Both the position numbers and the translations under genes were made by a program. A DNA stretch of 64,000 bases, from assembly GCF_000003815.2 (NCBI RefSeq), contig NC_049987.1, forward strand, positions 19,428,024-19,492,023, in the 5' to 3' direction. This document shows positions 1 through 64,000 of this stretch, in pieces (position 1 is the stretch's first letter; every line of letters starts with the position of its first letter). This DNA is from Branchiostoma floridae (lineage: Eukaryota; Chordata; Leptocardii; Amphioxiformes; Branchiostomatidae). The notes below the pieces were generated by a model, which made no database searches, was not told the DNA's origin, and worked only from the letters and a program-made list of their open reading frames with translations.

Positions 1-3000
1 GAAGTGGATATGAGCACAGCTGTGGCCTCTCACACTGTAGTCCTGCGTATTCCGGGGTACAGAGGCAGGTAAAGTTTCCCCAGCCTCCCAAACAGGTGCC
101 TCCATTTGTACATGGTTCAGATGCACACGAGTCAACCTGGTCTGCACATGTCCTGCCTGTACATGTGCATGAAAAGAAGGGCAGAGACAACATATTAAAA
201 CATCATAATCTGTAATATAATGTATCGTATTGTTTCAAATATAAAGTAACTGCACTTTTTGAAAATTTAAACAATTCAAAAGGCCCTTTGGCCTTTGGGC
301 GATCATACCCGCGGTCAGGCTGGTACCCCAAGTGATACGGAATACACCATGTTCTATTCCATACTAGGTATCATCATTATTGGTAGGCTGGGGAACAGGC
401 AATCACACTACCAAAAATGATTTTTTTTCTTATTTTGCTTACCCCATGGACAATTCTTATATGACGAAAAATATTCTTGCAGGAAGAAAATGTAGAATAA
501 AATTCAAGCAAAACAAGAAACTCCAAAATTTCAGCATTTCAGATTTCTTTTTTCTTATAATGCAAGAAAAAAATTCTAGAAATTCTTGTTTTTTTCTAAC
601 CAGATTCAACTCTTAATAAATACAAGAATTTTTCTTCTTCCTGGAAGATAAATTTTCTGTGAGGAAGCAAAACAAGATAAACAAGAAAAAGCATTTTTGG
701 AAAAACAAGAAAACAAATCTCAAATTTTCTCAAAAACTTAACAAGCAAAAATTTGCTTGCCCCATGGACAAGCACATTTTTAAGATTTCTTTGGGACAGA
801 ATAATTTTCTTCTTGGAAGATAAATTTTCTGTGAGGAAGCAAAACAAGATAAACAAGAAAAAGCATTTTTGGTAGTGCACAAGTCTTGGACACTTCTTTC
901 CAGTGCACCAATAGCGGCAGGGCTCAGGTTGCCTTTGGCATCCCCCGGCAGGTTCTGTTTGTATGTCAGATAGTTTGTCTTCTGACGACCTGATTGTCGT
1001 TTGCCGTGGGTTGGGACAATGAGGGCATACTGTAAATGCATTTAAGTTTGCGGGGATTTAATTTCGCGGTAGCGGGAATAGGGACTTTTCACGGTGGATT
1101 TAAGTTCGCGGTAACACCATAGACTGCAGTCTAATACCATAATAGAAAAATGTGAAGTGGTCACCGCGAAAACCGCGAACATTAATCCACCGCAAACATT
1201 TCTGCATTTACAGTATGTCCTGAGTGGTTCCTCCACAATACAACTGTAAATGCAGAAATGTTCGCGGTGGATTTATGTTCGCAGTTTTTGTGTTGGCCAT
1301 TTCACTGCGAATTTAAAACCACCGCAAACATTTTTCCAGGGCATTAAGGTACTACAGTGCATGGTGCTACCGCCAAATTAAAACCACCGCGAAAAGTCCT
1401 TTTTCCTGTTACCCCAGAATTAAATCCCCGCGAACTTAAATGCATTTACAGTATCGCCTTGTGTGCTGAAGTGAAATTTCAAATATCTATCAAAAACTAT
1501 TTTCCTGTAGCAGAAAGTTCTGCTGAGACATGTACTAGTACCTGTTTGACCAGGTGGGCAGATACAGCTGAAACCATCCTGTGTGTCGGTGCAGGTCCCA
1601 CCATGCTGACAGGGGGCGCTGCTACAAGCTACAACCTCCACCTCACACAGTCTGCCCTGGTACCCAGCTGGACACTGGCACTGGAACCTTTAAACATAAC
1701 AACACTTCATTCTGAGAAATAAAACAGCAACTGTACCACTTGATTATCTCCATGAAATATCATGGAGGTTAACGCTTAAGTTTACCTTTATTTGTGGGGT
1801 AACCTATATCCATGTGCAATGGCCGAGTGGGTAGAGTGTTCGCCTTGCATTCGGTAGGTCATGAGTTCGATCCCTGGGCGAGTCATACCAAAGACTACAT
1901 ACTATGTACTATGGTACATGCTGCCTTCTCTGCATGGCACTCAGCCTTCGGGAANNNNNNNNNNNNNNNNNNNNNNNNNNNNNNNNNNNNNNNNNNNNNN
2001 NNNNNNNNNNNNNNNNNNNNNNNNNNNNNNNNNNNNNNNNNNNNNNNNNNNNNNNNNNNNNNNNNNNNNNNNNNNNNNNNNNNNNNNNNNNNNNNNNNNN
2101 NNNNNNNNNNNNNNNNNNNNNNNNNNNNNNNNNNNNNNNNNNNGTATTGGCATGTCCTCACATGTTTTGGTCTACGCTGCATTGACCACCATGTTTGCAG
2201 GGGTGACTTGTACAGGGGTTGTATGTTTGGCAGAGAGGCCCACTGAAGCCAGGATGGCACGCACAGCTGGGGAACAAGGAAAAAAAACCCAGATAGTTTG
2301 GAGACAACAACGAAAATGTTCTATAAGAAAATCAAATACATATCCTACAGTTAGTACAGGGTGTCTATAGTTAAGCAATAACACAAGTCATATGAAATTT
2401 GTACATATCATATTCAAATGCCGGAAACAAATATACAAAAATGTACCAATCTTATGGAAAACACAATCTATGTCAAACCACTGCATTTGGTAGTTACAGT
2501 AATTATAGAATTTTGTTATAATTTGCTCCATTATAAACAAGGTATTTCTCCCTCTGACAACACCAATCATGATTGCCAAAAAGATCTTTTCAATGGGTTT
2601 TCTCCAATGCAAAAATGCCCAATTTTGCACTTATCATTTTTTAATAAATACATTATTTTTGACACAAAATCAGAGATGTTGAAGGAACAGAACTCTGTCT
2701 TTTTGCTGAAGAAATATCCTTTCATCCTCACAAGGTTTTTTTTTTTGCTTTGGGATCATTCCCTGGAAGAAGCTAACCTTAGTACCATCCTCCGTTGGCT
2801 CAACACTTTTGTTTGCTAACCACGCTTTGCGTTTTTTGCGCTGGTCGCTTCACCGCGGACTTAAAACCACCGCAAATATTTTTCCACGGCAGTAAGAGAC
2901 TACAGTGCATGGTGCAACCACGAACTTAAAACCATCGCGAAAAGTCCTTTTTCCCACTACCGCAAAATTAAATCCCTGCGAACTGAAAAACAGTATACTG

Positions 3001-6000
3001 GAATAACCTGGAGTGTGCCCCAGTGAGAATGGGTGTACCCCTTACCTGTAGTTGTTATAGAGGTTGATACAGACACCACCAGGCCTGCACAGCTGAGAGT
3101 CATAGTCACACTCATCTACGTCAGTCTCACACAGGGCACCTGTAACACCTGCTGGACAGCTGCAGCTGAAGCCATCTGCCTCCTCATGGCAGGTGCCACC
3201 TGACAACAGAAACATGCAGATAAAGATCAACAAATCCTACTTTCTAGTAGCTTGTTTTCATTGACACATTTCCAAACAACAACTATAGATTTTGCCAAAG
3301 AAATGTTACATGTATGTAAAGTGTAAACATGAAAGACACGAGTGAACAACTGGTCAGAACTCGAGATTTGTTGTCATTATGCTTAATACTGGAAATGCAT
3401 TTAAGTTTGTGGTAAGAAGAAAATGAAGTGTTTGCGTTTCTTCAAGTTTGCGTCAATGCTAAAGTCACATACTGCTACTACATGTATTAACAGTAATGGA
3501 AACACGGGCACCTACAGACAGTCAGTCGGAAACCACCTAATAAGCAACTCAGCAAGGGTACTACAGATATAGATAGACAGAATAATTGCAACACATTATG
3601 ATACTTAGCAATGTATAGTACATACATGTAGTGCTTAAACAATGGGCAAGGTGGGGAGAAGAAAGACTTTTACTGTGCGCATGTTTTGAGTTTGCAGGGA
3701 AAGATCACCATAAAAACTACAAATTTTAATTAAATAATTAAACCACCACAAACTCCAAAGCATTTAATGGTAGTTCACCTTTATTCACATGGTAACCTAT
3801 ATCCGTTGTTTTAAAAACGAGATATTTCGGGATGTCTAGTTGATGGACGTTGGTTTCAAATTACAATATTTTCATAGCTTTCCAGTCTGAAACACTCGTC
3901 TGTCGACTTGATATCCCTAAATACTCCTATTCTATCTACAACGGATAATGGTTACCCCATGGATAAAGGTGAACTAGCGTTACAACAGGGTCATTATGAG
4001 AGCCTAAAAAAATCAAATCAAAGTTTAGCAAAATAATCTGTGGTTGAAGTAGGTGTATGTGTGAATATATGTGAAAAGATTCATATCAAGACAAAGATGT
4101 GATACCATTGTAACATGGCTGTGGATGACAACGCCTGGTGATGTTGGTGTCCCGGATGATGGTACCACAGTTGTCACCTGTGTAGAGCGGAGGACAGGTA
4201 CAGGTGTAGAACGCGAGTTGCAAGTCTGTCCTGTTGTGTGCCTCACATGTCCCTCCGTACAGACAAGGATGGCTTAAACACGGATTTTCTGTGAAGGAGA
4301 ATATTTGGAAGTTGGTCAGAGATGCCTTGTACTGCAGCTGTCTTGAATGACTGAGAGTCAAGTCTTAACTCTGTCATTGAAGACAGTACAAGGCTGTGGT
4401 TTTCTAGACTTTAAGTGAGCATCAAGGTACATGTAGCCTCTCAATATGCCCAGTTACTAAAAGTACTGTCTTTTATAAAACAAGCTTTCCTCAGAGAAAC
4501 TTCATTCTGTGCTGTGGACTGTAGTGATAGGTTGTCACATACTGGTAGCCTTTTTGAGGCCAGAGGGGCAGTGACTTGTTAACTACTGTGTCTATGGCAT
4601 GTTTGGATGGTGGAGCCCATCCCTCTCCTTCCACTGTCATTTTCCTGTCCAACCTACAGGTACCCATTTTTTGCACCTGTAATACAGTAAAGAGCTTTTC
4701 CACAGGACACAACATTGGTGGCATGTCTGGGGATTAGAACCCAGGACTTCAGGGTTCTGGGCCCCAAACCCCTAAACGTTACGCCAACATGACCCCAGTG
4801 TTCTACCTTTTTGCAACCAGCTAGCTCTAGCATGTTATCTGGCTATATTTTCCAATTTCTCTTATTTTTCCAGCAATCTGTGGAGCCTGGTAGAGGCTAA
4901 AACGTCCATACGGAACTCATTTGGACTTGAATGTTATACGCATGTATAGAAGTGGGTACTGGTACAGAATTTCCAGTTCCGGCTCAGGTCCAGAGGATCA
5001 GGTCCAGGTCCGGACCTGAACCTGGACCTGATTCAGTACTAGTATGTGAGAAGTTGTGAATGGACGATACTGAAAATAATGGTCCATTTCGCTATAAAGA
5101 AATATGTTTAGAGTAGAATTTGCCCCACTGGCGTTTTAAAATCCTACAAGGCTAACTGCATTTGTACGATTGACTGTAAAACTAGTGGTACAAATGACTA
5201 TAGACTCTTTCCTACTTTGCTCTTGTTATTTTCCGCGACTGGTAAGCCCCAAGAGGTGATAATACCTAATCATATAATCTGTCTATTTTCCAATAGGTCC
5301 AACATCCAGTCTACTGATTTTTTTTCAGCTCCAGTTTTTCCTACGCATATGTGAACCCACTGCTGCCCTATATAGTATATGTGCGATTAGGTAATATAGA
5401 CATTGCTGAGTATACCCATTCTCCTACATACGCAGAGGGACCACAGTCGTGTCAAAACGACTTGTCTTTACCTCTGCTTTCTTGTGCACTCAGACCAGTT
5501 AGGGAGCGCCCTACTTATAGATATTAATGAGCTTGCCCTTCTATGGGCAGTCAGCCATTGGGGATCGGGCGTAGGAGGATAACATGATTGGCTGATAGCT
5601 TCCCAGCGGACTTTGCGAGACAGCTTGCGAGAAGAACAAGCCCAAGAAAGGCCAATTCTCTGATTGGTTGACAGCTTGTTTGTGGCGACAATCATAATAA
5701 CCACTGATAGGGCATGAGATAGCAGGGCCCCAATAGGCTAATGCCGTTGGGGACCGGGCGTTAGGAGGATGAGTATACCACACCTCCTTGGCAGGTAGCA
5801 GCTGTCTCATCTGTACCATCCCCACAGTCCTCTACTCCATTACACACCCACTCCAGTAGCGTGCATGTACCATCCCCGCAGGTTATCTGCTGTATAGGAC
5901 CCAGGCTTGGGCAGTCCGATCCTAATGAAAAAAAAGACTACTGTAAATGCATTATGTTTGCGGGGATTTAATTTCGGGAAAGAACTTTTTTGCGGTGGTT

Positions 6001-7131
6001 TTCATTTTGTGGTAGCGCCATACCCTGCAGTCTCTTACTGCCATGGAAAAATATTCGCGGTGGTTTTAAGTTTGCGGTGAAATGGCCACAGCAAAAACCG
6101 CGAACATTAAACCACCGCAAAAGTTTCTGCATTTACAGTACTACTACTAGTAACAACAACAAAATCCTTGGAGAGAACACCATGAAAGATAATTGAAGAT
6201 CAAGTTTCAACTATTCTAAAGAACTCATCTTTAAGAAACCTTGTAAATAAACCACAATTGCCGACACAAACTTTTTTTCTGTGGAATATTTTAAATGCAG
6301 GAACTTTCTTGGTGGTTTAATGTTCGCGGTTTTCACGGTGGCCGCTTCACCGCGAATTTAAAACCACAGCAAACATTTTTCCATAGCAGTAAGAGACTAA
6401 TGTGCATGGTGCTACCTGGAACATAAAACCACCGCAAAAAGTCCTTTTTTTCCGCTACCGCGAAATGAAATCCCCGCGAACTTAAATGCATTTACAGTAA
6501 CACTTTGCAAACATGTAAATCGGGGCTGCTAGATTTGATACTTGATGATTTGTAAAAGTCTGACTGTTAGCGTTGGCAACTTCTTCTTGATAATGAATTA
6601 TGTTACCGTAAATGCATTTGATTTTGCAGCGATTTAATTTCGCGGCAGCGGGAAAATTGAGTGTTCGGAGTGTTTTTTAATTCGCAATAGCACCATCCCG
6701 CAAACTTAAATTTTTTTACAGTACTGTCCTGTAGTCGCATACTGTATTATGAAGAATCGCGGTGGTTTTAAGTTCACGGTTCAGCGGTGACCGCGAAAAA
6801 CGTGAATATAAAACCACCACGAAAGTTTCTGCATCAACAGTATTCAACACATATGAAAATATAAGCTAAGTCTTGAACCATTTGTCATGTAGCTTAATAA
6901 CTTATCAAAACATACATGAGCTATATATGATTTAGCAAACAAAATTGTTTGGGATTAAATAACGTTTTTTTTGTGTGTAAAAATATGAAATCATACAGGG
7001 CTGTACTTGTAGGAAGTGTAGTTAACATTACTACAGTATACAATGTATATACATAGCACTATACCTGCTAGACTGGCAAGTATCAGCACTAGCACCTGGC
7101 ACTGTAGCAGGCTGGCTGGCATACTGCCCAT
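1..7131 (-). CDS. Secreted LDLa + EGF-repeat protein, 5' part (runs off left edge)
   Basis: Six coding exons on the minus strand join in frame: 7131-7065, 5921-5784, 4288-4106, 3199-3046, 1687-1542 and 156-1. All use AG/GT borders and matching phases, and 281 residues are visible. The order is a hydrophobic signal peptide (about 1-22), one LDL-receptor class A domain (about 26-66, ending in the acidic CGDGTDETAATC), then five EGF-like domains, each with C-x-NGGTC or related cores and a CxCPxGxxG-type turn. The third EGF has a DVDEC start typical of calcium-binding EGFs. N-glycosylation sequons are present (NRT, NIT, NFT). It is therefore predicted to be secreted or the ectodomain of a membrane protein; the C-terminal part lies outside the window, so I give no gene name. 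The donor after the LDLa exon (GTGTGG) is weak, but the frame joins exactly to the next EGF. Confidence 0.85.
1030..1213. mobile_element. Palindromic MITE family A, copy 1
   Basis: The ends are inverted (CTGTAAATGCATTTAAG... and ...TTTCTGCATTTACAG) with TA on both sides (1028-1029, 1214-1215). The interior is rich in CGCGGTGG/CCACCGCG and GCGGTAGCGGGA motifs arranged as a near palindrome. The size, TIRs and TA flanks fit a Tc1/mariner-type non-autonomous element; that class assignment is inference. Confidence 0.75.
1244..1451. mobile_element. Palindromic MITE family A, copy 2
   Basis: It has the same CTGTAAATGCA...TGCATTTACAG ends and CGCGGTGG-type interior as the copy at 1030-1213, in the opposite order, and lies only 30 bases from it. 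The right end sits within 100 bases of the fourth EGF exon (1542-1687). Confidence 0.75.
1816..1954 (+). mobile_element. tRNA-derived SINE, cut by an assembly gap
   Basis: The sequence has a tRNA-like head with an A-box (TGGCCGAGTGGGTAGAG) and a B-box (GAGTTCGATCC) about 35 bases apart, as in pol III promoters of SINEs. It follows directly on a fragment of MITE family B (about 1777-1813) and is interrupted by the N run. The tRNA fold is not preserved to the 3' end, so it is not called a tRNA gene. Confidence 0.6.
1955..2143. other. Assembly gap (189 N)
   Basis: This is a run of N within the intron between the third and fourth EGF exons. Missing sequence here could hide part of the SINE but no phase break results, so no coding exon is required. 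Confidence 0.95.
2825..2998. mobile_element. MITE family A, 5'-truncated copy
   Basis: It shows the family interior (CACCGCGGACTTAAAACCACCGC, then AGTAAGAGACTACAGTGCATGGTG) and a decayed right end (AAAAACAGTAT), and lacks a clear left terminus. It ends about 50 bases from the donor of the third EGF exon. Confidence 0.6.
3774..3973. mobile_element. Palindromic MITE family B, copy 1
   Basis: The ends are TTCACCTTTATTC... and ...GATAAAGGTGAA. Long inverted arms carry GTAACCTATATCCGTTGTT and its complement AACGGATAATGGTTACC. The centre pairs GATGGACGTTGGTTTCAA with TTTCCAGTCTGAAACACTCGTCTGTCGAC. It occupies most of the intron between the first and second EGF exons. Two other full copies are in this window. 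Confidence 0.7.
4545..4795 (-). mobile_element. tRNA-derived SINE (family with conserved body), minus orientation
   Basis: Read on the minus strand, a head with a B-box like GGGTTCTAATCCCCAGACATG is followed by a body containing AGGTGCAAAAAATGGGTACCTGTAGGTTGG, GAAGGAGAGGGATGGGCTCC and a tail with CCTCAAAAAGGCTACC. The same block order is seen at 46062-46340 (plus) and 31540-31810 (minus). Confidence 0.6.
4945..5050. repeat. Interspersed repeat with AGGTCCGGACCT palindrome
   Basis: The block GTGGGTACTGGTACAGAATT...CAGGTCCAGA...AGGTCCGGACCTGAACC recurs inverted at 47085-47182. The core is self-complementary. It is not a recognised class. Confidence 0.55.
5550..5775. repeat. Direct repeat with GGGGATCGGGCG-TAGGAGGAT units
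   Basis: About 27 bases at 5555-5582 (GCCATTGGGGATCGGGCG, then TAGGAGGAT) recur at about 5741-5770, so a unit of about 186 bases is partly duplicated. The second copy stops a few bases from the LDLa-exon donor (5783). Confidence 0.5.
5941..6138. mobile_element. Palindromic MITE family A, copy 4
   Basis: This is a full element with CTGTAAATGCATT...GCATTTACAG ends flanked by TA on both sides (5939-5940, 6139-6140). It begins 19 bases upstream of the LDLa exon acceptor. Confidence 0.75.
6292..6497. mobile_element. Palindromic MITE family A, copy 5
   Basis: The right end CTTAAATGCATTTACAG is intact and the left end is decayed (TAAATGCAGGAAC). The interior matches the family (ACCGCGAATTTAAAACCAC, GCATGGTGCTACC). 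Confidence 0.7.
6606..6840. mobile_element. Palindromic MITE family A, copy 6 (diverged)
   Basis: It begins CCGTAAATGCATTTG and ends GTTTCTGCATCAACAG, with several changed CG positions. Three family A copies therefore lie in tandem within 900 bases of one intron. Confidence 0.65.
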
Positions 7132-7140
7132 AGCTAGTGG
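7065..7140 (-). CDS. First coding exon of the LDLa/EGF gene (signal peptide)
   Basis: The start codon at 7131-7129 opens an MGSMPASLL... stretch followed by a hydrophobic LVLILASLAG core, then a GTATAG donor in phase 1. That phase matches the LDLa exon, whose split glycine codon completes before SDC. An acceptor-like ACACAG ends at 7141, so this exon carries a few bases of 5' UTR and at least one non-coding exon should lie upstream. A second in-frame ATG lies two codons downstream. Confidence 0.75.
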
Positions 7141-7382
7141 CTGTGTTTAAGGACATAACAACATCATATCGTAGCAATTCCACATAAAGCATTAATTGTC
7201 TATAGTGGGAAGATATTTTCATTATTCTAGTATACGTACAGGGACACATTCTACGATCTGAGCACATAGAGTCTCGGATAGCAATTTCTACCTGTTATAC
7301 TAATTTCATATACCAAACTTGATTTCAAAGTCAAAGAAAACAAAGTGACTGACCAAAAATAAATAATCTACTGCAACGCTAC

Positions 7383-7580
7383 TTCACCTTTATTCGTGGG
7401 GTAACCTATATCCGTCGTTACAAAAACAGGATAATTAGGGATACAGTATCAAGTCAACGGACGTTTCAAATTGCCAGATATTCAATATACGGTTTGAAAC
7501 CACCGTCTGTCAACTTGCTATCCCCAAAAACCTTGTTTTTTTCTATAAACAACGGATACAGTTCCGCGGATAAAGGTGAA
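7383..7580. mobile_element. Palindromic MITE family B, copy 2
   Basis: The termini are TTCACCTTTATTCGTGGGG and GCGGATAAAGGTGAA, with inner arms ATTGCCAGATATTC...ACGGTTTGAAACCACCGTCTG. It lies in the 5' UTR intron of the LDLa/EGF gene. Confidence 0.7.
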
Positions 7581-8003
7581 TAGCATTATACCATCAACTC
7601 ATGTGTATCTTTCACATTCCTGACCACTTGTTAGATTTCACGAAGGCAACTTTTTTTTGGCCAAACGTTTTATTTTCACGCTCGCATCAATTTTGGGGCT
7701 CCCAGAGGACGTCATCCTTGTAATAGAATCGGTCATAATGGCCTTATGTAACGTTATGCAACAAAATAACGCTACGTTATTTAACATTGTTGTTGTTGTT
7801 GTCCTTGTTTAACGTCTATTTCTCCGTCAGACATCATGTCCCAAGGTGCTAAAAATACTTCTTACAATAATAACGTTATACTTTTTAATAGCTAACTTGA
7901 GATGACCGCCATGGCATGAATAGTGACACGTTATGGATTTAACGTTACAAAAATACTTAGTAAATCGATGGAACAACATGTTAAAAAGTATCTTCAAACT
8001 TAC

Positions 8004-8060
8004 CTTTTTACAATTCACTTTGCCACAACCATGTCTTCATTGTAGCTTGTTTGTAAAGCT
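8004..8060 (-). other. Candidate non-coding first exon (5' UTR) of the LDLa/EGF gene
   Basis: On the minus strand a consensus donor AAAAAG|GTAAGTTTG ends at 8004, about 860 bases upstream of the acceptor of the signal-peptide exon. The short reading frame before it is stopped (TGGCAAAGTGAATTGTAA), as expected of UTR. The upstream end is arbitrary because no start site can be seen. This is inference from the splice consensus only. Confidence 0.4.
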
Positions 8061-10494
8061 ACATGTAAGTGTCTAAGGCGATATCTAAACGCTAATCTAG
8101 AAGATTTTTGCCACACACGACGCTAAACTCTCGAAACTATGTAACATCCGGTACTTGACATCTCAACTTTGACCCTCGGTCACAATGGGGTTGGTAGAAA
8201 AAGCGGTCCAGTTCGGTATTGGCGGAAAAGCGGACCGCCTTTTTCCTGTGTGTTGTTACGCCACCTGACAGAAAATGATAGAATTGCAAAATATATTTCG
8301 AAATATTTTCGGAATCCAATAAAGGGCCTCAAAGTCCTCTGAATAGACTAGGAAAATAAACTTTTGTATTAAATGGAAACTTTATGTTAACTTTAAGAAA
8401 ACAAAAGTCATTATCTTAAAAATCTCCGGCCAAAAATCCGAGTGAGTTGCGGTTCTGCAGGTTCTGCAGTTCTAAATACCGTTTTAGAAACAATGGATAT
8501 AGGTAACCCTCGGATAAAGGTGATCCAGCGTTACATGTATACCAGACTGATACTTTGATAACTAGAAAGTTACAATTTGAACCACGCTAATTGTACATCC
8601 ACGAAAGATATGTATGCATTATACACGCAATATTGATAAAATCCATACCTAGACGAGATATAACAAACTCCATTTCCGCGGGCGCGTTAAAACTTTCCTA
8701 CGCCTATCAGTGAATAGTTTAGCCAGATTGGTAAGTCACTGAATAAAGAATCTCTTTTTACACAACCTTTGTTTTATTTCCAACGACATTTTTGCAACCG
8801 TCTGTCACTTTCCTTAGGGCAATTCTGACTTGTTCACATTGCACTGCAGTTAATTATATAACAGTCAGGTGTCGCTGCTTACAGATGCAGTCCCAAACGG
8901 CCCATATTATGATATCTCCTGTCTGTATCAAGGCTTATATGGGCCTGCCATATCCTGCCGACAGACAGATGGGTTATTCCTTACATTTCCCATACCTACC
9001 GTGCCCTTTGGTGATCCTTTCCTGTAGGAGATAACATTCCGGGCTAGCGGACACTCTCCGAGGAGATGTTGGTGGGGAAGTTTGTGATGTTTTTATCATA
9101 TGTCCCGTTTTTTTGTTCGCACTCCCCACCAACCTTTGCTGCATGTGGCAACGTCGCAGCATATGTTACCATATGGGCAGGGATTGTGGGCAGAAAACGG
9201 AACATTTGATAAAAAGGTCACAATCTTCCCCCACCAACCTCTGCTTGTGGAGAGCACTGGTAGCGGAAACTTCACGGCACGAAAAACGGTGTTTAAGCGT
9301 GCTTAAACCATACTTAATGTTGTCGTATCTTCCTTCTTGACAGATGTATACACCGCTGAGTTCGTAAAGATTGCCTTTAAGTTGTCTTTCGAATTCCGTA
9401 AATCCGGGTTAGTCCGTGTTTTCCAGTTGTCTTTCACAAGTGAATTTTAATCTAAACGCCTATAAACATGTTTAGAATTCATATTTACTTCTTCTGAAGC
9501 CTCTCTACGTCTCATATACGTGTTCACTAAGAGGGTCATAATGCATTCAGACGCACAGACCACATGCCCTTCCTCTGACTACAAAAAAAAAGATTATCGG
9601 CCAGTCGACCGACCTCGTCATTCTGAAAAATTTCACCCACTTCCAAACATGGCAGGGCGCGCCCTCCGACACATGATGAAATATCATCAGCCTTGTTATT
9701 GTACCCCAAATATTAAATGGCAGACAGACATAGCAAACCTTACACCACAAGTCACAGTACATCTATTTAAAGAAATACAACTTCACTTGCAGAGACTGTC
9801 TTTCTAAAGCTAGTTGTACGATTGACGAAAGTATTATTTGCGATATTAAAACTCAAGTAAACTATGCACTTGAGTAAGTTAATGCCATTAGCATCTGCAC
9901 CCCCACCCTCCCTACCAGCCATTGACGGCTCAGACCAACATCCAGGCATATCGGGTTATTCCCGAGCACAAATGGTTAGATATGCATAGAGATCATATAT
10001 TTATAGATGGACGAGTCCACACTGCCAGAGAGAGGGCCGCGTACACACTGACTATCTACGGTAGTACCTATGTCTTTTACGCTTGCCATGACACATTGTG
10101 AGATACCATATATCTTTCAATTGCTTTATTATTCACATAAGACTATGATTACCCTGCAATATTATTGAAGGAAGGTTACTGAAGCATAAGTCATAGACGA
10201 CTCCCTCCCCCCATAGTGAATGGTATTATCCATTCTAGATGTCCGAAAATTGCCGAACACGACCCCACCCCTCGTCGCCAGGCGTCCCAGCATTCCTCTC
10301 GGGTGAAGTAGAGTTTGTGATCGGCGGGGAGTCTGGATGAGAGGATGACATTAAAATAGATCGTCATTGCCAGACCAAGGACACACTCTAGTACGCACGG
10401 GACCCTATATCAGTCACGTATCTATAGGACTTCAGTACTGGCTTCATACGACTTTTGACGGGAAGAGAATTCTTTACTGAAGAAAAGATTCACA
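8061..10494. other. Intergenic region between divergent LDLa/EGF and profilin genes
   Basis: This stretch should contain the promoters of both genes. It holds the right half of a family B MITE (about 8475-8530) and a foldback element (9063-9245). Otherwise it is unique-looking sequence with CA- and AT-rich patches. I found no convincing TATA box or further exon. Confidence 0.5.
9063..9245. mobile_element. Foldback element
   Basis: Two imperfect inverted arms of about 52 bases (GAGATGTTGGTGGGGAAGTTT... and its complement, ...CTTCCCCCACCAACCTCTG) surround a loop of about 75 bases. The shape suggests a MITE; no target duplication was evident. Confidence 0.5.
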
Positions 10495-13400
10495 ATGAGC
10501 TGGCAACAGTATGTCGACCAACATTTGGTGGCGACCCAGTGCGTGACTATGGCTGCGATTTGTGGCTTGGACGGCAGCATTTGGGCTAAATCCCCCGGCC
10601 TCGAGGTAGATATATAAAGCAGTTTCTCTCTTCTTTTAACACATTTAGTTACCACACAGTTCTCTACTAGACCAAGAACTACCCAGCTTTGTGGATGATA
10701 TAACTCAAGTGTTGTGACATCCCGAATGTAGTTTTATTTAGTGTACGCGAAATTCCGAGTCTCACATCTGCGTCCGCTCCGAGACGTTTTTAGTCATGTC
10801 GGACATGTTCGCGACCACGTGGTCCTTGCATGCCGGCATTCATATCACCCCATCAGTTCCCAGGCAGTGTCACATATACATTGTTATCTGTCTGTATAGT
10901 ATATACCAAGTATACGCCGATAAGAACAAGCTATTGCTTTGTCTAGGAGTTTGAAGTTGACAAGAGAAGTCCCAATGGTATACCATGGGTAACAATCTCT
11001 TGGAGAACGGCTGGGCATGCACCTGTTCGCATAGATCTATTATACAGACCTCCCTGAGCGACATCAATAGAAGGTCTGCATGCCTTTTCGCTTCCCTAGA
11101 GGGTTTGTAAGCCATTTTGGTTAAAGGCCTATGTTGTAACATTTCGGTCCAGAAATCGGAAACATTCTCGAAAACAATGACTTCATGTGAATAAGAGATA
11201 CAACGTTTTTTTAGCATATGTGCATCGTTATTTGGTATTCTTAGTGTTTGTTAACCGTACGAAAAGCTACATATGTACCAGTGAGTTTCTGAAACCATCT
11301 CAAACTAGACCCTCCTATTCTTAACAACAACATACTGTACGCTTGTTTAAAAGATTACAGGTTTTAAAGCTTTACTACGTAATATTTGAACAATACAAAA
11401 AGTTGATTTTCCTGAAATTTCTCTACGTAGCATTTAGTCTTTATTCTGATGGTCACAAAAAAAACTCGGTAGTATACCTTTAAACGTGTTTGAAAGGTTA
11501 CGGGTTTTAAACATGTTTGGATGATGCAATGATGTTGTAATCTCCCTCTCTAATATTGGTATGCAATTCTATTTTGTAGACATGGTAGGAAAATCTGCTT
11601 TCAATATCGTCCTAATGTTACATAATGGACCACGTGACACGTTATTGGTTAGCCTGAATTCATGACAAACAAATGGTATTGCGAAGTTGAACGCAAGGTT
11701 ACCCTTAAGTGTTAAGTTGACGTTCACAGCCGAGTTTGCCAGACACCCCATAAATGCAAAGGAACAACGCATTAAAGTACATTGCTGCCATGGTCTTCCT
11801 AAAATTTCTAGATCTGTTTCATCGTTGGCACGATCCTCCATGCAATGCAGACCCTCTCAATAGCCATGCAGTCGGGAGGAAACTATAGCATGACGAATCT
11901 TCCCTTTACGGAGAAGTCTGGATGATTACACTGGAATTGAATTTATTTTCTTTGGATGCCGGAATTAAATTTTGACATTCTACGACATCAATATCCGTTT
12001 ATAACTTTTTTTTTTGTAATCTATGGCATAGATTTGCTCTTTTTGCTTTGTAAGATTTACTGTATGATAGTATGTTTGTTTTATAACTGCCTAAAAGTTA
12101 TGCAGCGCCCAAATTTGAACGCCATCCATATACTCAAAGTAATATCTTTTAAATATTTATGTTGTATTAAGATATGTGACTCGGTGATTGAGATTCACTC
12201 AAAGTCTTTTCTTATTCTTATCTATACAGCAAAGATACCTGCATGACAAACCTCAAAAGTCACGGAAGTTGAAGATTACGCACTAGACTAAAATGTTGGA
12301 GGACATGGCATGCAGATAAACGAGACGAGGAGTGAAAATGAATCATTCATAAACAACTGCTGGGATATCATCGGACCTCCTTATAAAGTTATACCCAGTT
12401 ATGATTGGGTCACATTTCCCAACACCAGCCATGGCTGTTTGAGGGACGAAAATAAAAGTGTATGTAAAGAAAATATACAAAAATTGTGCTCATGATTATA
12501 CTTTTTCCTTTGATGTTTTGTTTGTGTTTTATATCCTACTTTTCGTTTGGAAATGCGACCCAAAGCGTTTTGCAACTGTTATCATAAATATGAACAAAAC
12601 CGGGAACGTCTTGTATGCAAGTGTTTCCCTCATCAGGAAAACACGTTGTCATGTTTTTTAATGCGTCAGAACTGCAATACTGTCTGTAACACATATATAT
12701 GCATTGCCAGATTAGATACCAAAATACAAAAAATGTACTAGTTAGCTAGATCAAACGTGCACGTGGATGGTAGATACAATTGAACTTCGCAGGGATTTAA
12801 TTTCGCAGTAGTGGGAAAATGGAGTGTTCCCGAGCTAGCGCCTTATCGACTGTAGTCACATGTTTTCATGGAAAAACGTTCGCGGTGGTTTTATGTCCGC
12901 GGTGAAGTAGCCACCGCTAAAAACGCGAACACAGAACCACCGCGAACATTTCTGCATTTATACTATTATGACAAACCATATGTCCACACAGCACCCCCAC
13001 CCCCTAGATACAGGACATCCCAGGGTGCCATGTACAGCTGACCACACATGTAGCTTCCATGCGCCCTCTGGGAGGGGTTCTCCCCAAATTTGGTCCCACA
13101 CGTCCACTCACCCTGATGTGCTTTCGACATTTTCGGAAGCTAGAAGAATTTGATTGTCGAACCGACCATGGCTGCCTGGTGATTGGAATTTTCACAAAAA
13201 TGTTGGGCTGTCAGAAAATGGGTGTAATCATTGATGAATGACCATGAATCAGAAATTGATAACGATATCTGTCCCTGCGTGGATAATATAGGATGACATA
13301 GGCAAATATATCAAATAAGGTTAGAAATTCCTCCAATGATTGCAGCAGCCTCCATTGATTGTAAAAATTCTCATCCCATTCTAAACATTCCCATGTTTTA

Positions 13401-16400
13401 GGACGACCAGCCTTATGGAACAGTAGTTACGTACCAGTAGAAACCTTGTACAATTGTTGTTATTATGTGATATCATGCCCAGTTCACATACCTAACTATG
13501 TCGGTCAGTTTATATAGATTTATATGTACAACCCCTAGCAAAAACGAGACAATTAAATCAAGTTTTATTGAAAAGTCTTGCCCGTGGGCTAATTGCAGGT
13601 AACATAAAAGATTCAAACAGTGTAAAATGCAATATCACAAGTGTACTCTAGTCTAAAACTAGTGAAAGCTAACTCTAGATCCTGGGTTATTGGGTTCGAC
13701 TCCTTTTTCGAAGACAGTGGAAGACGAAAGACAATACTATACATTCCTGAAGCTGAATAATGAAAACTTTATAACATAATACGAGCGATCGCGATGATGT
13801 CACTTATTGGTATACATTACGTTAGCTATTTACCTTGATTGCTTCTACTTTTTAAATCAGATTAGAATTGTTAGATATTACCTATATACGCCAAAATGTG
13901 TCACTGACGAAAGGAAGGGGAATCTATACCTGAAACATCTGGCTGTTTCCAAAATCATATCCAGTTGCTTGTCAATGAGCCTAATCTGTTGTTTGCCGTA
14001 TCTGGATGTCGTACTTTCATGAGCATATTAGCAATAAAATAGTTCAACTGCCATGTATCTATTAGTTGCCATACATGTACATTGTACCAGTTACAATTCT
14101 CGTGCAATAACGTTCTTCTTCTATAGTACTTTGGAAAAGTGGTTTAGGAAGAAAATGACGTCCATCAAATGCGTTAAGGGTGTCCGAGAGTTACTAGTTC
14201 AGGTGTCACCCCTTGTCGTTTTTGTTGAGAGAAATTTAAAGGTATTGCGACCTGATCTTTCTTGACGGGTTTAGATATTTTGGCTCAACTTTTGTTCCGT
14301 GAACCACATGTGTGCCCACAACAGATGGTAGAATGTTCCGAAAGAGGAGCTGGTGTTGAATACATTTGACGCACAACTGACACACGCGTACAGATGTTAT
14401 CACAGCTGTTGTCGTGTCTGGCGGAGAAGGAACATAGATATTTGTGCCACCCCATTACCGGCATCAGCCTTTGTGTATGCCAGGCTCCAAACGTCGCTGG
14501 AAAAATAACAGAAATAGGTCAAAAGGACGGATGACACAAACTTGGTCGGCCAAAACTATAGTTTGTCATTTCTAGTGATACCAGCGTGGAGACTGGCAGA
14601 GGCTACAGCCTCACGTAGATTAAGGACACGAAGTTTTTTTTTTTTATGGTGGCAGATGGTCACTGTTGTATATTATTTTACGTTGCACCCGTCATATTTC
14701 TTTCGGCCATGAAACAGGTGTTGTTGTTCACCGTTCTGATAGAATTACTGGGTTCGGATTCTTTTATAGGCATTCCCTAGGGATTACTTTTTAGATTTCG
14801 ACTGAAGCAATCCAATAGATACAACTTGTACAATACAACAGTGTTAAACTGAAACACATCAGGTAGTATAACATCCTAGTATACATATTGTAATTCTGTA
14901 CATATACAAGTACAACACATCATGTAGTATAACATCCTAGTGTACATATTGTAATTCTGTACATATACAAGTACAAGTATAGATTTTGAACAGTTGTAGT
15001 TTCCATTCTAATTTATCTATATGTTTTATTTTCATTCTATGTTGAGTATACAATTCTGTATGCCACTGTTTTACTTTGTAATTTGTATTTGGGCATGATT
15101 TTGCGATGAAGTTAAACTACACATTTCTTACATCGACTGTTCGAGACTTAGTGTGAAATACAGGGAATATGTTATGAATCTTAGCTTTCAGGTGTCAGAT
15201 TTTTTTCTCTTAATCTGTCTGGACAGTGACCGAACAAAAAATACTTTGCTTCCGTAGACGTTATCGCAGGAGTAGCAAAACTATATAAAAGTAACGTATA
15301 TTTAGTTTCAACATCTTGTCGTCACCAATATTATCTTTATTGGCGTTTCCTCTCCGTTCTTTTCACAGCTGTCACAAGACGAGGTCTCAACAATGGCGAG
15401 AGCCTTCACTAGTAATGAAGTTTTAGTTCAAAGTAAGTCCTTTTCGCAATTTATTGGTCCTGTTCATCTATGTATGTGATATTAGAGGGATTTGACGTCT
15501 TATTCCTTTGGATTACCTTCAGAAAATGATACGTTTTATTTATGGGAAGCGCTTATTGTGAAAGGACCGAAAAGCCTGAGGATATTGAGCATGATATGTA
15601 CGCATGATTTTGCAGAACCTCCGACATGTAGTTATATTTGTATCCGGTAGGTGCGCTCGTAACCTGCACGTTCCACACGACCGTCCAAACAAAGTTACTT
15701 TTTATGTGGACAGTACAATTCCGAAAAAAAAGCAATAAGCCCAACCCTACACTACTACCTCTCTGCCCGAAGAGCCATCAATACCGAAAGTTCCCCTGCA
15801 GTACCTTGGTATTAAAGCCGCCATGAGGCCCATATCAAACTTGGCCTTCGTTTTTCCCACCCACCTAACGTTACCAAATACCAATGATAAGGATCCGTAC
15901 ATGTTTGCGGTTCAAAAACACACAAAATAAACTGCACCGAAAATATAACATTCTTAGTGAAGTATGTGTACCTGTGGGGACTGTAATTCGTAAGTTATTT
16001 CATCGGAAATTTCATTTAGGGGAATGAACTATTCCGAGAATGACCGGTTCAGACTTCTAGGTTCATGACTGTTGCGAATTGCGATTCTGTGTATTCTGTC
16101 TCACTGACCATGACTGTATAAATATTGTATTCCAGATGGAATTAGAATAGGAGGAACAAAGTACATCTATCTGAGCGGGGACGATAAGCTCATCAGGGGG
16201 AAGAAGGACAGAGGAGGTGTTCACATAGTGAAAACTAAAACAGGTGAGTGTTGTTGCCATTCAATTTATATAGAGATGGAATGCTCTACCAGTGGTTGAT
16301 ACACAACGCCAACGTCCATACAGCCTTAATACACAACGAAGTTGGGATAATACTGCCTGCACTTCACACCACCGCTTGTTAGGCGTCGCTGCAGTACTAG

Positions 16401-16894
16401 TGGGGAGTATTCGTGACTGAGTCAGTATCCCCCCTCATCACATGCAGCTAGTTCATGACTGAATGGCAGTTTTTCTTCTGGCTTGAGTTTGTGTGTGTCT
16501 GTGTGTGCTTGTATGAGTGCTTGTCTGTATGTGCGTGTGTGTGTACATTTTCAATCAATCAATCAATCAGTCAATCAATCAATCAATCAAATCAAAAATG
16601 GTTTATTATTGAAACAAGGTTCTGTCGGATGAATTGTGTCTTGTAGTACATAAAAACTCTGCTTGTTTCTACACACATAATCAATTTTCCAATGTAGATG
16701 AAAGTTTGTTGTTTAGATTGCAGCTATGTTGATTATATTTCTTGTTTGTTGTTCGCATCGCAGCCTTTATGACGATATTTATTGTTTATATTACAGCTAT
16801 GGTGATGGCACTGTACGCAGAGCCGATCCTGCCAGAGCAGTGCGCCTGCGTGGTAGAAAAACTGGGAGACTGGCTGATTCAGAACGAGCTTTGA
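10495..16894 (+). CDS. PFN: Profilin (complete, four exons)
   Basis: Exons 10495-10605, 15369-15432, 16136-16243 and 16797-16894 join in phases 0, 1 and 1 to 126 residues plus stop, the usual profilin length in invertebrate chordates. Residues 1-12 ([12 protein letters not shown]) give the N-terminal helix with the Trp and Tyr of the poly-proline binding face. The middle carries [10 protein letters not shown] and [15 protein letters not shown], and the end is the C-terminal helix [14 protein letters not shown]. Profilin binds actin monomers and proline-rich ligands and promotes nucleotide exchange and filament growth in the cytoplasm. Intron 1 is 4.8 kb; exon 2 is only 64 bases and was found because the frame demanded it. 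No damage is seen, so the gene looks functional. Confidence 0.95.
12783..12961. mobile_element. MITE family A, copy 7 (in profilin intron 1)
   Basis: The interior is GCAGTAGTGGGAAAATGG ... GTTCGCGGTGGTTTTATG ... ACCACCGCGAACATTTCTGC. The left terminus is eroded and the right one reads TGCATTTATACTA. Confidence 0.65.
14853..14975 (+). repeat. 61-base tandem duplication
   Basis: AACACATC-GGTAGTATAACATCC...TGTACATATACAAGTAC occurs twice with a period of 61 bases and only about two differences, so it is recent. Confidence 0.75.
16546..16592 (+). repeat. Microsatellite (ATCA)n after a GT-rich tract
   Basis: About eleven AATC/ATCA units follow a TGTGTGT-rich tract in profilin intron 3. Confidence 0.8.
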
Positions 16895-17004
16895 TTCGGC
16901 GCCGAAAATTATCATTTCTGCTGTATGGAATTTACAATTTACAAGATCATAATTATAACTAAACTAATGTACATCCAAGAATAGTTTCATCAGGTTGGTA
17001 GAAT

Positions 17005-17243
17005 ATATAGGAGAATTCTTTTTACACAGAAAGTCACTCCCAGCGATGAACCGGGACGAGGGGGGATACAAGCTTAGCCACGTTTGGGATTGTTTTCTAA
17101 CCGCAAAAGCGCCACCTACATCGGCTGCATATAGCGGTGAGAAGCAGAACTCCAGTTAGAAGCTCTGACGAAGGTGTCTGAGAGACATTGAAACGTAAGC
17201 TATGTAAGTACCTACTGGTTGTGTGAAAAGAATTCTCCTATAT
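17005..17243. mobile_element. MITE with 23-bp inverted ends downstream of profilin
   Basis: The left end ATATAGGAGAATTCTTTTTAC pairs with the right end GTGAAAAGAATTCTCCTATAT. The interior contains GAAGCTCTGACGAAGGTGTC. It would lie inside the profilin 3' UTR if the AATAAA at 17293 is the one used. Confidence 0.6.
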
Positions 17244-17292
17244 CCTAAACCCATGTACAGTTGGACATGATAAACATGTCTGAAATGATCAT

Positions 17293-17298
17293 AATAAA
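17293..17298 (+). terminator. Candidate poly(A) signal of profilin
   Basis: This is the first AATAAA after the stop codon, 399 bases downstream, inside ATAATAAATAAATAAG. No nearer canonical signal was seen. Confidence 0.4.
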
Positions 17299-17885
17299 TA
17301 AATAAGCCTTTGTAAGGCGGCACTCATTGATGTAAATGACCATTTTTGCATGCGGAATAAATTTCACTTTGTCATAACTTAAGCAGAGTATCAAGCGAAT
17401 TTGACGTCTTTTTTTGTCAACAATTAGTGACTGATGTTAGCAAAATCTACGAAGCAACAACATTAAACAATCCTTTGATTTTAATCCTTAAGACATAGTG
17501 TAAGTAAAAACCACAGAATAGACGTTTCACCTTAAGGTAGTTTCTATCTTTAAGCTTTTATTGGTGGGAAGTTTTCCACAAAGTTTCTTGTTAGACATTT
17601 AGCCTTTGCTAAGCCAACACGACTTTAATTCGTTATCACTTCTAAATAGTATTGTATGATTAGAAGGATAGATGAAGGGAAAGACTAGAGGGGTAGATGA
17701 AGTAAAAACTAGGGGCATACTTCTTCTACTCAGAAGAAAGAAAAAATGTACAACATGGCCTACAGAAAGAAGACAAGACCATACTTGAACACCTGATGTA
17801 CGGGTATACATTTGTGTGTCGGGTTGTACTGCCATAACACAACACTGCCAGACTAGTAGAACATCACAAATCCATCTGACGCTAG

Positions 17886-18090
17886 TTCACCTTTATTCGT
17901 GGGGTTGCTTATATCTGTTGTCAGCAAAAACAGGGCAATCAGTAATACATTATCAAGTCACCGGACGAAAATTCAAATTGCAAGATATTCAATATACCGT
18001 TAGAAATCACCGTCTGTCAACTTGCTATCCCAAAATACCTTATTTTTTCTATAAACAACGGATATAGGTTAACCCGCGGATAAAGGTGAA
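17886..18090. mobile_element. Palindromic MITE family B, copy 3
   Basis: TTCACCTTTATTCGTGGGG...GCGGATAAAGGTGAA is flanked by CTAG on the left and CTAG overlap on the right. The central arms pair GTCACCGGACG... with CCGTCTGTCAAC. It lies in intergenic DNA after profilin. Confidence 0.7.
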
Positions 18091-18656
18091 CTAGCACTAG
18101 GTCGTAAGATTAGGGTGTTCATTGCATCATTACAATTTCAAACGTACCGACCTTTTGTAATCCACGATATTTATTGATAATGTAATGGCATTGGACGTGG
18201 TTACGTCGGAGAAATGATCGTTGGCATGACGTCATGTACATGTATGTTTAGAATTTAAATCTCACTTTCGTTACTGGCTGTTTGAAGACTGCAGTTTGCA
18301 GCCGAAGTACATGTATACCAGACAAATGTCATGTGGATGATAAAGAATCAATTTTATCTTCTGTATGAGTGTCCTTTTTTTAGCTAAGGCGACATCAAAT
18401 GTATCCGTTGCTTCTCTGATTTTTCCTAAATTGTGTGTATGTGGCTCTGAATGGCAATATTTACAGGTTTGTGATAGCAAAACCTGTATTATTTTTTCTC
18501 TGTTTTTTTTCTTGAAAATGACAATCCGAGAGGTAACAAATAAAATTGGGGTGGCCTAATGAGAGTTTAGTTGCCTGAATATAAGTAAACATTGATAGTT
18601 GCTCTCCTCTGAGACAAATCTTATGGCACGGGTTTGTAATGTTACTGTTAAGGTAG

Positions 18657-19033
18657 GGTCCTCCCCAGAGGATGGAATAACGTAGGTCCTCCACTATACT
18701 CCTAGCCCAGCTCCACTATACTACTTTTCAAATTTAGTGTGTTTCTTCCCTATTTTCTTTGTTAGTTTTGCTGAAATTAATGACAATTCACAGACTTTTG
18801 TGCCAAGTGGCATCACTTTTCCAGTCAGCATTGTCTGCAAACGTGCATGTGAATGTGCGATGATCAAAACAATAGTAGTTTTGCCACTTCACAACAAAGG
18901 AATCACAATAATATATTATACTTAGTATTTGACACCCTCTGTCATTGCAAAATGAACCCGTTTTCATGAAAGCTAAGTGCATTGGTTCGGGTTATTTTTT
19001 TCCACAATACTAAAAAAATCTGTGGAGAACCCT
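18657..19033 (+). repeat. About 380-bp interspersed repeat R1, plus copy
   Basis: TCCTCCCCAGAGGATGGAATAAC...TCTGTGGAGAACCCTG closely matches the reverse complement of 24177-24567, with small gaps and scattered substitutions. Shared stretches include GCCAAGTGGCATCACTTTTCCAGTC and CAAAACAATAGT. It is not a recognised class. Confidence 0.75.
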
Positions 19034-19034
19034 G

Positions 19035-19135
19035 TAAGGGATGTCCCTGTAGCTCAACTGGTAGCAGCCTCACAGATAAACTCCTGGTTCCAAGTAGCTG
19101 GTAACAGGGAGACCTCGAAGGTTCTTTGTTTAAGG
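19035..19135 (+). mobile_element. tRNA-derived SINE head (GATGTCCCTGTAGCTCAAC family)
   Basis: The A-box-like TAGCTCAACTGGTAGCAGCC follows a GGGATGTCCC start. The same start occurs at 43753 (plus), 56040 (plus) and inverted at about 38085, where a B-box AGTTCAATCC is preserved. Confidence 0.5.
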
Positions 19136-19247
19136 AGGTGCCTTGAACTCATTATTTGGAAGCAAACTCTGAAAATGTGCCATGCTACAGAACCAGCAAG
19201 GAACCTTGCTGCCATATAGTAACTCTACTACCTTTTATTGTCTTGTA

Positions 19248-19784
19248 CGAGGGGTGATCAATAAGTTCTGGGCCTCACCAAAAAATAATGAGCATTACTC
19301 AGATTTCGAAGTGTAGATGGCAAGTATTAGGTCTTTTTTACGAATGTGTACCAAAATTCAAATTATTGTGATCATTACTTTGCAGGCGACACCCAGTAAC
19401 GGTAGATAAGAGAGAATGAAAAAAACAAAACATGCACAATTGAGCTGGGACCTGAGGTGTGTGGGTCAACTTGCAATGCTGGAAGTCAGACACCCACTTC
19501 TTTCTGCTTGAAATAAGAAGGGAATCATTATAAAACATTTTGATGATGTCTTTGAAGAATTTACGGCATGGGGAACTCTGCTGACACGTATGATCACAGT
19601 TCACCCGTTTTTCTTGCCACTTAACTTCTGGTTGCCAAAAAAACGTTGCCTGGAAAATAATGACTGCAATGATTTGAAATTCAGAGGATATTGATAAAAG
19701 ACTCTATACTACGAAGATGTGCCCGGAAGTTGAGTTGTGCTTATTATTTCTTGGTGAGATTGAGAACTTATTGATCTCCCCTTG
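19248..19784. mobile_element. Mariner-like non-autonomous element
   Basis: Terminal inverted repeats of about 40 bases (CGAGGGGTGATCAATAAGTT and CAAGGGGAGATCAATAAGTT inward) are flanked by TA on both sides. The 537-base body has no transposase frame that I recognise. The TA duplication and GATCAATAAGTTCTGGG-type end resemble Tc1/mariner elements. Confidence 0.7.
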
Positions 19785-20644
19785 TATTTTCTTTTCACAT
19801 AAACTTCCAACCAACACAATGCAAAGGACCAAACACAAGAAAGATGGCATCAAGGTTTCTACCTTTATAAAAAGCAGCACTTGTACCTAACAACTATTAT
19901 TGCAGCAATAACGTATCACTGATATAAAACTGTTTCAAACTGTGCTCCAGTACTACAGTGCTTCATACAAAAGGAACATGTTCAAAGTTTTAAAACGTAT
20001 CACTTTTTTTCTTTCCACAGTTGATTCAAGCATGCACTAGTTCGTTACATCTGAACTTTTGGTCATCTACAGAAGTTCTCAATACATCTTGTAGAAACAT
20101 ACTGATGTAGCTAAACATAGCAGTTTGGAACTGTAGCCAGGCATGATTTCTTAACCTTTAACCCCAGTAAGGGTACTAAATGTTAAGATGATGTTTAAAG
20201 GCAAATAAAATTTCTTTACATAGTATGTTAAACCAACCCTGTCATATTGTAAAATGATATTAAGGGTGTAAAAATTCAACATCATTGCATTATAGAAACA
20301 ATTTATATTGACACCTACTATCATAGTAATAACACCTCTTGTGGCTGTTCGAAAACACGGCAAGTATGAAATAATATCTTTTTAGTGCCTGTAAATATGA
20401 ATAACATAAAGGTTTTAGTACCCTGAATATTTTCCACTTTGTAGCCGAAAATATTACATACGAATACTTATAAACCAATCCTTATCACTCTAAGTCTAGA
20501 TCCAACTAGTTGATCTGACATCACAATAACTTTTTTCAGTCTGTATTCTCCACTGCTTATGCTACGGTCACATTTGCATCGATGCCTGAGGCTGTGTAGC
20601 CTTGGTTGGGCTCCGAAGCCACAAATGTGTCCAGTTGTTTTCAT

Positions 20645-20915
20645 CATGAGAAATTTCCTCAAGAGAAAGTGGTCCTGGATAGGTCACACCCTCCGGAAGC
20701 CAACATCCAGCATTACACACCAGGCTCTGACCTGGAACCCACAGGGCAAAAGGAAGAGGGGGAGGCCCAAGAACAGCTGGAGAAGGGATACGGAGGAGGA
20801 GATGAAGAGTATCAGCAACAACTAGCAGGACCTGAGGAAGAAGGCCCAGAGGCGGGTACAATGGAGGACTATCATCGGTGGCCTATGCTCCAACCGGGGC
20901 GAAGGGCCCAAGTAA
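20645..20915 (+). mobile_element. 3' end of a non-LTR retrotransposon (LINE), decayed
   Basis: The translation has the hallmark tail of LINE reverse-transcriptase polyproteins: [32 protein letters not shown], then WRTIIGGLCSNRGEG. One in-frame stop falls after KSISNN, so it is a dead 5'-truncated copy. Confidence 0.8.
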
Positions 20916-21427
20916 CTAAGTTTTCATCATAGATCACAGTGTCATTTGTCACAGGATCCTGGATAAATTTCAACTGCCAGTTAAAAGAATCTGGGGGCCT
21001 GGCCATGCCCAAATATAGTCTGGTAGCTGTGGGGTGTCCCACAGGGCTGCGTAGGGGTCACAATCAAAAGTGAATAAAAATAGCCACTTTTCCAATTGTG
21101 ATCATAGCATTAGAGGGGTCAGTTTACACTGCTTATTAACTGTACCTTAAATTCACCTGTAACAGTAGAATAGATGGATATGTGGAGTTCTGTTATGAAC
21201 ACAAAAATGTACTATCTTGATATAGTATCTATCATCAACTCTCTTTTCTATTGATAACTGGTCTGTGACAAAACATACTGTATTTTTAATTAAATTAGTC
21301 CTCTATCTTTAGTTAGTCTTAGGTAATACGTGTATGTCCAGTGTTCATCTGCATTGCTGTACTTTGCAGCACTTGCAGAAGATGTACACTTATATGTTTC
21401 TAGGTACTACAATTATGTCAAGATTTC

Positions 21428-22260
21428 TCAGTTGGTTTGCTGGCCCTCGGCAGTCTGGGGGTTAACACTGATCTCCACTTGTTGCCTGCACACCGGGCAC
21501 GAACCGTTCTGTTTTAACCATCTATCCACGCACTTAGAGTGGAACTCGTGAGCACACGGCATCCTCCGGAGTTTGTTTCCCGTCTTGTACTCTACCATAC
21601 AGATTGTACAGGAGTTTTCGTTCCCCTCGCTGGCTAGGCGCTGCGCGTCCTGTCGCGTGAACTTCCGACTCGGTAGCTGGGCGATCTCGTCTTTGGTCAG
21701 TCCACGCGGTGCCTCATCCTCTTCAACCTCTACATCACCCCACATTTCCGCGTCACGGGGAGAAAACATCCCCATCACTTCTAGAAACCCGTCCCAAGAG
21801 TCACTCGACTCATCATCTGAGAGCTCGTCTTCTAAAAAGTCTTCCCATGAGTCATAGTCCTCATCCCAGGAGTCGCTAAAGTCCGAGGAGTCAGAGTCCG
21901 AGCCGTTCATGGCGTCCTCTTCTTCGAGAAACGACCGCAGAAACAGCTGATACGCCAGCATGTCCAGCTGCTGTTGGAAGGCGGACGCTCCCGAGCCTTC
22001 CCGCGGTCTCCCCCGCCGGCGGCCCGTGAGGCGGCGTCTGGGGCGGTTTACGGACCCGGCTCCTCGGCTGGGCTGGGAGCTTGACCGCCGACTTGCGGAG
22101 GCGGTTGTTCGGCGTGGAGCCCGTGCGGTTGTACGACCGGACTGAGTGGCGGTGCTGACCGTGGCGGAGTTGGGCCGTCTTCTCCGGCCGCGCCCACGAC
22201 GAGTTCCCGCGGTGGCGCTGGTTGTGCTGCTGGTGGATGCTTCCTCTGACGCATCATTAC
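21428..22260 (-). CDS. RLIM: Last exon of RLIM-like gene: basic/Ser-rich region, acidic region, RING-H2
   Basis: This 833-base exon encodes 277 codons including the stop. It opens with NDASEEASTSSTT and an Arg-rich stretch (RRGRGRRRPN, NRPRRRLTGRRG), which could act as a nuclear localisation signal. An Asp/Glu/Ser-rich block and the RING domain follow, and then a short tail ending EGQQTN. The acceptor is TTCTGTTCAG at 22261. Confidence 0.9.
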
Positions 22261-25200
22261 CTGAACAGAACAGCCAACATTCAGTCTTTACTTACTCAGG
22301 AGTTGTATACTGAATTTGCGTAATATCACTAATGAACATTACATCTGTTCACGGCACAATCCAGAAGAGATCTAAAACTTTGATTAAAAACAAATAGCAT
22401 AAGGATTATATAGGAAAATAATGATTAGTGCGCACTCCCTACAAATTGAAAAGGGCCAAAACTACAAGTCACCAGCCAACGAGAAACTGTGTCCAACATG
22501 CCTTAATCATTTTTAATGATAATGACTAATGAGAACGAATTCTACTTCATAATAGACTGTCCAACCTACGATAAAGACCAACAAAAATTGTTAAAATCTA
22601 TTTATTGTACATAAGTCTGATGCAATATTAATTACCATATACCAAGACAGAGATATTCAATTCGATATGTTCTAAAGAAGTGGCATGCATAACATTAACT
22701 GGTTTGTCTATACTGTTATCAAAAATTAGATTTAGATATTAGCAATACAAGAAGCTGAATGTTCATGAAATGTATGTGCAAGTTGCCATCTATTGTACCT
22801 GTTACAATTGTCACGTTCTATCTTATTCAGTCTATATATTACATGTACCTGTATCACTGGTGTTATTGCTGGGTCTAGCTGAAGCTGGTCGGTTGTTCCG
22901 TCTGCGCGCTGCCGCCCCCCTCAGTCCCGTCAGTCTCTGTTGTCGCCCGCTGTCCCGACCGCTACTGTGGCCGCCCTCCCTCGGGGATGACTGTTGGGTA
23001 GTCTGTCTGGGTCTCAACTGCATTCTATTGACTGGAGCTTGCTGGGTAGCTGTTGGACAATGACAAATTACTCAGTAAATGCAGAAATGTTTGCGGTTGT
23101 TTTATGTTCACAGTTTCTGCAGCAACCATTTCACCACAAACTCAAAACCACAGCAATTTTTGTCTTCTCCACAACCCCTTGTCTAACTCTAAGTGATGTA
23201 CCATATGATATACTATACATTGCACAGTACATGTACATTTCATTATAATGTTATAACTAACAAAGCACAAACTGAACACACAACTGTTACAGATCTTTGA
23301 ACATTGAATACAAAAAAGGTGCTTTCTGAAATTGTATAGAAAATAACAATACAAAATAATATAATAACAGTTATCTTCCCCTCAAAACACCATTCAATCT
23401 TAGTAGTCATCTTAAAGTTTGTAATTTTACATTTGCCAATTACCTGCATGCTGATTAGTTGCTGGTTGAGTGGCTATGTGCTGATTGGCTGCTGGTTGAG
23501 CAGGTGTGTGCTGATTGGCTGCTGGATGATTAGGTGCATGCTGATTGGCTGCTGAGTGATTGCCTGGTGATTGATTGGCAGCAGGCAGGTTGGTGGTCCT
23601 GAGTTGCAGCCTTCTGGCTTCTAGATCTTCTGGGGTTGTGTTCCGCCGGTCTCCCAGCATGCCTTGCTGTCTCAGGAGTAGAAAGTCCTCTTCAGGCAAC
23701 CCTCCGATGTACATGAGATATTCCGCCTCCCTGGGGGTAGGGAAACAACAAATGTTCAGATGTAAGCAGTGCTCAGGGACCAACTGGTGGCCTGTATCAC
23801 ACTCATATTCAACCAGGAAGCATCTTTGCGCTGTGGCAAGTACATGGTCAGTTCCACTTGACCACACCAGCCGGAAATTGAAATGACATCTGACTTCCAG
23901 CAAGGAAATACATGAATGTTTTTTTTTTTTTTTTTGTTAAAAAAAAGCACTTCAAAATTTATAACCGGACCTATGCCATGTCGCTGACATGGGGCTGAAA
24001 ATTTCTCAACGAGCTTGAAGGTACAAGCTATCAGACGGACATACTTGCTATATTTTGGCCGTAAATACTGTTACACTGGGGTCAATAATTCATTACCCTG
24101 GAGTAGTCTTACAGTTACACTGATTACGCTCGTTAAAAAACAAGAATAAAGAATGCTTCATGCAGACACAGTACACAGGGTTCTCCCCAGAATTTTTTTA
24201 GAATAGTGGAGGGGTTGGCAGAAATAACCCGAACCAACGCGCTGCACTTTCATGAAAATTGGTTCATTTTGCAATGACAGAAGGTGTCAAATACATGTAT
24301 TACAAGTATAATATGTTATAGTGATTCCTTTGTTGTGAAGCGGCAAAACGACTATTGTTTTGATCATTGCCCATTCACCAGTTTTTGCAGACAATGACGA
24401 CTGGAAAAGTGATGCCACTTGGCACAAAAATCTGTGAATTTTGATTAATTCAGGAAAACTAACCAAGAAAATAGGGAAGAAACACACTAAATTTCAAAAG
24501 AAGTATAGTGGAGCTGGGCTATGAGTATAGTGGAGGGCCTCTGTTATTCCATCCTCTGGGGAGGACTCTGGTACACTGTATCAGGTCTTACCTGCGTAGT
24601 TGTTCCAGCTCCTCCCTCCTATCCGTGTCCAGGGACTGCAGGTGTTCCTCCTGAGTCACCATCCGTCCATGGAGATCCCAATAAAACAAACAAACAAACA
24701 AACCTGCGTAGTTGTTCCAGCTCCTCCCTCCTGTCCGTGTCCAGGGACTGCAGGTGTTCCTCCTGAGTCACCATCCGTCCATGGAGATCCCAATAAAACA
24801 AACAAACAAACAAACAAACCTGCGTAGTTGTTCCAGCTCCTCCCTCCTGTCCGTGTCCAGGGACTGCAGGTGTTCCTCCTGAGTCACCATCCGTCCATGG
24901 AGATCCCAATAAAACAAACAAACAAACAAACAAACCTGCGTAGTTGTTCCAGCTCCTCCCTCCTGTCCGTGTCCAGGGACTGCAGGTGTTCCTCCTGAGT
25001 CACCATCCGTCCGTCAGACAGAGTCACCAGCTCCTGCCGCGAGCGTTCCCGCCACTGTTGGACGAACTCCAGGGGGTTGTCCCGCCCCTGGTGTCTCCTA
25101 CCACGACCTGACATACCGCCGCCAGATGATAGGTGGCGCTGTGGAGACAGAAAACAACAATAGTATCAAAATTGCTATTGAATGCTACAGCAGCAATTGT

Positions 25201-26324
25201 GTGTGTCAAACTAAATAAACTTCTTAAATACAAATAATTCCACATGCATGTTCAGTGCATCCACAACTAATTGCACTTAGGGGGAGGGGGATTGACGTAC
25301 TCAAAATCTAGGGAAGTCTGGTCATACTGGGGTATGTTCCCCCAGAACATAATTTTAATTTTCTAACTTACTGACAGTTGAAAAACACAAGTTTGTTGAC
25401 AAAAAATTGGACAGTGTTTTTTTTTTTCATAAAAGTTGAACTTACTAGTAGAATAGTGGAAAGCATCCAAGGTAGCGCAGCATTAAGCCAAACCTAACCT
25501 CTGCTNNNNNNNNNNNNNNNNNNNNNNNNNNNNNNNNNNNNNNNNNNNNNNNNNNNNNNNNNNNNNNNNNNNNNNNNNNNNNNNNNNNNNNNNNNNNNNN
25601 NNNNNTAATTGGTCCCGCTTATACCATTGGTATATACCATATTACCTCCACCAAGCAAATTTTACCTGCACCACTCTGAATTTAGAAAGTATGGATCATA
25701 CTAAAATTGTTCAGGAGCCATTGCTATTTTTTTTTTCTTTTATACTTTATAGGTGGTAACAGTCAATACAGCTAATAACAATCCATATACAGCTACATTA
25801 AAGGACATATAATAAGTATAAAACCCAGTACATGAACCAGTGCAGGTTAGGTGCAGGTAGACATCAGAAATACCTGCACAGCTCCAATTTTACCTGCACT
25901 AACCTGCATATGCAGGTGGTATTTCGAGCCCTGGTATCACAGTCTTACTCTTAGGCAATTGACAGCTGATCTAAAACAACTCAGAGCCTAATATAACCTC
26001 TGCTTGGAAGCCCCTGCTGCTGAAAGCTTCAATAACACAGGCAAATGCCAGCTATGGGCTATACCACACCTTCAAGATAGGGGTGTTGAGCTATGATTCT
26101 GCATTAAACCTAAAAAATCTGCAATGGTGCAAAAAATTGTGGGACTTCAAAACCCTGACATTCCAAAAAATCTTGAGCTATAGCTGCTGACACGCAAATC
26201 CAGACAAAAACAATACTCCTAATTTGGCGATCACTGATCTCCTTCACAGAGTAAATATAGAGAGAACTGAAGAAATTAAAGACAAAAAAATAAAATTACA
26301 ACATACCCGATTTTCCTCTGGCAT
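21428..26324 (-). CDS. RLIM: RING-H2 E3 ubiquitin ligase, RLIM (RNF12)/RNF6 family, complete
   Basis: Exons 26324-26307, 25138-24936, 23730-23444, 23049-22849 and 22260-21428 join in phases 0, 2, 1 and 1 to about 513 residues. The N-terminal conserved module reads REAEYLMYIGGLPEEDFLLLRQQG...LGDRRNTTPEDLEARRLQL, matching the RLIM/RNF6 pattern (EEDYRLMRD-LLGTPGE-T-EEL-RRL). The middle is Gln/Asn- and Arg/Ser-rich and disordered, followed by an acidic run (about 120 residues before the RING). The C-terminal RING-H2 has CTIC, MPCAHEFHSKC and CPVC, a C3H2C3 pattern, preceded by GLTKDEIAQLPSRKF as in the family. The likely role is nuclear ubiquitin ligase for transcription cofactors, from family knowledge. 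The exon 2 donor is weak and sits in a tandem array (see separate entry). Confidence 0.9.
22849..23049 (-). CDS. RLIM: RLIM-like exon 4 (disordered Arg/Gln-rich)
   Basis: The exon has acceptor CCAACAG and donor ACAG|GTACATG, with both borders in phase 1. It encodes a low-complexity stretch (LRPRQTTQQSS, RDSGRQQRLTGLRGAAARR). A decayed MITE family A copy lies about 20 bases upstream of the acceptor. Confidence 0.8.
23072..23158. mobile_element. MITE family A, partial copy 8
   Basis: CAGTAAATGCAGAAATGTTTGCGG...CACCACAAACTCAAAACCACAGC matches one half of the family. It ends abruptly and lies just before RLIM-like exon 4. Confidence 0.6.
23444..23730 (-). CDS. RLIM: RLIM-like exon 3 (conserved N-terminal module plus 10-residue repeats)
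   Basis: The first half codes for the conserved EAEYLMYIGG...RRLQLR module. The second half consists of 30-base tandem units giving AANQHAPNHP, AANQHTPAQP, AANQHIATQP and a final ATNQHAG that runs into the donor GCAG|GTAATT. The last repeat unit thus contains the splice site. Confidence 0.88.
24177..24567 (-). repeat. Interspersed repeat R1, minus copy, in RLIM-like intron 2
   Basis: This is the inverted partner of 18657-19033. It sits between exon 3 and the duplicated exon 2 array. Confidence 0.75.
24592..24935 (-). repeat. Tandem array duplicating the RLIM-like exon 2 end and its donor
   Basis: Three extra units begin at 24592, 24704 and 24820, with periods of 112, 116 and 116 bases relative to the exonic copy at 24936. 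Each contains the last ~78 bases of exon 2 (GGATGGTGACTCAGG... to CTACGCAG) plus an (AAAC)n/GTTTGTTTG intron segment. The exonic copy and two of the extra units have a poor GTTTGT donor. Only the most distal unit has a good one, GTAAGA at 24591. Confidence 0.9.
24936..25138 (-). CDS. RLIM: RLIM-like exon 2
   Basis: The acceptor is CTGTCTCCACAG at 25139. The exon is in frame from exon 1 and gives RHLSSGGGMSGRGRRHQG...NPLEFVQQWRERSRQEL...EELEQLRR. The final AG pairs in phase 2 with the G of exon 3 to restore an Arg codon. If exon 1 were not used, the ATG at 25114 would be the start. Confidence 0.85.
25506..25605. other. Assembly gap (100 N)
   Basis: Exactly 100 N suggests a gap of unknown size, inside RLIM-like intron 1. 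Confidence 0.95.
25617..25935. repeat. Interspersed repeat R2 with GCAGGTAAAATT motifs
   Basis: The block carries repeated TACCTGCAC/GTGCAGGTA motifs, ends in GGTGGTATTTCGAGCCC and reappears inverted in two parts at 33528-33745 and 35300-35440. It probably extends into the adjacent gap. Confidence 0.65.
26307..26324 (-). CDS. RLIM: Candidate first coding exon of RLIM-like gene (six codons)
   Basis: ATG CCA GAG GAA AAT CGG (MPEENR) is followed by a good donor GTATGT, in phase 0 with exon 2. Support is the consensus donor, the open frame across the junction and the promoter-like site upstream. An 18-codon-base coding exon can also arise by chance. Confidence 0.6.
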
Positions 26325-26400
26325 TACGGCTATGTATGCATTTATCAGGCGTTGGCTCCGACAATGTCATCAATGTTCCAGATAATACAGTTAGTTCAGA

Positions 26401-26410
26401 ATGACGTCAT
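26401..26410. promoter_or_regulatory. Perfect cAMP-response-type palindrome upstream of RLIM-like start
   Basis: ATGACGTCAT (core TGACGTCA) lies 77 bases upstream of the proposed start codon, where CREB/ATF sites are common in vertebrate housekeeping promoters. Use in this gene is inferred. Confidence 0.5.
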
Positions 26411-27206
26411 CTCCAGAAATCTTGCACGTAATACCAACCAACCATAAACCACCGTTGCACGGCATGACAACACACAACACAACTAACACAGCTTTAAAAT
26501 CAATACCTAATCAAATGCTCTATTGTACTTCTATTGTAGGTCTATTTATAGGGAGAGACAGATCAATTATATGTCAGTCCATGACGAAATGTTGGACTCA
26601 GACATTTGAATAATGCAATGAACTACTAGATGGTTCTATGGTTGCTAATCGCTGGGAAAATAGCACATGGAATCAATACAGATTTTGGAAAAATTATCCC
26701 AATATAACTTTTTTATAGTCCACCTATGCTGTTGTTAAACAAAGTGAATTCAGAAATGTATCAAATGAATAGAAATTATATAGGTCCTCATATGCATATT
26801 CAACACATTCTGATATACATTTAACACATGAAAACCTGATAGGAAAGTTGGTAGAGTGACCAAGCTGTTTAATTTTTTGGTGTAAATACTGAATCATTAG
26901 TGAACTAGAGTTCCTCGAACACATATCTTCGCCAAATAAACAATTTCTATGGAAGATAGTTCTTTTTGAATGATTAATGTGTATAAGTCCATATGTTATC
27001 TAGTCACATCATGTAGTGGTTGGTTGGATTATGAACATTGTGAGTAGATTAGTCTATTCTGTCGGTGTACATAATGCAGCAAATGTTTTGGCGATGTGAA
27101 TGAATGTCTTTGCATAATCAGAACAACTTGTACAGGTATGAGGTTACTGTTCTATTTTGTGTTGTCATAATTACTTTCGGAGAGCTGGTTATGTTTTGGG
27201 TAGCGT

Positions 27207-27243
27207 TTGTATGTATGTATGTATGTATGTATGTATGTATGTA
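27207..27243 (+). repeat. Microsatellite (GTAT)n
   Basis: About nine uninterrupted GTAT units. Confidence 0.9.
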
Positions 27244-28549
27244 GAAACCAGCAAATTGAAGACCGGCTGAATGGATTGAAGTGATATTTGGTATGTGGGT
27301 AGGTCTTGGAAACCTGGAAACCACAGGAAGTCACGCCGATAATTGCATTCGTCACTCACCAAACCCCGGCCACTGTAACAGTTGTTCCTTCCAATTTACG
27401 GAACTTTTTAACTCACCAAGGGTCATCTAAGGGCCATATGTAAGGATTGCTACGACCCCCGCCTTGGTGAACGTTTGTTTCAATCTCATGAAAATAGAAA
27501 GTAAAGTTTTGCAGTCGCGAGTTAAGTCAGAGGTATTTTACAGAGTCCAAGGTTATGATTTCTGCGACTGTCCGATGACAACCGCCTGTCACCTTTGGCG
27601 ATTTGTATTTCTCGCAATGATGTCAGTTCTTTCTAGCCGACCTTTCCCTTACAACATGACATCTCTGTTAAGAGTTGAGGAATGCGTGGATAATTGACGG
27701 TGACCCTTTTGACCTAAGTGCTGTTCTTCAACATGTTGGGTTTGTCTTGTCCCAGCACTTGGTCACTTGTTGTTTTAACCTAGTTCACAGATGTAAGTAC
27801 TATGTGTTACAAGCCGTCATTGTTCAATTATGTTATATTACTGACTTTACATAGTACTTATTCGTTTGTTTAGACCCATGTAGTGTTACTGGCACATGGA
27901 ACACCAAGTTTCCTTGCAGTCCATCATAAGAAAATACACCTGAAGTGTCTCGTAGATATTAGCTCTACATCTTTATATCAAGTGATATTCGTCAAGTTCC
28001 CTCTACTACATTTTTACCGTTCCCATGATATAGTGTTGCTTTTATTGTTGATCTGTATATAGATATAAGCAACACTTGTATATAGATATGTTATATTTCA
28101 ACTGCTATGAATCCTTTGCTGTGTGCCGTCGTATTGACATCAATTCAGCAAGCTATTTAATTGCTTAATTTTATAGATACGTGTTGGACACGGTCAGGCT
28201 TTGTATTTTGCTAACATGAACCATGACCATTTATAGGCATTTTTCAGCCAGTAGTCTCTACCAGACTCCATCCTGGCAGAATAGTACACGGATGACCTAG
28301 TAACATCCCTGGTCAATCAGAATTTCATGCTTCCAAGACAACGTCTGTTTATGAGGGAGCCCCTGCTTCCACTGGCTCCTTTGACCTACTTCTTCTCTAT
28401 TTTTAGACATCTATGGGTCGATTCAAGTCCTTTCAGGTGACTCTGTCACAAGTATTTTTCAACCGTTATAGAAGTTTCCCTAAGTAATTATATTAAATAC
28501 AGAGTGATTTATATAATTTGCATCTCATTATGTTGATAATCATCCAAAG

Positions 28550-29225
28550 TACCTACCTACCAAAAACAAAAAATATCCATCAATCCCCTCAGGAGTTATC
28601 CATCTAAAAAGTTACGAAATATAACACCCACTGCAATTCCAAACAAGCTGCTAGGGGGCCCAAAATTAGACCATTGACTCCTAGTACCAACAGCTATCCA
28701 CCAGTAAAAAATCACGAACCTGGCACTTCTAGAAAATTTAGGCGAAAACTTTGATGCTCACTTGCAGTACCAAAACAATTTGCCAGGAGGCCCATTATCG
28801 AACTTGACCTTCCTTTCTGTGTCCCCTACCTATCAACCAAATATCATTAACATCCATCAAGAACATCTCGAGTTATCTTGCTTACAGACAAACGCACTTA
28901 CATACAAAGCCAGCTACAGCACCATAGGTAAAAGGTAGCTAAACCATTCTCGCACATGGCAATCCTTTCCACAGCCGCTACAGACCTGCCAAATATCGTG
29001 GAAATCGCCCAGCTACATTTTGACTTATGCCTCCCGAAAAAACACCCAAAAAAATACCAAGCTCGCTAATGTACCATAGGAAAACGCCAGGTAACCCATT
29101 TTCGAACTAGGCATGCCTTTAAACAACCGCTACACACCTGCAAAAAATAAAAAAGTTCCATCCACAATTTCTCGAGTTATATCCTGTTGACCTACATACA
29201 GACCCAAGTCGGCAAAAACATAAGC
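28550..29225 (-). repeat. Dispersed repeat R3 (GCTGCTAGGGGGCCCAA family)
   Basis: The stretch consists of several diverged subunits, each with a 'rest of AATATCCATCAATC...AGTTATCC, then CAATTCCAAACAAGCTGCTAGG' layout and an end TTCTTGGCGAAG. A related copy is at 34360-34745, with GCAGTTCCAAAATAAGCCGCTAGG and the same TTCTTGGCGAAGG end. Class unknown. Confidence 0.6.
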
Positions 29226-29624
29226 TTCTTGGCGAAGCTAATGATCTTTGTTTATACATGTATTGAAAATTGCAGAGGTGATTTGAAAACAGTTGTTGTA
29301 CTGAATGTACATGCCTTTGGTTCTGACGTAAAGTTGTTATTAATAATTCATAGACTACCATCGAGGACTATAGAAATTATTAGAATAAACATCATGGCAA
29401 AGCAGTTGTCAGCACATATCACATGAACTAGTTACTATTATATACTAATAACCGTTATACATGTAATTTAACGTGTTTTATTTTTATGTCAATCCCTACC
29501 TTTTCTGATTATAAGTAGTAAACAGTTGACAATTTTGCAGACTACTTTTCTGCACTTTGCACAATTTGTATTGCAAGGACATGGTCCTCATTAAGAAACT
29601 CTGAAATCTCCAGTTCTGTCTTCA

Positions 29625-29905
29625 ACGCACAAACCTTATGTGAGCAGGAATCACTATGTGATACAAACGAACCTTATGTGATTTGCATGAACCTTATGCA
29701 AAACTGGCCAACCACCTCCGGGTCATCAAGTGACATTACGTCATTCGCATAAGGTTCGTGCAAATCGCATGTTCGTGTGTGTGACAGACGGTTCGTAGGT
29801 TTTCGCATAGTGGTTCGTGTGATTTTCATAAGGTTCGTGTGTTTTCACATAGTGATTTGTGCGTATCACATAATGTTTGAATGAATCTCATGGGGTTCGT
29901 GCAAA
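29625..29905. repeat. Inverted and tandem CATAAGGTTCGTG element
   Basis: The left part has CGAACCTTATGTGATTTGCATGAACCTTATG. After a non-repeated centre, CATAAGGTTCGTG and variants (CATAGTGGTTCGTG, CATGGGGTTCGTG) occur about six times in the opposite sense. Confidence 0.65.
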
Positions 29906-30949
29906 TGCTTGGGCACCCCGCCGAAGGTACCACAAATGCTCAAGACAAGCGTAGACTTCCGTCAAAATATTCTGACACAACAAGAGAATTGTGGTGAAGA
30001 CAGCAGAGTGTCCCTTCAGGCAACAATCTTCATAAACATATTTCTAATATATCAAAACTACTGACGTTTAGTAAAATTATGTGATATCATTTATGATAAT
30101 TCTACCTCCGTATTGGTCAACGACTACAAAGTATATGATACTTAGATGATCTCATACTTTCAAACGAAGACGAAAAACTGTCAAACTGACGTAATTACTT
30201 TTTACAAACCGTTCATGTTGCACGTAACGTTATTTTTACGTTGCCAAAAAAAGCACGATGTTTTCATAACAATTTAGTTGATAACATACGACTTTTTCAG
30301 AGTTCCAAAGGTTATATAGGATAGAGGTACCAGACTGTGACACTCTTGCGTTGGCAGAGAGGCAATTTCGATCATATTTAAGGCGATTTTAAGACATTTA
30401 AGACTTTCTTTTACACATACCTTTCTCAGCAACTTTCACCTCTCTCTGCAATACAGGTTCAGGCAAAGATTGGGGCCTCGAGGTACATTGCTGTCTACTG
30501 TATTCATAATAACAGCCTGCAAAATATTTTCTATTTAATAGAACCTCCTTCGTTCATATTCACTGTATGAGAAACGAGACGGGTGGTGATATCTACTTCA
30601 CGCATCTTTTGATCAATTGATGACGTCACATGTGAATAGAAGTGACGTAAGCAGAGCGTAGGTCAGAAACCTCATTAAATATGTTTGCTAGTGAAAAAAA
30701 ATAACGTTGTGTGCAAATTTTGTAGTTGTAACACATTTTGAAAATTAATAGGAATTAAATGTCATTGTTTAAAAGGAGACTTTTATGACAATTTTCAAAG
30801 AATATGTCGATTTTGATCGTTATTGAGATTGAGGTTATCTTAGAGTCAATTTCAATAGTGAAAACAATGCAAGAGACGTCTAAGCTGCGTAATGAGGTGA
30901 TTTTATGCATACCTTTAGCGCAGTTGTCTTCGTTACAACCCAAACTGTC

Positions 30950-30959
30950 AAGATGGCGG
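30950..30959 (+). promoter_or_regulatory. YY1-type start-site motif, candidate CEP126 promoter
   Basis: AAGATGGCGG is the YY1 consensus often found just downstream of transcription starts. Its ATG opens only a short frame (MADRSKDR, then stop), so the region is read as promoter/5' UTR. A donor-like GACG|GTAAAC follows at about 31090. Confidence 0.4.
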
Positions 30960-31539
30960 ACAGAAGCAAAGATCGCTGATCTGTGCTGGAATTTCTACAT
31001 TTTACCACCATAAGAACTCACTTGAAGGGCACAGAAGGATGTATTCGGAAGAGGATTTTCCTATGAAGCGCACGGAATCTTCCAGCTGACGGTAAACAGG
31101 TGGAAAACGGCGAAGTCAACATGCTAACTGGAGCATACTCGTATCCTTTTTTTGGTCCGCGCTACCTGCATTTTTCTCACCGGTGGAAGTTGGGTGTTGT
31201 AGCCAGTGTTCTGGAAGTTGGTTTCCGTGCTCTAGATCACTGTTAGAAAATCATGATCAGCTACTAGCAACAGTGGAAGCTAGGTTTAGTTTTTCTGTAC
31301 AGGTACGCCATCGAGACAATACATACAGCATGTTTCAGAAAATTTTCACTAGCTTGAACTTCAAGTATAGGGGAGGGGCGGACTAGTAGTACTTAGTAGT
31401 AGTAAATTAAGTTGGACAGTAATCTGCAAATAAGTATTGTGAATGAAGTAGTTTATTGAAGAGAAGTACGTAGTACTCAAGTGAAATGTGCTGATCAGTA
31501 TAGAAGGTACAGTAAACTCTACTCTACTCTAATCGTATC

Positions 31540-31810
31540 CGCATAGCCTTTTTGTCTCTTTAGGGGGGTCTCTGAGTTGTTATAAAATTCATCTTGTCTC
31601 GGACATGGTATAAACTATAATTGAGGGCAAATTTATGCATCCCCTTCCACCACTTTTTACCTCCCCAACCGAAGTCAGGTACCCAGTATTGACACCTGGT
31701 TGTGTAAATTGAATATCCCATAGAAACAATATTGATGGCTTGTCAGGGGATTCTAACCCAGGACCTCTGGGTTCTAGGCCAAACACTCTGCCAAAAGACC
31801 ACCTGTTGGA
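31540..31810 (-). mobile_element. tRNA-derived SINE, minus orientation
   Basis: This is the same family as 46062-46340. In minus reading it has GTGGTCTTTTGGCAGAG, the B-box-like GGGTTAGAATCC, GGGTACCTGACTTCGG, GGAGGTAAAAAGTGGTGGAAGG, GGGGATGC and a tail AAAAAGGCTATGCGG. Confidence 0.65.
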
Positions 31811-32869
31811 TAAAATCATAAGAGTATTGGGGAGCCGGAGATACACAGAAAGTGGTTTGTCCGTATAACTTAGCACAGCAAATACACCACTAATACTAAT
31901 AGCCAATTAGCATTTCATTTTTCTCTAGTTAAGGTAATAATTTTTGATTTAAAAAAAATTGTCAGAACTTATGGCAGAAGTTCAAGTATACGTTAAACAG
32001 ATAAATCATCTTTTTGGTGACCATAAAAAAAAAAAAAGAATCCTCAAGATGTCTCAATTTTAAATTAAGAAAATGCCTTGCCACTTTGCTAAGTGAAAAT
32101 TTATATCAATTGAATTTTATTTGCACTGTGTAGACAAAAACACTGCAAAAATATTTAAAAAAATGTTTTAGATATCAGTTAAGTATTGAAATTGAAAGCA
32201 TAAATAAATCATTGAAACAATCTGAATTTTTGAACATTACTTGAAAATGGGTGAATTTATCACTGGAAATTATGGTAAGTGTGTCTTATGTTTGCTCCCT
32301 GTGGAATTTGATAATGGTAATTGGGTAGGGACCACTGGTAAGATTATGCAATAATACAGTCATTGGTCCCCTGAGAATTATGAGTTGCCACTAACTTGGT
32401 CACACCATGACACACAGTCACATTCTGTACATAACATTTCGGGAGCAGCTTTTCTGTGAATGAAAAATTTACGTGTGAAAAAATTATGTTCTTGAAATAT
32501 ACCTGAAATGCTGTTGTAAAAAAAAGATAATACATAGGAAGTCAAATGTCAGTCATTTACTCAAGCAGTATTGATAGTGCCCGTGTGAAGAGCTTGTTTT
32601 GTCTGTCAAGTCATGGTTGTTCCTGCCATTTTCTAGTCTGGAAGCAGCATAACTAGACAAAATAAGAGGTGGAGATACTAAATTATTCATGGTAATTTTG
32701 TAAATTGTTGCTTTCACAAAATGTTGTCTGCAGTGAATTAGAATTCCAAACAATGTTCAGAAAAAAAAACAACTTCTGTAACAACTAAATTCGGATTTTC
32801 TTACAACGATTTCGGCACAAAATCGCGCTAGTTATCATAAAAAATCGATGAAAACCTCAATTTTGAAAA

Positions 32870-33045
32870 TGATGCGGTTGTTATGGGTCCCAATTTGGGC
32901 CGGTCGCGGTTGCGTTGGCCAGGTGGTCGTTGAGACAAGGTCGCTTAATGATTACGTCAATGGGGAAAAAATCGGGACCGAGAAAAAACGGTCGAAATGG
33001 CCAGGTGGTCGCTGAGAAGAGGTGGTCGCTCGGGCAGGTTTGACT
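32870..33045. repeat. Repeat with GGCCAGGTGGTCGCTGAG motif
   Basis: TTGGCCAGGTGGTCGTTGAGACAAGGTCG and ATGGCCAGGTGGTCGCTGAGAAGAGG, then CGGGCAGGTTTGACTAGTA, resemble the 51395-51435 stretch (GTGGTCTTGGGCAGGTTTGACTGTA). This looks like a widespread invertebrate repeat; the class is not known to me. Confidence 0.45.
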
Positions 33046-33527
33046 AGTATGTAACACAACGCTACCAATTATTGTCCCATTTATTTAAAACACCTTTATC
33101 TTAATACCCTACATGCAGACTAAACTTGTAACCCATATCATCTATTCTAAAAATAGTAAAAAGAACAATGCATCTTGCCTGTATCTCTTTCTCCACCTGT
33201 TAAATGCTGTGTTAGCATGTATTCATACCTCAATGATCTCTTTGATAAAGAATTGTAGTGTTACCCTATTGTATATTATGATTATGAATTTATGATTATG
33301 AGTGTACATTTGGTACAGGTGTATTACTAGCTATAGTAGACCAGCACCTTTCTCCTGTTTTTTACAGTGTGAAAACTTTTGTTTCCTTGATGAAAAGAGA
33401 ATTGCGTGCAGCAAGACCATTTGTTTATTTAGATAATCTGACCCGTTTTATTACTATTGTTGTGGGTGCGGAACGGGGTGTCCAGTTTACGCGTTCTTGT
33501 GTTACGCTGGTTAGGAGACTTACAAAG

Positions 33528-35440
33528 ACTAGGGGCTCGAAATACCACCTGCATGCAAGACTGCAGGTTAGTGCAGGTAAAATTGGAGCTGTGCAGGTAT
33601 TTCTGGTGTCTATCTGCACCTAACCTGTACTGCTCTATGTATACTGGGTTTTATACATAAATGTCCTATGATGTACATGCACGTGGATTGTTCTTAGCTG
33701 CATTGGCTGTTACCACCTATAAAGTAAAAGAAAAAAAAGTGTGGCAATTAAAATTATTGCCATAGCGACGGTTTTAATGTTTATAAGTTTTATAGATTGT
33801 TGTTGTTAATGGGTTTTAATAGTCGTATTCCATTCGTCTGGCGATGGATGTTCATAGAGCATTGCTGTCAAAGGGGGTCCCTTGTGAGTGAAGGGTGAAC
33901 TAATGTAAATGCTTCTCATCGATTTTACAAATCAGGGCCTCGTTTTACTCTAGCTAAATAACAATATGCTAAAAAAGGGTTTCGGCCAGTATCGATATCA
34001 TATAGATATATAGATAGATATATAGATAGTTAAAAATATTTTTCTACTGAATTAATTGTGTTTGTCATGAATTATGCAAATAAGGCCCTCATTTGCATAA
34101 ACTATATAACTTGATCATCTCCAACAAACAGACATGCGCAATATATGTTAGCATTTTCTCATTAATTATGCAAATAAGGTATTTATCTATCAATATTCTT
34201 CTCTTTCTCAGTTACAAAGGTCACATGTTGTAATGGTCCTTTAATTGAGCTGAGCATGTTTAGACAATTTCCCAATTTATTATGCAAATTAGCTTCCACT
34301 CTGCATAATTCTTCATAATTAATATGCAATTATATTAAGCATCACGTAACCTATCCACATATCAAAAACCATAACAATCCGTCAACCCCTTCTTCGGCTA
34401 TTCCCTTTAATAGTCTGACACCTAAGTCACCTGTCCTGCAGTTCCAAAATAAGCCGCTAGGGGGCCCAAACCTATACCACTTACTTACAGCATCAAGAGC
34501 TGTCAACCACTTAAGATTCATAGCCGCAGCATGTCCAGAACTCGAGGTATCAAACCAGGAAGTTCTGCTGCAGTACCGTAGCAGGCCACTAGGAAGCCAA
34601 AAATCTTGTCGTTTCCAGGTCTCAACAAGACCTACCAACATACCGAATATCAATACAATCCATCCAGGCGTTCTTAAGCTATGGTGGTCTTCTACAACCG
34701 GCACACACCTACAAACGCTAGCCAAAATATAACTTTCTTGGCGAAGGTAACTATCACATCGCTATCTCACAACCCCCACATGTTTTAAGCTCAAACAATG
34801 CCTGTTTCACACATCAGTTTGTATTTTTGAAACAAAGATATTAAGGGTGAAGAAGGCCATCAAACTTTCCAAACTCCTGGACACAAAAACCACGAACGAA
34901 CCCGGAAGTGATTTCCACGACTCACAGGTCATTTTTCGAGAAACATATTTCAACAATCTTTTACCCCCTATTTCAAATGTTTACATTTCCATGACCACCA
35001 TACTACATACATGTACTACAATTTGGGTACGTCTGAAGTCCTAGGCTTTTCTCAATTTTGCACGGCTATCAATCAAAAATCGCCTTGCGCGAATACGGAA
35101 AACACTGCTGTGCACACGTATATCGGTACCGCGGTATGTGTCCTGCGACTGGAAAGCTTACCCGTGGAGGTAATGGTACAGTCCGGCATGATGCAACTAC
35201 GCACGCGCGGACTTTTGACATTCCTGACATTCCTGTACAGTTTTTAGAATACTTTCGAAACGGTTCCACACTATACTATTAAGCTCGCCCATCAGGCGTC
35301 GCTAAAAAAATTGCAATGGTTCCTGAACAATTTTAGTATGATCCATACTTCCTAGATTCAGAGTGGTGCAGGTAAAATTTGTCTGGTGCATGTAATTTTC
35401 ACCAGTGCAGGTATGTAGAAAAAAAGTACTTCTAGCCCTG
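33528..35440. mobile_element. Repeat R2 interrupted by a nested 1.55 kb insertion
   Basis: 33528-33745 and 35300-35440 are the two halves of the R2 repeat seen whole at 25617-25935 (inverted). The material between (about 33746-35300) is extra and contains a copy of R3 and an end (GATGCAACTACGCACGCGCGG...CACACTATACTATTA) also found at 57240-57345. The outer flanks share GTTCTTGTGTTACGCT-GTT-GGAG-CTTACAAAG. Confidence 0.6.
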
Positions 35441-36154
35441 TGTGTTCTTGTGTTACGCTTGTTGGGAGGCTTACAAAGGCTACAAATGTCTTTACGGTAC
35501 ATAGTGATCCACCTTAAAGTTTAACAGACAGGATTTTGTTTCAACAAGTGAATTGAAGCATTCAGTTTCTGCTTCAGTTAAGCTGTGCACATGTGTGTGA
35601 GAATGGGCTTCCAGTCTGCAAGGAGTTACACAGGGAGACAAGTCAGCATGACAGCTGTGTTGTGGGTTCAAACAATAGTCAGGTGAAATTTTACCTGTGA
35701 ATATGTCTTACTGTAGTCCTTATTGAAGTTATTCTGTACCTAGCTAGCCATGACTGGGTCTATATTCACATATCAATTCAAGGTCATACTATAGTGTTGC
35801 ATATTGGGAACTAAAACCTTTTGGACAGCTCTGTTTACAAAATATTCATTCTCACCATGAAGACTTAGTACGAGTAAGGAAGGTGTGAATACATTACGTT
35901 TCCGCAGTACAGTTGTCGTTATATGATATTTTGTTGCTTCAGCCAAACAGCCCGGCCCAAACTGCAGCAAGGTACCATGTGATGTACATGTAACCTGTAA
36001 GGAACTGATGACATCATTTTTATTGCATTGTTTGACTGTGTAGATCTTAGTCTTACATGGAATTCAATGTGTTTGCCTTCAACTTGGCTATTTTTAAAAG
36101 ATATGTGATGCCCACCTACAAATATAAACTGGATAAATGTTTTACAGAATTATA

Positions 36155-36595
36155 TTGGTCTGTGGTTGGTTGTTACAATGTATAAGGCCTGTGGTTGGTT
36201 GTTATAAATTGATTAGTGTATAAGTTATAAGGTCAATGATTGGTTGTTATAAATCAATTAATAACTGTATAACATAATACCGAAGAAGAAGAAAGGTTCT
36301 GTGGTTAGTTGTTTAAAATTTAGTATATTAGGCCTGTGGTTGGCTGTTAGTTATAGAAGACCAGTGGTTGGTTGTCGATATCAGTTGCAAACAGTGTGGT
36401 TGGTTGTTACTGTATATATATTGTTGGCCTGTGGCTGGTTGTAAGTTTTTATTATAAATTAATTATAAATTACTGTATAAGTCCTGTGGTTGGTTGCAGG
36501 TTATAAATTGATTATTGTATATGGCCTGTGGTTGGTTGTAAGTTATAAATTAATCACTGTATAAGGCCTGTGGTTGGTTGTTACCCTTGACTACT
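36155..36595 (+). repeat. Minisatellite of CCTGTGGTTGGTTGTTA units before a CEP126 exon
   Basis: About eleven imperfect units of 27-65 bases share GGCCTGTGGTTGGTTGT with AT-rich tails. The last unit ends in the polypyrimidine region of the acceptor at 36602. Confidence 0.85.
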
Positions 36596-36602
36596 TCCAC
36601 AG

Positions 36603-36719
36603 AGACAAGTACAAGTTGGTCCAACAGGACCAGGTCCAGCAGTTGAGAACCCACTCTGCTCGTAGGAAGGAACAGGACAGGGCCAAGACACTGAGGCAGG
36701 AAACTCTGCGCAGGAGGAA
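36603..36719 (+). CDS. CEP126: CEP126 first recognised exon (basic coiled coil)
   Basis: The frame DKYKLVQQDQVQQLRTHSARRK...LRQETLRRRK is a basic helix, with the AA|GTAAGT donor in phase 2. The exon begins with a single base that completes an upstream codon, so at least one coding exon is missing from this annotation. Confidence 0.8.
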
Positions 36720-39700
36720 GTAAGTTATAAATACTCTGAGGACACTCCATTTTAGTTTCTTTGTTATCGCCACTTCAATTTCTTTTTACTGATGTCCAAA
36801 ATTTAAAAAAGATTGTTGTCACAAATTTGTGTACCATTCACAATATGGTAACAACAATTTTGGCACCAACATTTGAAGAAAGTACAAAGTAATGTACTTG
36901 TACAGTCTTGTTTTTCCACTTATAATTATGGATTTAAATTTTGAAATCCATTGTTATAAAGTGTTATCCAGTCTGGAATGAAATTCCATCACTCCCACAA
37001 GTGGCATTCTTCCACATATGGCATTCTTCTTCATTATTGTCAGGCTTTAATATGTGACAATATTAATTTATGGCTGTATAACTAAATCCAACAATAATGT
37101 CACTATGTTTTGTTCATCTTTGAACCGTGCACCATTTTAGATGAGCAGGTGGCTCTCAATCTCAGTGTTGTAAGATTCTTAAGTCTACTCTCTAATGGTT
37201 GACATTTGCCAATTGAGAACAAGACCTTAGATCTAAATTATGCTCTAGATATTGTCCATATGGGGAGTCAGAGTATCATCATATATCCAGATGACGTCAA
37301 CCAATCAGAAGGCCCCATTTCATTTGGGTTATAGCGCCGTAACACATGTTACAAGTGAAGTGTTAGAAATATGTGGTCAATCTAGCACTGGAACCAATCA
37401 GAAGGAGGGTTCATAGAACATTGACCAATCAAAATACTAGTAACACCCAGCAGGGAGGAATGATCACACCCAACAGGGAGGAATGATCATGTATCTACCA
37501 CTGCTTACAGTTATAATCAATGTTTCCCTGTAATCTACTTAACAGTTCACACGACTTGTTTGACCTTCACAGGGCGTTAGAGGACAAGAAGAAGCATGAC
37601 GCGGAGAGAGAGGCCAAGCGTCGTGAACAGGAGCTCGCCAAGAGACGAGAACGTCAGCAGGAAGCCACGGAAAAATTTCAGAGGGCTCATGTCAGGCAAG
37701 GGTCTGCTAGAGGTACAGTCTGCTTCATGTATTACTGTACAACATCTCTTTGATCAGCAATCTAACTTTAACAGTAATAGTATACAATGTAACATCATTG
37801 TCTATAGACATGCAAGTTGTTTTTCACATTGTAGTGCCTAGTGATGGAAAGTTTCCTTTGCTGTTTCTGTAGCAGGGTATTTCTTTTCAAGGAGTAGTTG
37901 CTAGCTAGCTCTTCCCCTTTAACTTGCTCGAGGCACCTCTTCAAACATGCATGGGATACCCATTTTAGGGCCTTTTCAAAAACAGGCAAAAGCCCAACTG
38001 AGATGCTTTCCCAGGATTGAACTGTTGTCTCCTAGTTACCAACTACTGCAGTAATTGGAACCAGTTGAACTACAGGGACATCCCACATAGACATATGGTT
38101 GTTCCAATATCATGATACATCTACTGTCAGTCCTATAACTTTAAATGCTTTTGTGACAGGACAAACACAATTCTGGAGGTTAAGTTTCTGTAAACATACA
38201 TGTACTCTGATACATTACTAAGTCAGTAAGTGACATCATTCTTGCTGTTCCAGGGAGGAAATCCCGCACCCCAACACTAGACGAGGTGTTACGACAGGTC
38301 CGAGGGACGTCAAGAGCGTCCACAACATCTGGCGTCACTAACACCTCAGCACGAACCATCTTTTCAAGGTAATTGTCATGGTTCAGTTCAGTATGCCAAT
38401 CTAAATAGTCCGAGTTGATTTCAACAATTGATTGGGTATCATCATCATCATCATCGGTCGGCTGCAGTGCAGGCGACTAAGTTTCTTCCATGCTCCTATG
38501 TCGGCAGCTAGATGGCATATCTGCTTTGCCGTCATTAAAGTCTCCTAGGAGCTGTTGAATGTACTTTAGATAGGAGGTAGCTTGGCATACATATTGTGTA
38601 CACTAGGCGTAAGAGATGTGTATCACCAAACATGATCAATCATGAGGTAAAGGGTACAGAAATCAGTTACAGGGGTTTAGGTACAGATCCAACAATTTGC
38701 GAAAATGCAGAATGTTTTCCCCGTAGCCTTTTCTCAAGTTACTTTCACAGGTACACAATACTATATGCTTACTTAAGTAGTGAAATCATGCATATCCTGC
38801 GGTAAAGACTGATTTTACTACATATTTAAACATCCTGGATGACTTATCTGCACAAATGTATCAATTTTCAGATACTGTGCCTGTGCACATATCCTAAATG
38901 ACATCCATATGCAATCCCTCAGCCCAAGAGCCTCCAATTTACTATAGAAAAAAATTTCTTTGATGTATTGTCATAATCCTTAAAAACCTATCTCCTTTTG
39001 TGGTGATTTTTTGTCATTGAATGTACTAAGACATTGTGTTTGATTGACAGGAAATACGGAGGTAGCAATCCGGACCTTTCCACTGAGACTGGGGGTGGCG
39101 CAGGCCTGCAGTACGGGAAGCTGACGGCAGAAATGCGTACCACCAGTGAACGCAACCTTGCCAGCAGCAAGAAAATGTTCGAACAGCAACTGGAGGAGCA
39201 AAATCGACTTCTTGCTGAGCAACAACAAAGGACCATACAGGTTGATTTGCATACTTTTTTTGTATTGTAAATGTCTTTTTCTCAGCATCATCATCGTCTT
39301 TTTCTAATTTCTTTTAAAAAAGTGTAAACTATGTCCAATCATCATACATCAGCTTTTATTTAAAAGCCAGTATCTTTGGAGACAAATGCTATTTATCTGC
39401 AATTATGAAATCATTGTATCCTTGATGTCATTGTTAAAGGAAAGCTAAACTCAAAGGGGGTGTTTTGTTCCAATAGATGATAATTATAGGATTTCAACAC
39501 CAAGGACAGGTACATGTACCTTATCAAATGGATGGTAAAAGAAGCCCTGAAGTCAGGAAGGGTTATTTTCTGAGAGATATTAATTTTGGAAAGTAGCAAA
39601 TGCATACTACTTCTCAAAATACAATGTACAATACCCACTAGTCCCGCCTGCACCAAAAAGGAATCAGTATTGTACTAAACTCACCAAATGCCCTCTAATT

Positions 39701-42700
39701 GAATTATATGCAATCCTTACCCTATGACTTAAATTCAATCTATCTGACAAGGCCTGACAAGAGTTAGCAAAACAATTTCAGAGGCAATAAGAAAAACTGT
39801 TTTTTTTTATATATAATCATCAGTTGACTTTCTTGGTGTTTTTAAATCTAAAGGATACTAATAGGATCTGCATGGGGTTAGCAAGAATCACGTTGTTTTA
39901 CAAAACACATGTCGCGTAATTCACCAGAAGTGAAAGTCTGCAAAAAGATACTAGTAGCTAATGATGTATTCATTATTGCAAAATCTATAATTGGAAAATG
40001 GATTTTTGGTAAGTTAAGGACTCCTTTAAGACTGTTTGGCAGTATTATAGACACCAAGAATGCAAAGTACTATCATATGATAATATTAGTAACACAGTTT
40101 AATGACTTCTTTATCTGTAATAGGAGCTCCATGAAGAAGTAGAGCATCTCCGTCGCAGCTCCAGCCTCTCCAGTCTGGACAGCCTTGACGAGAACCGTAC
40201 CGCTCCGTCCCACCATCCCGCGTACAGGACGGACCAGCCAATCAGCGGGATCACCGTGGACTCCAAATACACCGATCCCAACTACGTATCTCAGGGTTTG
40301 TACGCGCAGGGGATACCAGCTGCTAGGGCGGGGTATGACATGCCATACGGACAATACTATTCTTCGACTCCTGTGACAGACTCGAATTTTCGAGGGCCCG
40401 CGGGTTATCAGTACCAGACAGGGCACGATACAAACTTCCAAGCCAATGGCTACGCTCCGCACGGTACTGGTCAACAGCCTGCGATCATTGGCAGGCCTAG
40501 AGACACTGCGAGCGATTATGGGACGCAGTCCAACGCGTTTTCGAGTGCCACTAGTGTCCCTACAAACAGTGGGGGAGGGAAGAGTTTCCTGGGTGTATCA
40601 GGTGTTAGGATACAGCATGGGGCTGGGCAGGCACCTGCTCAGCAGAGACTGTTCACAACTGCACCTGGGGATCGGGCGGGTTTCCAATCCTCTACTGCAG
40701 GGGATTCAAACCATCGTGCGTACGTCCCGGACAGTCACGAACTACAAGTGGAGGAAGCTAACGAATTAGTTCAGGATGCTCTCGCGAAAACGCCACAGGT
40801 AATGACAAATACAGGCTATGGGTCGAACGCCAGAACGACAACCCAGGCGCCATACTCAAACCCCAGGTATCGCCTGTTGTTCTCTCAGAAAAAGGCTTGG
40901 GGTACGCCCACCTCGCAGGCTGAAGAGATGACAGCAACACAAAGCAGCTCAACAGTAAGTAGTGGTGCTGGGATCACAACTGTCACTCCAAGTACCACCC
41001 GTATCATTCCCTCTGCCACCACAATAACAACAACAACAGTCTCTCACACCACGGGAAATAGTTCTGTCGCACATACTAACGGCACAAGCAGTGCCTCTAG
41101 TGTGTCCCAGGCTTCAACTACAAGAACTCCAATGGCTTACTCTAGGCCACTCTTGAACTACACAAGGGTCACAGAAAACAGCACTGTTACAAGTAACGAT
41201 GCTCACAACCACACCAATGGGTACTCCAGAACTAACCATGACAGAGAGAGTACTGTAGAAAGGAACACAAGTTATAACGTGCCAGGAAGTCAACAAAGTA
41301 GGACAGCTTCCGGCACTGGAATCTCAGTCAAGGGGCACGCGGTCAGCTCAGAACAGCAGACACAGCTCCATGACACGCAGAAACGTTTAGACCTACTGAG
41401 GCAAGAACGAGAGGCCCACCGTGCAAACGGAATGTTCCAGAAGGCAGAGGAGGAAGAGAAAGAAAGTGACCATCAGTCGGAGGAAGAAGAATTAGAAGAA
41501 GAGTCGGAACCAGAGCCTCCAAAGCCTAAGATCATCAAAGGAATCTTGAAAAAGAAGTCCAAGTATGAATCTCATCCTTCGCGACCCTTCAGTGTGGTTA
41601 TAACGGGAGGGAGACAGATACAAGACAGTGTGGACTTGGCGAAACAGGAGAAGAAAAAGCGTGGCATTCGCTGGGTGGACCTAACATATGACGACGATGA
41701 AAAAGAACAAAATAATGAGTTACAAATAGGCGCAAAGCCACAACCGAGCACGCAAACTTCCAGACCAACAACAACCCCTCAAGCCACCGCGATTCACAAT
41801 GGGCCAACGAGACTTCAGACTGGGAGGCGGCGCGTTTCCAGCGCAGGGTCGGTACGGAAAGCAATATTAGCCCGAGCGAAAGCCGCGTCCAGACAGGGAA
41901 CCATAACACTCCACGGTAACGACAGCTCGCAGCCTCATAACGAAGATACTCCTGGTGACCAAGTTGGAAAGCCATCAAATCGTCAACTCAGTGTCTCAAC
42001 TTGCAGTTACTCAATACAAGCCACACCCAGCCAACCACAGGCCTCCACACAAATGCCCAGGAAAGTCGAGAACACAAAACAGACCAATGCGCAAACGAAA
42101 ATGGAAAACGATCACGAAATTTACAGCGCCAATGGACTTCGTCTTGACAAGACTCCGACAGACGACGAAATCAATTGGCTGTGGGACAAGGTTCGCTCCT
42201 GTTTGAATCAGAGAGCTGACCGGTCAGGAATGGAGACTGCAGAGCAAGTTTCAACAGCTTCTGCATCAAAACAGGTACAGCTACTAGTCACCATCTTTCA
42301 TTACAACTTGCTACCATTGCCAGGGAATATGTACAGTAATTGTTGATAGATTTTCTCCTTGGCTAAGAAAAGATGATGGTAATGACATCTGGTACATGTA
42401 GTACATCTGAAAACAGTTGAATACCCTTCAGAGACAAGTGTACTTCGAGCATGTAGTTACTTAACTGTGAGTGTGACAGCATAGTAACTTACATTTAGTT
42501 CCAGTGTCCATTATTCACTTTTTGGATTTTTTTAAACATTTGATTTCTTTTCTTTTTATTACAGTTTTTCTGATATTGTATTATCTTTTACTTCCCAACT
42601 GTGGTATACTAGTAAAGTGATGGCTTATGAATAAGTCTAAAACTTAAAAAGTGATTATGACAGTAAAATACCATAAAAGTACCCTTGCTCTCTGACAGTT

Positions 42701-45700
42701 AGGTTTTCTTTACTTGGTTTTACTCTCAATATTTAGATGGTCAAGGTACATGCTGTCAGCTGGAAGGTAAAGAAAATGTTTTAAGTTTTGTGTGATCGTT
42801 ATTTGTTCCAGGATCCTGCTGTGACAGGAAGCCGGCAGACAGCTCAGATGTCCCAGCTGACCCTGGACGGGGGGAGGTTAGCAGGCTCGGAGGTGGTCCC
42901 CAGGCTCAGAACCATGCCCAGGGTGGGGGGGTTCTCATCTGCAGCACCCACAGGTAAGGGGAGTGGGGGGTATGGTGGGGTGGACTTGTGGACAACCATT
43001 GTTGATTGGACTTAGGACCTACATTATTTTATGTTGCGCACCCATAATGTCTTCTGTGCTCCTAAATTTTTAGTTTGAAAGAAGCTGAGTGCACTAGCCT
43101 GGGTATCATCTGGATATATAGGTGTTTGCTCTGACGATTATTATACACTACATGTATTATACAGTCGCTTCTTTGCTATTCTAACTTGGAACTCAACTTC
43201 ATGTCCAAATCTTTGACGAGGGCGCTAATTTGTCCCATCAGGGTAGTAGTTTACTCCTATGTTTGCTTCTACTACCCAAGAAACTGAAATGGTTATTAAT
43301 AACTGATTGCTGTATTTCATCAGGTGTTGGAACACCTGTTCGAATGAGCGTTCTAGAACCCTTGATTCCCTCATAACTGATGTCATCACCCAAAGATTTT
43401 GATATATGTAGTTCCCCGTGCAGATGCATGCCATTGGGTAGCAGAAGCAAACATAGGAGCAAACTACTTCCTGAATGGTAGCCAGGCTAGCGCACCTTTT
43501 CCAAAAAATTGATTTCGAGCTTTGACGTTTATGGTGAGTGAAGAGGTACTTTTCAGTTGTACTGAATGCCATGATGTTCATCAGCAGGAGGAAGGAGAAG
43601 AACAGCCAGTGAGAACAACAGCGCCTCCTTGCGTCGTAATGCCCTACTGCAGCAGAGGAACCAGCAAAGAGCCAACACCTTACAGAAGACCCCCACCCCC
43701 TCACAGCAGCAAGTCCGGTTTACGGAAATCTCACAGGTATGTAGAGCAGACAGGGATGTCCCTGTGGCTCAACTGATATCGGCCTCACAGAAACAGTAAC
43801 AGTTATTACAGTCCACTATTCTCCCTCCAGACTGCTATAGGTCCTACTGACAGTAACTACAGTGTACTGTTCTGTTCCCAGACTACTAAAGGGCCCATCC
43901 CTAGTGCCCAGGAGCCAGGGAACAGGACAGCAGGTCCTACTGACAGTAACTACAGTGTACTGTTCTGTTCCCAGACTACTACAGGTCCTATACCCAGTGC
44001 CCAGGGAACAGGACAGCACAGCAGGTCCTACTGACAGTAACTATACAGTGTACTGTTCTGCCTCTGGACTACTACAGGCCCCATTCCCAGTGCCCCGGGT
44101 ATCAAGTCCTACTGACAGTAACTTCAGTGTACAGACGTCTGTTCCCAGACTACTACAGGCTCCATCCCCAGTCCCAGAGCCAGGGAACAGGACAGCAGGT
44201 CGTACTGACAGTAAACTACAGTGTGCTGTTCTCCCTCTAGACTACTACAGGTCCTACTGACAGTAACTACAGTGTACTGTTCTGTTCCAAGACTACTACA
44301 GGTCCCATCCCCAGTGGCCAGGAGCCAGGGAACATGACATCAGGTCCTATTGGCAGTAACTAAATTGTACTGTTCTGTTCCCAGACTACTACAGGTCCCA
44401 TGCCCAGGAGCTAGGGAACAGGACAGCCATTCCTACTGATAATAACTACAGTTACTGTATATTGTTCTGTTTCTACTGACTACTACAGCCAGTACAGGTC
44501 CTACTGACAGTAACTTACAGAGTACTGTTCTGTTCCCAGACTACTACAGGTCCCATCCCCAGTGCCCAGGAGCCAGGGAACAGGACAGCGGGCCCTACTG
44601 ACAGTGAGGTGACCGAGAGTCTGGCCGCTTTCCTGGAGGCTGAGTACATGTCTGACCAGCCCATCTCTGAAGCTGAGATCGCTGCTGCACTAGACGCCAT
44701 GCAAAACAGACAGACTGGACAGAAGGGTGGGTATACAGCTGCTGTTGCTGGAATCAAGCGGCATTTTTATAGCAAGTAAAATTGTAAGCCTTAAGAAAAA
44801 AGCTTGCCATGCAACCGTTAGATAACTGTGAGGATGAAATGGTGGTAGAAGTTACACTTACATTATGTAGGGCCACGAAATATGCATTGAGTTTCGGGAA
44901 ATGTCCACATATAATCTCGCAGCACATTTTGCAATATTCTGCAGGACATTTGGAAATTTTTTGTAGTGCGTTCTGCGATATCCCATAGGGTGTTCTGCAA
45001 GAGTTAGGAGGTTTCTTCTGAGTTTTGCAAATTTCAGTTCTGCAGCAAAAATCAAACATGTACAATGATTCACTTCTGGGATTTATGCAGATACATGTAA
45101 CTTTTCATTCACTCTAAAACACTAAGTCTTACAGGATGTGAACTAACCTTACATAATTTATGTGGTTTGTGTTTACAGCACCAAGTGCACTGTCCATGGA
45201 GGAACGAAGACTTCTGCAGTCTTTGGACAGACTCAACCAGAGGTTAAAAGGTAAGTTTCTCTTTTGAGAGGTTACGTCACTGTACCGTAACACTTAAAGC
45301 CATACACAGGGAATAGTTGACAAAAAAAAGCACAGGATGGGAGATTATTGTTGCATGAACAATGCAATATCAATACAAAGCAACATACATGTATTAGATT
45401 AGAGCAATGATGGCATGATAATTATTCTAACTGTATTCACTGATTTCTACCATGATGATAGTTATACATGCAGGAAGAGTTTGAAAACAGATGATTATAA
45501 TAAAAATGTCCTTGTTTTATACAAATTTAATGTTCAAACTTGAACGTGACTGTATATTCTAAATCACATTATTTCATTCTAGTTACAGAAACTGTCACTC
45601 AGAATGCTGCAACCAACATGACACAAAAACCCCCACTCCATGTAAGATATTCTTCCTTTTTCATTGTTACATGACTTGTACAACAATGATATTATACCTT

Positions 45701-45964
45701 TATTTTGTATTTTGTGTAATAATAGTTGTTTTCATACGTTGCACCATGTACAATTTTTGTTTATTTAAAAGGTCATTCTATATTAAAGAAAAGTGGTGAA
45801 TAAATTTATGTTTTTCTGTTTCTGCTGTCCAGCCGGGAACAAGAACTAACCAGTCCAAACCAAAGCGGGTGATGTCAGCGACCACCGTGGGACCACGATA
45901 CCACTTCAGAACAGGCTCCGCTGACAACAACACACGCGCTAGGAAAAACTATGTCTATCAGTAA
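36603..45964 (+). CDS. CEP126: CEP126-like centrosome/cilium protein (N-terminal exon(s) not identified)
   Basis: Eleven exons join in consistent phase: 36603-36719, 37573-37712, 38254-38368, 39051-39240, 40124-42274, 42812-42953, 43588-43736, 44540-44726, 45179-45250, 45583-45641 and 45833-45964. They give 1,150 residues to the stop, close to vertebrate CEP126 (about 1,100). The N-terminal coiled coil reads RRRKALEDKKKHDAEREAKRR and EATEKFQRAHV. It continues with TPTLDEVLRQ, NLASSKKMFEQQLEEQNRLL and SSLSSLDSLDE, an order and wording I recognise from CEP126. Later come GILKKKSKYESHPSRPFSVV, RGIRWVDLTYDD and, near the end, MEERRLLQSLDRLNQRL. CEP126 localises to centrosomes, pericentriolar satellites and cilium bases and supports ciliogenesis. 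The start codon lies upstream of 36603. Confidence 0.88.
40124..42274 (+). CDS. CEP126: CEP126 large central exon
   Basis: The exon is 717 codons long and uninterrupted. It opens ELHEEVEHLRRSSSLSSLDSLDE, then becomes a Ser/Thr/Gln-rich disordered region (TTTVSHTTGNSS). An acidic EEEEKESDHQSEEEELEEESEPEPP block follows, then the GILKKKSKYES and RGIRWVDLTYDDDE segment, and RRVSSAGSVRKAILARAKAA. The donor is ACAG|GTACAG. Confidence 0.9.
43800..44539 (+). repeat. Tandem array duplicating a CEP126 exon start and its acceptor
   Basis: Roughly ten units of about 50-115 bases lie in the intron immediately before exon 44540. Each carries GTACTGTTCTGTTCCCAG|ACTACTACAGG and usually CCCAGTGCCCAGGAGCCAGGGAACAGGACAGC, that is the acceptor and first ~70 bases of the exon. 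Some units lost the AG (about 44061 and 44473) or have changed pyrimidine tracts. Confidence 0.9.
44540..44726 (+). CDS. CEP126: CEP126 exon 8 (array-derived 5' end)
   Basis: In phase 0 it reads TTTGPIPSAQEPGNRTAGP, shared with the intron array, then TDSEVTESLAAFLEAEYMS...AALDAMQNRQ, which is unique. The donor AAGG|GTGGGT is in phase 1, matching the next exon. Confidence 0.8.
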
Positions 45965-46061
45965 AACATTCTTTGCATCTCTGATGTCACAGACACATCT
46001 GAGTGATTTTAGCCATTGTAGCTTCAATCTATTTATAGATCGCTACATTTAACTTTGTGCT

Positions 46062-46340
46062 GTCGTATTGGCATAACGGTTAGAATGTTCTACCCGGAAC
46101 CGAGAAGTCCTGGGTTTGAATCCAGTGATAATATTACCACCGATGTTGTGCCCTTGAGAAAGCCACTTAGCACGACTATCCTGACTCCACCCAGGTGTAA
46201 GAATGGGTACCTGACTTCAGTTGGGGAGGTAAAAGCTGGTGGAAGGAGAGGGATGGGCTCCGCCTTCTAAAACTGTACCATAGACAGTGGATAACACCCC
46301 ACTACCCCTATGGCCTTAAAAAGCTATGCGACTACTACCT
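46062..46340 (+). mobile_element. tRNA-derived SINE, plus orientation
   Basis: It has an A-box-like TTGGCATAACGGTTAGAATG and B-box GGGTTTGAATCC. A conserved body follows with GGGTACCTGACTTCAGTTGG, GGAGGTAAAAGCTGGTGGAAGG and GGGATGGGCTCC, and the tail is CCTTAAAAAGCTATGCGAC. It is the best-preserved of three copies. Confidence 0.75.
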
Positions 46341-47084
46341 TAAAGTTTATATTTTACTTTAAACTTGAGTCTTGTAGCTGTCCAAGAACAAATTCCTTGA
46401 TATGTTCCTTCAATGCATTGTATGATGAGCCACCTCTATACTTCCCTCTCTTTGTGCCATTTATAAGTCATCAGTTCTCAGAACCAAACTGTACAGTCCA
46501 GTACCTTGTACCATTTCAACTTTCCTGAGAGTCACACTAAATGATTCTCTTTAACTCAGAAATAGCCACTCATGTCATAGTTGTAAGAGCTATTGCATGA
46601 CAATTTTACTCCATTGTATATAATATGAGGACTATTTGTAAGTTTGCATTAGCCTGGTAACCATTCTCCATGGACTAGCTTGGGGTTGTTTTACCTGTCA
46701 AAGTCTTGCTGAGCAACCAGGCCTTTTATGATACCAACATATTTTTTCAGCTGGATGTTTTGAATTACAGAGTGATGTAATTGACATCGATGAATACTGT
46801 AAAAATTTCCCTGGATTGCACTAGTTAACTGGATAGGCGAGCATATGTACATGTCTTGAAAAAAAACATCTTTTCTTGTTGGGCCAGTCAAGAAAAACCA
46901 GGCCTGATAAAAATCCAGGGACAGATCACATGAAAAGGTTATATTGGACGTCGTTCACACGTTTGGGGGCTTACAGTCTAATGAAATAATAACAGTCAAA
47001 CTCTCAAGACGACCACTTTGAGTCCATCACAAAATTTTCAGTTCTGAATGTCTATCATGGCTGCTACCACTCAGAGTTCAGGAT

Positions 47085-47182
47085 GCAAGTTTTAACAATC
47101 AGGTCCAAGTTCAGGTCCGGACCTGATGCTCTGGACCTGAACCGGACCTGTACCAGAATTATCGGTTACTGGTACCCACCCT
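47085..47182. repeat. Second copy of the AGGTCCGGACCT repeat (inverted)
   Basis: AGTTCAGGTCCGGACCTGATGCTCTGG...GGTTACTGGTACCCACC is the reverse complement of the 4945-5050 layout. Confidence 0.55.
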
Positions 47183-47224
47183 ACAAGGTATTATGGTTAC
47201 CAGGCTTAGTTTGCATGTATCTAA

Positions 47225-47585
47225 GGCCACACCAATTTAATTTCTTGGTTCACGGATTTTTTCATAAAAAATATGGAGCGAGAGGGCGAAATAAAAATAA
47301 AACTTGTAAAATGGTTGGGGTAAAGGTAACAGCTAATCCAAAACACAAAGAAAAAAGTTTTCAGCTTGAAAAAAGTACAAAAACACTATTATTGTACAGT
47401 AACCGCACCTGTACCCACACTTTAAGGAGCTTATAATATAAAGGCCAATTTGCTTCACCAGAAAGTTGGTGAATGGTTTCATTAAATGGTGAAAATTTGC
47501 TGAGTGGTAATTTTTATTTTTATTTTTTTTTCCAAAAAATAGGAGCGAGCGAATCCGTGAACCAAGAAATTAAATTGGTGTGGCC
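47225..47585. mobile_element. Harbinger-like MITE, copy 1
   Basis: The perfect-looking ends GGCCACACCAATTTAATTTC and GAAATTAAATTGGTGTGGCC are flanked by TAA on both sides (47222-47224, 47586-47588). The 361-base body is AT-rich. A three-base TWA duplication with GG-starting TIRs is the PIF/Harbinger signature. Confidence 0.8.
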
Positions 47586-50400
47586 TAAGCTGCATATTTG
47601 CCCCCAGTCCATTGATGTGACTGAGATGTGGCTATACTGTACCAGGTGCAATAAGAATGTGCCTTTATTTCTTGATATATTGAACAAGTTCTGTGAGTAG
47701 ACTTGATTTAGACTTCAGATAATCCAAAGTTAGGACAAGATCCTTAAACTATGTTTGAGATATGAGTGAGGATTTTAACTTGCTGACAATTTTGGCAATG
47801 ACCAATAAGAAAAAAAAAAACCTCTCACGAAGTTGAAGTGTTTCTTAGAGGATTTTGCAAAAAAAGACTTTGATATTGTCCTGAATCATTTCAAGATTTG
47901 TATATTTTTATGGACAAAGTTGTGAATAATTCCTGGAAATGTTATAGAGAATGTAAAATGTTATTTAAGCATGAATCACTGTTTATTTTTGTGACTGTAC
48001 AAAATGTGTCTAAAATGTCAGTGTTTAAAACTAAAATACTTGTCTATGTTTGAGATGTGAAGTTGTTAAGGTACCTGTGTCAAAAATTGATGTTTGAAAT
48101 TAAAAAAATCAAGATTGAAACCGTAACTTTTGGGAATGTTGAATTGTGCTTTTTTCTGTTAGTTTACACTTACTACATTTTATCAATTTATGAAAGACAT
48201 TTGCGCGCCCAACAATTTTTCGTCTATTTCAAAAAAACAATGACTATTAACCCATGAAATAAAGAAGCTTATAAATGCCATGGATCAAGCAAAAATGTTA
48301 CCAATCTACCAAAGTGGGAAAAGATGATTGTGGAAGGACAAAAGTCATTGTTCTCACTTGTACATCTGGTTGGAGACATACAAAATGTAATATTATACAA
48401 TCAGTGTAACTCAGACTTAATGTTATACAATCGTGAATTTCATTCAAAAAATTTTATTCCATCAACAATCAATATGCACATCTTCAACATTATATACAAT
48501 GCATTTACCCAAATATGAAGACTGAAAATTGAATAATATTCTTAACAACCAACAAGATATCATAAATTTTAGTCTGCTCGATATTAAATCTCTTTACATT
48601 TACAAAACAATATCTGCAACAAATCAAAATACACCAACAAATTTATATCATCAATATTCTCATTGCAATGCCCGCATGTGCATTTCACATTGAAACATTT
48701 TTTTCTTGGGAGGGTACGACAGATGGAATACAACACGGTCTTTTTCCGCATCACCTATCGTCCCAGCTCTCCCGTAGGTTGGATCACCCTCTGTCTTTCG
48801 GCCACTGGGTGATTCTACCCGCGGTCGGGCTGGTTTCTCGAGTGACAATACACCATGTTGTATTCTATATCAAATTTTATTTTTACTAGCAGGTTACTAT
48901 TTAACTGTACACAAGAACTGTCTAATGAACCTAAGTTTTGTATTATCTATACTGTGCGATAATCTATTCTGCAACATCTCCATACAATCATTATGCTAGA
49001 ATTATCTGCCAGGCAAAACTCAGCTAGAATTCAGGCTTAGGGCAAATTCACTCTCCAAAAGCACATGTACCTAATAGCTACTTCATCAAGCATATAGTAT
49101 TATGGACGTTGATTATGCATAAAAAAATTAAATGTCCCTCAACTGTCAAGCAGTTCTGCAATTTCAAAACCCATTAATAAAGATCAAATTACAATATCAT
49201 ACATAGTATGTATTATTCCATTATCCCGGAAGCATTACAGCTTTTGGGCTGAATTTTTACCAACCTCAATTTCAACAGAAGTTAAAGTCTTGTTTGTAAG
49301 AGTTTATACAAAGATAGTCATGTATCTCAAGGTACCCATGATTCAATAAATCATGGTGTATTCTATATTCTATATAATAATCACGATGTTTACCCTTCAA
49401 TCCAAGGCTCAGTTGTCGTATTGGAGGAAGTAAATAAAGCTAGATTTGCTGCCATCTTTTGAGATGATGTTGTACAAGTCGATACATTTTTTTTTACTTT
49501 TCATCCAGCCAGGCAACTTGAATATCAACAATTTTTTATGATACCTTAATAAGCACCATTGCCCTTCATCACATTATCATACACAATTCACCAATTAAAA
49601 GATGACATTTTAGAAAAAATCACAAATCATCCTGCATTTGTTTGCAATGTTGTTGCTACCTACTTTTTTTTATATTTCCCTTTCACCTGAGTGAGGATAC
49701 TGTGATCATTGAGTTAAGCCTGATACCAGACAAAATTGGCAAGTTCAATGTTTTACGTAATACAATTATTGTTCTTGAGAGTGGCTTCAAATCTTTCATG
49801 TTTTAGCCTAAATACATTAAGCCTCCTCATTCTACAACTTGCAGTATACATCAGATCTGTAAATTGAAATTTGACACCATCTAAATTATTGCTACAGTCA
49901 AACCTGTACAAGTGATTCCCATGGAACGAACCAGGGTTTAACAAATAGCCAGCATCCTTCCTTCCATCCTTTGACAGAATTTTGAAGCTGGAGACGGAAA
50001 AAAATTTTTTCCATTCCGTCCTCTGTGAACAAATCTAACCCTCAAAATGCAGGAAATAGCATTTCAGAGAGTCTAGATTTCAAAGTTTTCCTTGGGAACA
50101 TGCTCCCGGACCCCCTAGGAATGCTGCGCCAAAGCCAATCAAAATCCAGGGGACAGAAAATGATTTCTGGGTGGCTACAACCCTGGAATGAACAATAAAA
50201 ATCCTGAAGTGACTACATTTGTACCTGTCCACATAGATTTTTGTCATACCTGGGCTGTGATAATGTTTGATGGGGTTTTCTGAATCGGATGATATTTTCG
50301 GATTATCACAAGGGCTTCTACAGTACATTGTACAACTTGTATTAAAAGGGCTTTGATTCTAGCCTGGTATCCAGCCATATTGTAGCTCCCGAGTCTCTTA

Positions 50401-50763
50401 GGCCACACCAATTTAATTTCTTGGTTCACGGATTCGCTCGCTCCTACTTTTTGGAAAAAAAAATAAAAATTACCACTCAGCAAATTTTCACCATTAATGA
50501 AACCATTCACCAACTTTCTGGTGTAGCAAACATAAAAACTGACACTACTTTTGTAATTTTCAATGAACAGGTGCTGTTACTGTACAGTAATAGTGTTTTT
50601 GTACTTTTTTTCAAGCTGAAAACTTTTTATTCTTTATGTTTTGGATTAGCTTTTACCTTAACCCTAACCATTTTACAACTTTTATTTTTATTTTTATTTC
50701 GCCCTCTCACTCCATATTTTTTATGAAAAAATCCGTAAACCAAGAAATTAAATTGGTGTGGCC
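50401..50763. mobile_element. Harbinger-like MITE, copy 2 (inverted relative to copy 1)
   Basis: It has the same 20-base ends with TTA on both sides (50398-50400, 50764-50766). The 363-base body matches copy 1 in reverse complement, including ACAACTTTTATTTTTATTTTT and GGTGAAAATTTGCTGAGTGG. Confidence 0.8.
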
Positions 50764-50778
50764 TTATGGCCTTAAATA

Positions 50779-50986
50779 CTGTTTAATGCATTTAAGTTTG
50801 CTGGGATTTAATTTCGGGGTAGCGGGAAAAATGACTTTTCGCGGTGGATTTAATTTCGCGGTATCACCATCGACTGCAGTCTAATACCTTAATAGAAAAA
50901 TGTTCGCGGTGGATTTAAGTTCGCGGTAAAGTGGTCGCCGCGAAATTGCGAACATTAATCCACCGCGAACATTTCTGCATTTACAG
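50779..50986. mobile_element. Palindromic MITE family A, copy 9
   Basis: Its ends are CTGTTTAATGCATTTAAG...TTTCTGCATTTACAG with TA on both sides (50777-50778, 50987-50988). It lies 13 bases after the Harbinger-like MITE target duplication. Confidence 0.75.
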
Positions 50987-51759
50987 TATTGCGGTGAGGA
51001 CAGAAGAGACTTAGGAGCCATAATACAGCTGGATACCAGGCTACTTTGATTCATCAATTCCATCTGCTTTGTAGGCACTTTGAATGCCCTACATGTACAT
51101 GTGTGCACCCTACATGTATGTGCGCTGTAGGGGAAATTTCAAATCGAATACCAGATTTGCACATTGGAATTTCTGCTGTTACAATTTTTTTCCAGAACAC
51201 CAAATTTTCTCAACTTCTAGCACAAATTGCATTGAAATGTGTGTTTTTCAGGTGGGTATAATGATAACATAGAATACAACCACAGTGTACATTGTATACT
51301 GTATAACCCTGAAGATTGGGCTCAGGCGATATAGCATACACAGCGTACTGTGTTGTATTCTATATTCGTCGGTCCCCAGTAAGTGGTCTTGGATGGATTA
51401 GTGGCAGGTTTAAGTGGTCTTGGGCAGGTTTGACTGTAACAGCAATCATAGTTATTTCTTTATTTACTACACTTATCCAGATCAGTCCTTCTTGCCTCTC
51501 TTTCCTTTCAGGATCTTGCCTGCTGGTGTGCTCCTCAACTGCTCTGTGATCTACATTGTGAAAAAATTTGAGAGAAAACAGTTAAGGTCAAATAAGAGAT
51601 GGCAGACTTCACCCCATCATGCTATGCTACACGCAACATTGTGTAAAATTAATGTATATAGGAAATTACAAAAGAAAAACTTCAATTAACTCCCAAAATG
51701 GATACATTGCAATTCATTTCCTATATCATGCCAAAACTCATCTGAACTTTGCATTGTAG

Positions 51760-52046
51760 CATTGATTTTTGCAGAAGGCAATGAAAACACCATTGTCGAT
51801 TCCATCAGACTCAGAAGACTAAGGTGGTTTGGTCACGTTGTGAGAAGACCACCACACACACTTGTCCACAAAGCATACTATCAAGATTTCCAAAAGCCCA
51901 GGCCACGGGGGAGACCCCCGAAACGATGGAGAGACCAGATTGAAAAGGACATCGGACAGAGTTTTAAGTTGGCGGAGAGGAGTGCGACGAATCGTGCAGT
52001 CTGGAGAAATATCACGGAGGGAGCAAGGGGCCAGTCACTGGCCTAG
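51760..52046 (+). mobile_element. 3' end of a second LINE type
   Basis: The open frame DSIRLRRLRWFGHVVRRPP...PRPRGRPPKRWRDQIEKD...NRAVWRNITEGARG is the common C-terminal tail of non-LTR reverse transcriptase proteins. It differs from the copy at 20645. It ends at a stop followed by an (AGGT)n-like tail. Confidence 0.8.
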
Positions 52047-52275
52047 GCAGGCAGGTAGGTAGGTAATGAAAACCTAATATGCATACAAAACTGTAGATTG
52101 AATCAAACCTAATTTTACATTGTACATTTCAGAACAGTTACAGTTGTACATAAGCCGATTATGTCCACATTGGCAGTTTTTCCTCCAGTCTTTCAAACCT
52201 GGTCAAAAATTTTGGTATTCAAATAAAATTCAGATAAAACATTAACCGTGAAAAACGAAACTTACAGCAATATAA

Positions 52276-54200
52276 TTATTCTAAACTAGAAAAGTGTACC
52301 TTCTGCAGTGGTGTTTCCCCCTCCTCCACTATCTGTACCGGCGCCATCTCTATCACGTCCATCTTCACGTCGTCATCGTCCTCCGTCCACAGGAAGTTTG
52401 GCGGGGGCAGGGCGTACTTCTCCCCGCGACTCGACACCAGCCACTGTAGCGCCACGAACAACACGTTGGCGATCACCGACCCCCCTAGAGCGAAGTACAT
52501 CAACCACATGGGATTCCTCTCGAACATGTACCCAACCATGAGCGGCATGAACATCTCGCCAAACGAAGCGCCAACGACAAACACCGCTGCGGCCTTTCCC
52601 GTCACGTGGATGTAGCGTTCCGCCCAGGATATCGCCGAGGGAAAGATCGTTGATATTGAGCCTCCGAAAATCCCTGTTGCTACAAACAGCAGTGTCCTGT
52701 TGTCTTGGGCGTACACGCAGAGTCCGAGGGAAGACACGATAGCTCCGACCAGGTTGAGTAAAAGGATGACCTTGACAGACAGGCACTTTGTTGTAAAGAT
52801 GGCGGTCCCCCGTACAAGTGAGAACGTCCCCCAGAATAGCGTGTTCAGTCCTACCGCGTCGTTCTTAGACAGATGAAGCTTGCTCTTGGTTCCGAAGCTG
52901 AAGATAAAAGATCCGTAAGCAACCTCGACACCCACGTAGATGAAAAAGAAGAAGAAAAGCAGACTGAGGACTTTGACGGTGAAGGCTCGGTCTGGTTCGG
53001 AGGCACCGTGTGGCACCTGCTGTCCACCCAGGAACTTGTAGGAACTAGTGCAGTAGAAAACCACGAACGTCATCCCTACCAGAAACTGGTACACACCAAC
53101 GATCAGGTACGCCCAGCGTATAGGGCTCAACTTGGACATTTCCGACATGATGGATTGAACGAATTCCTTGCCTTTTGTGTAGACAGCGTTTATCTTGTCA
53201 GGCACCGACGAACCTGTGTGAGTGGCGTTCTCTTTCCCCTCTGTAGCACTGCTTGCGTCCCGTTTAGTTGTTTTTCGCATCTGTTGTTGTTTGGTTGACA
53301 GTGGCTGCCTGGTCGAAGGCATATTTTCATCTGGAGTCTCCTCTTGATCTCCTGAACCTTGATCAGAGTGATGATGATGATGGTGATGTTGATGATGATG
53401 TTGTTGATTGTTGTCCGGATCTTCTCCCCCCATTGTCCAATCGTTATCATCACTACCTTCCTGCTCCTCTTGTTGTTGTTGTTGTTGATTATTGTCTGGA
53501 TCTTCTCTCCCAACTGTCCAACTGTTCTGATCACTACCTTCCTTCTCCTCCTCAAGTGTATCCTCCCCTTCATAGGTTGGTATCTCTGTCTGTTCTTCTT
53601 CTGTTTTCCCAGATCCATATTCTTCCTCACTGTCCAACCAACCTCTCCTCCTACGATTATGGAGACTGTTACCAGAGGCCATCATCATTTCAGAAGTAAA
53701 AAGACCCTTGCCAAACATATAGCTATCTTTTTCCTGCTGGACATTTCTCGACCTTCCTTTCCAACTGACGGATGTATCAAGCACCGATGACTGCGCGTTC
53801 TTCCTACCCAGTTTGCTCTCGTTGTTCTCTAACTCCGTAACAAAACTTCTGTAAAAGTTACTGTTCTGCTTGCTGGCAATTTCAACATCACTGTTGCTGA
53901 TTTTGTTCATAAGGGGATGAGTCCTCGTGATTGGTTGTTGAGAGTCCCACTGATGGTGATTGACAGCTGTAGGCAGGTTCGGTACTACTACATGTCTCCT
54001 GTGCGGTCCTTGTTCGGAGGCAGGGGGAATGCTAGGATGCACGGTGGTGTTTAACAGGAGAGAGGTACTGTTTGATAGGCTGATGAAGTTTTTGGCCAAT
54101 AAGGGCGCGATGAAGGCTCCGATACCAAAACTGAAGTGCAGGGCCTGCATGTAGGGTGCCGACCTCTGACCCCAAAGGTTCAAACACAGGACATTGCCCC
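52276..54200 (-). CDS. MFSD4B: MFSD4B last exon with the expanded loop
   Basis: This exon is 641 codons including stop. Protein residues about 202-524 form a hydrophilic insert. It contains two NxT/S sequons, a basic RRRRG site (about residues 347-351) and a two-fold internal repeat with EGSDxNxWTxG-EDPDNNQQ. Polyglutamine and a His-rich run follow. Helices 6-12 come after, and the C-terminal tail is acidic (WTEDDDDVKMDVIEMAP). Confidence 0.88.
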
Positions 54201-57134
54201 CTGAAGAAGAGGGGGGAAAGGGGGGAAATATAAGTTCCACTGTTGTAATTGCAATAAACATGTACAATGTACATTGTTAGAAAAGCTCTGGAAAAAACCT
54301 GATGAACCCCATAAAAACTTGTTGACCCTAAACTTATTTTTGGCTCCAACCAATACTGTATATCAAACTCTATCTGATAATCTTCTTTTCCCTAGCAATC
54401 TAATAGTAGTATTTTGATGAGATGGTGCACATTTTTTATTTGTATACTTTTGTTCATTAAAGTCTTCATTAAAAAATGTTACATTCTACTCGTTATATGC
54501 TTGCAATTCCATTTAGTTTCAGTTAAAAGTTTTTAACGAAAAGTAGATACTGTACATGCATTTGAAAATTCATATTTGATAGAAAATACTAAACCTCTCA
54601 TACACAAATTTGTAACAAAATTTTTGTTCACGTGTTGTTGAGAGAGCTGTCAAATACTGCCAAATGATAAAGCTTAGGACAACTTGATCAGTGTACAATC
54701 AATTATGTGTGCCATTGCCACATACATGCACACATTGTGTCTAGGAAGCCCATTGCCACATACATGAGTCTAGGAAGCTCATTGCAAGATACATTGTACA
54801 TCTAACTTGTGTCTAGATTGAAGTCTACATGATGGCACTATAGTGACACATACCTGTGTCTAGGAAGCCCATTGCCACCCCAGTAAAGGACACCAGTATA
54901 CCCATGACAGACAGTCTCTTGGCCCATGGTATCACAGCAAAGCCTGAATCAAGAAAAAAAATTATTTATACACACATATATATCAGCAATGACACAAAAA
55001 TAAAACAATCACTGTTCCTGCTTACAAGCAATCATCACATACTAGTATAATACTGAATAATCATAATACTTACAGTAAGTTACTAATTTAGTAACTTACT
55101 GTAAGTATTATGATTATTCAATGAACAAAAAAGTTTGTACAAAATATACACCCTAGTCAGTAATCTCACTGGTTTTATCATTGAATCTTACAAATCATGT
55201 TTCTAGCTAAGACAGTGTGTTTCTTTCTTCACAAATAACTTCAAGATATTCAATATACATGTACAAAGGACATTGCATCACAAAGGACATTAGTTGTTCC
55301 TATTGTGTTGTCTGACCATAGGAAACTATGCTAACATGATTTGCATTTGAGTAACTTTGCATATGATCCTAACGAGTTAGTGGTTAAACCAGTTTTTCTA
55401 GTTAGCTGTACTTGCATGGAATTGTCCTGTTAGTTCATACTAGTGACGCTGAAGAAAAGTAATGGATGTCACTCGAAATGTCCGGAAGTAAATATCCGTT
55501 TTTTTATCCAGTTGTAGAGATTGAATTGTATTTGAACATGTACAAAGTACTTTGAATTCTTACCAATGGCATTAAGAAGGAGACTAAGTCCCAGCAGCAG
55601 ATGTTGGTCGAACATGTCGAACAGGAACCCTCCGACGGCAGAACCGACCAGGTATCCTACGGAGCGCGCCGTGAAGATGTAGGAAATGTGAGCGATGTCG
55701 GCATGAACGTTGGCCGCCAAGTCCAGCAGGGTGGGTCCGACCATGGCTATACACACCCCCTGAAAATGGAAGGACATTCACTTAATTTTCATCCAGCTTT
55801 ATCCAATGAACTTAACTTGTCTCAACTACTCACACTCTCTTACTAGCTTACATGTATCATCTGTCGTGTTCTTACACAATGTTTCAAACCAGAATCTCAG
55901 CAAGCTGCTAGATTGTAAGCTAACTCAATTAGCTTCTAATCCATAATGCAGAATACCAAAAATAGTCCGTTATCATAATTTAAAAAAGAATTTATTATCA
56001 ATAGTATTATATTGTAATGGAAAGATATTTGTACCAAGAGATGTCCCTGTGGTGCAAGAGGTAATGCAACCCAGCATCTTGAAAATTGCGGATCAAATTT
56101 GGTCGATCAGTGGGCCAGAGTTCAATCCTTGGGTAAGTGCTAGTCTAGCTCGGATTGAAATTGTTATTTCATATGGTAAATTAAAGGCTCGGACCTATAT
56201 AATATATGACTACATCATGTATGAGGGAGCGTCAAGCATCAAACCTCTGCTTATAGAACCCAACACACTTATTGAGATAGCACCCTCACACTCAGGGTTG
56301 ACAATCGCGGCAAAGCCTAACAATATCACCCCTGACAACTCAGCCACAGAATTTGGTTATTAGGGGCGTGGCTTCTAACCAACTGTCAGCCCATCGGAGA
56401 GATGGCTTTTTGTTGTCGAAAGCTTGGAAAGGCACCATATAAGGCGACTCATTAATATTCAAGAGCAAGATAACAGTACCGGCATAACGTTTCACAGTAC
56501 TTTCAGCGTCCAGACGTTTTTACTTAGGTACCAAATTTAACTGTTGTCGGTTCTGTGGGTCCTGGTATAGGTAACCACGGCATCACCGTTTAACGACCTA
56601 GCATATGAAAAAAAGAACAATATCGTCACGCAAAGATGAACAGATCTTTGTGCACGCCGCGCCGTACCATGCGTACGCTGTTTGTTCGAAACCTTCAATC
56701 CGGTCGCTGATTGGCCTGCGACAAATCAGGCAAGCTCATTAATATTCATAAGCAAGGCGCCCCTAATACTAGTATTCTGTGGCTGAGTTGTCAGGGGTGA
56801 TATCGTTAGGCTTTGCCGCGATTGTCAACCCTGAGTGTGAGGGTGTGAGATAGAAGAGTAGGGTTGTACTACTACTAGCTTATGAAAAAGCATCATGCTC
56901 AGTTTCAGGTTTGACCACTTTACCTACCAAGCCCAAGAAGGCTGCACACAAAGCGTAGGTCCGCAGGTAGACTCCACCGCAGCACCGCTCCCTGTCCTGA
57001 CTCCTCTCGACCTTGACATTGTTGTTTGTGTGACCTTCGGCGCCGCCGTCCCCCCGGGAGTACACAGTCTGGTCTTCGTCAGTCAGGTCAGCCTGAGGCA
57101 GGCGCTGGTACTTCTGCTTGGAACTCGGCATCAT
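52276..57134 (-). CDS. MFSD4B: MFSD4B (NaGLT1)-type major facilitator transporter, complete
   Basis: Exons 57134-56928, 55759-55564, 54943-54854 and 54200-52276 join in phases 0, 1 and 1 to 805 residues, against about 500 for usual family members. The first membrane segments carry GVCIAMVGPTLLDL, ARSVGYLVGSAVGG, GFLDTGGNVLCLNLWG and MQALHFSFGIGAFIAPLLA. The second half carries GLNTLFWGTFSLVRG, IFPSAISWAERY and GKAAAVFVVGASFGEM. These match the NaGLT1/MFSD4B pattern of sodium-linked glucose (or related solute) transport at the plasma membrane; substrate is inferred. The extra length is one loop of about 320 residues between predicted helices 5 and 6. The donor of exon 1 is taken as TTG|GTAGGT because only this keeps phase 0 and the LGLGVCIAM wording. 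Confidence 0.88.
54720..54853 (-). repeat. Degenerate copies of the MFSD4B exon 3 end in the next intron
   Basis: Exon 3 ends GTGGCAATGGGCTTCCTAGA-CACAG|GTATGTG. In the intron just downstream (minus reading) the block recurs as TTGCAATGAGCTTCCTAGAC followed by TCATGTATGTG, and again as GTGGCAATGGGCTTCCTAGA followed by CACAATGTGTG. The donor AG|GT is broken in both copies. Confidence 0.75.
56281..56845. mobile_element. hAT-like foldback element with 8-bp target duplication
   Basis: Inverted arms of about 90-100 bases begin CACCCTCACACTCAGGG and are nearly identical. Both sides carry the perfect direct repeat TGAGATAG (56273-56280, 56846-56853). The eight-base duplication points to the hAT superfamily. 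No transposase frame is present. The element lies in intron 1 of the MFSD4B-like gene. Confidence 0.85.
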
Positions 57135-57239
57135 GTAATGTCATGTTCTAATAGAAAAATAAAACAAAATTAGCTATCTACATTCCAAATATCCTGAAGA
57201 TCCATCAACCCATTTCCAAGTTATTCCCCTCGAAAGGGA

Positions 57240-57345
57240 TGATGCAACTACGCAGGTGTGGAAAATTCCTGACATGCCTGCGGAATTTTGAGAATTCTTG
57301 TCATACGGACACACACTATGCTATTAGGCTAGACTCTGAGGTTTC
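57240..57345 (+). repeat. Fragment shared with the nested insertion at 35190-35300
   Basis: GATGCAACTACGCAGGTGTGG...TTCCTGACATGCCTG...CACACACTATGCTATTAGGCT parallels GATGCAACTACGCACGCGCGG...CACACTATACTATTAAGCT. Confidence 0.55.
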
Positions 57346-58231
57346 GCAAAAAAATCATGGCTCTTAGCATGGGCAATAGGCCTCGGAATTGTGTTTTTTG
57401 TTGAGTAACAGGAACCCCGCCGCGCGCTGTCTGCCACGGTAGTCCGCCGTGTACCGCCAATCCGGAAATGCCTTCTCAGATGCTCCCGTCAAAGATTACT
57501 ATCTTCTTAGTGCGAGTATTTCCCGTCATCCTTTGCGCCGCCTTTCCCCTAACTTTAAATGTTGGATGGGTAAGCAACCGATCTCCCTGATGTGCGTTAC
57601 CACTTCCGGTGTTTTCGATCATCTGTGTTGTGGTGTGGGATCGTACGGCGGGCCCGTTAAGGCGCCTTGTCGGTTTTCGTGGTACTATTTGAGAAGTTTG
57701 AGGGTTTCAACACGCTGACAAAAGCTACGCTGCACTGCAGATACGTTTTGACCGTGTTTTTTCCACTGCTTTTGTCTGATTTTCGTGATCGGTAACGTGG
57801 CAAACCCGAAAGTAAGAACTGAGATAGGAATACCAACTTCCTTAGGAATACAGATCTCGTGAAACAGATGGCATTTTAGCGATTATTTAAGTATGGACCG
57901 TTCTACAAGAATAATGCATCAATGATTATAACGATTACATGTGGTTAGTGCCAGCGTTTTGGTAAATATACTAGCTACCGATGCGTTTTTTTACGACGAC
58001 GTGGTGTGGCCGCCGCCGTACTGCTGGTAACGCAGTGACCCGGAAATCGGCTAAAATTCAATGGCGTTTATTTTAATTTGAAATGACTAATATGTGCTCT
58101 TTGTACGTTAAATGGCCTCCAAATAACTCGACGAACATAATTCACTTGAAAGTTTTGACTTAGATATTAGAATTTTGCAGAAAACGGCGATAGTAGAAAA
58201 GGCCTTTCCCACCTAGCTCGCTTCGCTCGCT

Positions 58232-58600
58232 CTAAATCGGCTACGCCGATTGGTCGGCTTAGCCGACCTTCGGGTGGAAAAACTCCTGCGCCGATTGGTC
58301 GGCTTCGCCGACTTCCCCGACCTTCGGGTAATCCCCAACCCCGGCAATGCTCAGCGATACGGTGTACGGGCGAATGAAAGACAATTCCTTGGCCTACTGC
58401 TCGCTTCGCTCGCCGCGACGCTTCGCCGCGCTCTAAATCGGCTACGCCGATTGGTCGACTTAGCCGACCTTCGGGTGGAAAAACTCCTGCGCCGATTGGT
58501 CGGCTTCGCCGACTTCCCCGACCTTCGGGTAATCCCCAATCCCGGCAATGCTCAGCGATACGGTGTACGGGCGAATGAAAGACAATTCCTTGGCCTACTG
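58232..58600 (+). repeat. 201-base tandem duplication rich in CGATTGGTCGGC
   Basis: TCTAAATCGGCTACGCCGATTGGTCG... is repeated with a period of 201 bases and few differences. Each unit contains short hairpin words (GCCGATTGGTCGGC, GCCGACCTTCGGG). The open frames across it exist only because the duplication repeats a stop-free stretch. Confidence 0.8.
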
Positions 58601-58689
58601 CCTATGCTCTTAGTGGCAAATGTGCAGATGTTGGCACTCTGGTACACCAAATCCGTAGGTGTTTTTTGGCACCCTTTTTGACAGATTAG

Positions 58690-58805
58690 CTGTGTGGGTG
58701 TCACTCCACCGTCATGGGGGGTTAATTGTGTTAAGTGCCCTTCCCAAGTATGGAACTCGGGACTTACTGATTTTGACTCAAACGCTCTAGCCGTTGCACC
58801 AGACC
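58690..58805 (-). mobile_element. SINE head fragment, minus orientation
   Basis: In minus reading it has GGGGTCTGGTGCAACGGCTAGAG (A-box-like) and AGTCCCGAGTTCCATAC (B-box-like). It resembles the tRNA-derived heads elsewhere in the window. Confidence 0.45.
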
Positions 58806-59204
58806 CCAAACTCTAATATAAGGTACACAGCAAGAACTCAGTCAATGTCAAAGTGACTTATAATAACATATTTTCTTGGTTGGAAAACATAATTTTTTTT
58901 CTGTTGGGGGCTTGTCAGTATATACTACTAGTACGTGTCTGCCTGTCCATGTGTTTGTGTGTCTGTTTCCAATATGTCTGTCTGTGTTTCTGTCTGTATG
59001 TTTCTGAACATGTGTCTGAGTGAATTTGTGCACCTAAAATTAGAGCTAATTCTTGACTGTGGGTGCACTAGTGTACTTGGTGCACCTACATTATATGATA
59101 TTAGATTTACTAATAGAGGGGTTGTACATACATAAAAGGTGTGCTATTGTAATAACAAAAATAACTGGTAAACGTGCACGTGCACCTTATTTTTTTTTCT
59201 GAGA

Positions 59205-59810
59205 ACGGTCTGCCTAAACACCACAAATGACCACAAACGACTCAGAAACACCACAAACGACCACAATTAACTCTAATATGAAGTGTATATGGGTCAAAGA
59301 CCTTGTGTGGCGCTCTGGAGACAAATGTTTACACATTTATGAATTTAAAAAATGCAGCAAGTCCTACGTATTCACCAGTTATTTCGAGTTAGTCAGCCGG
59401 TTTCAAGATCGGTCTCGATGGCTGAGCGTGCTGTTCATGAATGTGTGCTTGCATTTGAGGCAGAAAAACTTAGTATACAAGTTTTATAAGTTGAAAATGA
59501 TAGAGTTGTGTCATGCTATAATCTATGAACCAACAGCGTCCATAGTTTTATCGTCCTGTCGTCTATGGAACCGTGGAAGGTATAGAGGCCTTCCCCATGC
59601 AGACTCCTAGCACAGGCGATCCAACATGGTGGCAAAGAATCGCTTCTATCTTGTAACCGGCGGACTAACTCGAAAAAACTGGTGAATACGTAGGACTTGC
59701 TGCATTTTTTTAATTCACAAATGTGTAAACAATGTCTCCAGAGCACCACACAAGGTCTTTGACCCATATACACTGCATATTAGAGTCGTTTAGGCACACA
59801 CTTCTGAGAA
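59205..59810. mobile_element. Long foldback element
   Basis: Arms at about 59270-59415 and 59653-59795 are inverted copies at roughly 90% identity by eye (AGTGTATATGGGTCAAAGAC..., TGCAGCAAGTCCTACGTATT). They surround about 235 bases. The left arm has an extra run of ACCACAAACGAC repeats. Confidence 0.7.
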
Positions 59811-60034
59811 CCTTAATCTTTAGGACAGGTGGACCAGTGCATGTATTCCCAAAAATGAATTTTAACTTAAGCTACATTGTATGCAACTTTTATCATAGCA
59901 TACGTTAGTGCTTATAAGACTAAGAGGCCACAATACATACACTGTACCATCAACTTCAAAAATAAGGCTCCTAGCTACGTTAAAGCTTGAAAGAGAATTT
60001 AACACGTAATACTATGTTTTGTTTATGACTTCAC

Positions 60035-60060
60035 CCAAGGACGTTATATAACGTCCTTGG
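60035..60060. repeat. Perfect 26-bp palindrome
   Basis: The half-site CCAAGGACGTTAT is followed directly by its exact complement, with TATA at the centre. TCTAGATCTAGA follows at once. It could be a terminal remnant of a foldback element or a protein-binding site. Confidence 0.7.
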
Positions 60061-61199
60061 TCTAGATCTAGATATCAGACATATAAAACAGAGGGAAATT
60101 GGCAAAAAAATTGTGTGAGAAACCAAATCATACCTGGTAACAAAGCTATCTCACGAACGGGTTAAATATCTATACGTCTATGAACAAACCAAACAGTAAT
60201 AGTTTAAATGTGCCATTTCTGAACTTTGTCCTCCACTTAAGTCTACAGTCTGTCCCTCCTTGACAAATATTCGTGAACGGTCGCCCATTCCGTCAGGTCC
60301 GATCGCTGAATAAAGGAATTACAAGAGCTACTCAAACACTGGACCAAAATTTATACTTGAAACTTCCGAGTCCCGACGCAACAATTGTGATAAAGTTGAA
60401 AGACCAGATACAGATCCGCACATGACGCCCCCCTCCCCCTTCAACGTTCATGTTGGCCTAAACAGATTGTCAGCAGTTATTACTTACCAGAAGTACGATG
60501 CCAGCAGGAAAACGTCCTATGTGTGGCCTATACGTGTGTCCAGTAGTTTGACAAATATACGTGTAGCACTGTGTGACCTGTGCAACACAAAAGCACGTTT
60601 TGTACTTGTAGCACCAGGAAGTGCCGAACTCTCCACCGAGGTATTGTGTGCGCGTCGCCGTTATGGGGAGACGATACCATTAGAATTTCCCCCCAGTAAT
60701 ACATGCGTTCCAATGGGAGAGTTGAGGAAACAAATATGCAATTATCTCAAGAATAAAAAGTTCAAGCCATACAAACTTATCTTCAAATGATAGCCTACTG
60801 TGTCCAGTCTCAGCAAATTCCTTGGCAAGAATTTCTATACGGCTAATCTTATGATACACCCCCCTAATTAGAGCTCTTGGATTGGCCCATTTGGCTGAAA
60901 ACAGCATTCTGGCGACGATACCACTATTTCAGGGGGGTGCGAGCGCGGAAACCCCCTCGATGGAGAAAGGTAATTTTTTACAACTAATTCTACCAGTGTA
61001 GGGTCTTTCCTACTGCAGCCACTCCCAAAATGCCCAGATTTCACATAATACCATATGATATTAAATACCTCTTTCCCGCGCTAGCACACTCTGGGTCATA
61101 GGTCAAATGATTAGTACCCCGAATGTCCTAGTTCGTAAACCAATGGAGGCTTTAGTAAAAATAGACCAATGAACAGCTAGAATAAAGATATTTTGTCCA

Positions 61200-61296
61200 A
61201 TCGTAAGCCAGTAAATCGGAGCGTGTTGGATTACATTACCAAGATGGCGGCGACGGGTGGCGTTCTTGGATACCGGACACAACATTGATTTTTTAG
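61200..61296 (+). promoter_or_regulatory. Candidate promoter and non-coding first exon of CCDC83-like gene
   Basis: A YY1-type AAGATGGCGGC lies at 61241. Its ATG opens 14 codons and then a stop, just before a donor-like TTTTAG|GTAAAA at 61296. An acceptor TTTTTTCCTCAG ends near 61798, 47 bases before the coding start, so a spliced 5' UTR fits. Confidence 0.5.
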
Positions 61297-61844
61297 GTAA
61301 AATTTGGCCATTTTCGTCTTATATGTAGGTGACATAAACCAAGGAAATGGTAGATAACTTTGTAAGGGTAAGCCTGTTTGTAACTGTCTGGGAAAGGAGG
61401 CCCAATTGATCGTGTTGTTTGGACAGACAGGATCAAAACAGAGTTGTGCAACCGGGGCCGGGTTGCTGACTACCATTAAGATTATATATAAGAATCATAG
61501 TTTTGAACAACGACGTTACGTCTTCACGCAGACTGAATTCTCCATACAAACTGAAATAGAGCTAAACCCACGAATGTCAGTGTTTTGTGTAGCGCATTTG
61601 TGTACGATCATTGCGTTTTATAATTTCTTTTTATCACAACAGGTATATGCGACTATGGGCACACTAGACTCTTGTGTGTTAAAGATTTCCATATCTTAAT
61701 TTTAAGACATCAAAATTATGACAAGAGTTTGATATAGATTTATGATATATATAATAACGTAAGTTAGCATATTACAAAGACTGCCATTTTTTCCTCAGTA
61801 AACGCCCAACGCTCGCCTGGTTCCTGAGAAACTGAAGACCAGAG

Positions 61845-63278
61845 ATGGGGAAGAAAAAGAAGGGAGGAGGAAAGAAGGGGAAGAAAGGGAAGAAGAAGTC
61901 TGGAAAGGGAGGAGGGGAGGAGTCCATGTCCCTTCGAGAGGCCATCCTGGCTTTCCAGTAAGGATCTCATGTCTTCACGTTGTTGCCATTAATGAATGCA
62001 TATGAAGTACATTTTACTATGGATTGTCCTTTGTATGATAGCGATAGGAGCATTTGATTTGACTATGTGTTAAGTAAATATCCCCACTTTAGACACTTGA
62101 ACAGTAAAGAGAAATTTGTATTCCTGACACTTTTGATAAACCAACTCTAACCAACCATACAGCTAGCTACATTTACAATTACCAAGAAGCGAGAGGAAGT
62201 CGAATGTCCTAGAATAGATTAGACGCACATCAGATCTGCATATATAGATGTGTATGATTGTTTCCATTGTTACATATATGTGATTCTTACCGTGTGACCT
62301 GTACTTAGCCCAGTGGGGCAAAAATGTGCAATAAAGGTCTTCATTCATTATTATGTATATATAATCTGTATCTGTACTAGTATCTATATAGCCGGTATAA
62401 GATAACCGCCCTTTGGCATATAACACACCAGCTTCCAGGCACGCGGCATGGCAGCAGCTGGTTATCTCAAACTGAGAGACTTGTCACACCTAGCCTTTGC
62501 ACATCTGACTGCAAATGTTGTTGAGAGTCGCATATTTGTTTGTCTGTGACAGTGTGTGTGTTTGTGTGACACTAAGTAATATTTTTGTCACACATAAGAT
62601 TGTTGTTAAAATCACAATTTAATGATTAGTGATAACTATGATTTCTTACCACGGATATAAATATTTGCTTTCCTATCACAGGATTGAAGTGAAAAACAAG
62701 GCAGTGGAAGAGTTTGTTGCGGAAATCAACGGTCTGGAGGACAAGAACAGAAGGCACAAAGAAAGGGTAAGTGCCAAAAGTTTATTACTTAAATCTAGAA
62801 ATAACATACTTTTTGCTTTTTGATAATCATTTCTTCCTCCTAGATCCTTAAGTTGGAATCACCAAGCTGCTGCTAGTGTAATCTTATTTAATAAAAGTAA
62901 AACTTACTTGAGTCGTTGAGACAAGTTTTATCATATCAATTTGAAGAATTGTAACAAACAAGAGTCTTATGTATTCCTGCTATTTCATTATAGATGTATT
63001 ACAGGGGAATTTTGGAAAAGGAAAAGCTGTTCATGCTGGATAGCACTCGTAAAATCAAAGAAACAAACGTGACTCTGTAATGCTAACATACAGAACTCTT
63101 CTTTCCCAGAATAACCGACTTAAAGATGAGCAGGCCCTGCACATCCGGACGCTCCTTAAGCAGGCTAAGGAGCGAGACAAGGAGCTTGAGCAGGAGACGG
63201 TGGTGGGGCGGGAGAAGGTGGACTCCACCATGAAGGACAAGTGGAAGGCTATTAGGAACGAGGACAGATCTGTGGAGG
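61845..63278 (+). CDS. CCDC83: CCDC83-like coiled-coil protein, 5' part (runs off right edge)
   Basis: Exons 61845-61957, 62682-62766 and 63110-63278 join in phases 2 and 0 and give 122 residues. A Lys/Gly-rich start (MGKKKKGGGKKGKKGKKK) leads into SLREAILAFQIEVKNKAVEE, then LEDKNRRHKERNNRLKDEQ, HIRTLLKQAKERDKELEQE and VDSTMKDKWKAIRNE. This parallels vertebrate CCDC83 (SEALLDYQ, AVEQF, KKNQKYHERNSRLKEEQ, HIRHLLKEL, EEAMKEKWK), so the assignment is good although only the N-terminus is present. The function is poorly known; a role in sperm or cilia is plausible but unproven. The last exon ends in phase 1 at a donor that is copied downstream. Confidence 0.85.
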
Positions 63279-63590
63279 GTAAGGATAACACACGTGTGTT
63301 ACTTAGTGAAGAATTACATGTATAACAGATCTGTGGAGGGTAAGGATAACACACGTGTTGTTACTTAGTGAAGAATTACATGTATAACAGATCTGTGGAG
63401 GGTAGCAATGTGTAGTTACTTACACAGAGTATTATAACAAATCAAAAAGGCACCAAATTCAACTAAAAATTCTTGAGTAGTAACAAAAGATACATTTCAA
63501 AGGGTGTTACATAAAAATGACTATTAGGAACGAGGATAGATCTGTCGAGGGTAAGGATAACATACGTGTTGTTACTAATAGTAAAGTATT
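63264..63590 (+). repeat. Tandem copies of the CCDC83 exon 3 end and donor
   Basis: ACAGATCTGTGGAGG|GTAAGGATAAC recurs with a period of about 62 bases at 63325 (donor intact) and about 63387 (donor changed to GTAGCA). A longer copy at about 63520 also includes the exon words CTATTAGGAACGAGGA and an intact GTAAGG. Confidence 0.88.
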
Positions 63591-63895
63591 ACACATATAT
63601 CAAATAAGTAAGGCACTGAATTTATCTTGAAGAAAAACTCAACATTCTTGTGAGTAGTACCAAAAATGCATGTATAACAAATGAGTAAGGCACAGAATTT
63701 ATCTTGAAGAAAAACTCAACATTCTTGTGAGTTAAGTACCAAAAATGCATGTATAACAAATGAGTAAGGCACTGAATTTATCTTGAAGAAAAACTCAACA
63801 TTCTTGTGAGTAGTACCAAACATGTATAACAAATGAGTAAGGCACTGAATTTATCTTGAAGAAAAACTCAACATTCTTGTAAGTAGTAACATGCC
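63590..63895 (+). repeat. Second minisatellite, units of about 75-80 bases
   Basis: There are four units of AACAAATGAGTAAGGCACTG, AATTTATCTTGAAGAAAAAC, TCAACATTCTTGTGAGTAG. A diverged fifth piece is at 63430-63490. It follows the exon-end array in the same intron. Confidence 0.85.
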
Positions 63896-64000
63896 AAATG
63901 GTGTTACTGAAATGGCGATGAGTGATAAAGATTGTACAGGCCAGTGTTTCCGCCAGAGGGGCGTCCACCCGTCCATTGACGGTCTCATTTCGTTTTGGAC

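Follow-up and report, generated by a model that had tools for sequence, protein, structure and literature searches.

Why do unrelated neighbouring genes of the amphioxus Branchiostoma floridae carry tandem arrays whose unit copies an exon end together with its splice site? The initial annotation of the window (the whole 64,000-nucleotide stretch analysed, on contig NC_049987.1) pointed to such arrays, and TRF together with direct reading confirmed them in four genes, where they amount to more than chance as tandem repeats. They are mirage minisatellites, a class already known, and the annotation had pointed to it correctly: the sections of the published reports drawn upon here describe amphioxus mirages in Adh3 and in the globins Gb6 and Gb9 (PMC3087553), name troponin C as a further case and, for lancelet PGBD5, record imperfect repeats of 60 and 108 bp that cover exons 3 and 4, with the initial repeat directly adjoining the 5' splice site in two exons (PMC3902484). 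Mirages are on record at both donor and acceptor sides, and the acceptor-side array of the window is not new, since globin Gb6 has one. Mirages have been put forward as a source of new introns; the 2010 globin paper, in the parts cited, suggests regular splicing of mirage genes from RT-PCR and calls their mechanism of origin unclear (PMC3087553). The window arrays are like these mirages: an exon-intron boundary, of the donor or the acceptor side, lies within a tandem unit of tens to ~160 bp, and AG or GT survives in many copies though not in all, as the CEP126-like AG ends and the donor scores of the CCDC83-like and RLIM-like arrays indicate; they differ in that one has a retroelement tail within its unit and in that here the sequence alone was read. 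Two features go beyond the published reports we found, namely the retrotransposon tail between exon-end copies of the RLIM-like gene and the short intron part of the units in donor arrays.

The acceptor-side array of the CEP126-like gene (43807..44605, + strand), delimited by TRF, self-BLAST and sequence reading, holds ten copies of a ~93-bp unit made of ~24 nt of intron (pyrimidine tract plus AG) and up to 66 nt of exon, and the AG end is retained in 8/10 copies; the predicted exon that follows the last copy (44540..44726, + strand) lies within the match of the predicted protein to Pfam K1377 (CEP126; 2.2e-9). On the donor side, a CCDC83-like exon (63110-63278) carries an array of 2.3 copies of a 62-bp unit (63264..63404, + strand; donor AGG|GTAAGG). 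This exon end recurs with its donor in an older copy at 63521..63605 (+ strand, donor at 63551), which is 85.9% identical to 63249-63330 by self-BLAST and is followed by a 79-bp array with no junction inside (63596..63891, + strand); the CCDC83-like piece has no Pfam match, and its gene name is that of the initial annotation. The third case is a decayed one: at exon 54854-54943 of an MFSD4B-like gene, whose predicted protein matches Pfam MFS_1, self-BLAST and the sequence reveal donor-side copies of GGCAATGGGCTTCCTAGACACAG|GTATGTG (54730..54878, - strand), and the three decayed copies, read by eye, have lost the G at -1.

The array at the donor of RLIM-like exon 2 (24590..25012, - strand; TRF: 116-bp unit, 3.7 copies, 98% match) lies in a gene whose RING is supported by Pfam. 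Its copies begin at 24592, 24704, 24820 and 24936, and each unit joins 78 bp of exon end to a retroelement tail, which measures 38 bp except in the distal copy, where it has 34 bp; copy 1 reads ...CTACGCAG|GTTTG and the distal copy CAG|GTAAGA. The tail is the 3' end of a 5'-truncated non-LTR retrotransposon (ATGGAGATCCCAATAAA(ACAA)n; 24898..24935, + strand), with further copies at 24782-24819 and 24670-24703. It has at least 40 short matches in the genome besides its own locus, and in all seven other loci read, the best-scoring of these, unrelated DNA follows the same retroelement end, that is, a shared 3' end with unrelated 3' flanks. A non-LTR target site duplication leaves the element end between direct copies of the target, and the RLIM-like tail is likewise flanked, in the one assembled allele read, by the 78-bp exon end on both sides. 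Such target duplications are usually shorter than 78 bp, and the RLIM-like case departs from a usual insertion in this length and in its later amplification to four exon copies. As the tail sits between exon-end copies, the array looks to have been seeded by insertion of a retrotransposon tail at CAG|GT with target duplication. The array has a single full-length match in the assembly, and when it is collapsed by script the predicted exon joins the next one in frame. The suggestion that such copies are selected as decoy sites found no evidence: the MFS copies lost their -1 G, and the three proximal RLIM-like donors are weak GTTTGT sequences scoring 1.6 each, against 6.9 for the distal strong donor GTAAGA (24586..24591, - strand), where splicing would be expected to bring in a premature stop. 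A 30-bp in-frame repeat of RLIM-like exon 3 (23445..23561, - strand), which had been counted as a fifth array of the class, was set aside: it is coding and adjoins a donor without copying any splice site, and is therefore a different kind of thing.

Do arrays prefer junctions? An excess capture of junctions had been proposed, and a rotation test of repeat clusters against the junctions of de novo predicted exons does not support it. Within the window, 3/12 repeat clusters span a junction, or four once the RLIM-like array is added by hand, against 1.85 expected (P 0.28); in an unselected 200-kb block none of 25 does (3.0 expected), which brings both stretches together to 4/37 local clusters for ~4.9 expected. 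Arrays of tandem repeats abound in the two stretches alike. Raw row counts for repeated donor words, set beside those for the reversed word (432 v 13 rows for CAGGTAAGT, 98 v 29 for AAGGTGAGT, 1926 v 3 for CAGGTGAGT and 63 v 15 for AAGGTAAGT), were likewise rejected as proof of enrichment, since a dispersed transposon-like family and arrays of many copies swell the numbers. The breakpoints within donor arrays are non-uniform, which argues that something about the junction matters.

These breakpoints were measured in 34 donor arrays, 33 of them from word searches across the genome (513,431,437 bases, 431 contigs); the MFSD4B-like and RLIM-like arrays stand outside the counts, and the exons bordering the measured arrays are de novo predictions. 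The intron part of the unit is 11 nt or less in 20/34 arrays, for 5.7 expected under a null that begins at 6, because purging would set a lower limit of ~6 nt. The idea was formed on L029-L032 and the window arrays, before the AAGGTGAGT list; in the AAGGTGAGT arrays the automated reading gives 13/19 at or below 11 nt, a cut chosen after viewing these same arrays, for 3.1 expected, a count not reached in 200,000 simulations, and the cut-free mean relative position (0.19 for 0.5 expected) is equally extreme. By hand, with the seed set included, 17/24 arrays fall at or below 11 nt (expected 4.3 if the null starts at +6, 6.7 if it starts at +1), and an automated gap-aware reading of the first 24 arrays gives 16/24. 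The CAGGTGAGT arrays (3/7, 1.4 expected, P 0.13) do not reach significance; with the AAGGTAAGT arrays (1/3, 0.3 expected) they make 4/10 for 1.7 expected (P 0.065), in the same direction and not significant. Where the exon has a Pfam match at E 0.01 or better, it contributes more to the unit than the intron does in 11/11 arrays, 6/11 of these matches falling below Pfam's own cut-off. Among the 13 of the first 24 arrays without Pfam support the exon share is the larger in nine only (sign P 0.27, Wilcoxon P 0.41), and the intron part is 11 nt or less in eight of the 13 (2.4 expected). Clear exceptions with long intron parts are L051 (70 nt), L042 (60), L076 (47) and the CCDC83-like array (46), to which the automated run adds L072 (35), L069 (33) and L046 (32). 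Selection for in-frame periods was considered and rejected, 8/24 periods being multiples of three, as by chance. The first copy of PGBD5, directly adjoining the 5' splice site, resembles many of the donor arrays measured here; that paper deals with one gene, whereas the present measurements cover 34 arrays.

The sample behind these counts was composed as follows. The AAGGTGAGT search gave 98 rows, all listed, from 27 loci; two transposon-like loci (a label judged by eye from the matched text) were left out and 19 of the 25 fetched were used, those dropped being L045 (a paralogue of L044), L047 (an array copy away from the exon), L054 and L055 (a second word without an array), and L056 and L057 (no exon seen). 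Among the matches listed for CAGGTAAGT, about 100 of 432 rows (C1 to C5:4.4 Mb), seven loci were not transposon-like and four served, L033 having no array, L034 lying on the acceptor side and L035 having no exon. Of the 1926 rows for CAGGTGAGT, the matches listed reach as far as 29.24 Mb on C1; among them ten loci were fetched besides the L031 place and seven were used (L067 and L070 were dropped for want of an exon, L068 because it sits next to an acceptor on the opposite strand). All 63 rows of AAGGTAAGT, from ~24 loci, were listed; nine multi-row loci were fetched and three used, L073, L074, L075, L078, L080 and L081 having no supported exon, while loci with a single row were left out, as were two L075 paralogues and a sulfotransferase place that is related to L049. 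The first donors were chosen by eye, and the value of L077 was likewise read by eye. In the hand set two loci, L040 and L041, had to be amended by eye; the gap-aware run called for no correction. For L046 the automated value of 32, against 1 by hand, is the less favourable to the breakpoint pattern; L044 is ambiguous because its unit is the whole exon, the alignments of L063 and L065 cross indels (L065 scoring only 3.5), and L069 scores 7.0.

It seems reasonable to argue, at a probability of roughly 55%, that these mirages arise from a seed duplication made by repair with a breakpoint at the edge of the splice signal, and subsequently expanded. A short tandem duplication would cross the exon-intron border and would be tolerated if the donor or acceptor nearest the exon body is used, because all extra copies then fall in the intron; the duplicated pair would go on to expand and homogenise as an ordinary minisatellite. 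Placement of the seed would be non-random: in donor arrays the intronic end of the seed is often found 0-11 nt beyond the border, and the unit therefore consists of the exon end and little beyond the donor. The seed itself would be a repair product, one end of which is fixed where the splice signal stops on its outer side. In the form we favour, a divergent homologue serves as template for the synthesis, homology runs out at the end of the conserved signal, and the new strand re-anneals at an upstream place in the exon; high heterozygosity, in the portions of the two reports cited (PMC12862219; PMC4284660), counts in its favour. By analogy, the CEP126-like unit, with its ~24 nt of intron, may be the acceptor counterpart of the donor-side pattern, and the RLIM-like array would be the exception whose seed was a truncated retrotransposon tail. 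Against this explanation stand the weaker CAGGTGAGT and AAGGTAAGT results, the arrays without Pfam support, the exceptions with long intron parts and the missing excess of arrays at junctions; in addition, the last exon copy of several arrays is partial or decayed, unlike what one clean duplication would leave.

Ordinary minisatellites that fell over junctions by chance, and were kept since they are as harmless there as intronic ones, would call for no junction-linked mechanism at all. The rotation test (4/37 clusters, none of 25 in the unselected block) and the abundance of arrays in both stretches speak for such chance placement, and the CAGGTGAGT and AAGGTAAGT arrays alone do not reject the uniform intron part that it predicts; the full set, with 20/34 short intron parts for 5.7, does not look uniform, and we hold this explanation possible, if on balance unlikely. 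Alternatively, selection might shape the breakpoints, purging duplications that break the proximal donor and sparing those that retain +1 to +6. Units with fewer than six intronic nucleotides indeed keep a donor through matching exon bases (AGT at L049, L052 and L060; GT at L029), a property that the search words themselves also demand, but purging sets only the lower limit and gives no reason for the scarcity of units with 12-60 nt, so that we consider it improbable.

Rather doubtful, in our view, is the notion that the seed came from paired nicks at the junction, or from a staggered break there, whose ends were filled in and then joined; such a break could stem from R-loops or from a polymerase paused at the 5' splice site. 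The RLIM-like retroelement case does need two nicks ~78 bp apart, one of them at CAG|GT, and mammalian small tandem duplications are described, in the part of the report cited, as arising at breaks with complementary 3' overhangs (PMC8355091); the arrays with long intron parts argue against it. An assembly artefact is hardly credible: one mirage was aberrantly assembled in the old draft (globin paper, PMC3087553) and PGBD5 copy numbers differ between two versions (PMC3902484, again in the parts cited), but copies within an array differ in substitutions or lengths, and according to the same section the original PGBD5 sequence was confirmed by re-sequencing (PMC3902484).

That the copied piece often ends just past the splice signal elsewhere in the genome is a hint at the mode of origin, and the RLIM-like retroelement case offers one concrete way of seeding a splice-site array. 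Should the breakpoint rule hold with real annotation, the origin of mirages would turn into a measurable signature, testable with trios and phased haplotypes as well as in further animals of very high heterozygosity. The duplication carrying AG|GT recalls the Rogers-type intron gain through duplication of an AG/GT proto-splice site named in the globin report (PMC3087553, in part); here, in contrast, an existing splice site is taken into the duplication and no new intron is demonstrated, although L076 may be one. It is tempting to hypothesize, tentatively, that duplication of exon ends in this animal forms a germline mutational process of its own, in which one breakpoint is fixed at the outer limit of the splice signal (~+0 to +11 for donors and ~-24 for the single acceptor measured), possibly because repair synthesis between highly divergent haplotypes loses homology at the point where conservation gives out. 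If so, splice-site arrays would follow from extreme heterozygosity as a side effect and would steadily supply material for new introns.

Four arrays that copy a splice junction lie in the window, which spans C9:19428024-19492023, as found by TRF, self-BLAST and direct reading. They bear out the initial annotation at the donor of the RLIM-like gene (24590-25012; TRF, reading), the acceptor of the CEP126-like gene (43807-44605; TRF, self-BLAST, reading) and the donor of the CCDC83-like gene (63264-63404; an older copy occupies 63521-63605; TRF, self-BLAST, reading), and the degraded copies suspected in the MFS gene (MFSD4B-like) correspond to a decayed donor array at 54730-54878 (self-BLAST, reading). 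Searches against Pfam matched RING in the RLIM-like gene (4e-15), K1377 in the CEP126-like gene (2e-9) and MFS_1 in the MFS gene (1e-10), and returned no match for the predicted CCDC83-like piece. A fifth repeat had been named in exon 3 of the RLIM-like gene; it does adjoin the donor, and we rejected it as a junction copy, for it is a 30-bp coding repeat that does not copy the donor. At 63249-63891 one donor displays a nested history: the exon end was duplicated earlier, and units of 62 bp and 79 bp expanded beside its two copies.

These arrays belong to a class already known in amphioxus, the mirages, minisatellites whose tandem unit contains an exon-intron boundary, as the initial annotation had suggested. 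PMC3087553 describes mirages in the globins Gb6 (acceptor side, two haplotypes with 6 and 3 units) and, at the 3' boundary of exon 2, Gb9; it also cites Adh3, states that either exon boundary can be duplicated, takes Adh3 data and globin RT-PCR to suggest regular splicing and terms the mechanism unclear. PMC3902484 adds PGBD5, whose first repeats abut 5' splice sites, and names troponin C. Since an acceptor mirage and both boundaries are thus on record, the acceptor-side array is no novelty. The CEP126-like unit, whose intron share is about 24 nt (pyrimidine tract and AG) and whose exon share reaches up to 66 nt, agrees with an exon plus its minimal splice signal, though a single array is too few for a test. 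A second acceptor-side array (L034, C3:31.01 Mb) conflicts with that description, its unit being nearly without exon: the array is intron-only, copies the pyrimidine tract and AG, and runs up to a trypsin-like exon's acceptor.

The suggestion that junctions are captured beyond chance fared less well. Junctions were predicted de novo by a small purpose-written exon finder, whose exons are imperfect (5 of 8 block proteins submitted matched a Pfam family), and were rotated against clusters of local direct repeats. Three of the 12 clusters in the window lie across a junction against a null mean of 1.85 (P 0.28), or four if the RLIM-like array is added by hand; it was missed automatically because the finder split the exon and placed the donor 2 bp in from the edge of the array, short of the 7 required. 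In an unselected 200-kb block, one of nine chosen in advance (C1:10.0-10.2 Mb, 181 kb of known bases), the count is 0 of 25 against a null mean of 3.0. The window and this one block, with low power and imperfect exons, give no support for an excess of arrays at junctions. At G000:C1:10175917-10179450 lies a satellite, 3.5 kb long, whose 178-bp units contain TAGGGTTAGGG.

Scanning the whole genome for exact donor words that recur at a distance of 29-89 bp revealed many further junction arrays. In the first list, the seven non-transposon loci included four donor arrays at exon ends; in three of these the unit joins an exon end to 4-11 nt of intron, and this short intron part was set as the test before results for the second word, AAGGTGAGT, came. 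All 98 rows for that word were listed, making 27 loci, of which 25 were read and 19 gave usable donor arrays. With the intron part measured by anchored alignment and a null in which the junction is uniformly placed from +6 on, it was at most 11 nt, a cut set only after these arrays were seen, in 13 of 19 (3.1 expected; not reached in 200,000 simulations), and the mean relative position was 0.19 against 0.5. The later words gave 3/7 for CAGGTGAGT (1.4 expected) and 1/3 for AAGGTAAGT (0.3 expected), with a pooled P of 0.065; because they are weaker than AAGGTGAGT, we grade this breakpoint rule at donors as likely, without independent confirmation. Over all 34 donor arrays the count is 20, with 5.7 expected.

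Among the 24 arrays measured by hand (first two words plus CCDC83), the median exon part is 30 and the median intron part 9. The exon part is the longer in all 11 whose exon has a Pfam match at E 0.01 or better (e.g., Folate_carrier 8e-14, BACK 4e-19, VWC 2e-8, PH 1e-6, I-set 2e-7), six of these exons falling below Pfam's cut-off; in the remaining 13 it is longer in 9, which is not significant, and the intron part is at most 11 nt in 8 (2.4 expected). Several joins are marked by bases common to donor and exon (AGT, GT, TGAGC). We found no published breakpoint rule in searches of open-licence literature, a collection that lacks most subscription papers.

Related arrays were met elsewhere. A dispersed transposon-like family with about 51-bp tandem repeats (L036, G000:C1:20224501-20227000, and many other places) carries a perfect donor word in every repeat; places that lie about 1-1.5 kb from each other have the repeats in opposite orientations. 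A sulfotransferase-like exon-end array recurs on C9 (23.07 Mb, L049; 2415014-2416492; 14938910) and may therefore be older than the gene duplications. At C9:8.15-8.16 Mb (L048 and L047) a short-chain dehydrogenase exon-end array appears again about 3.5 kb away without the exon. Paralogous arrays at C6:20.28 and 20.34 Mb (L044, L045) have as unit an entire predicted 45-nt exon that starts with GTGAGT. At C7:7.724 Mb (L076) the unit reads as coding and seems to extend the upstream exon beyond GTAAGT, a possible intron gain.

In the RLIM-like array, the non-exon portion of the unit reads, on the plus strand, ATGGAGATCCCAATAAA(ACAA)n. This stretch has at least 40 short matches elsewhere in the genome (513,431,437 bases, 431 contigs searched), and at each of the seven other loci that were read it ends against unrelated DNA. 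Because its copies are dispersed and their flanks unrelated, it fits a non-LTR retrotransposon's 3' end, to which we assign no family name. Copies of the 78-bp exon end flank this tail, the tail-exon join falling exactly at CAG|GT, and the simplest history would be insertion with a 78-bp target duplication, followed by expansion that brought the exon copies to four. The weak donor GTTTGT occurs in the three copies closest to the exon body; the distal donor is the strong GTAAGA, and its use would, as read by eye, give an in-frame stop.

Were splicing to use the site closest to the exon body, the extra copies would be intron and harmless, which would explain why arrays survive and leaves the breakpoint position unexplained. 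The +6 floor could reflect selection for an intact donor, and also the search words themselves; the scarcity of longer intron parts calls for a process that stops near the splice signal. The main alternative, fill-in at staggered breaks (PMC8355091), would fit the RLIM-like retroelement case. We favour repair synthesis whose template would give out at the end of the conserved signal, beyond which the haplotypes differ in the intron; published accounts put amphioxus heterozygosity at 3.2-4.2% (PMC12862219) and, for a lancelet genome, the SNP rate at 4.39% and the small-indel rate at 0.98% (PMC4284660).
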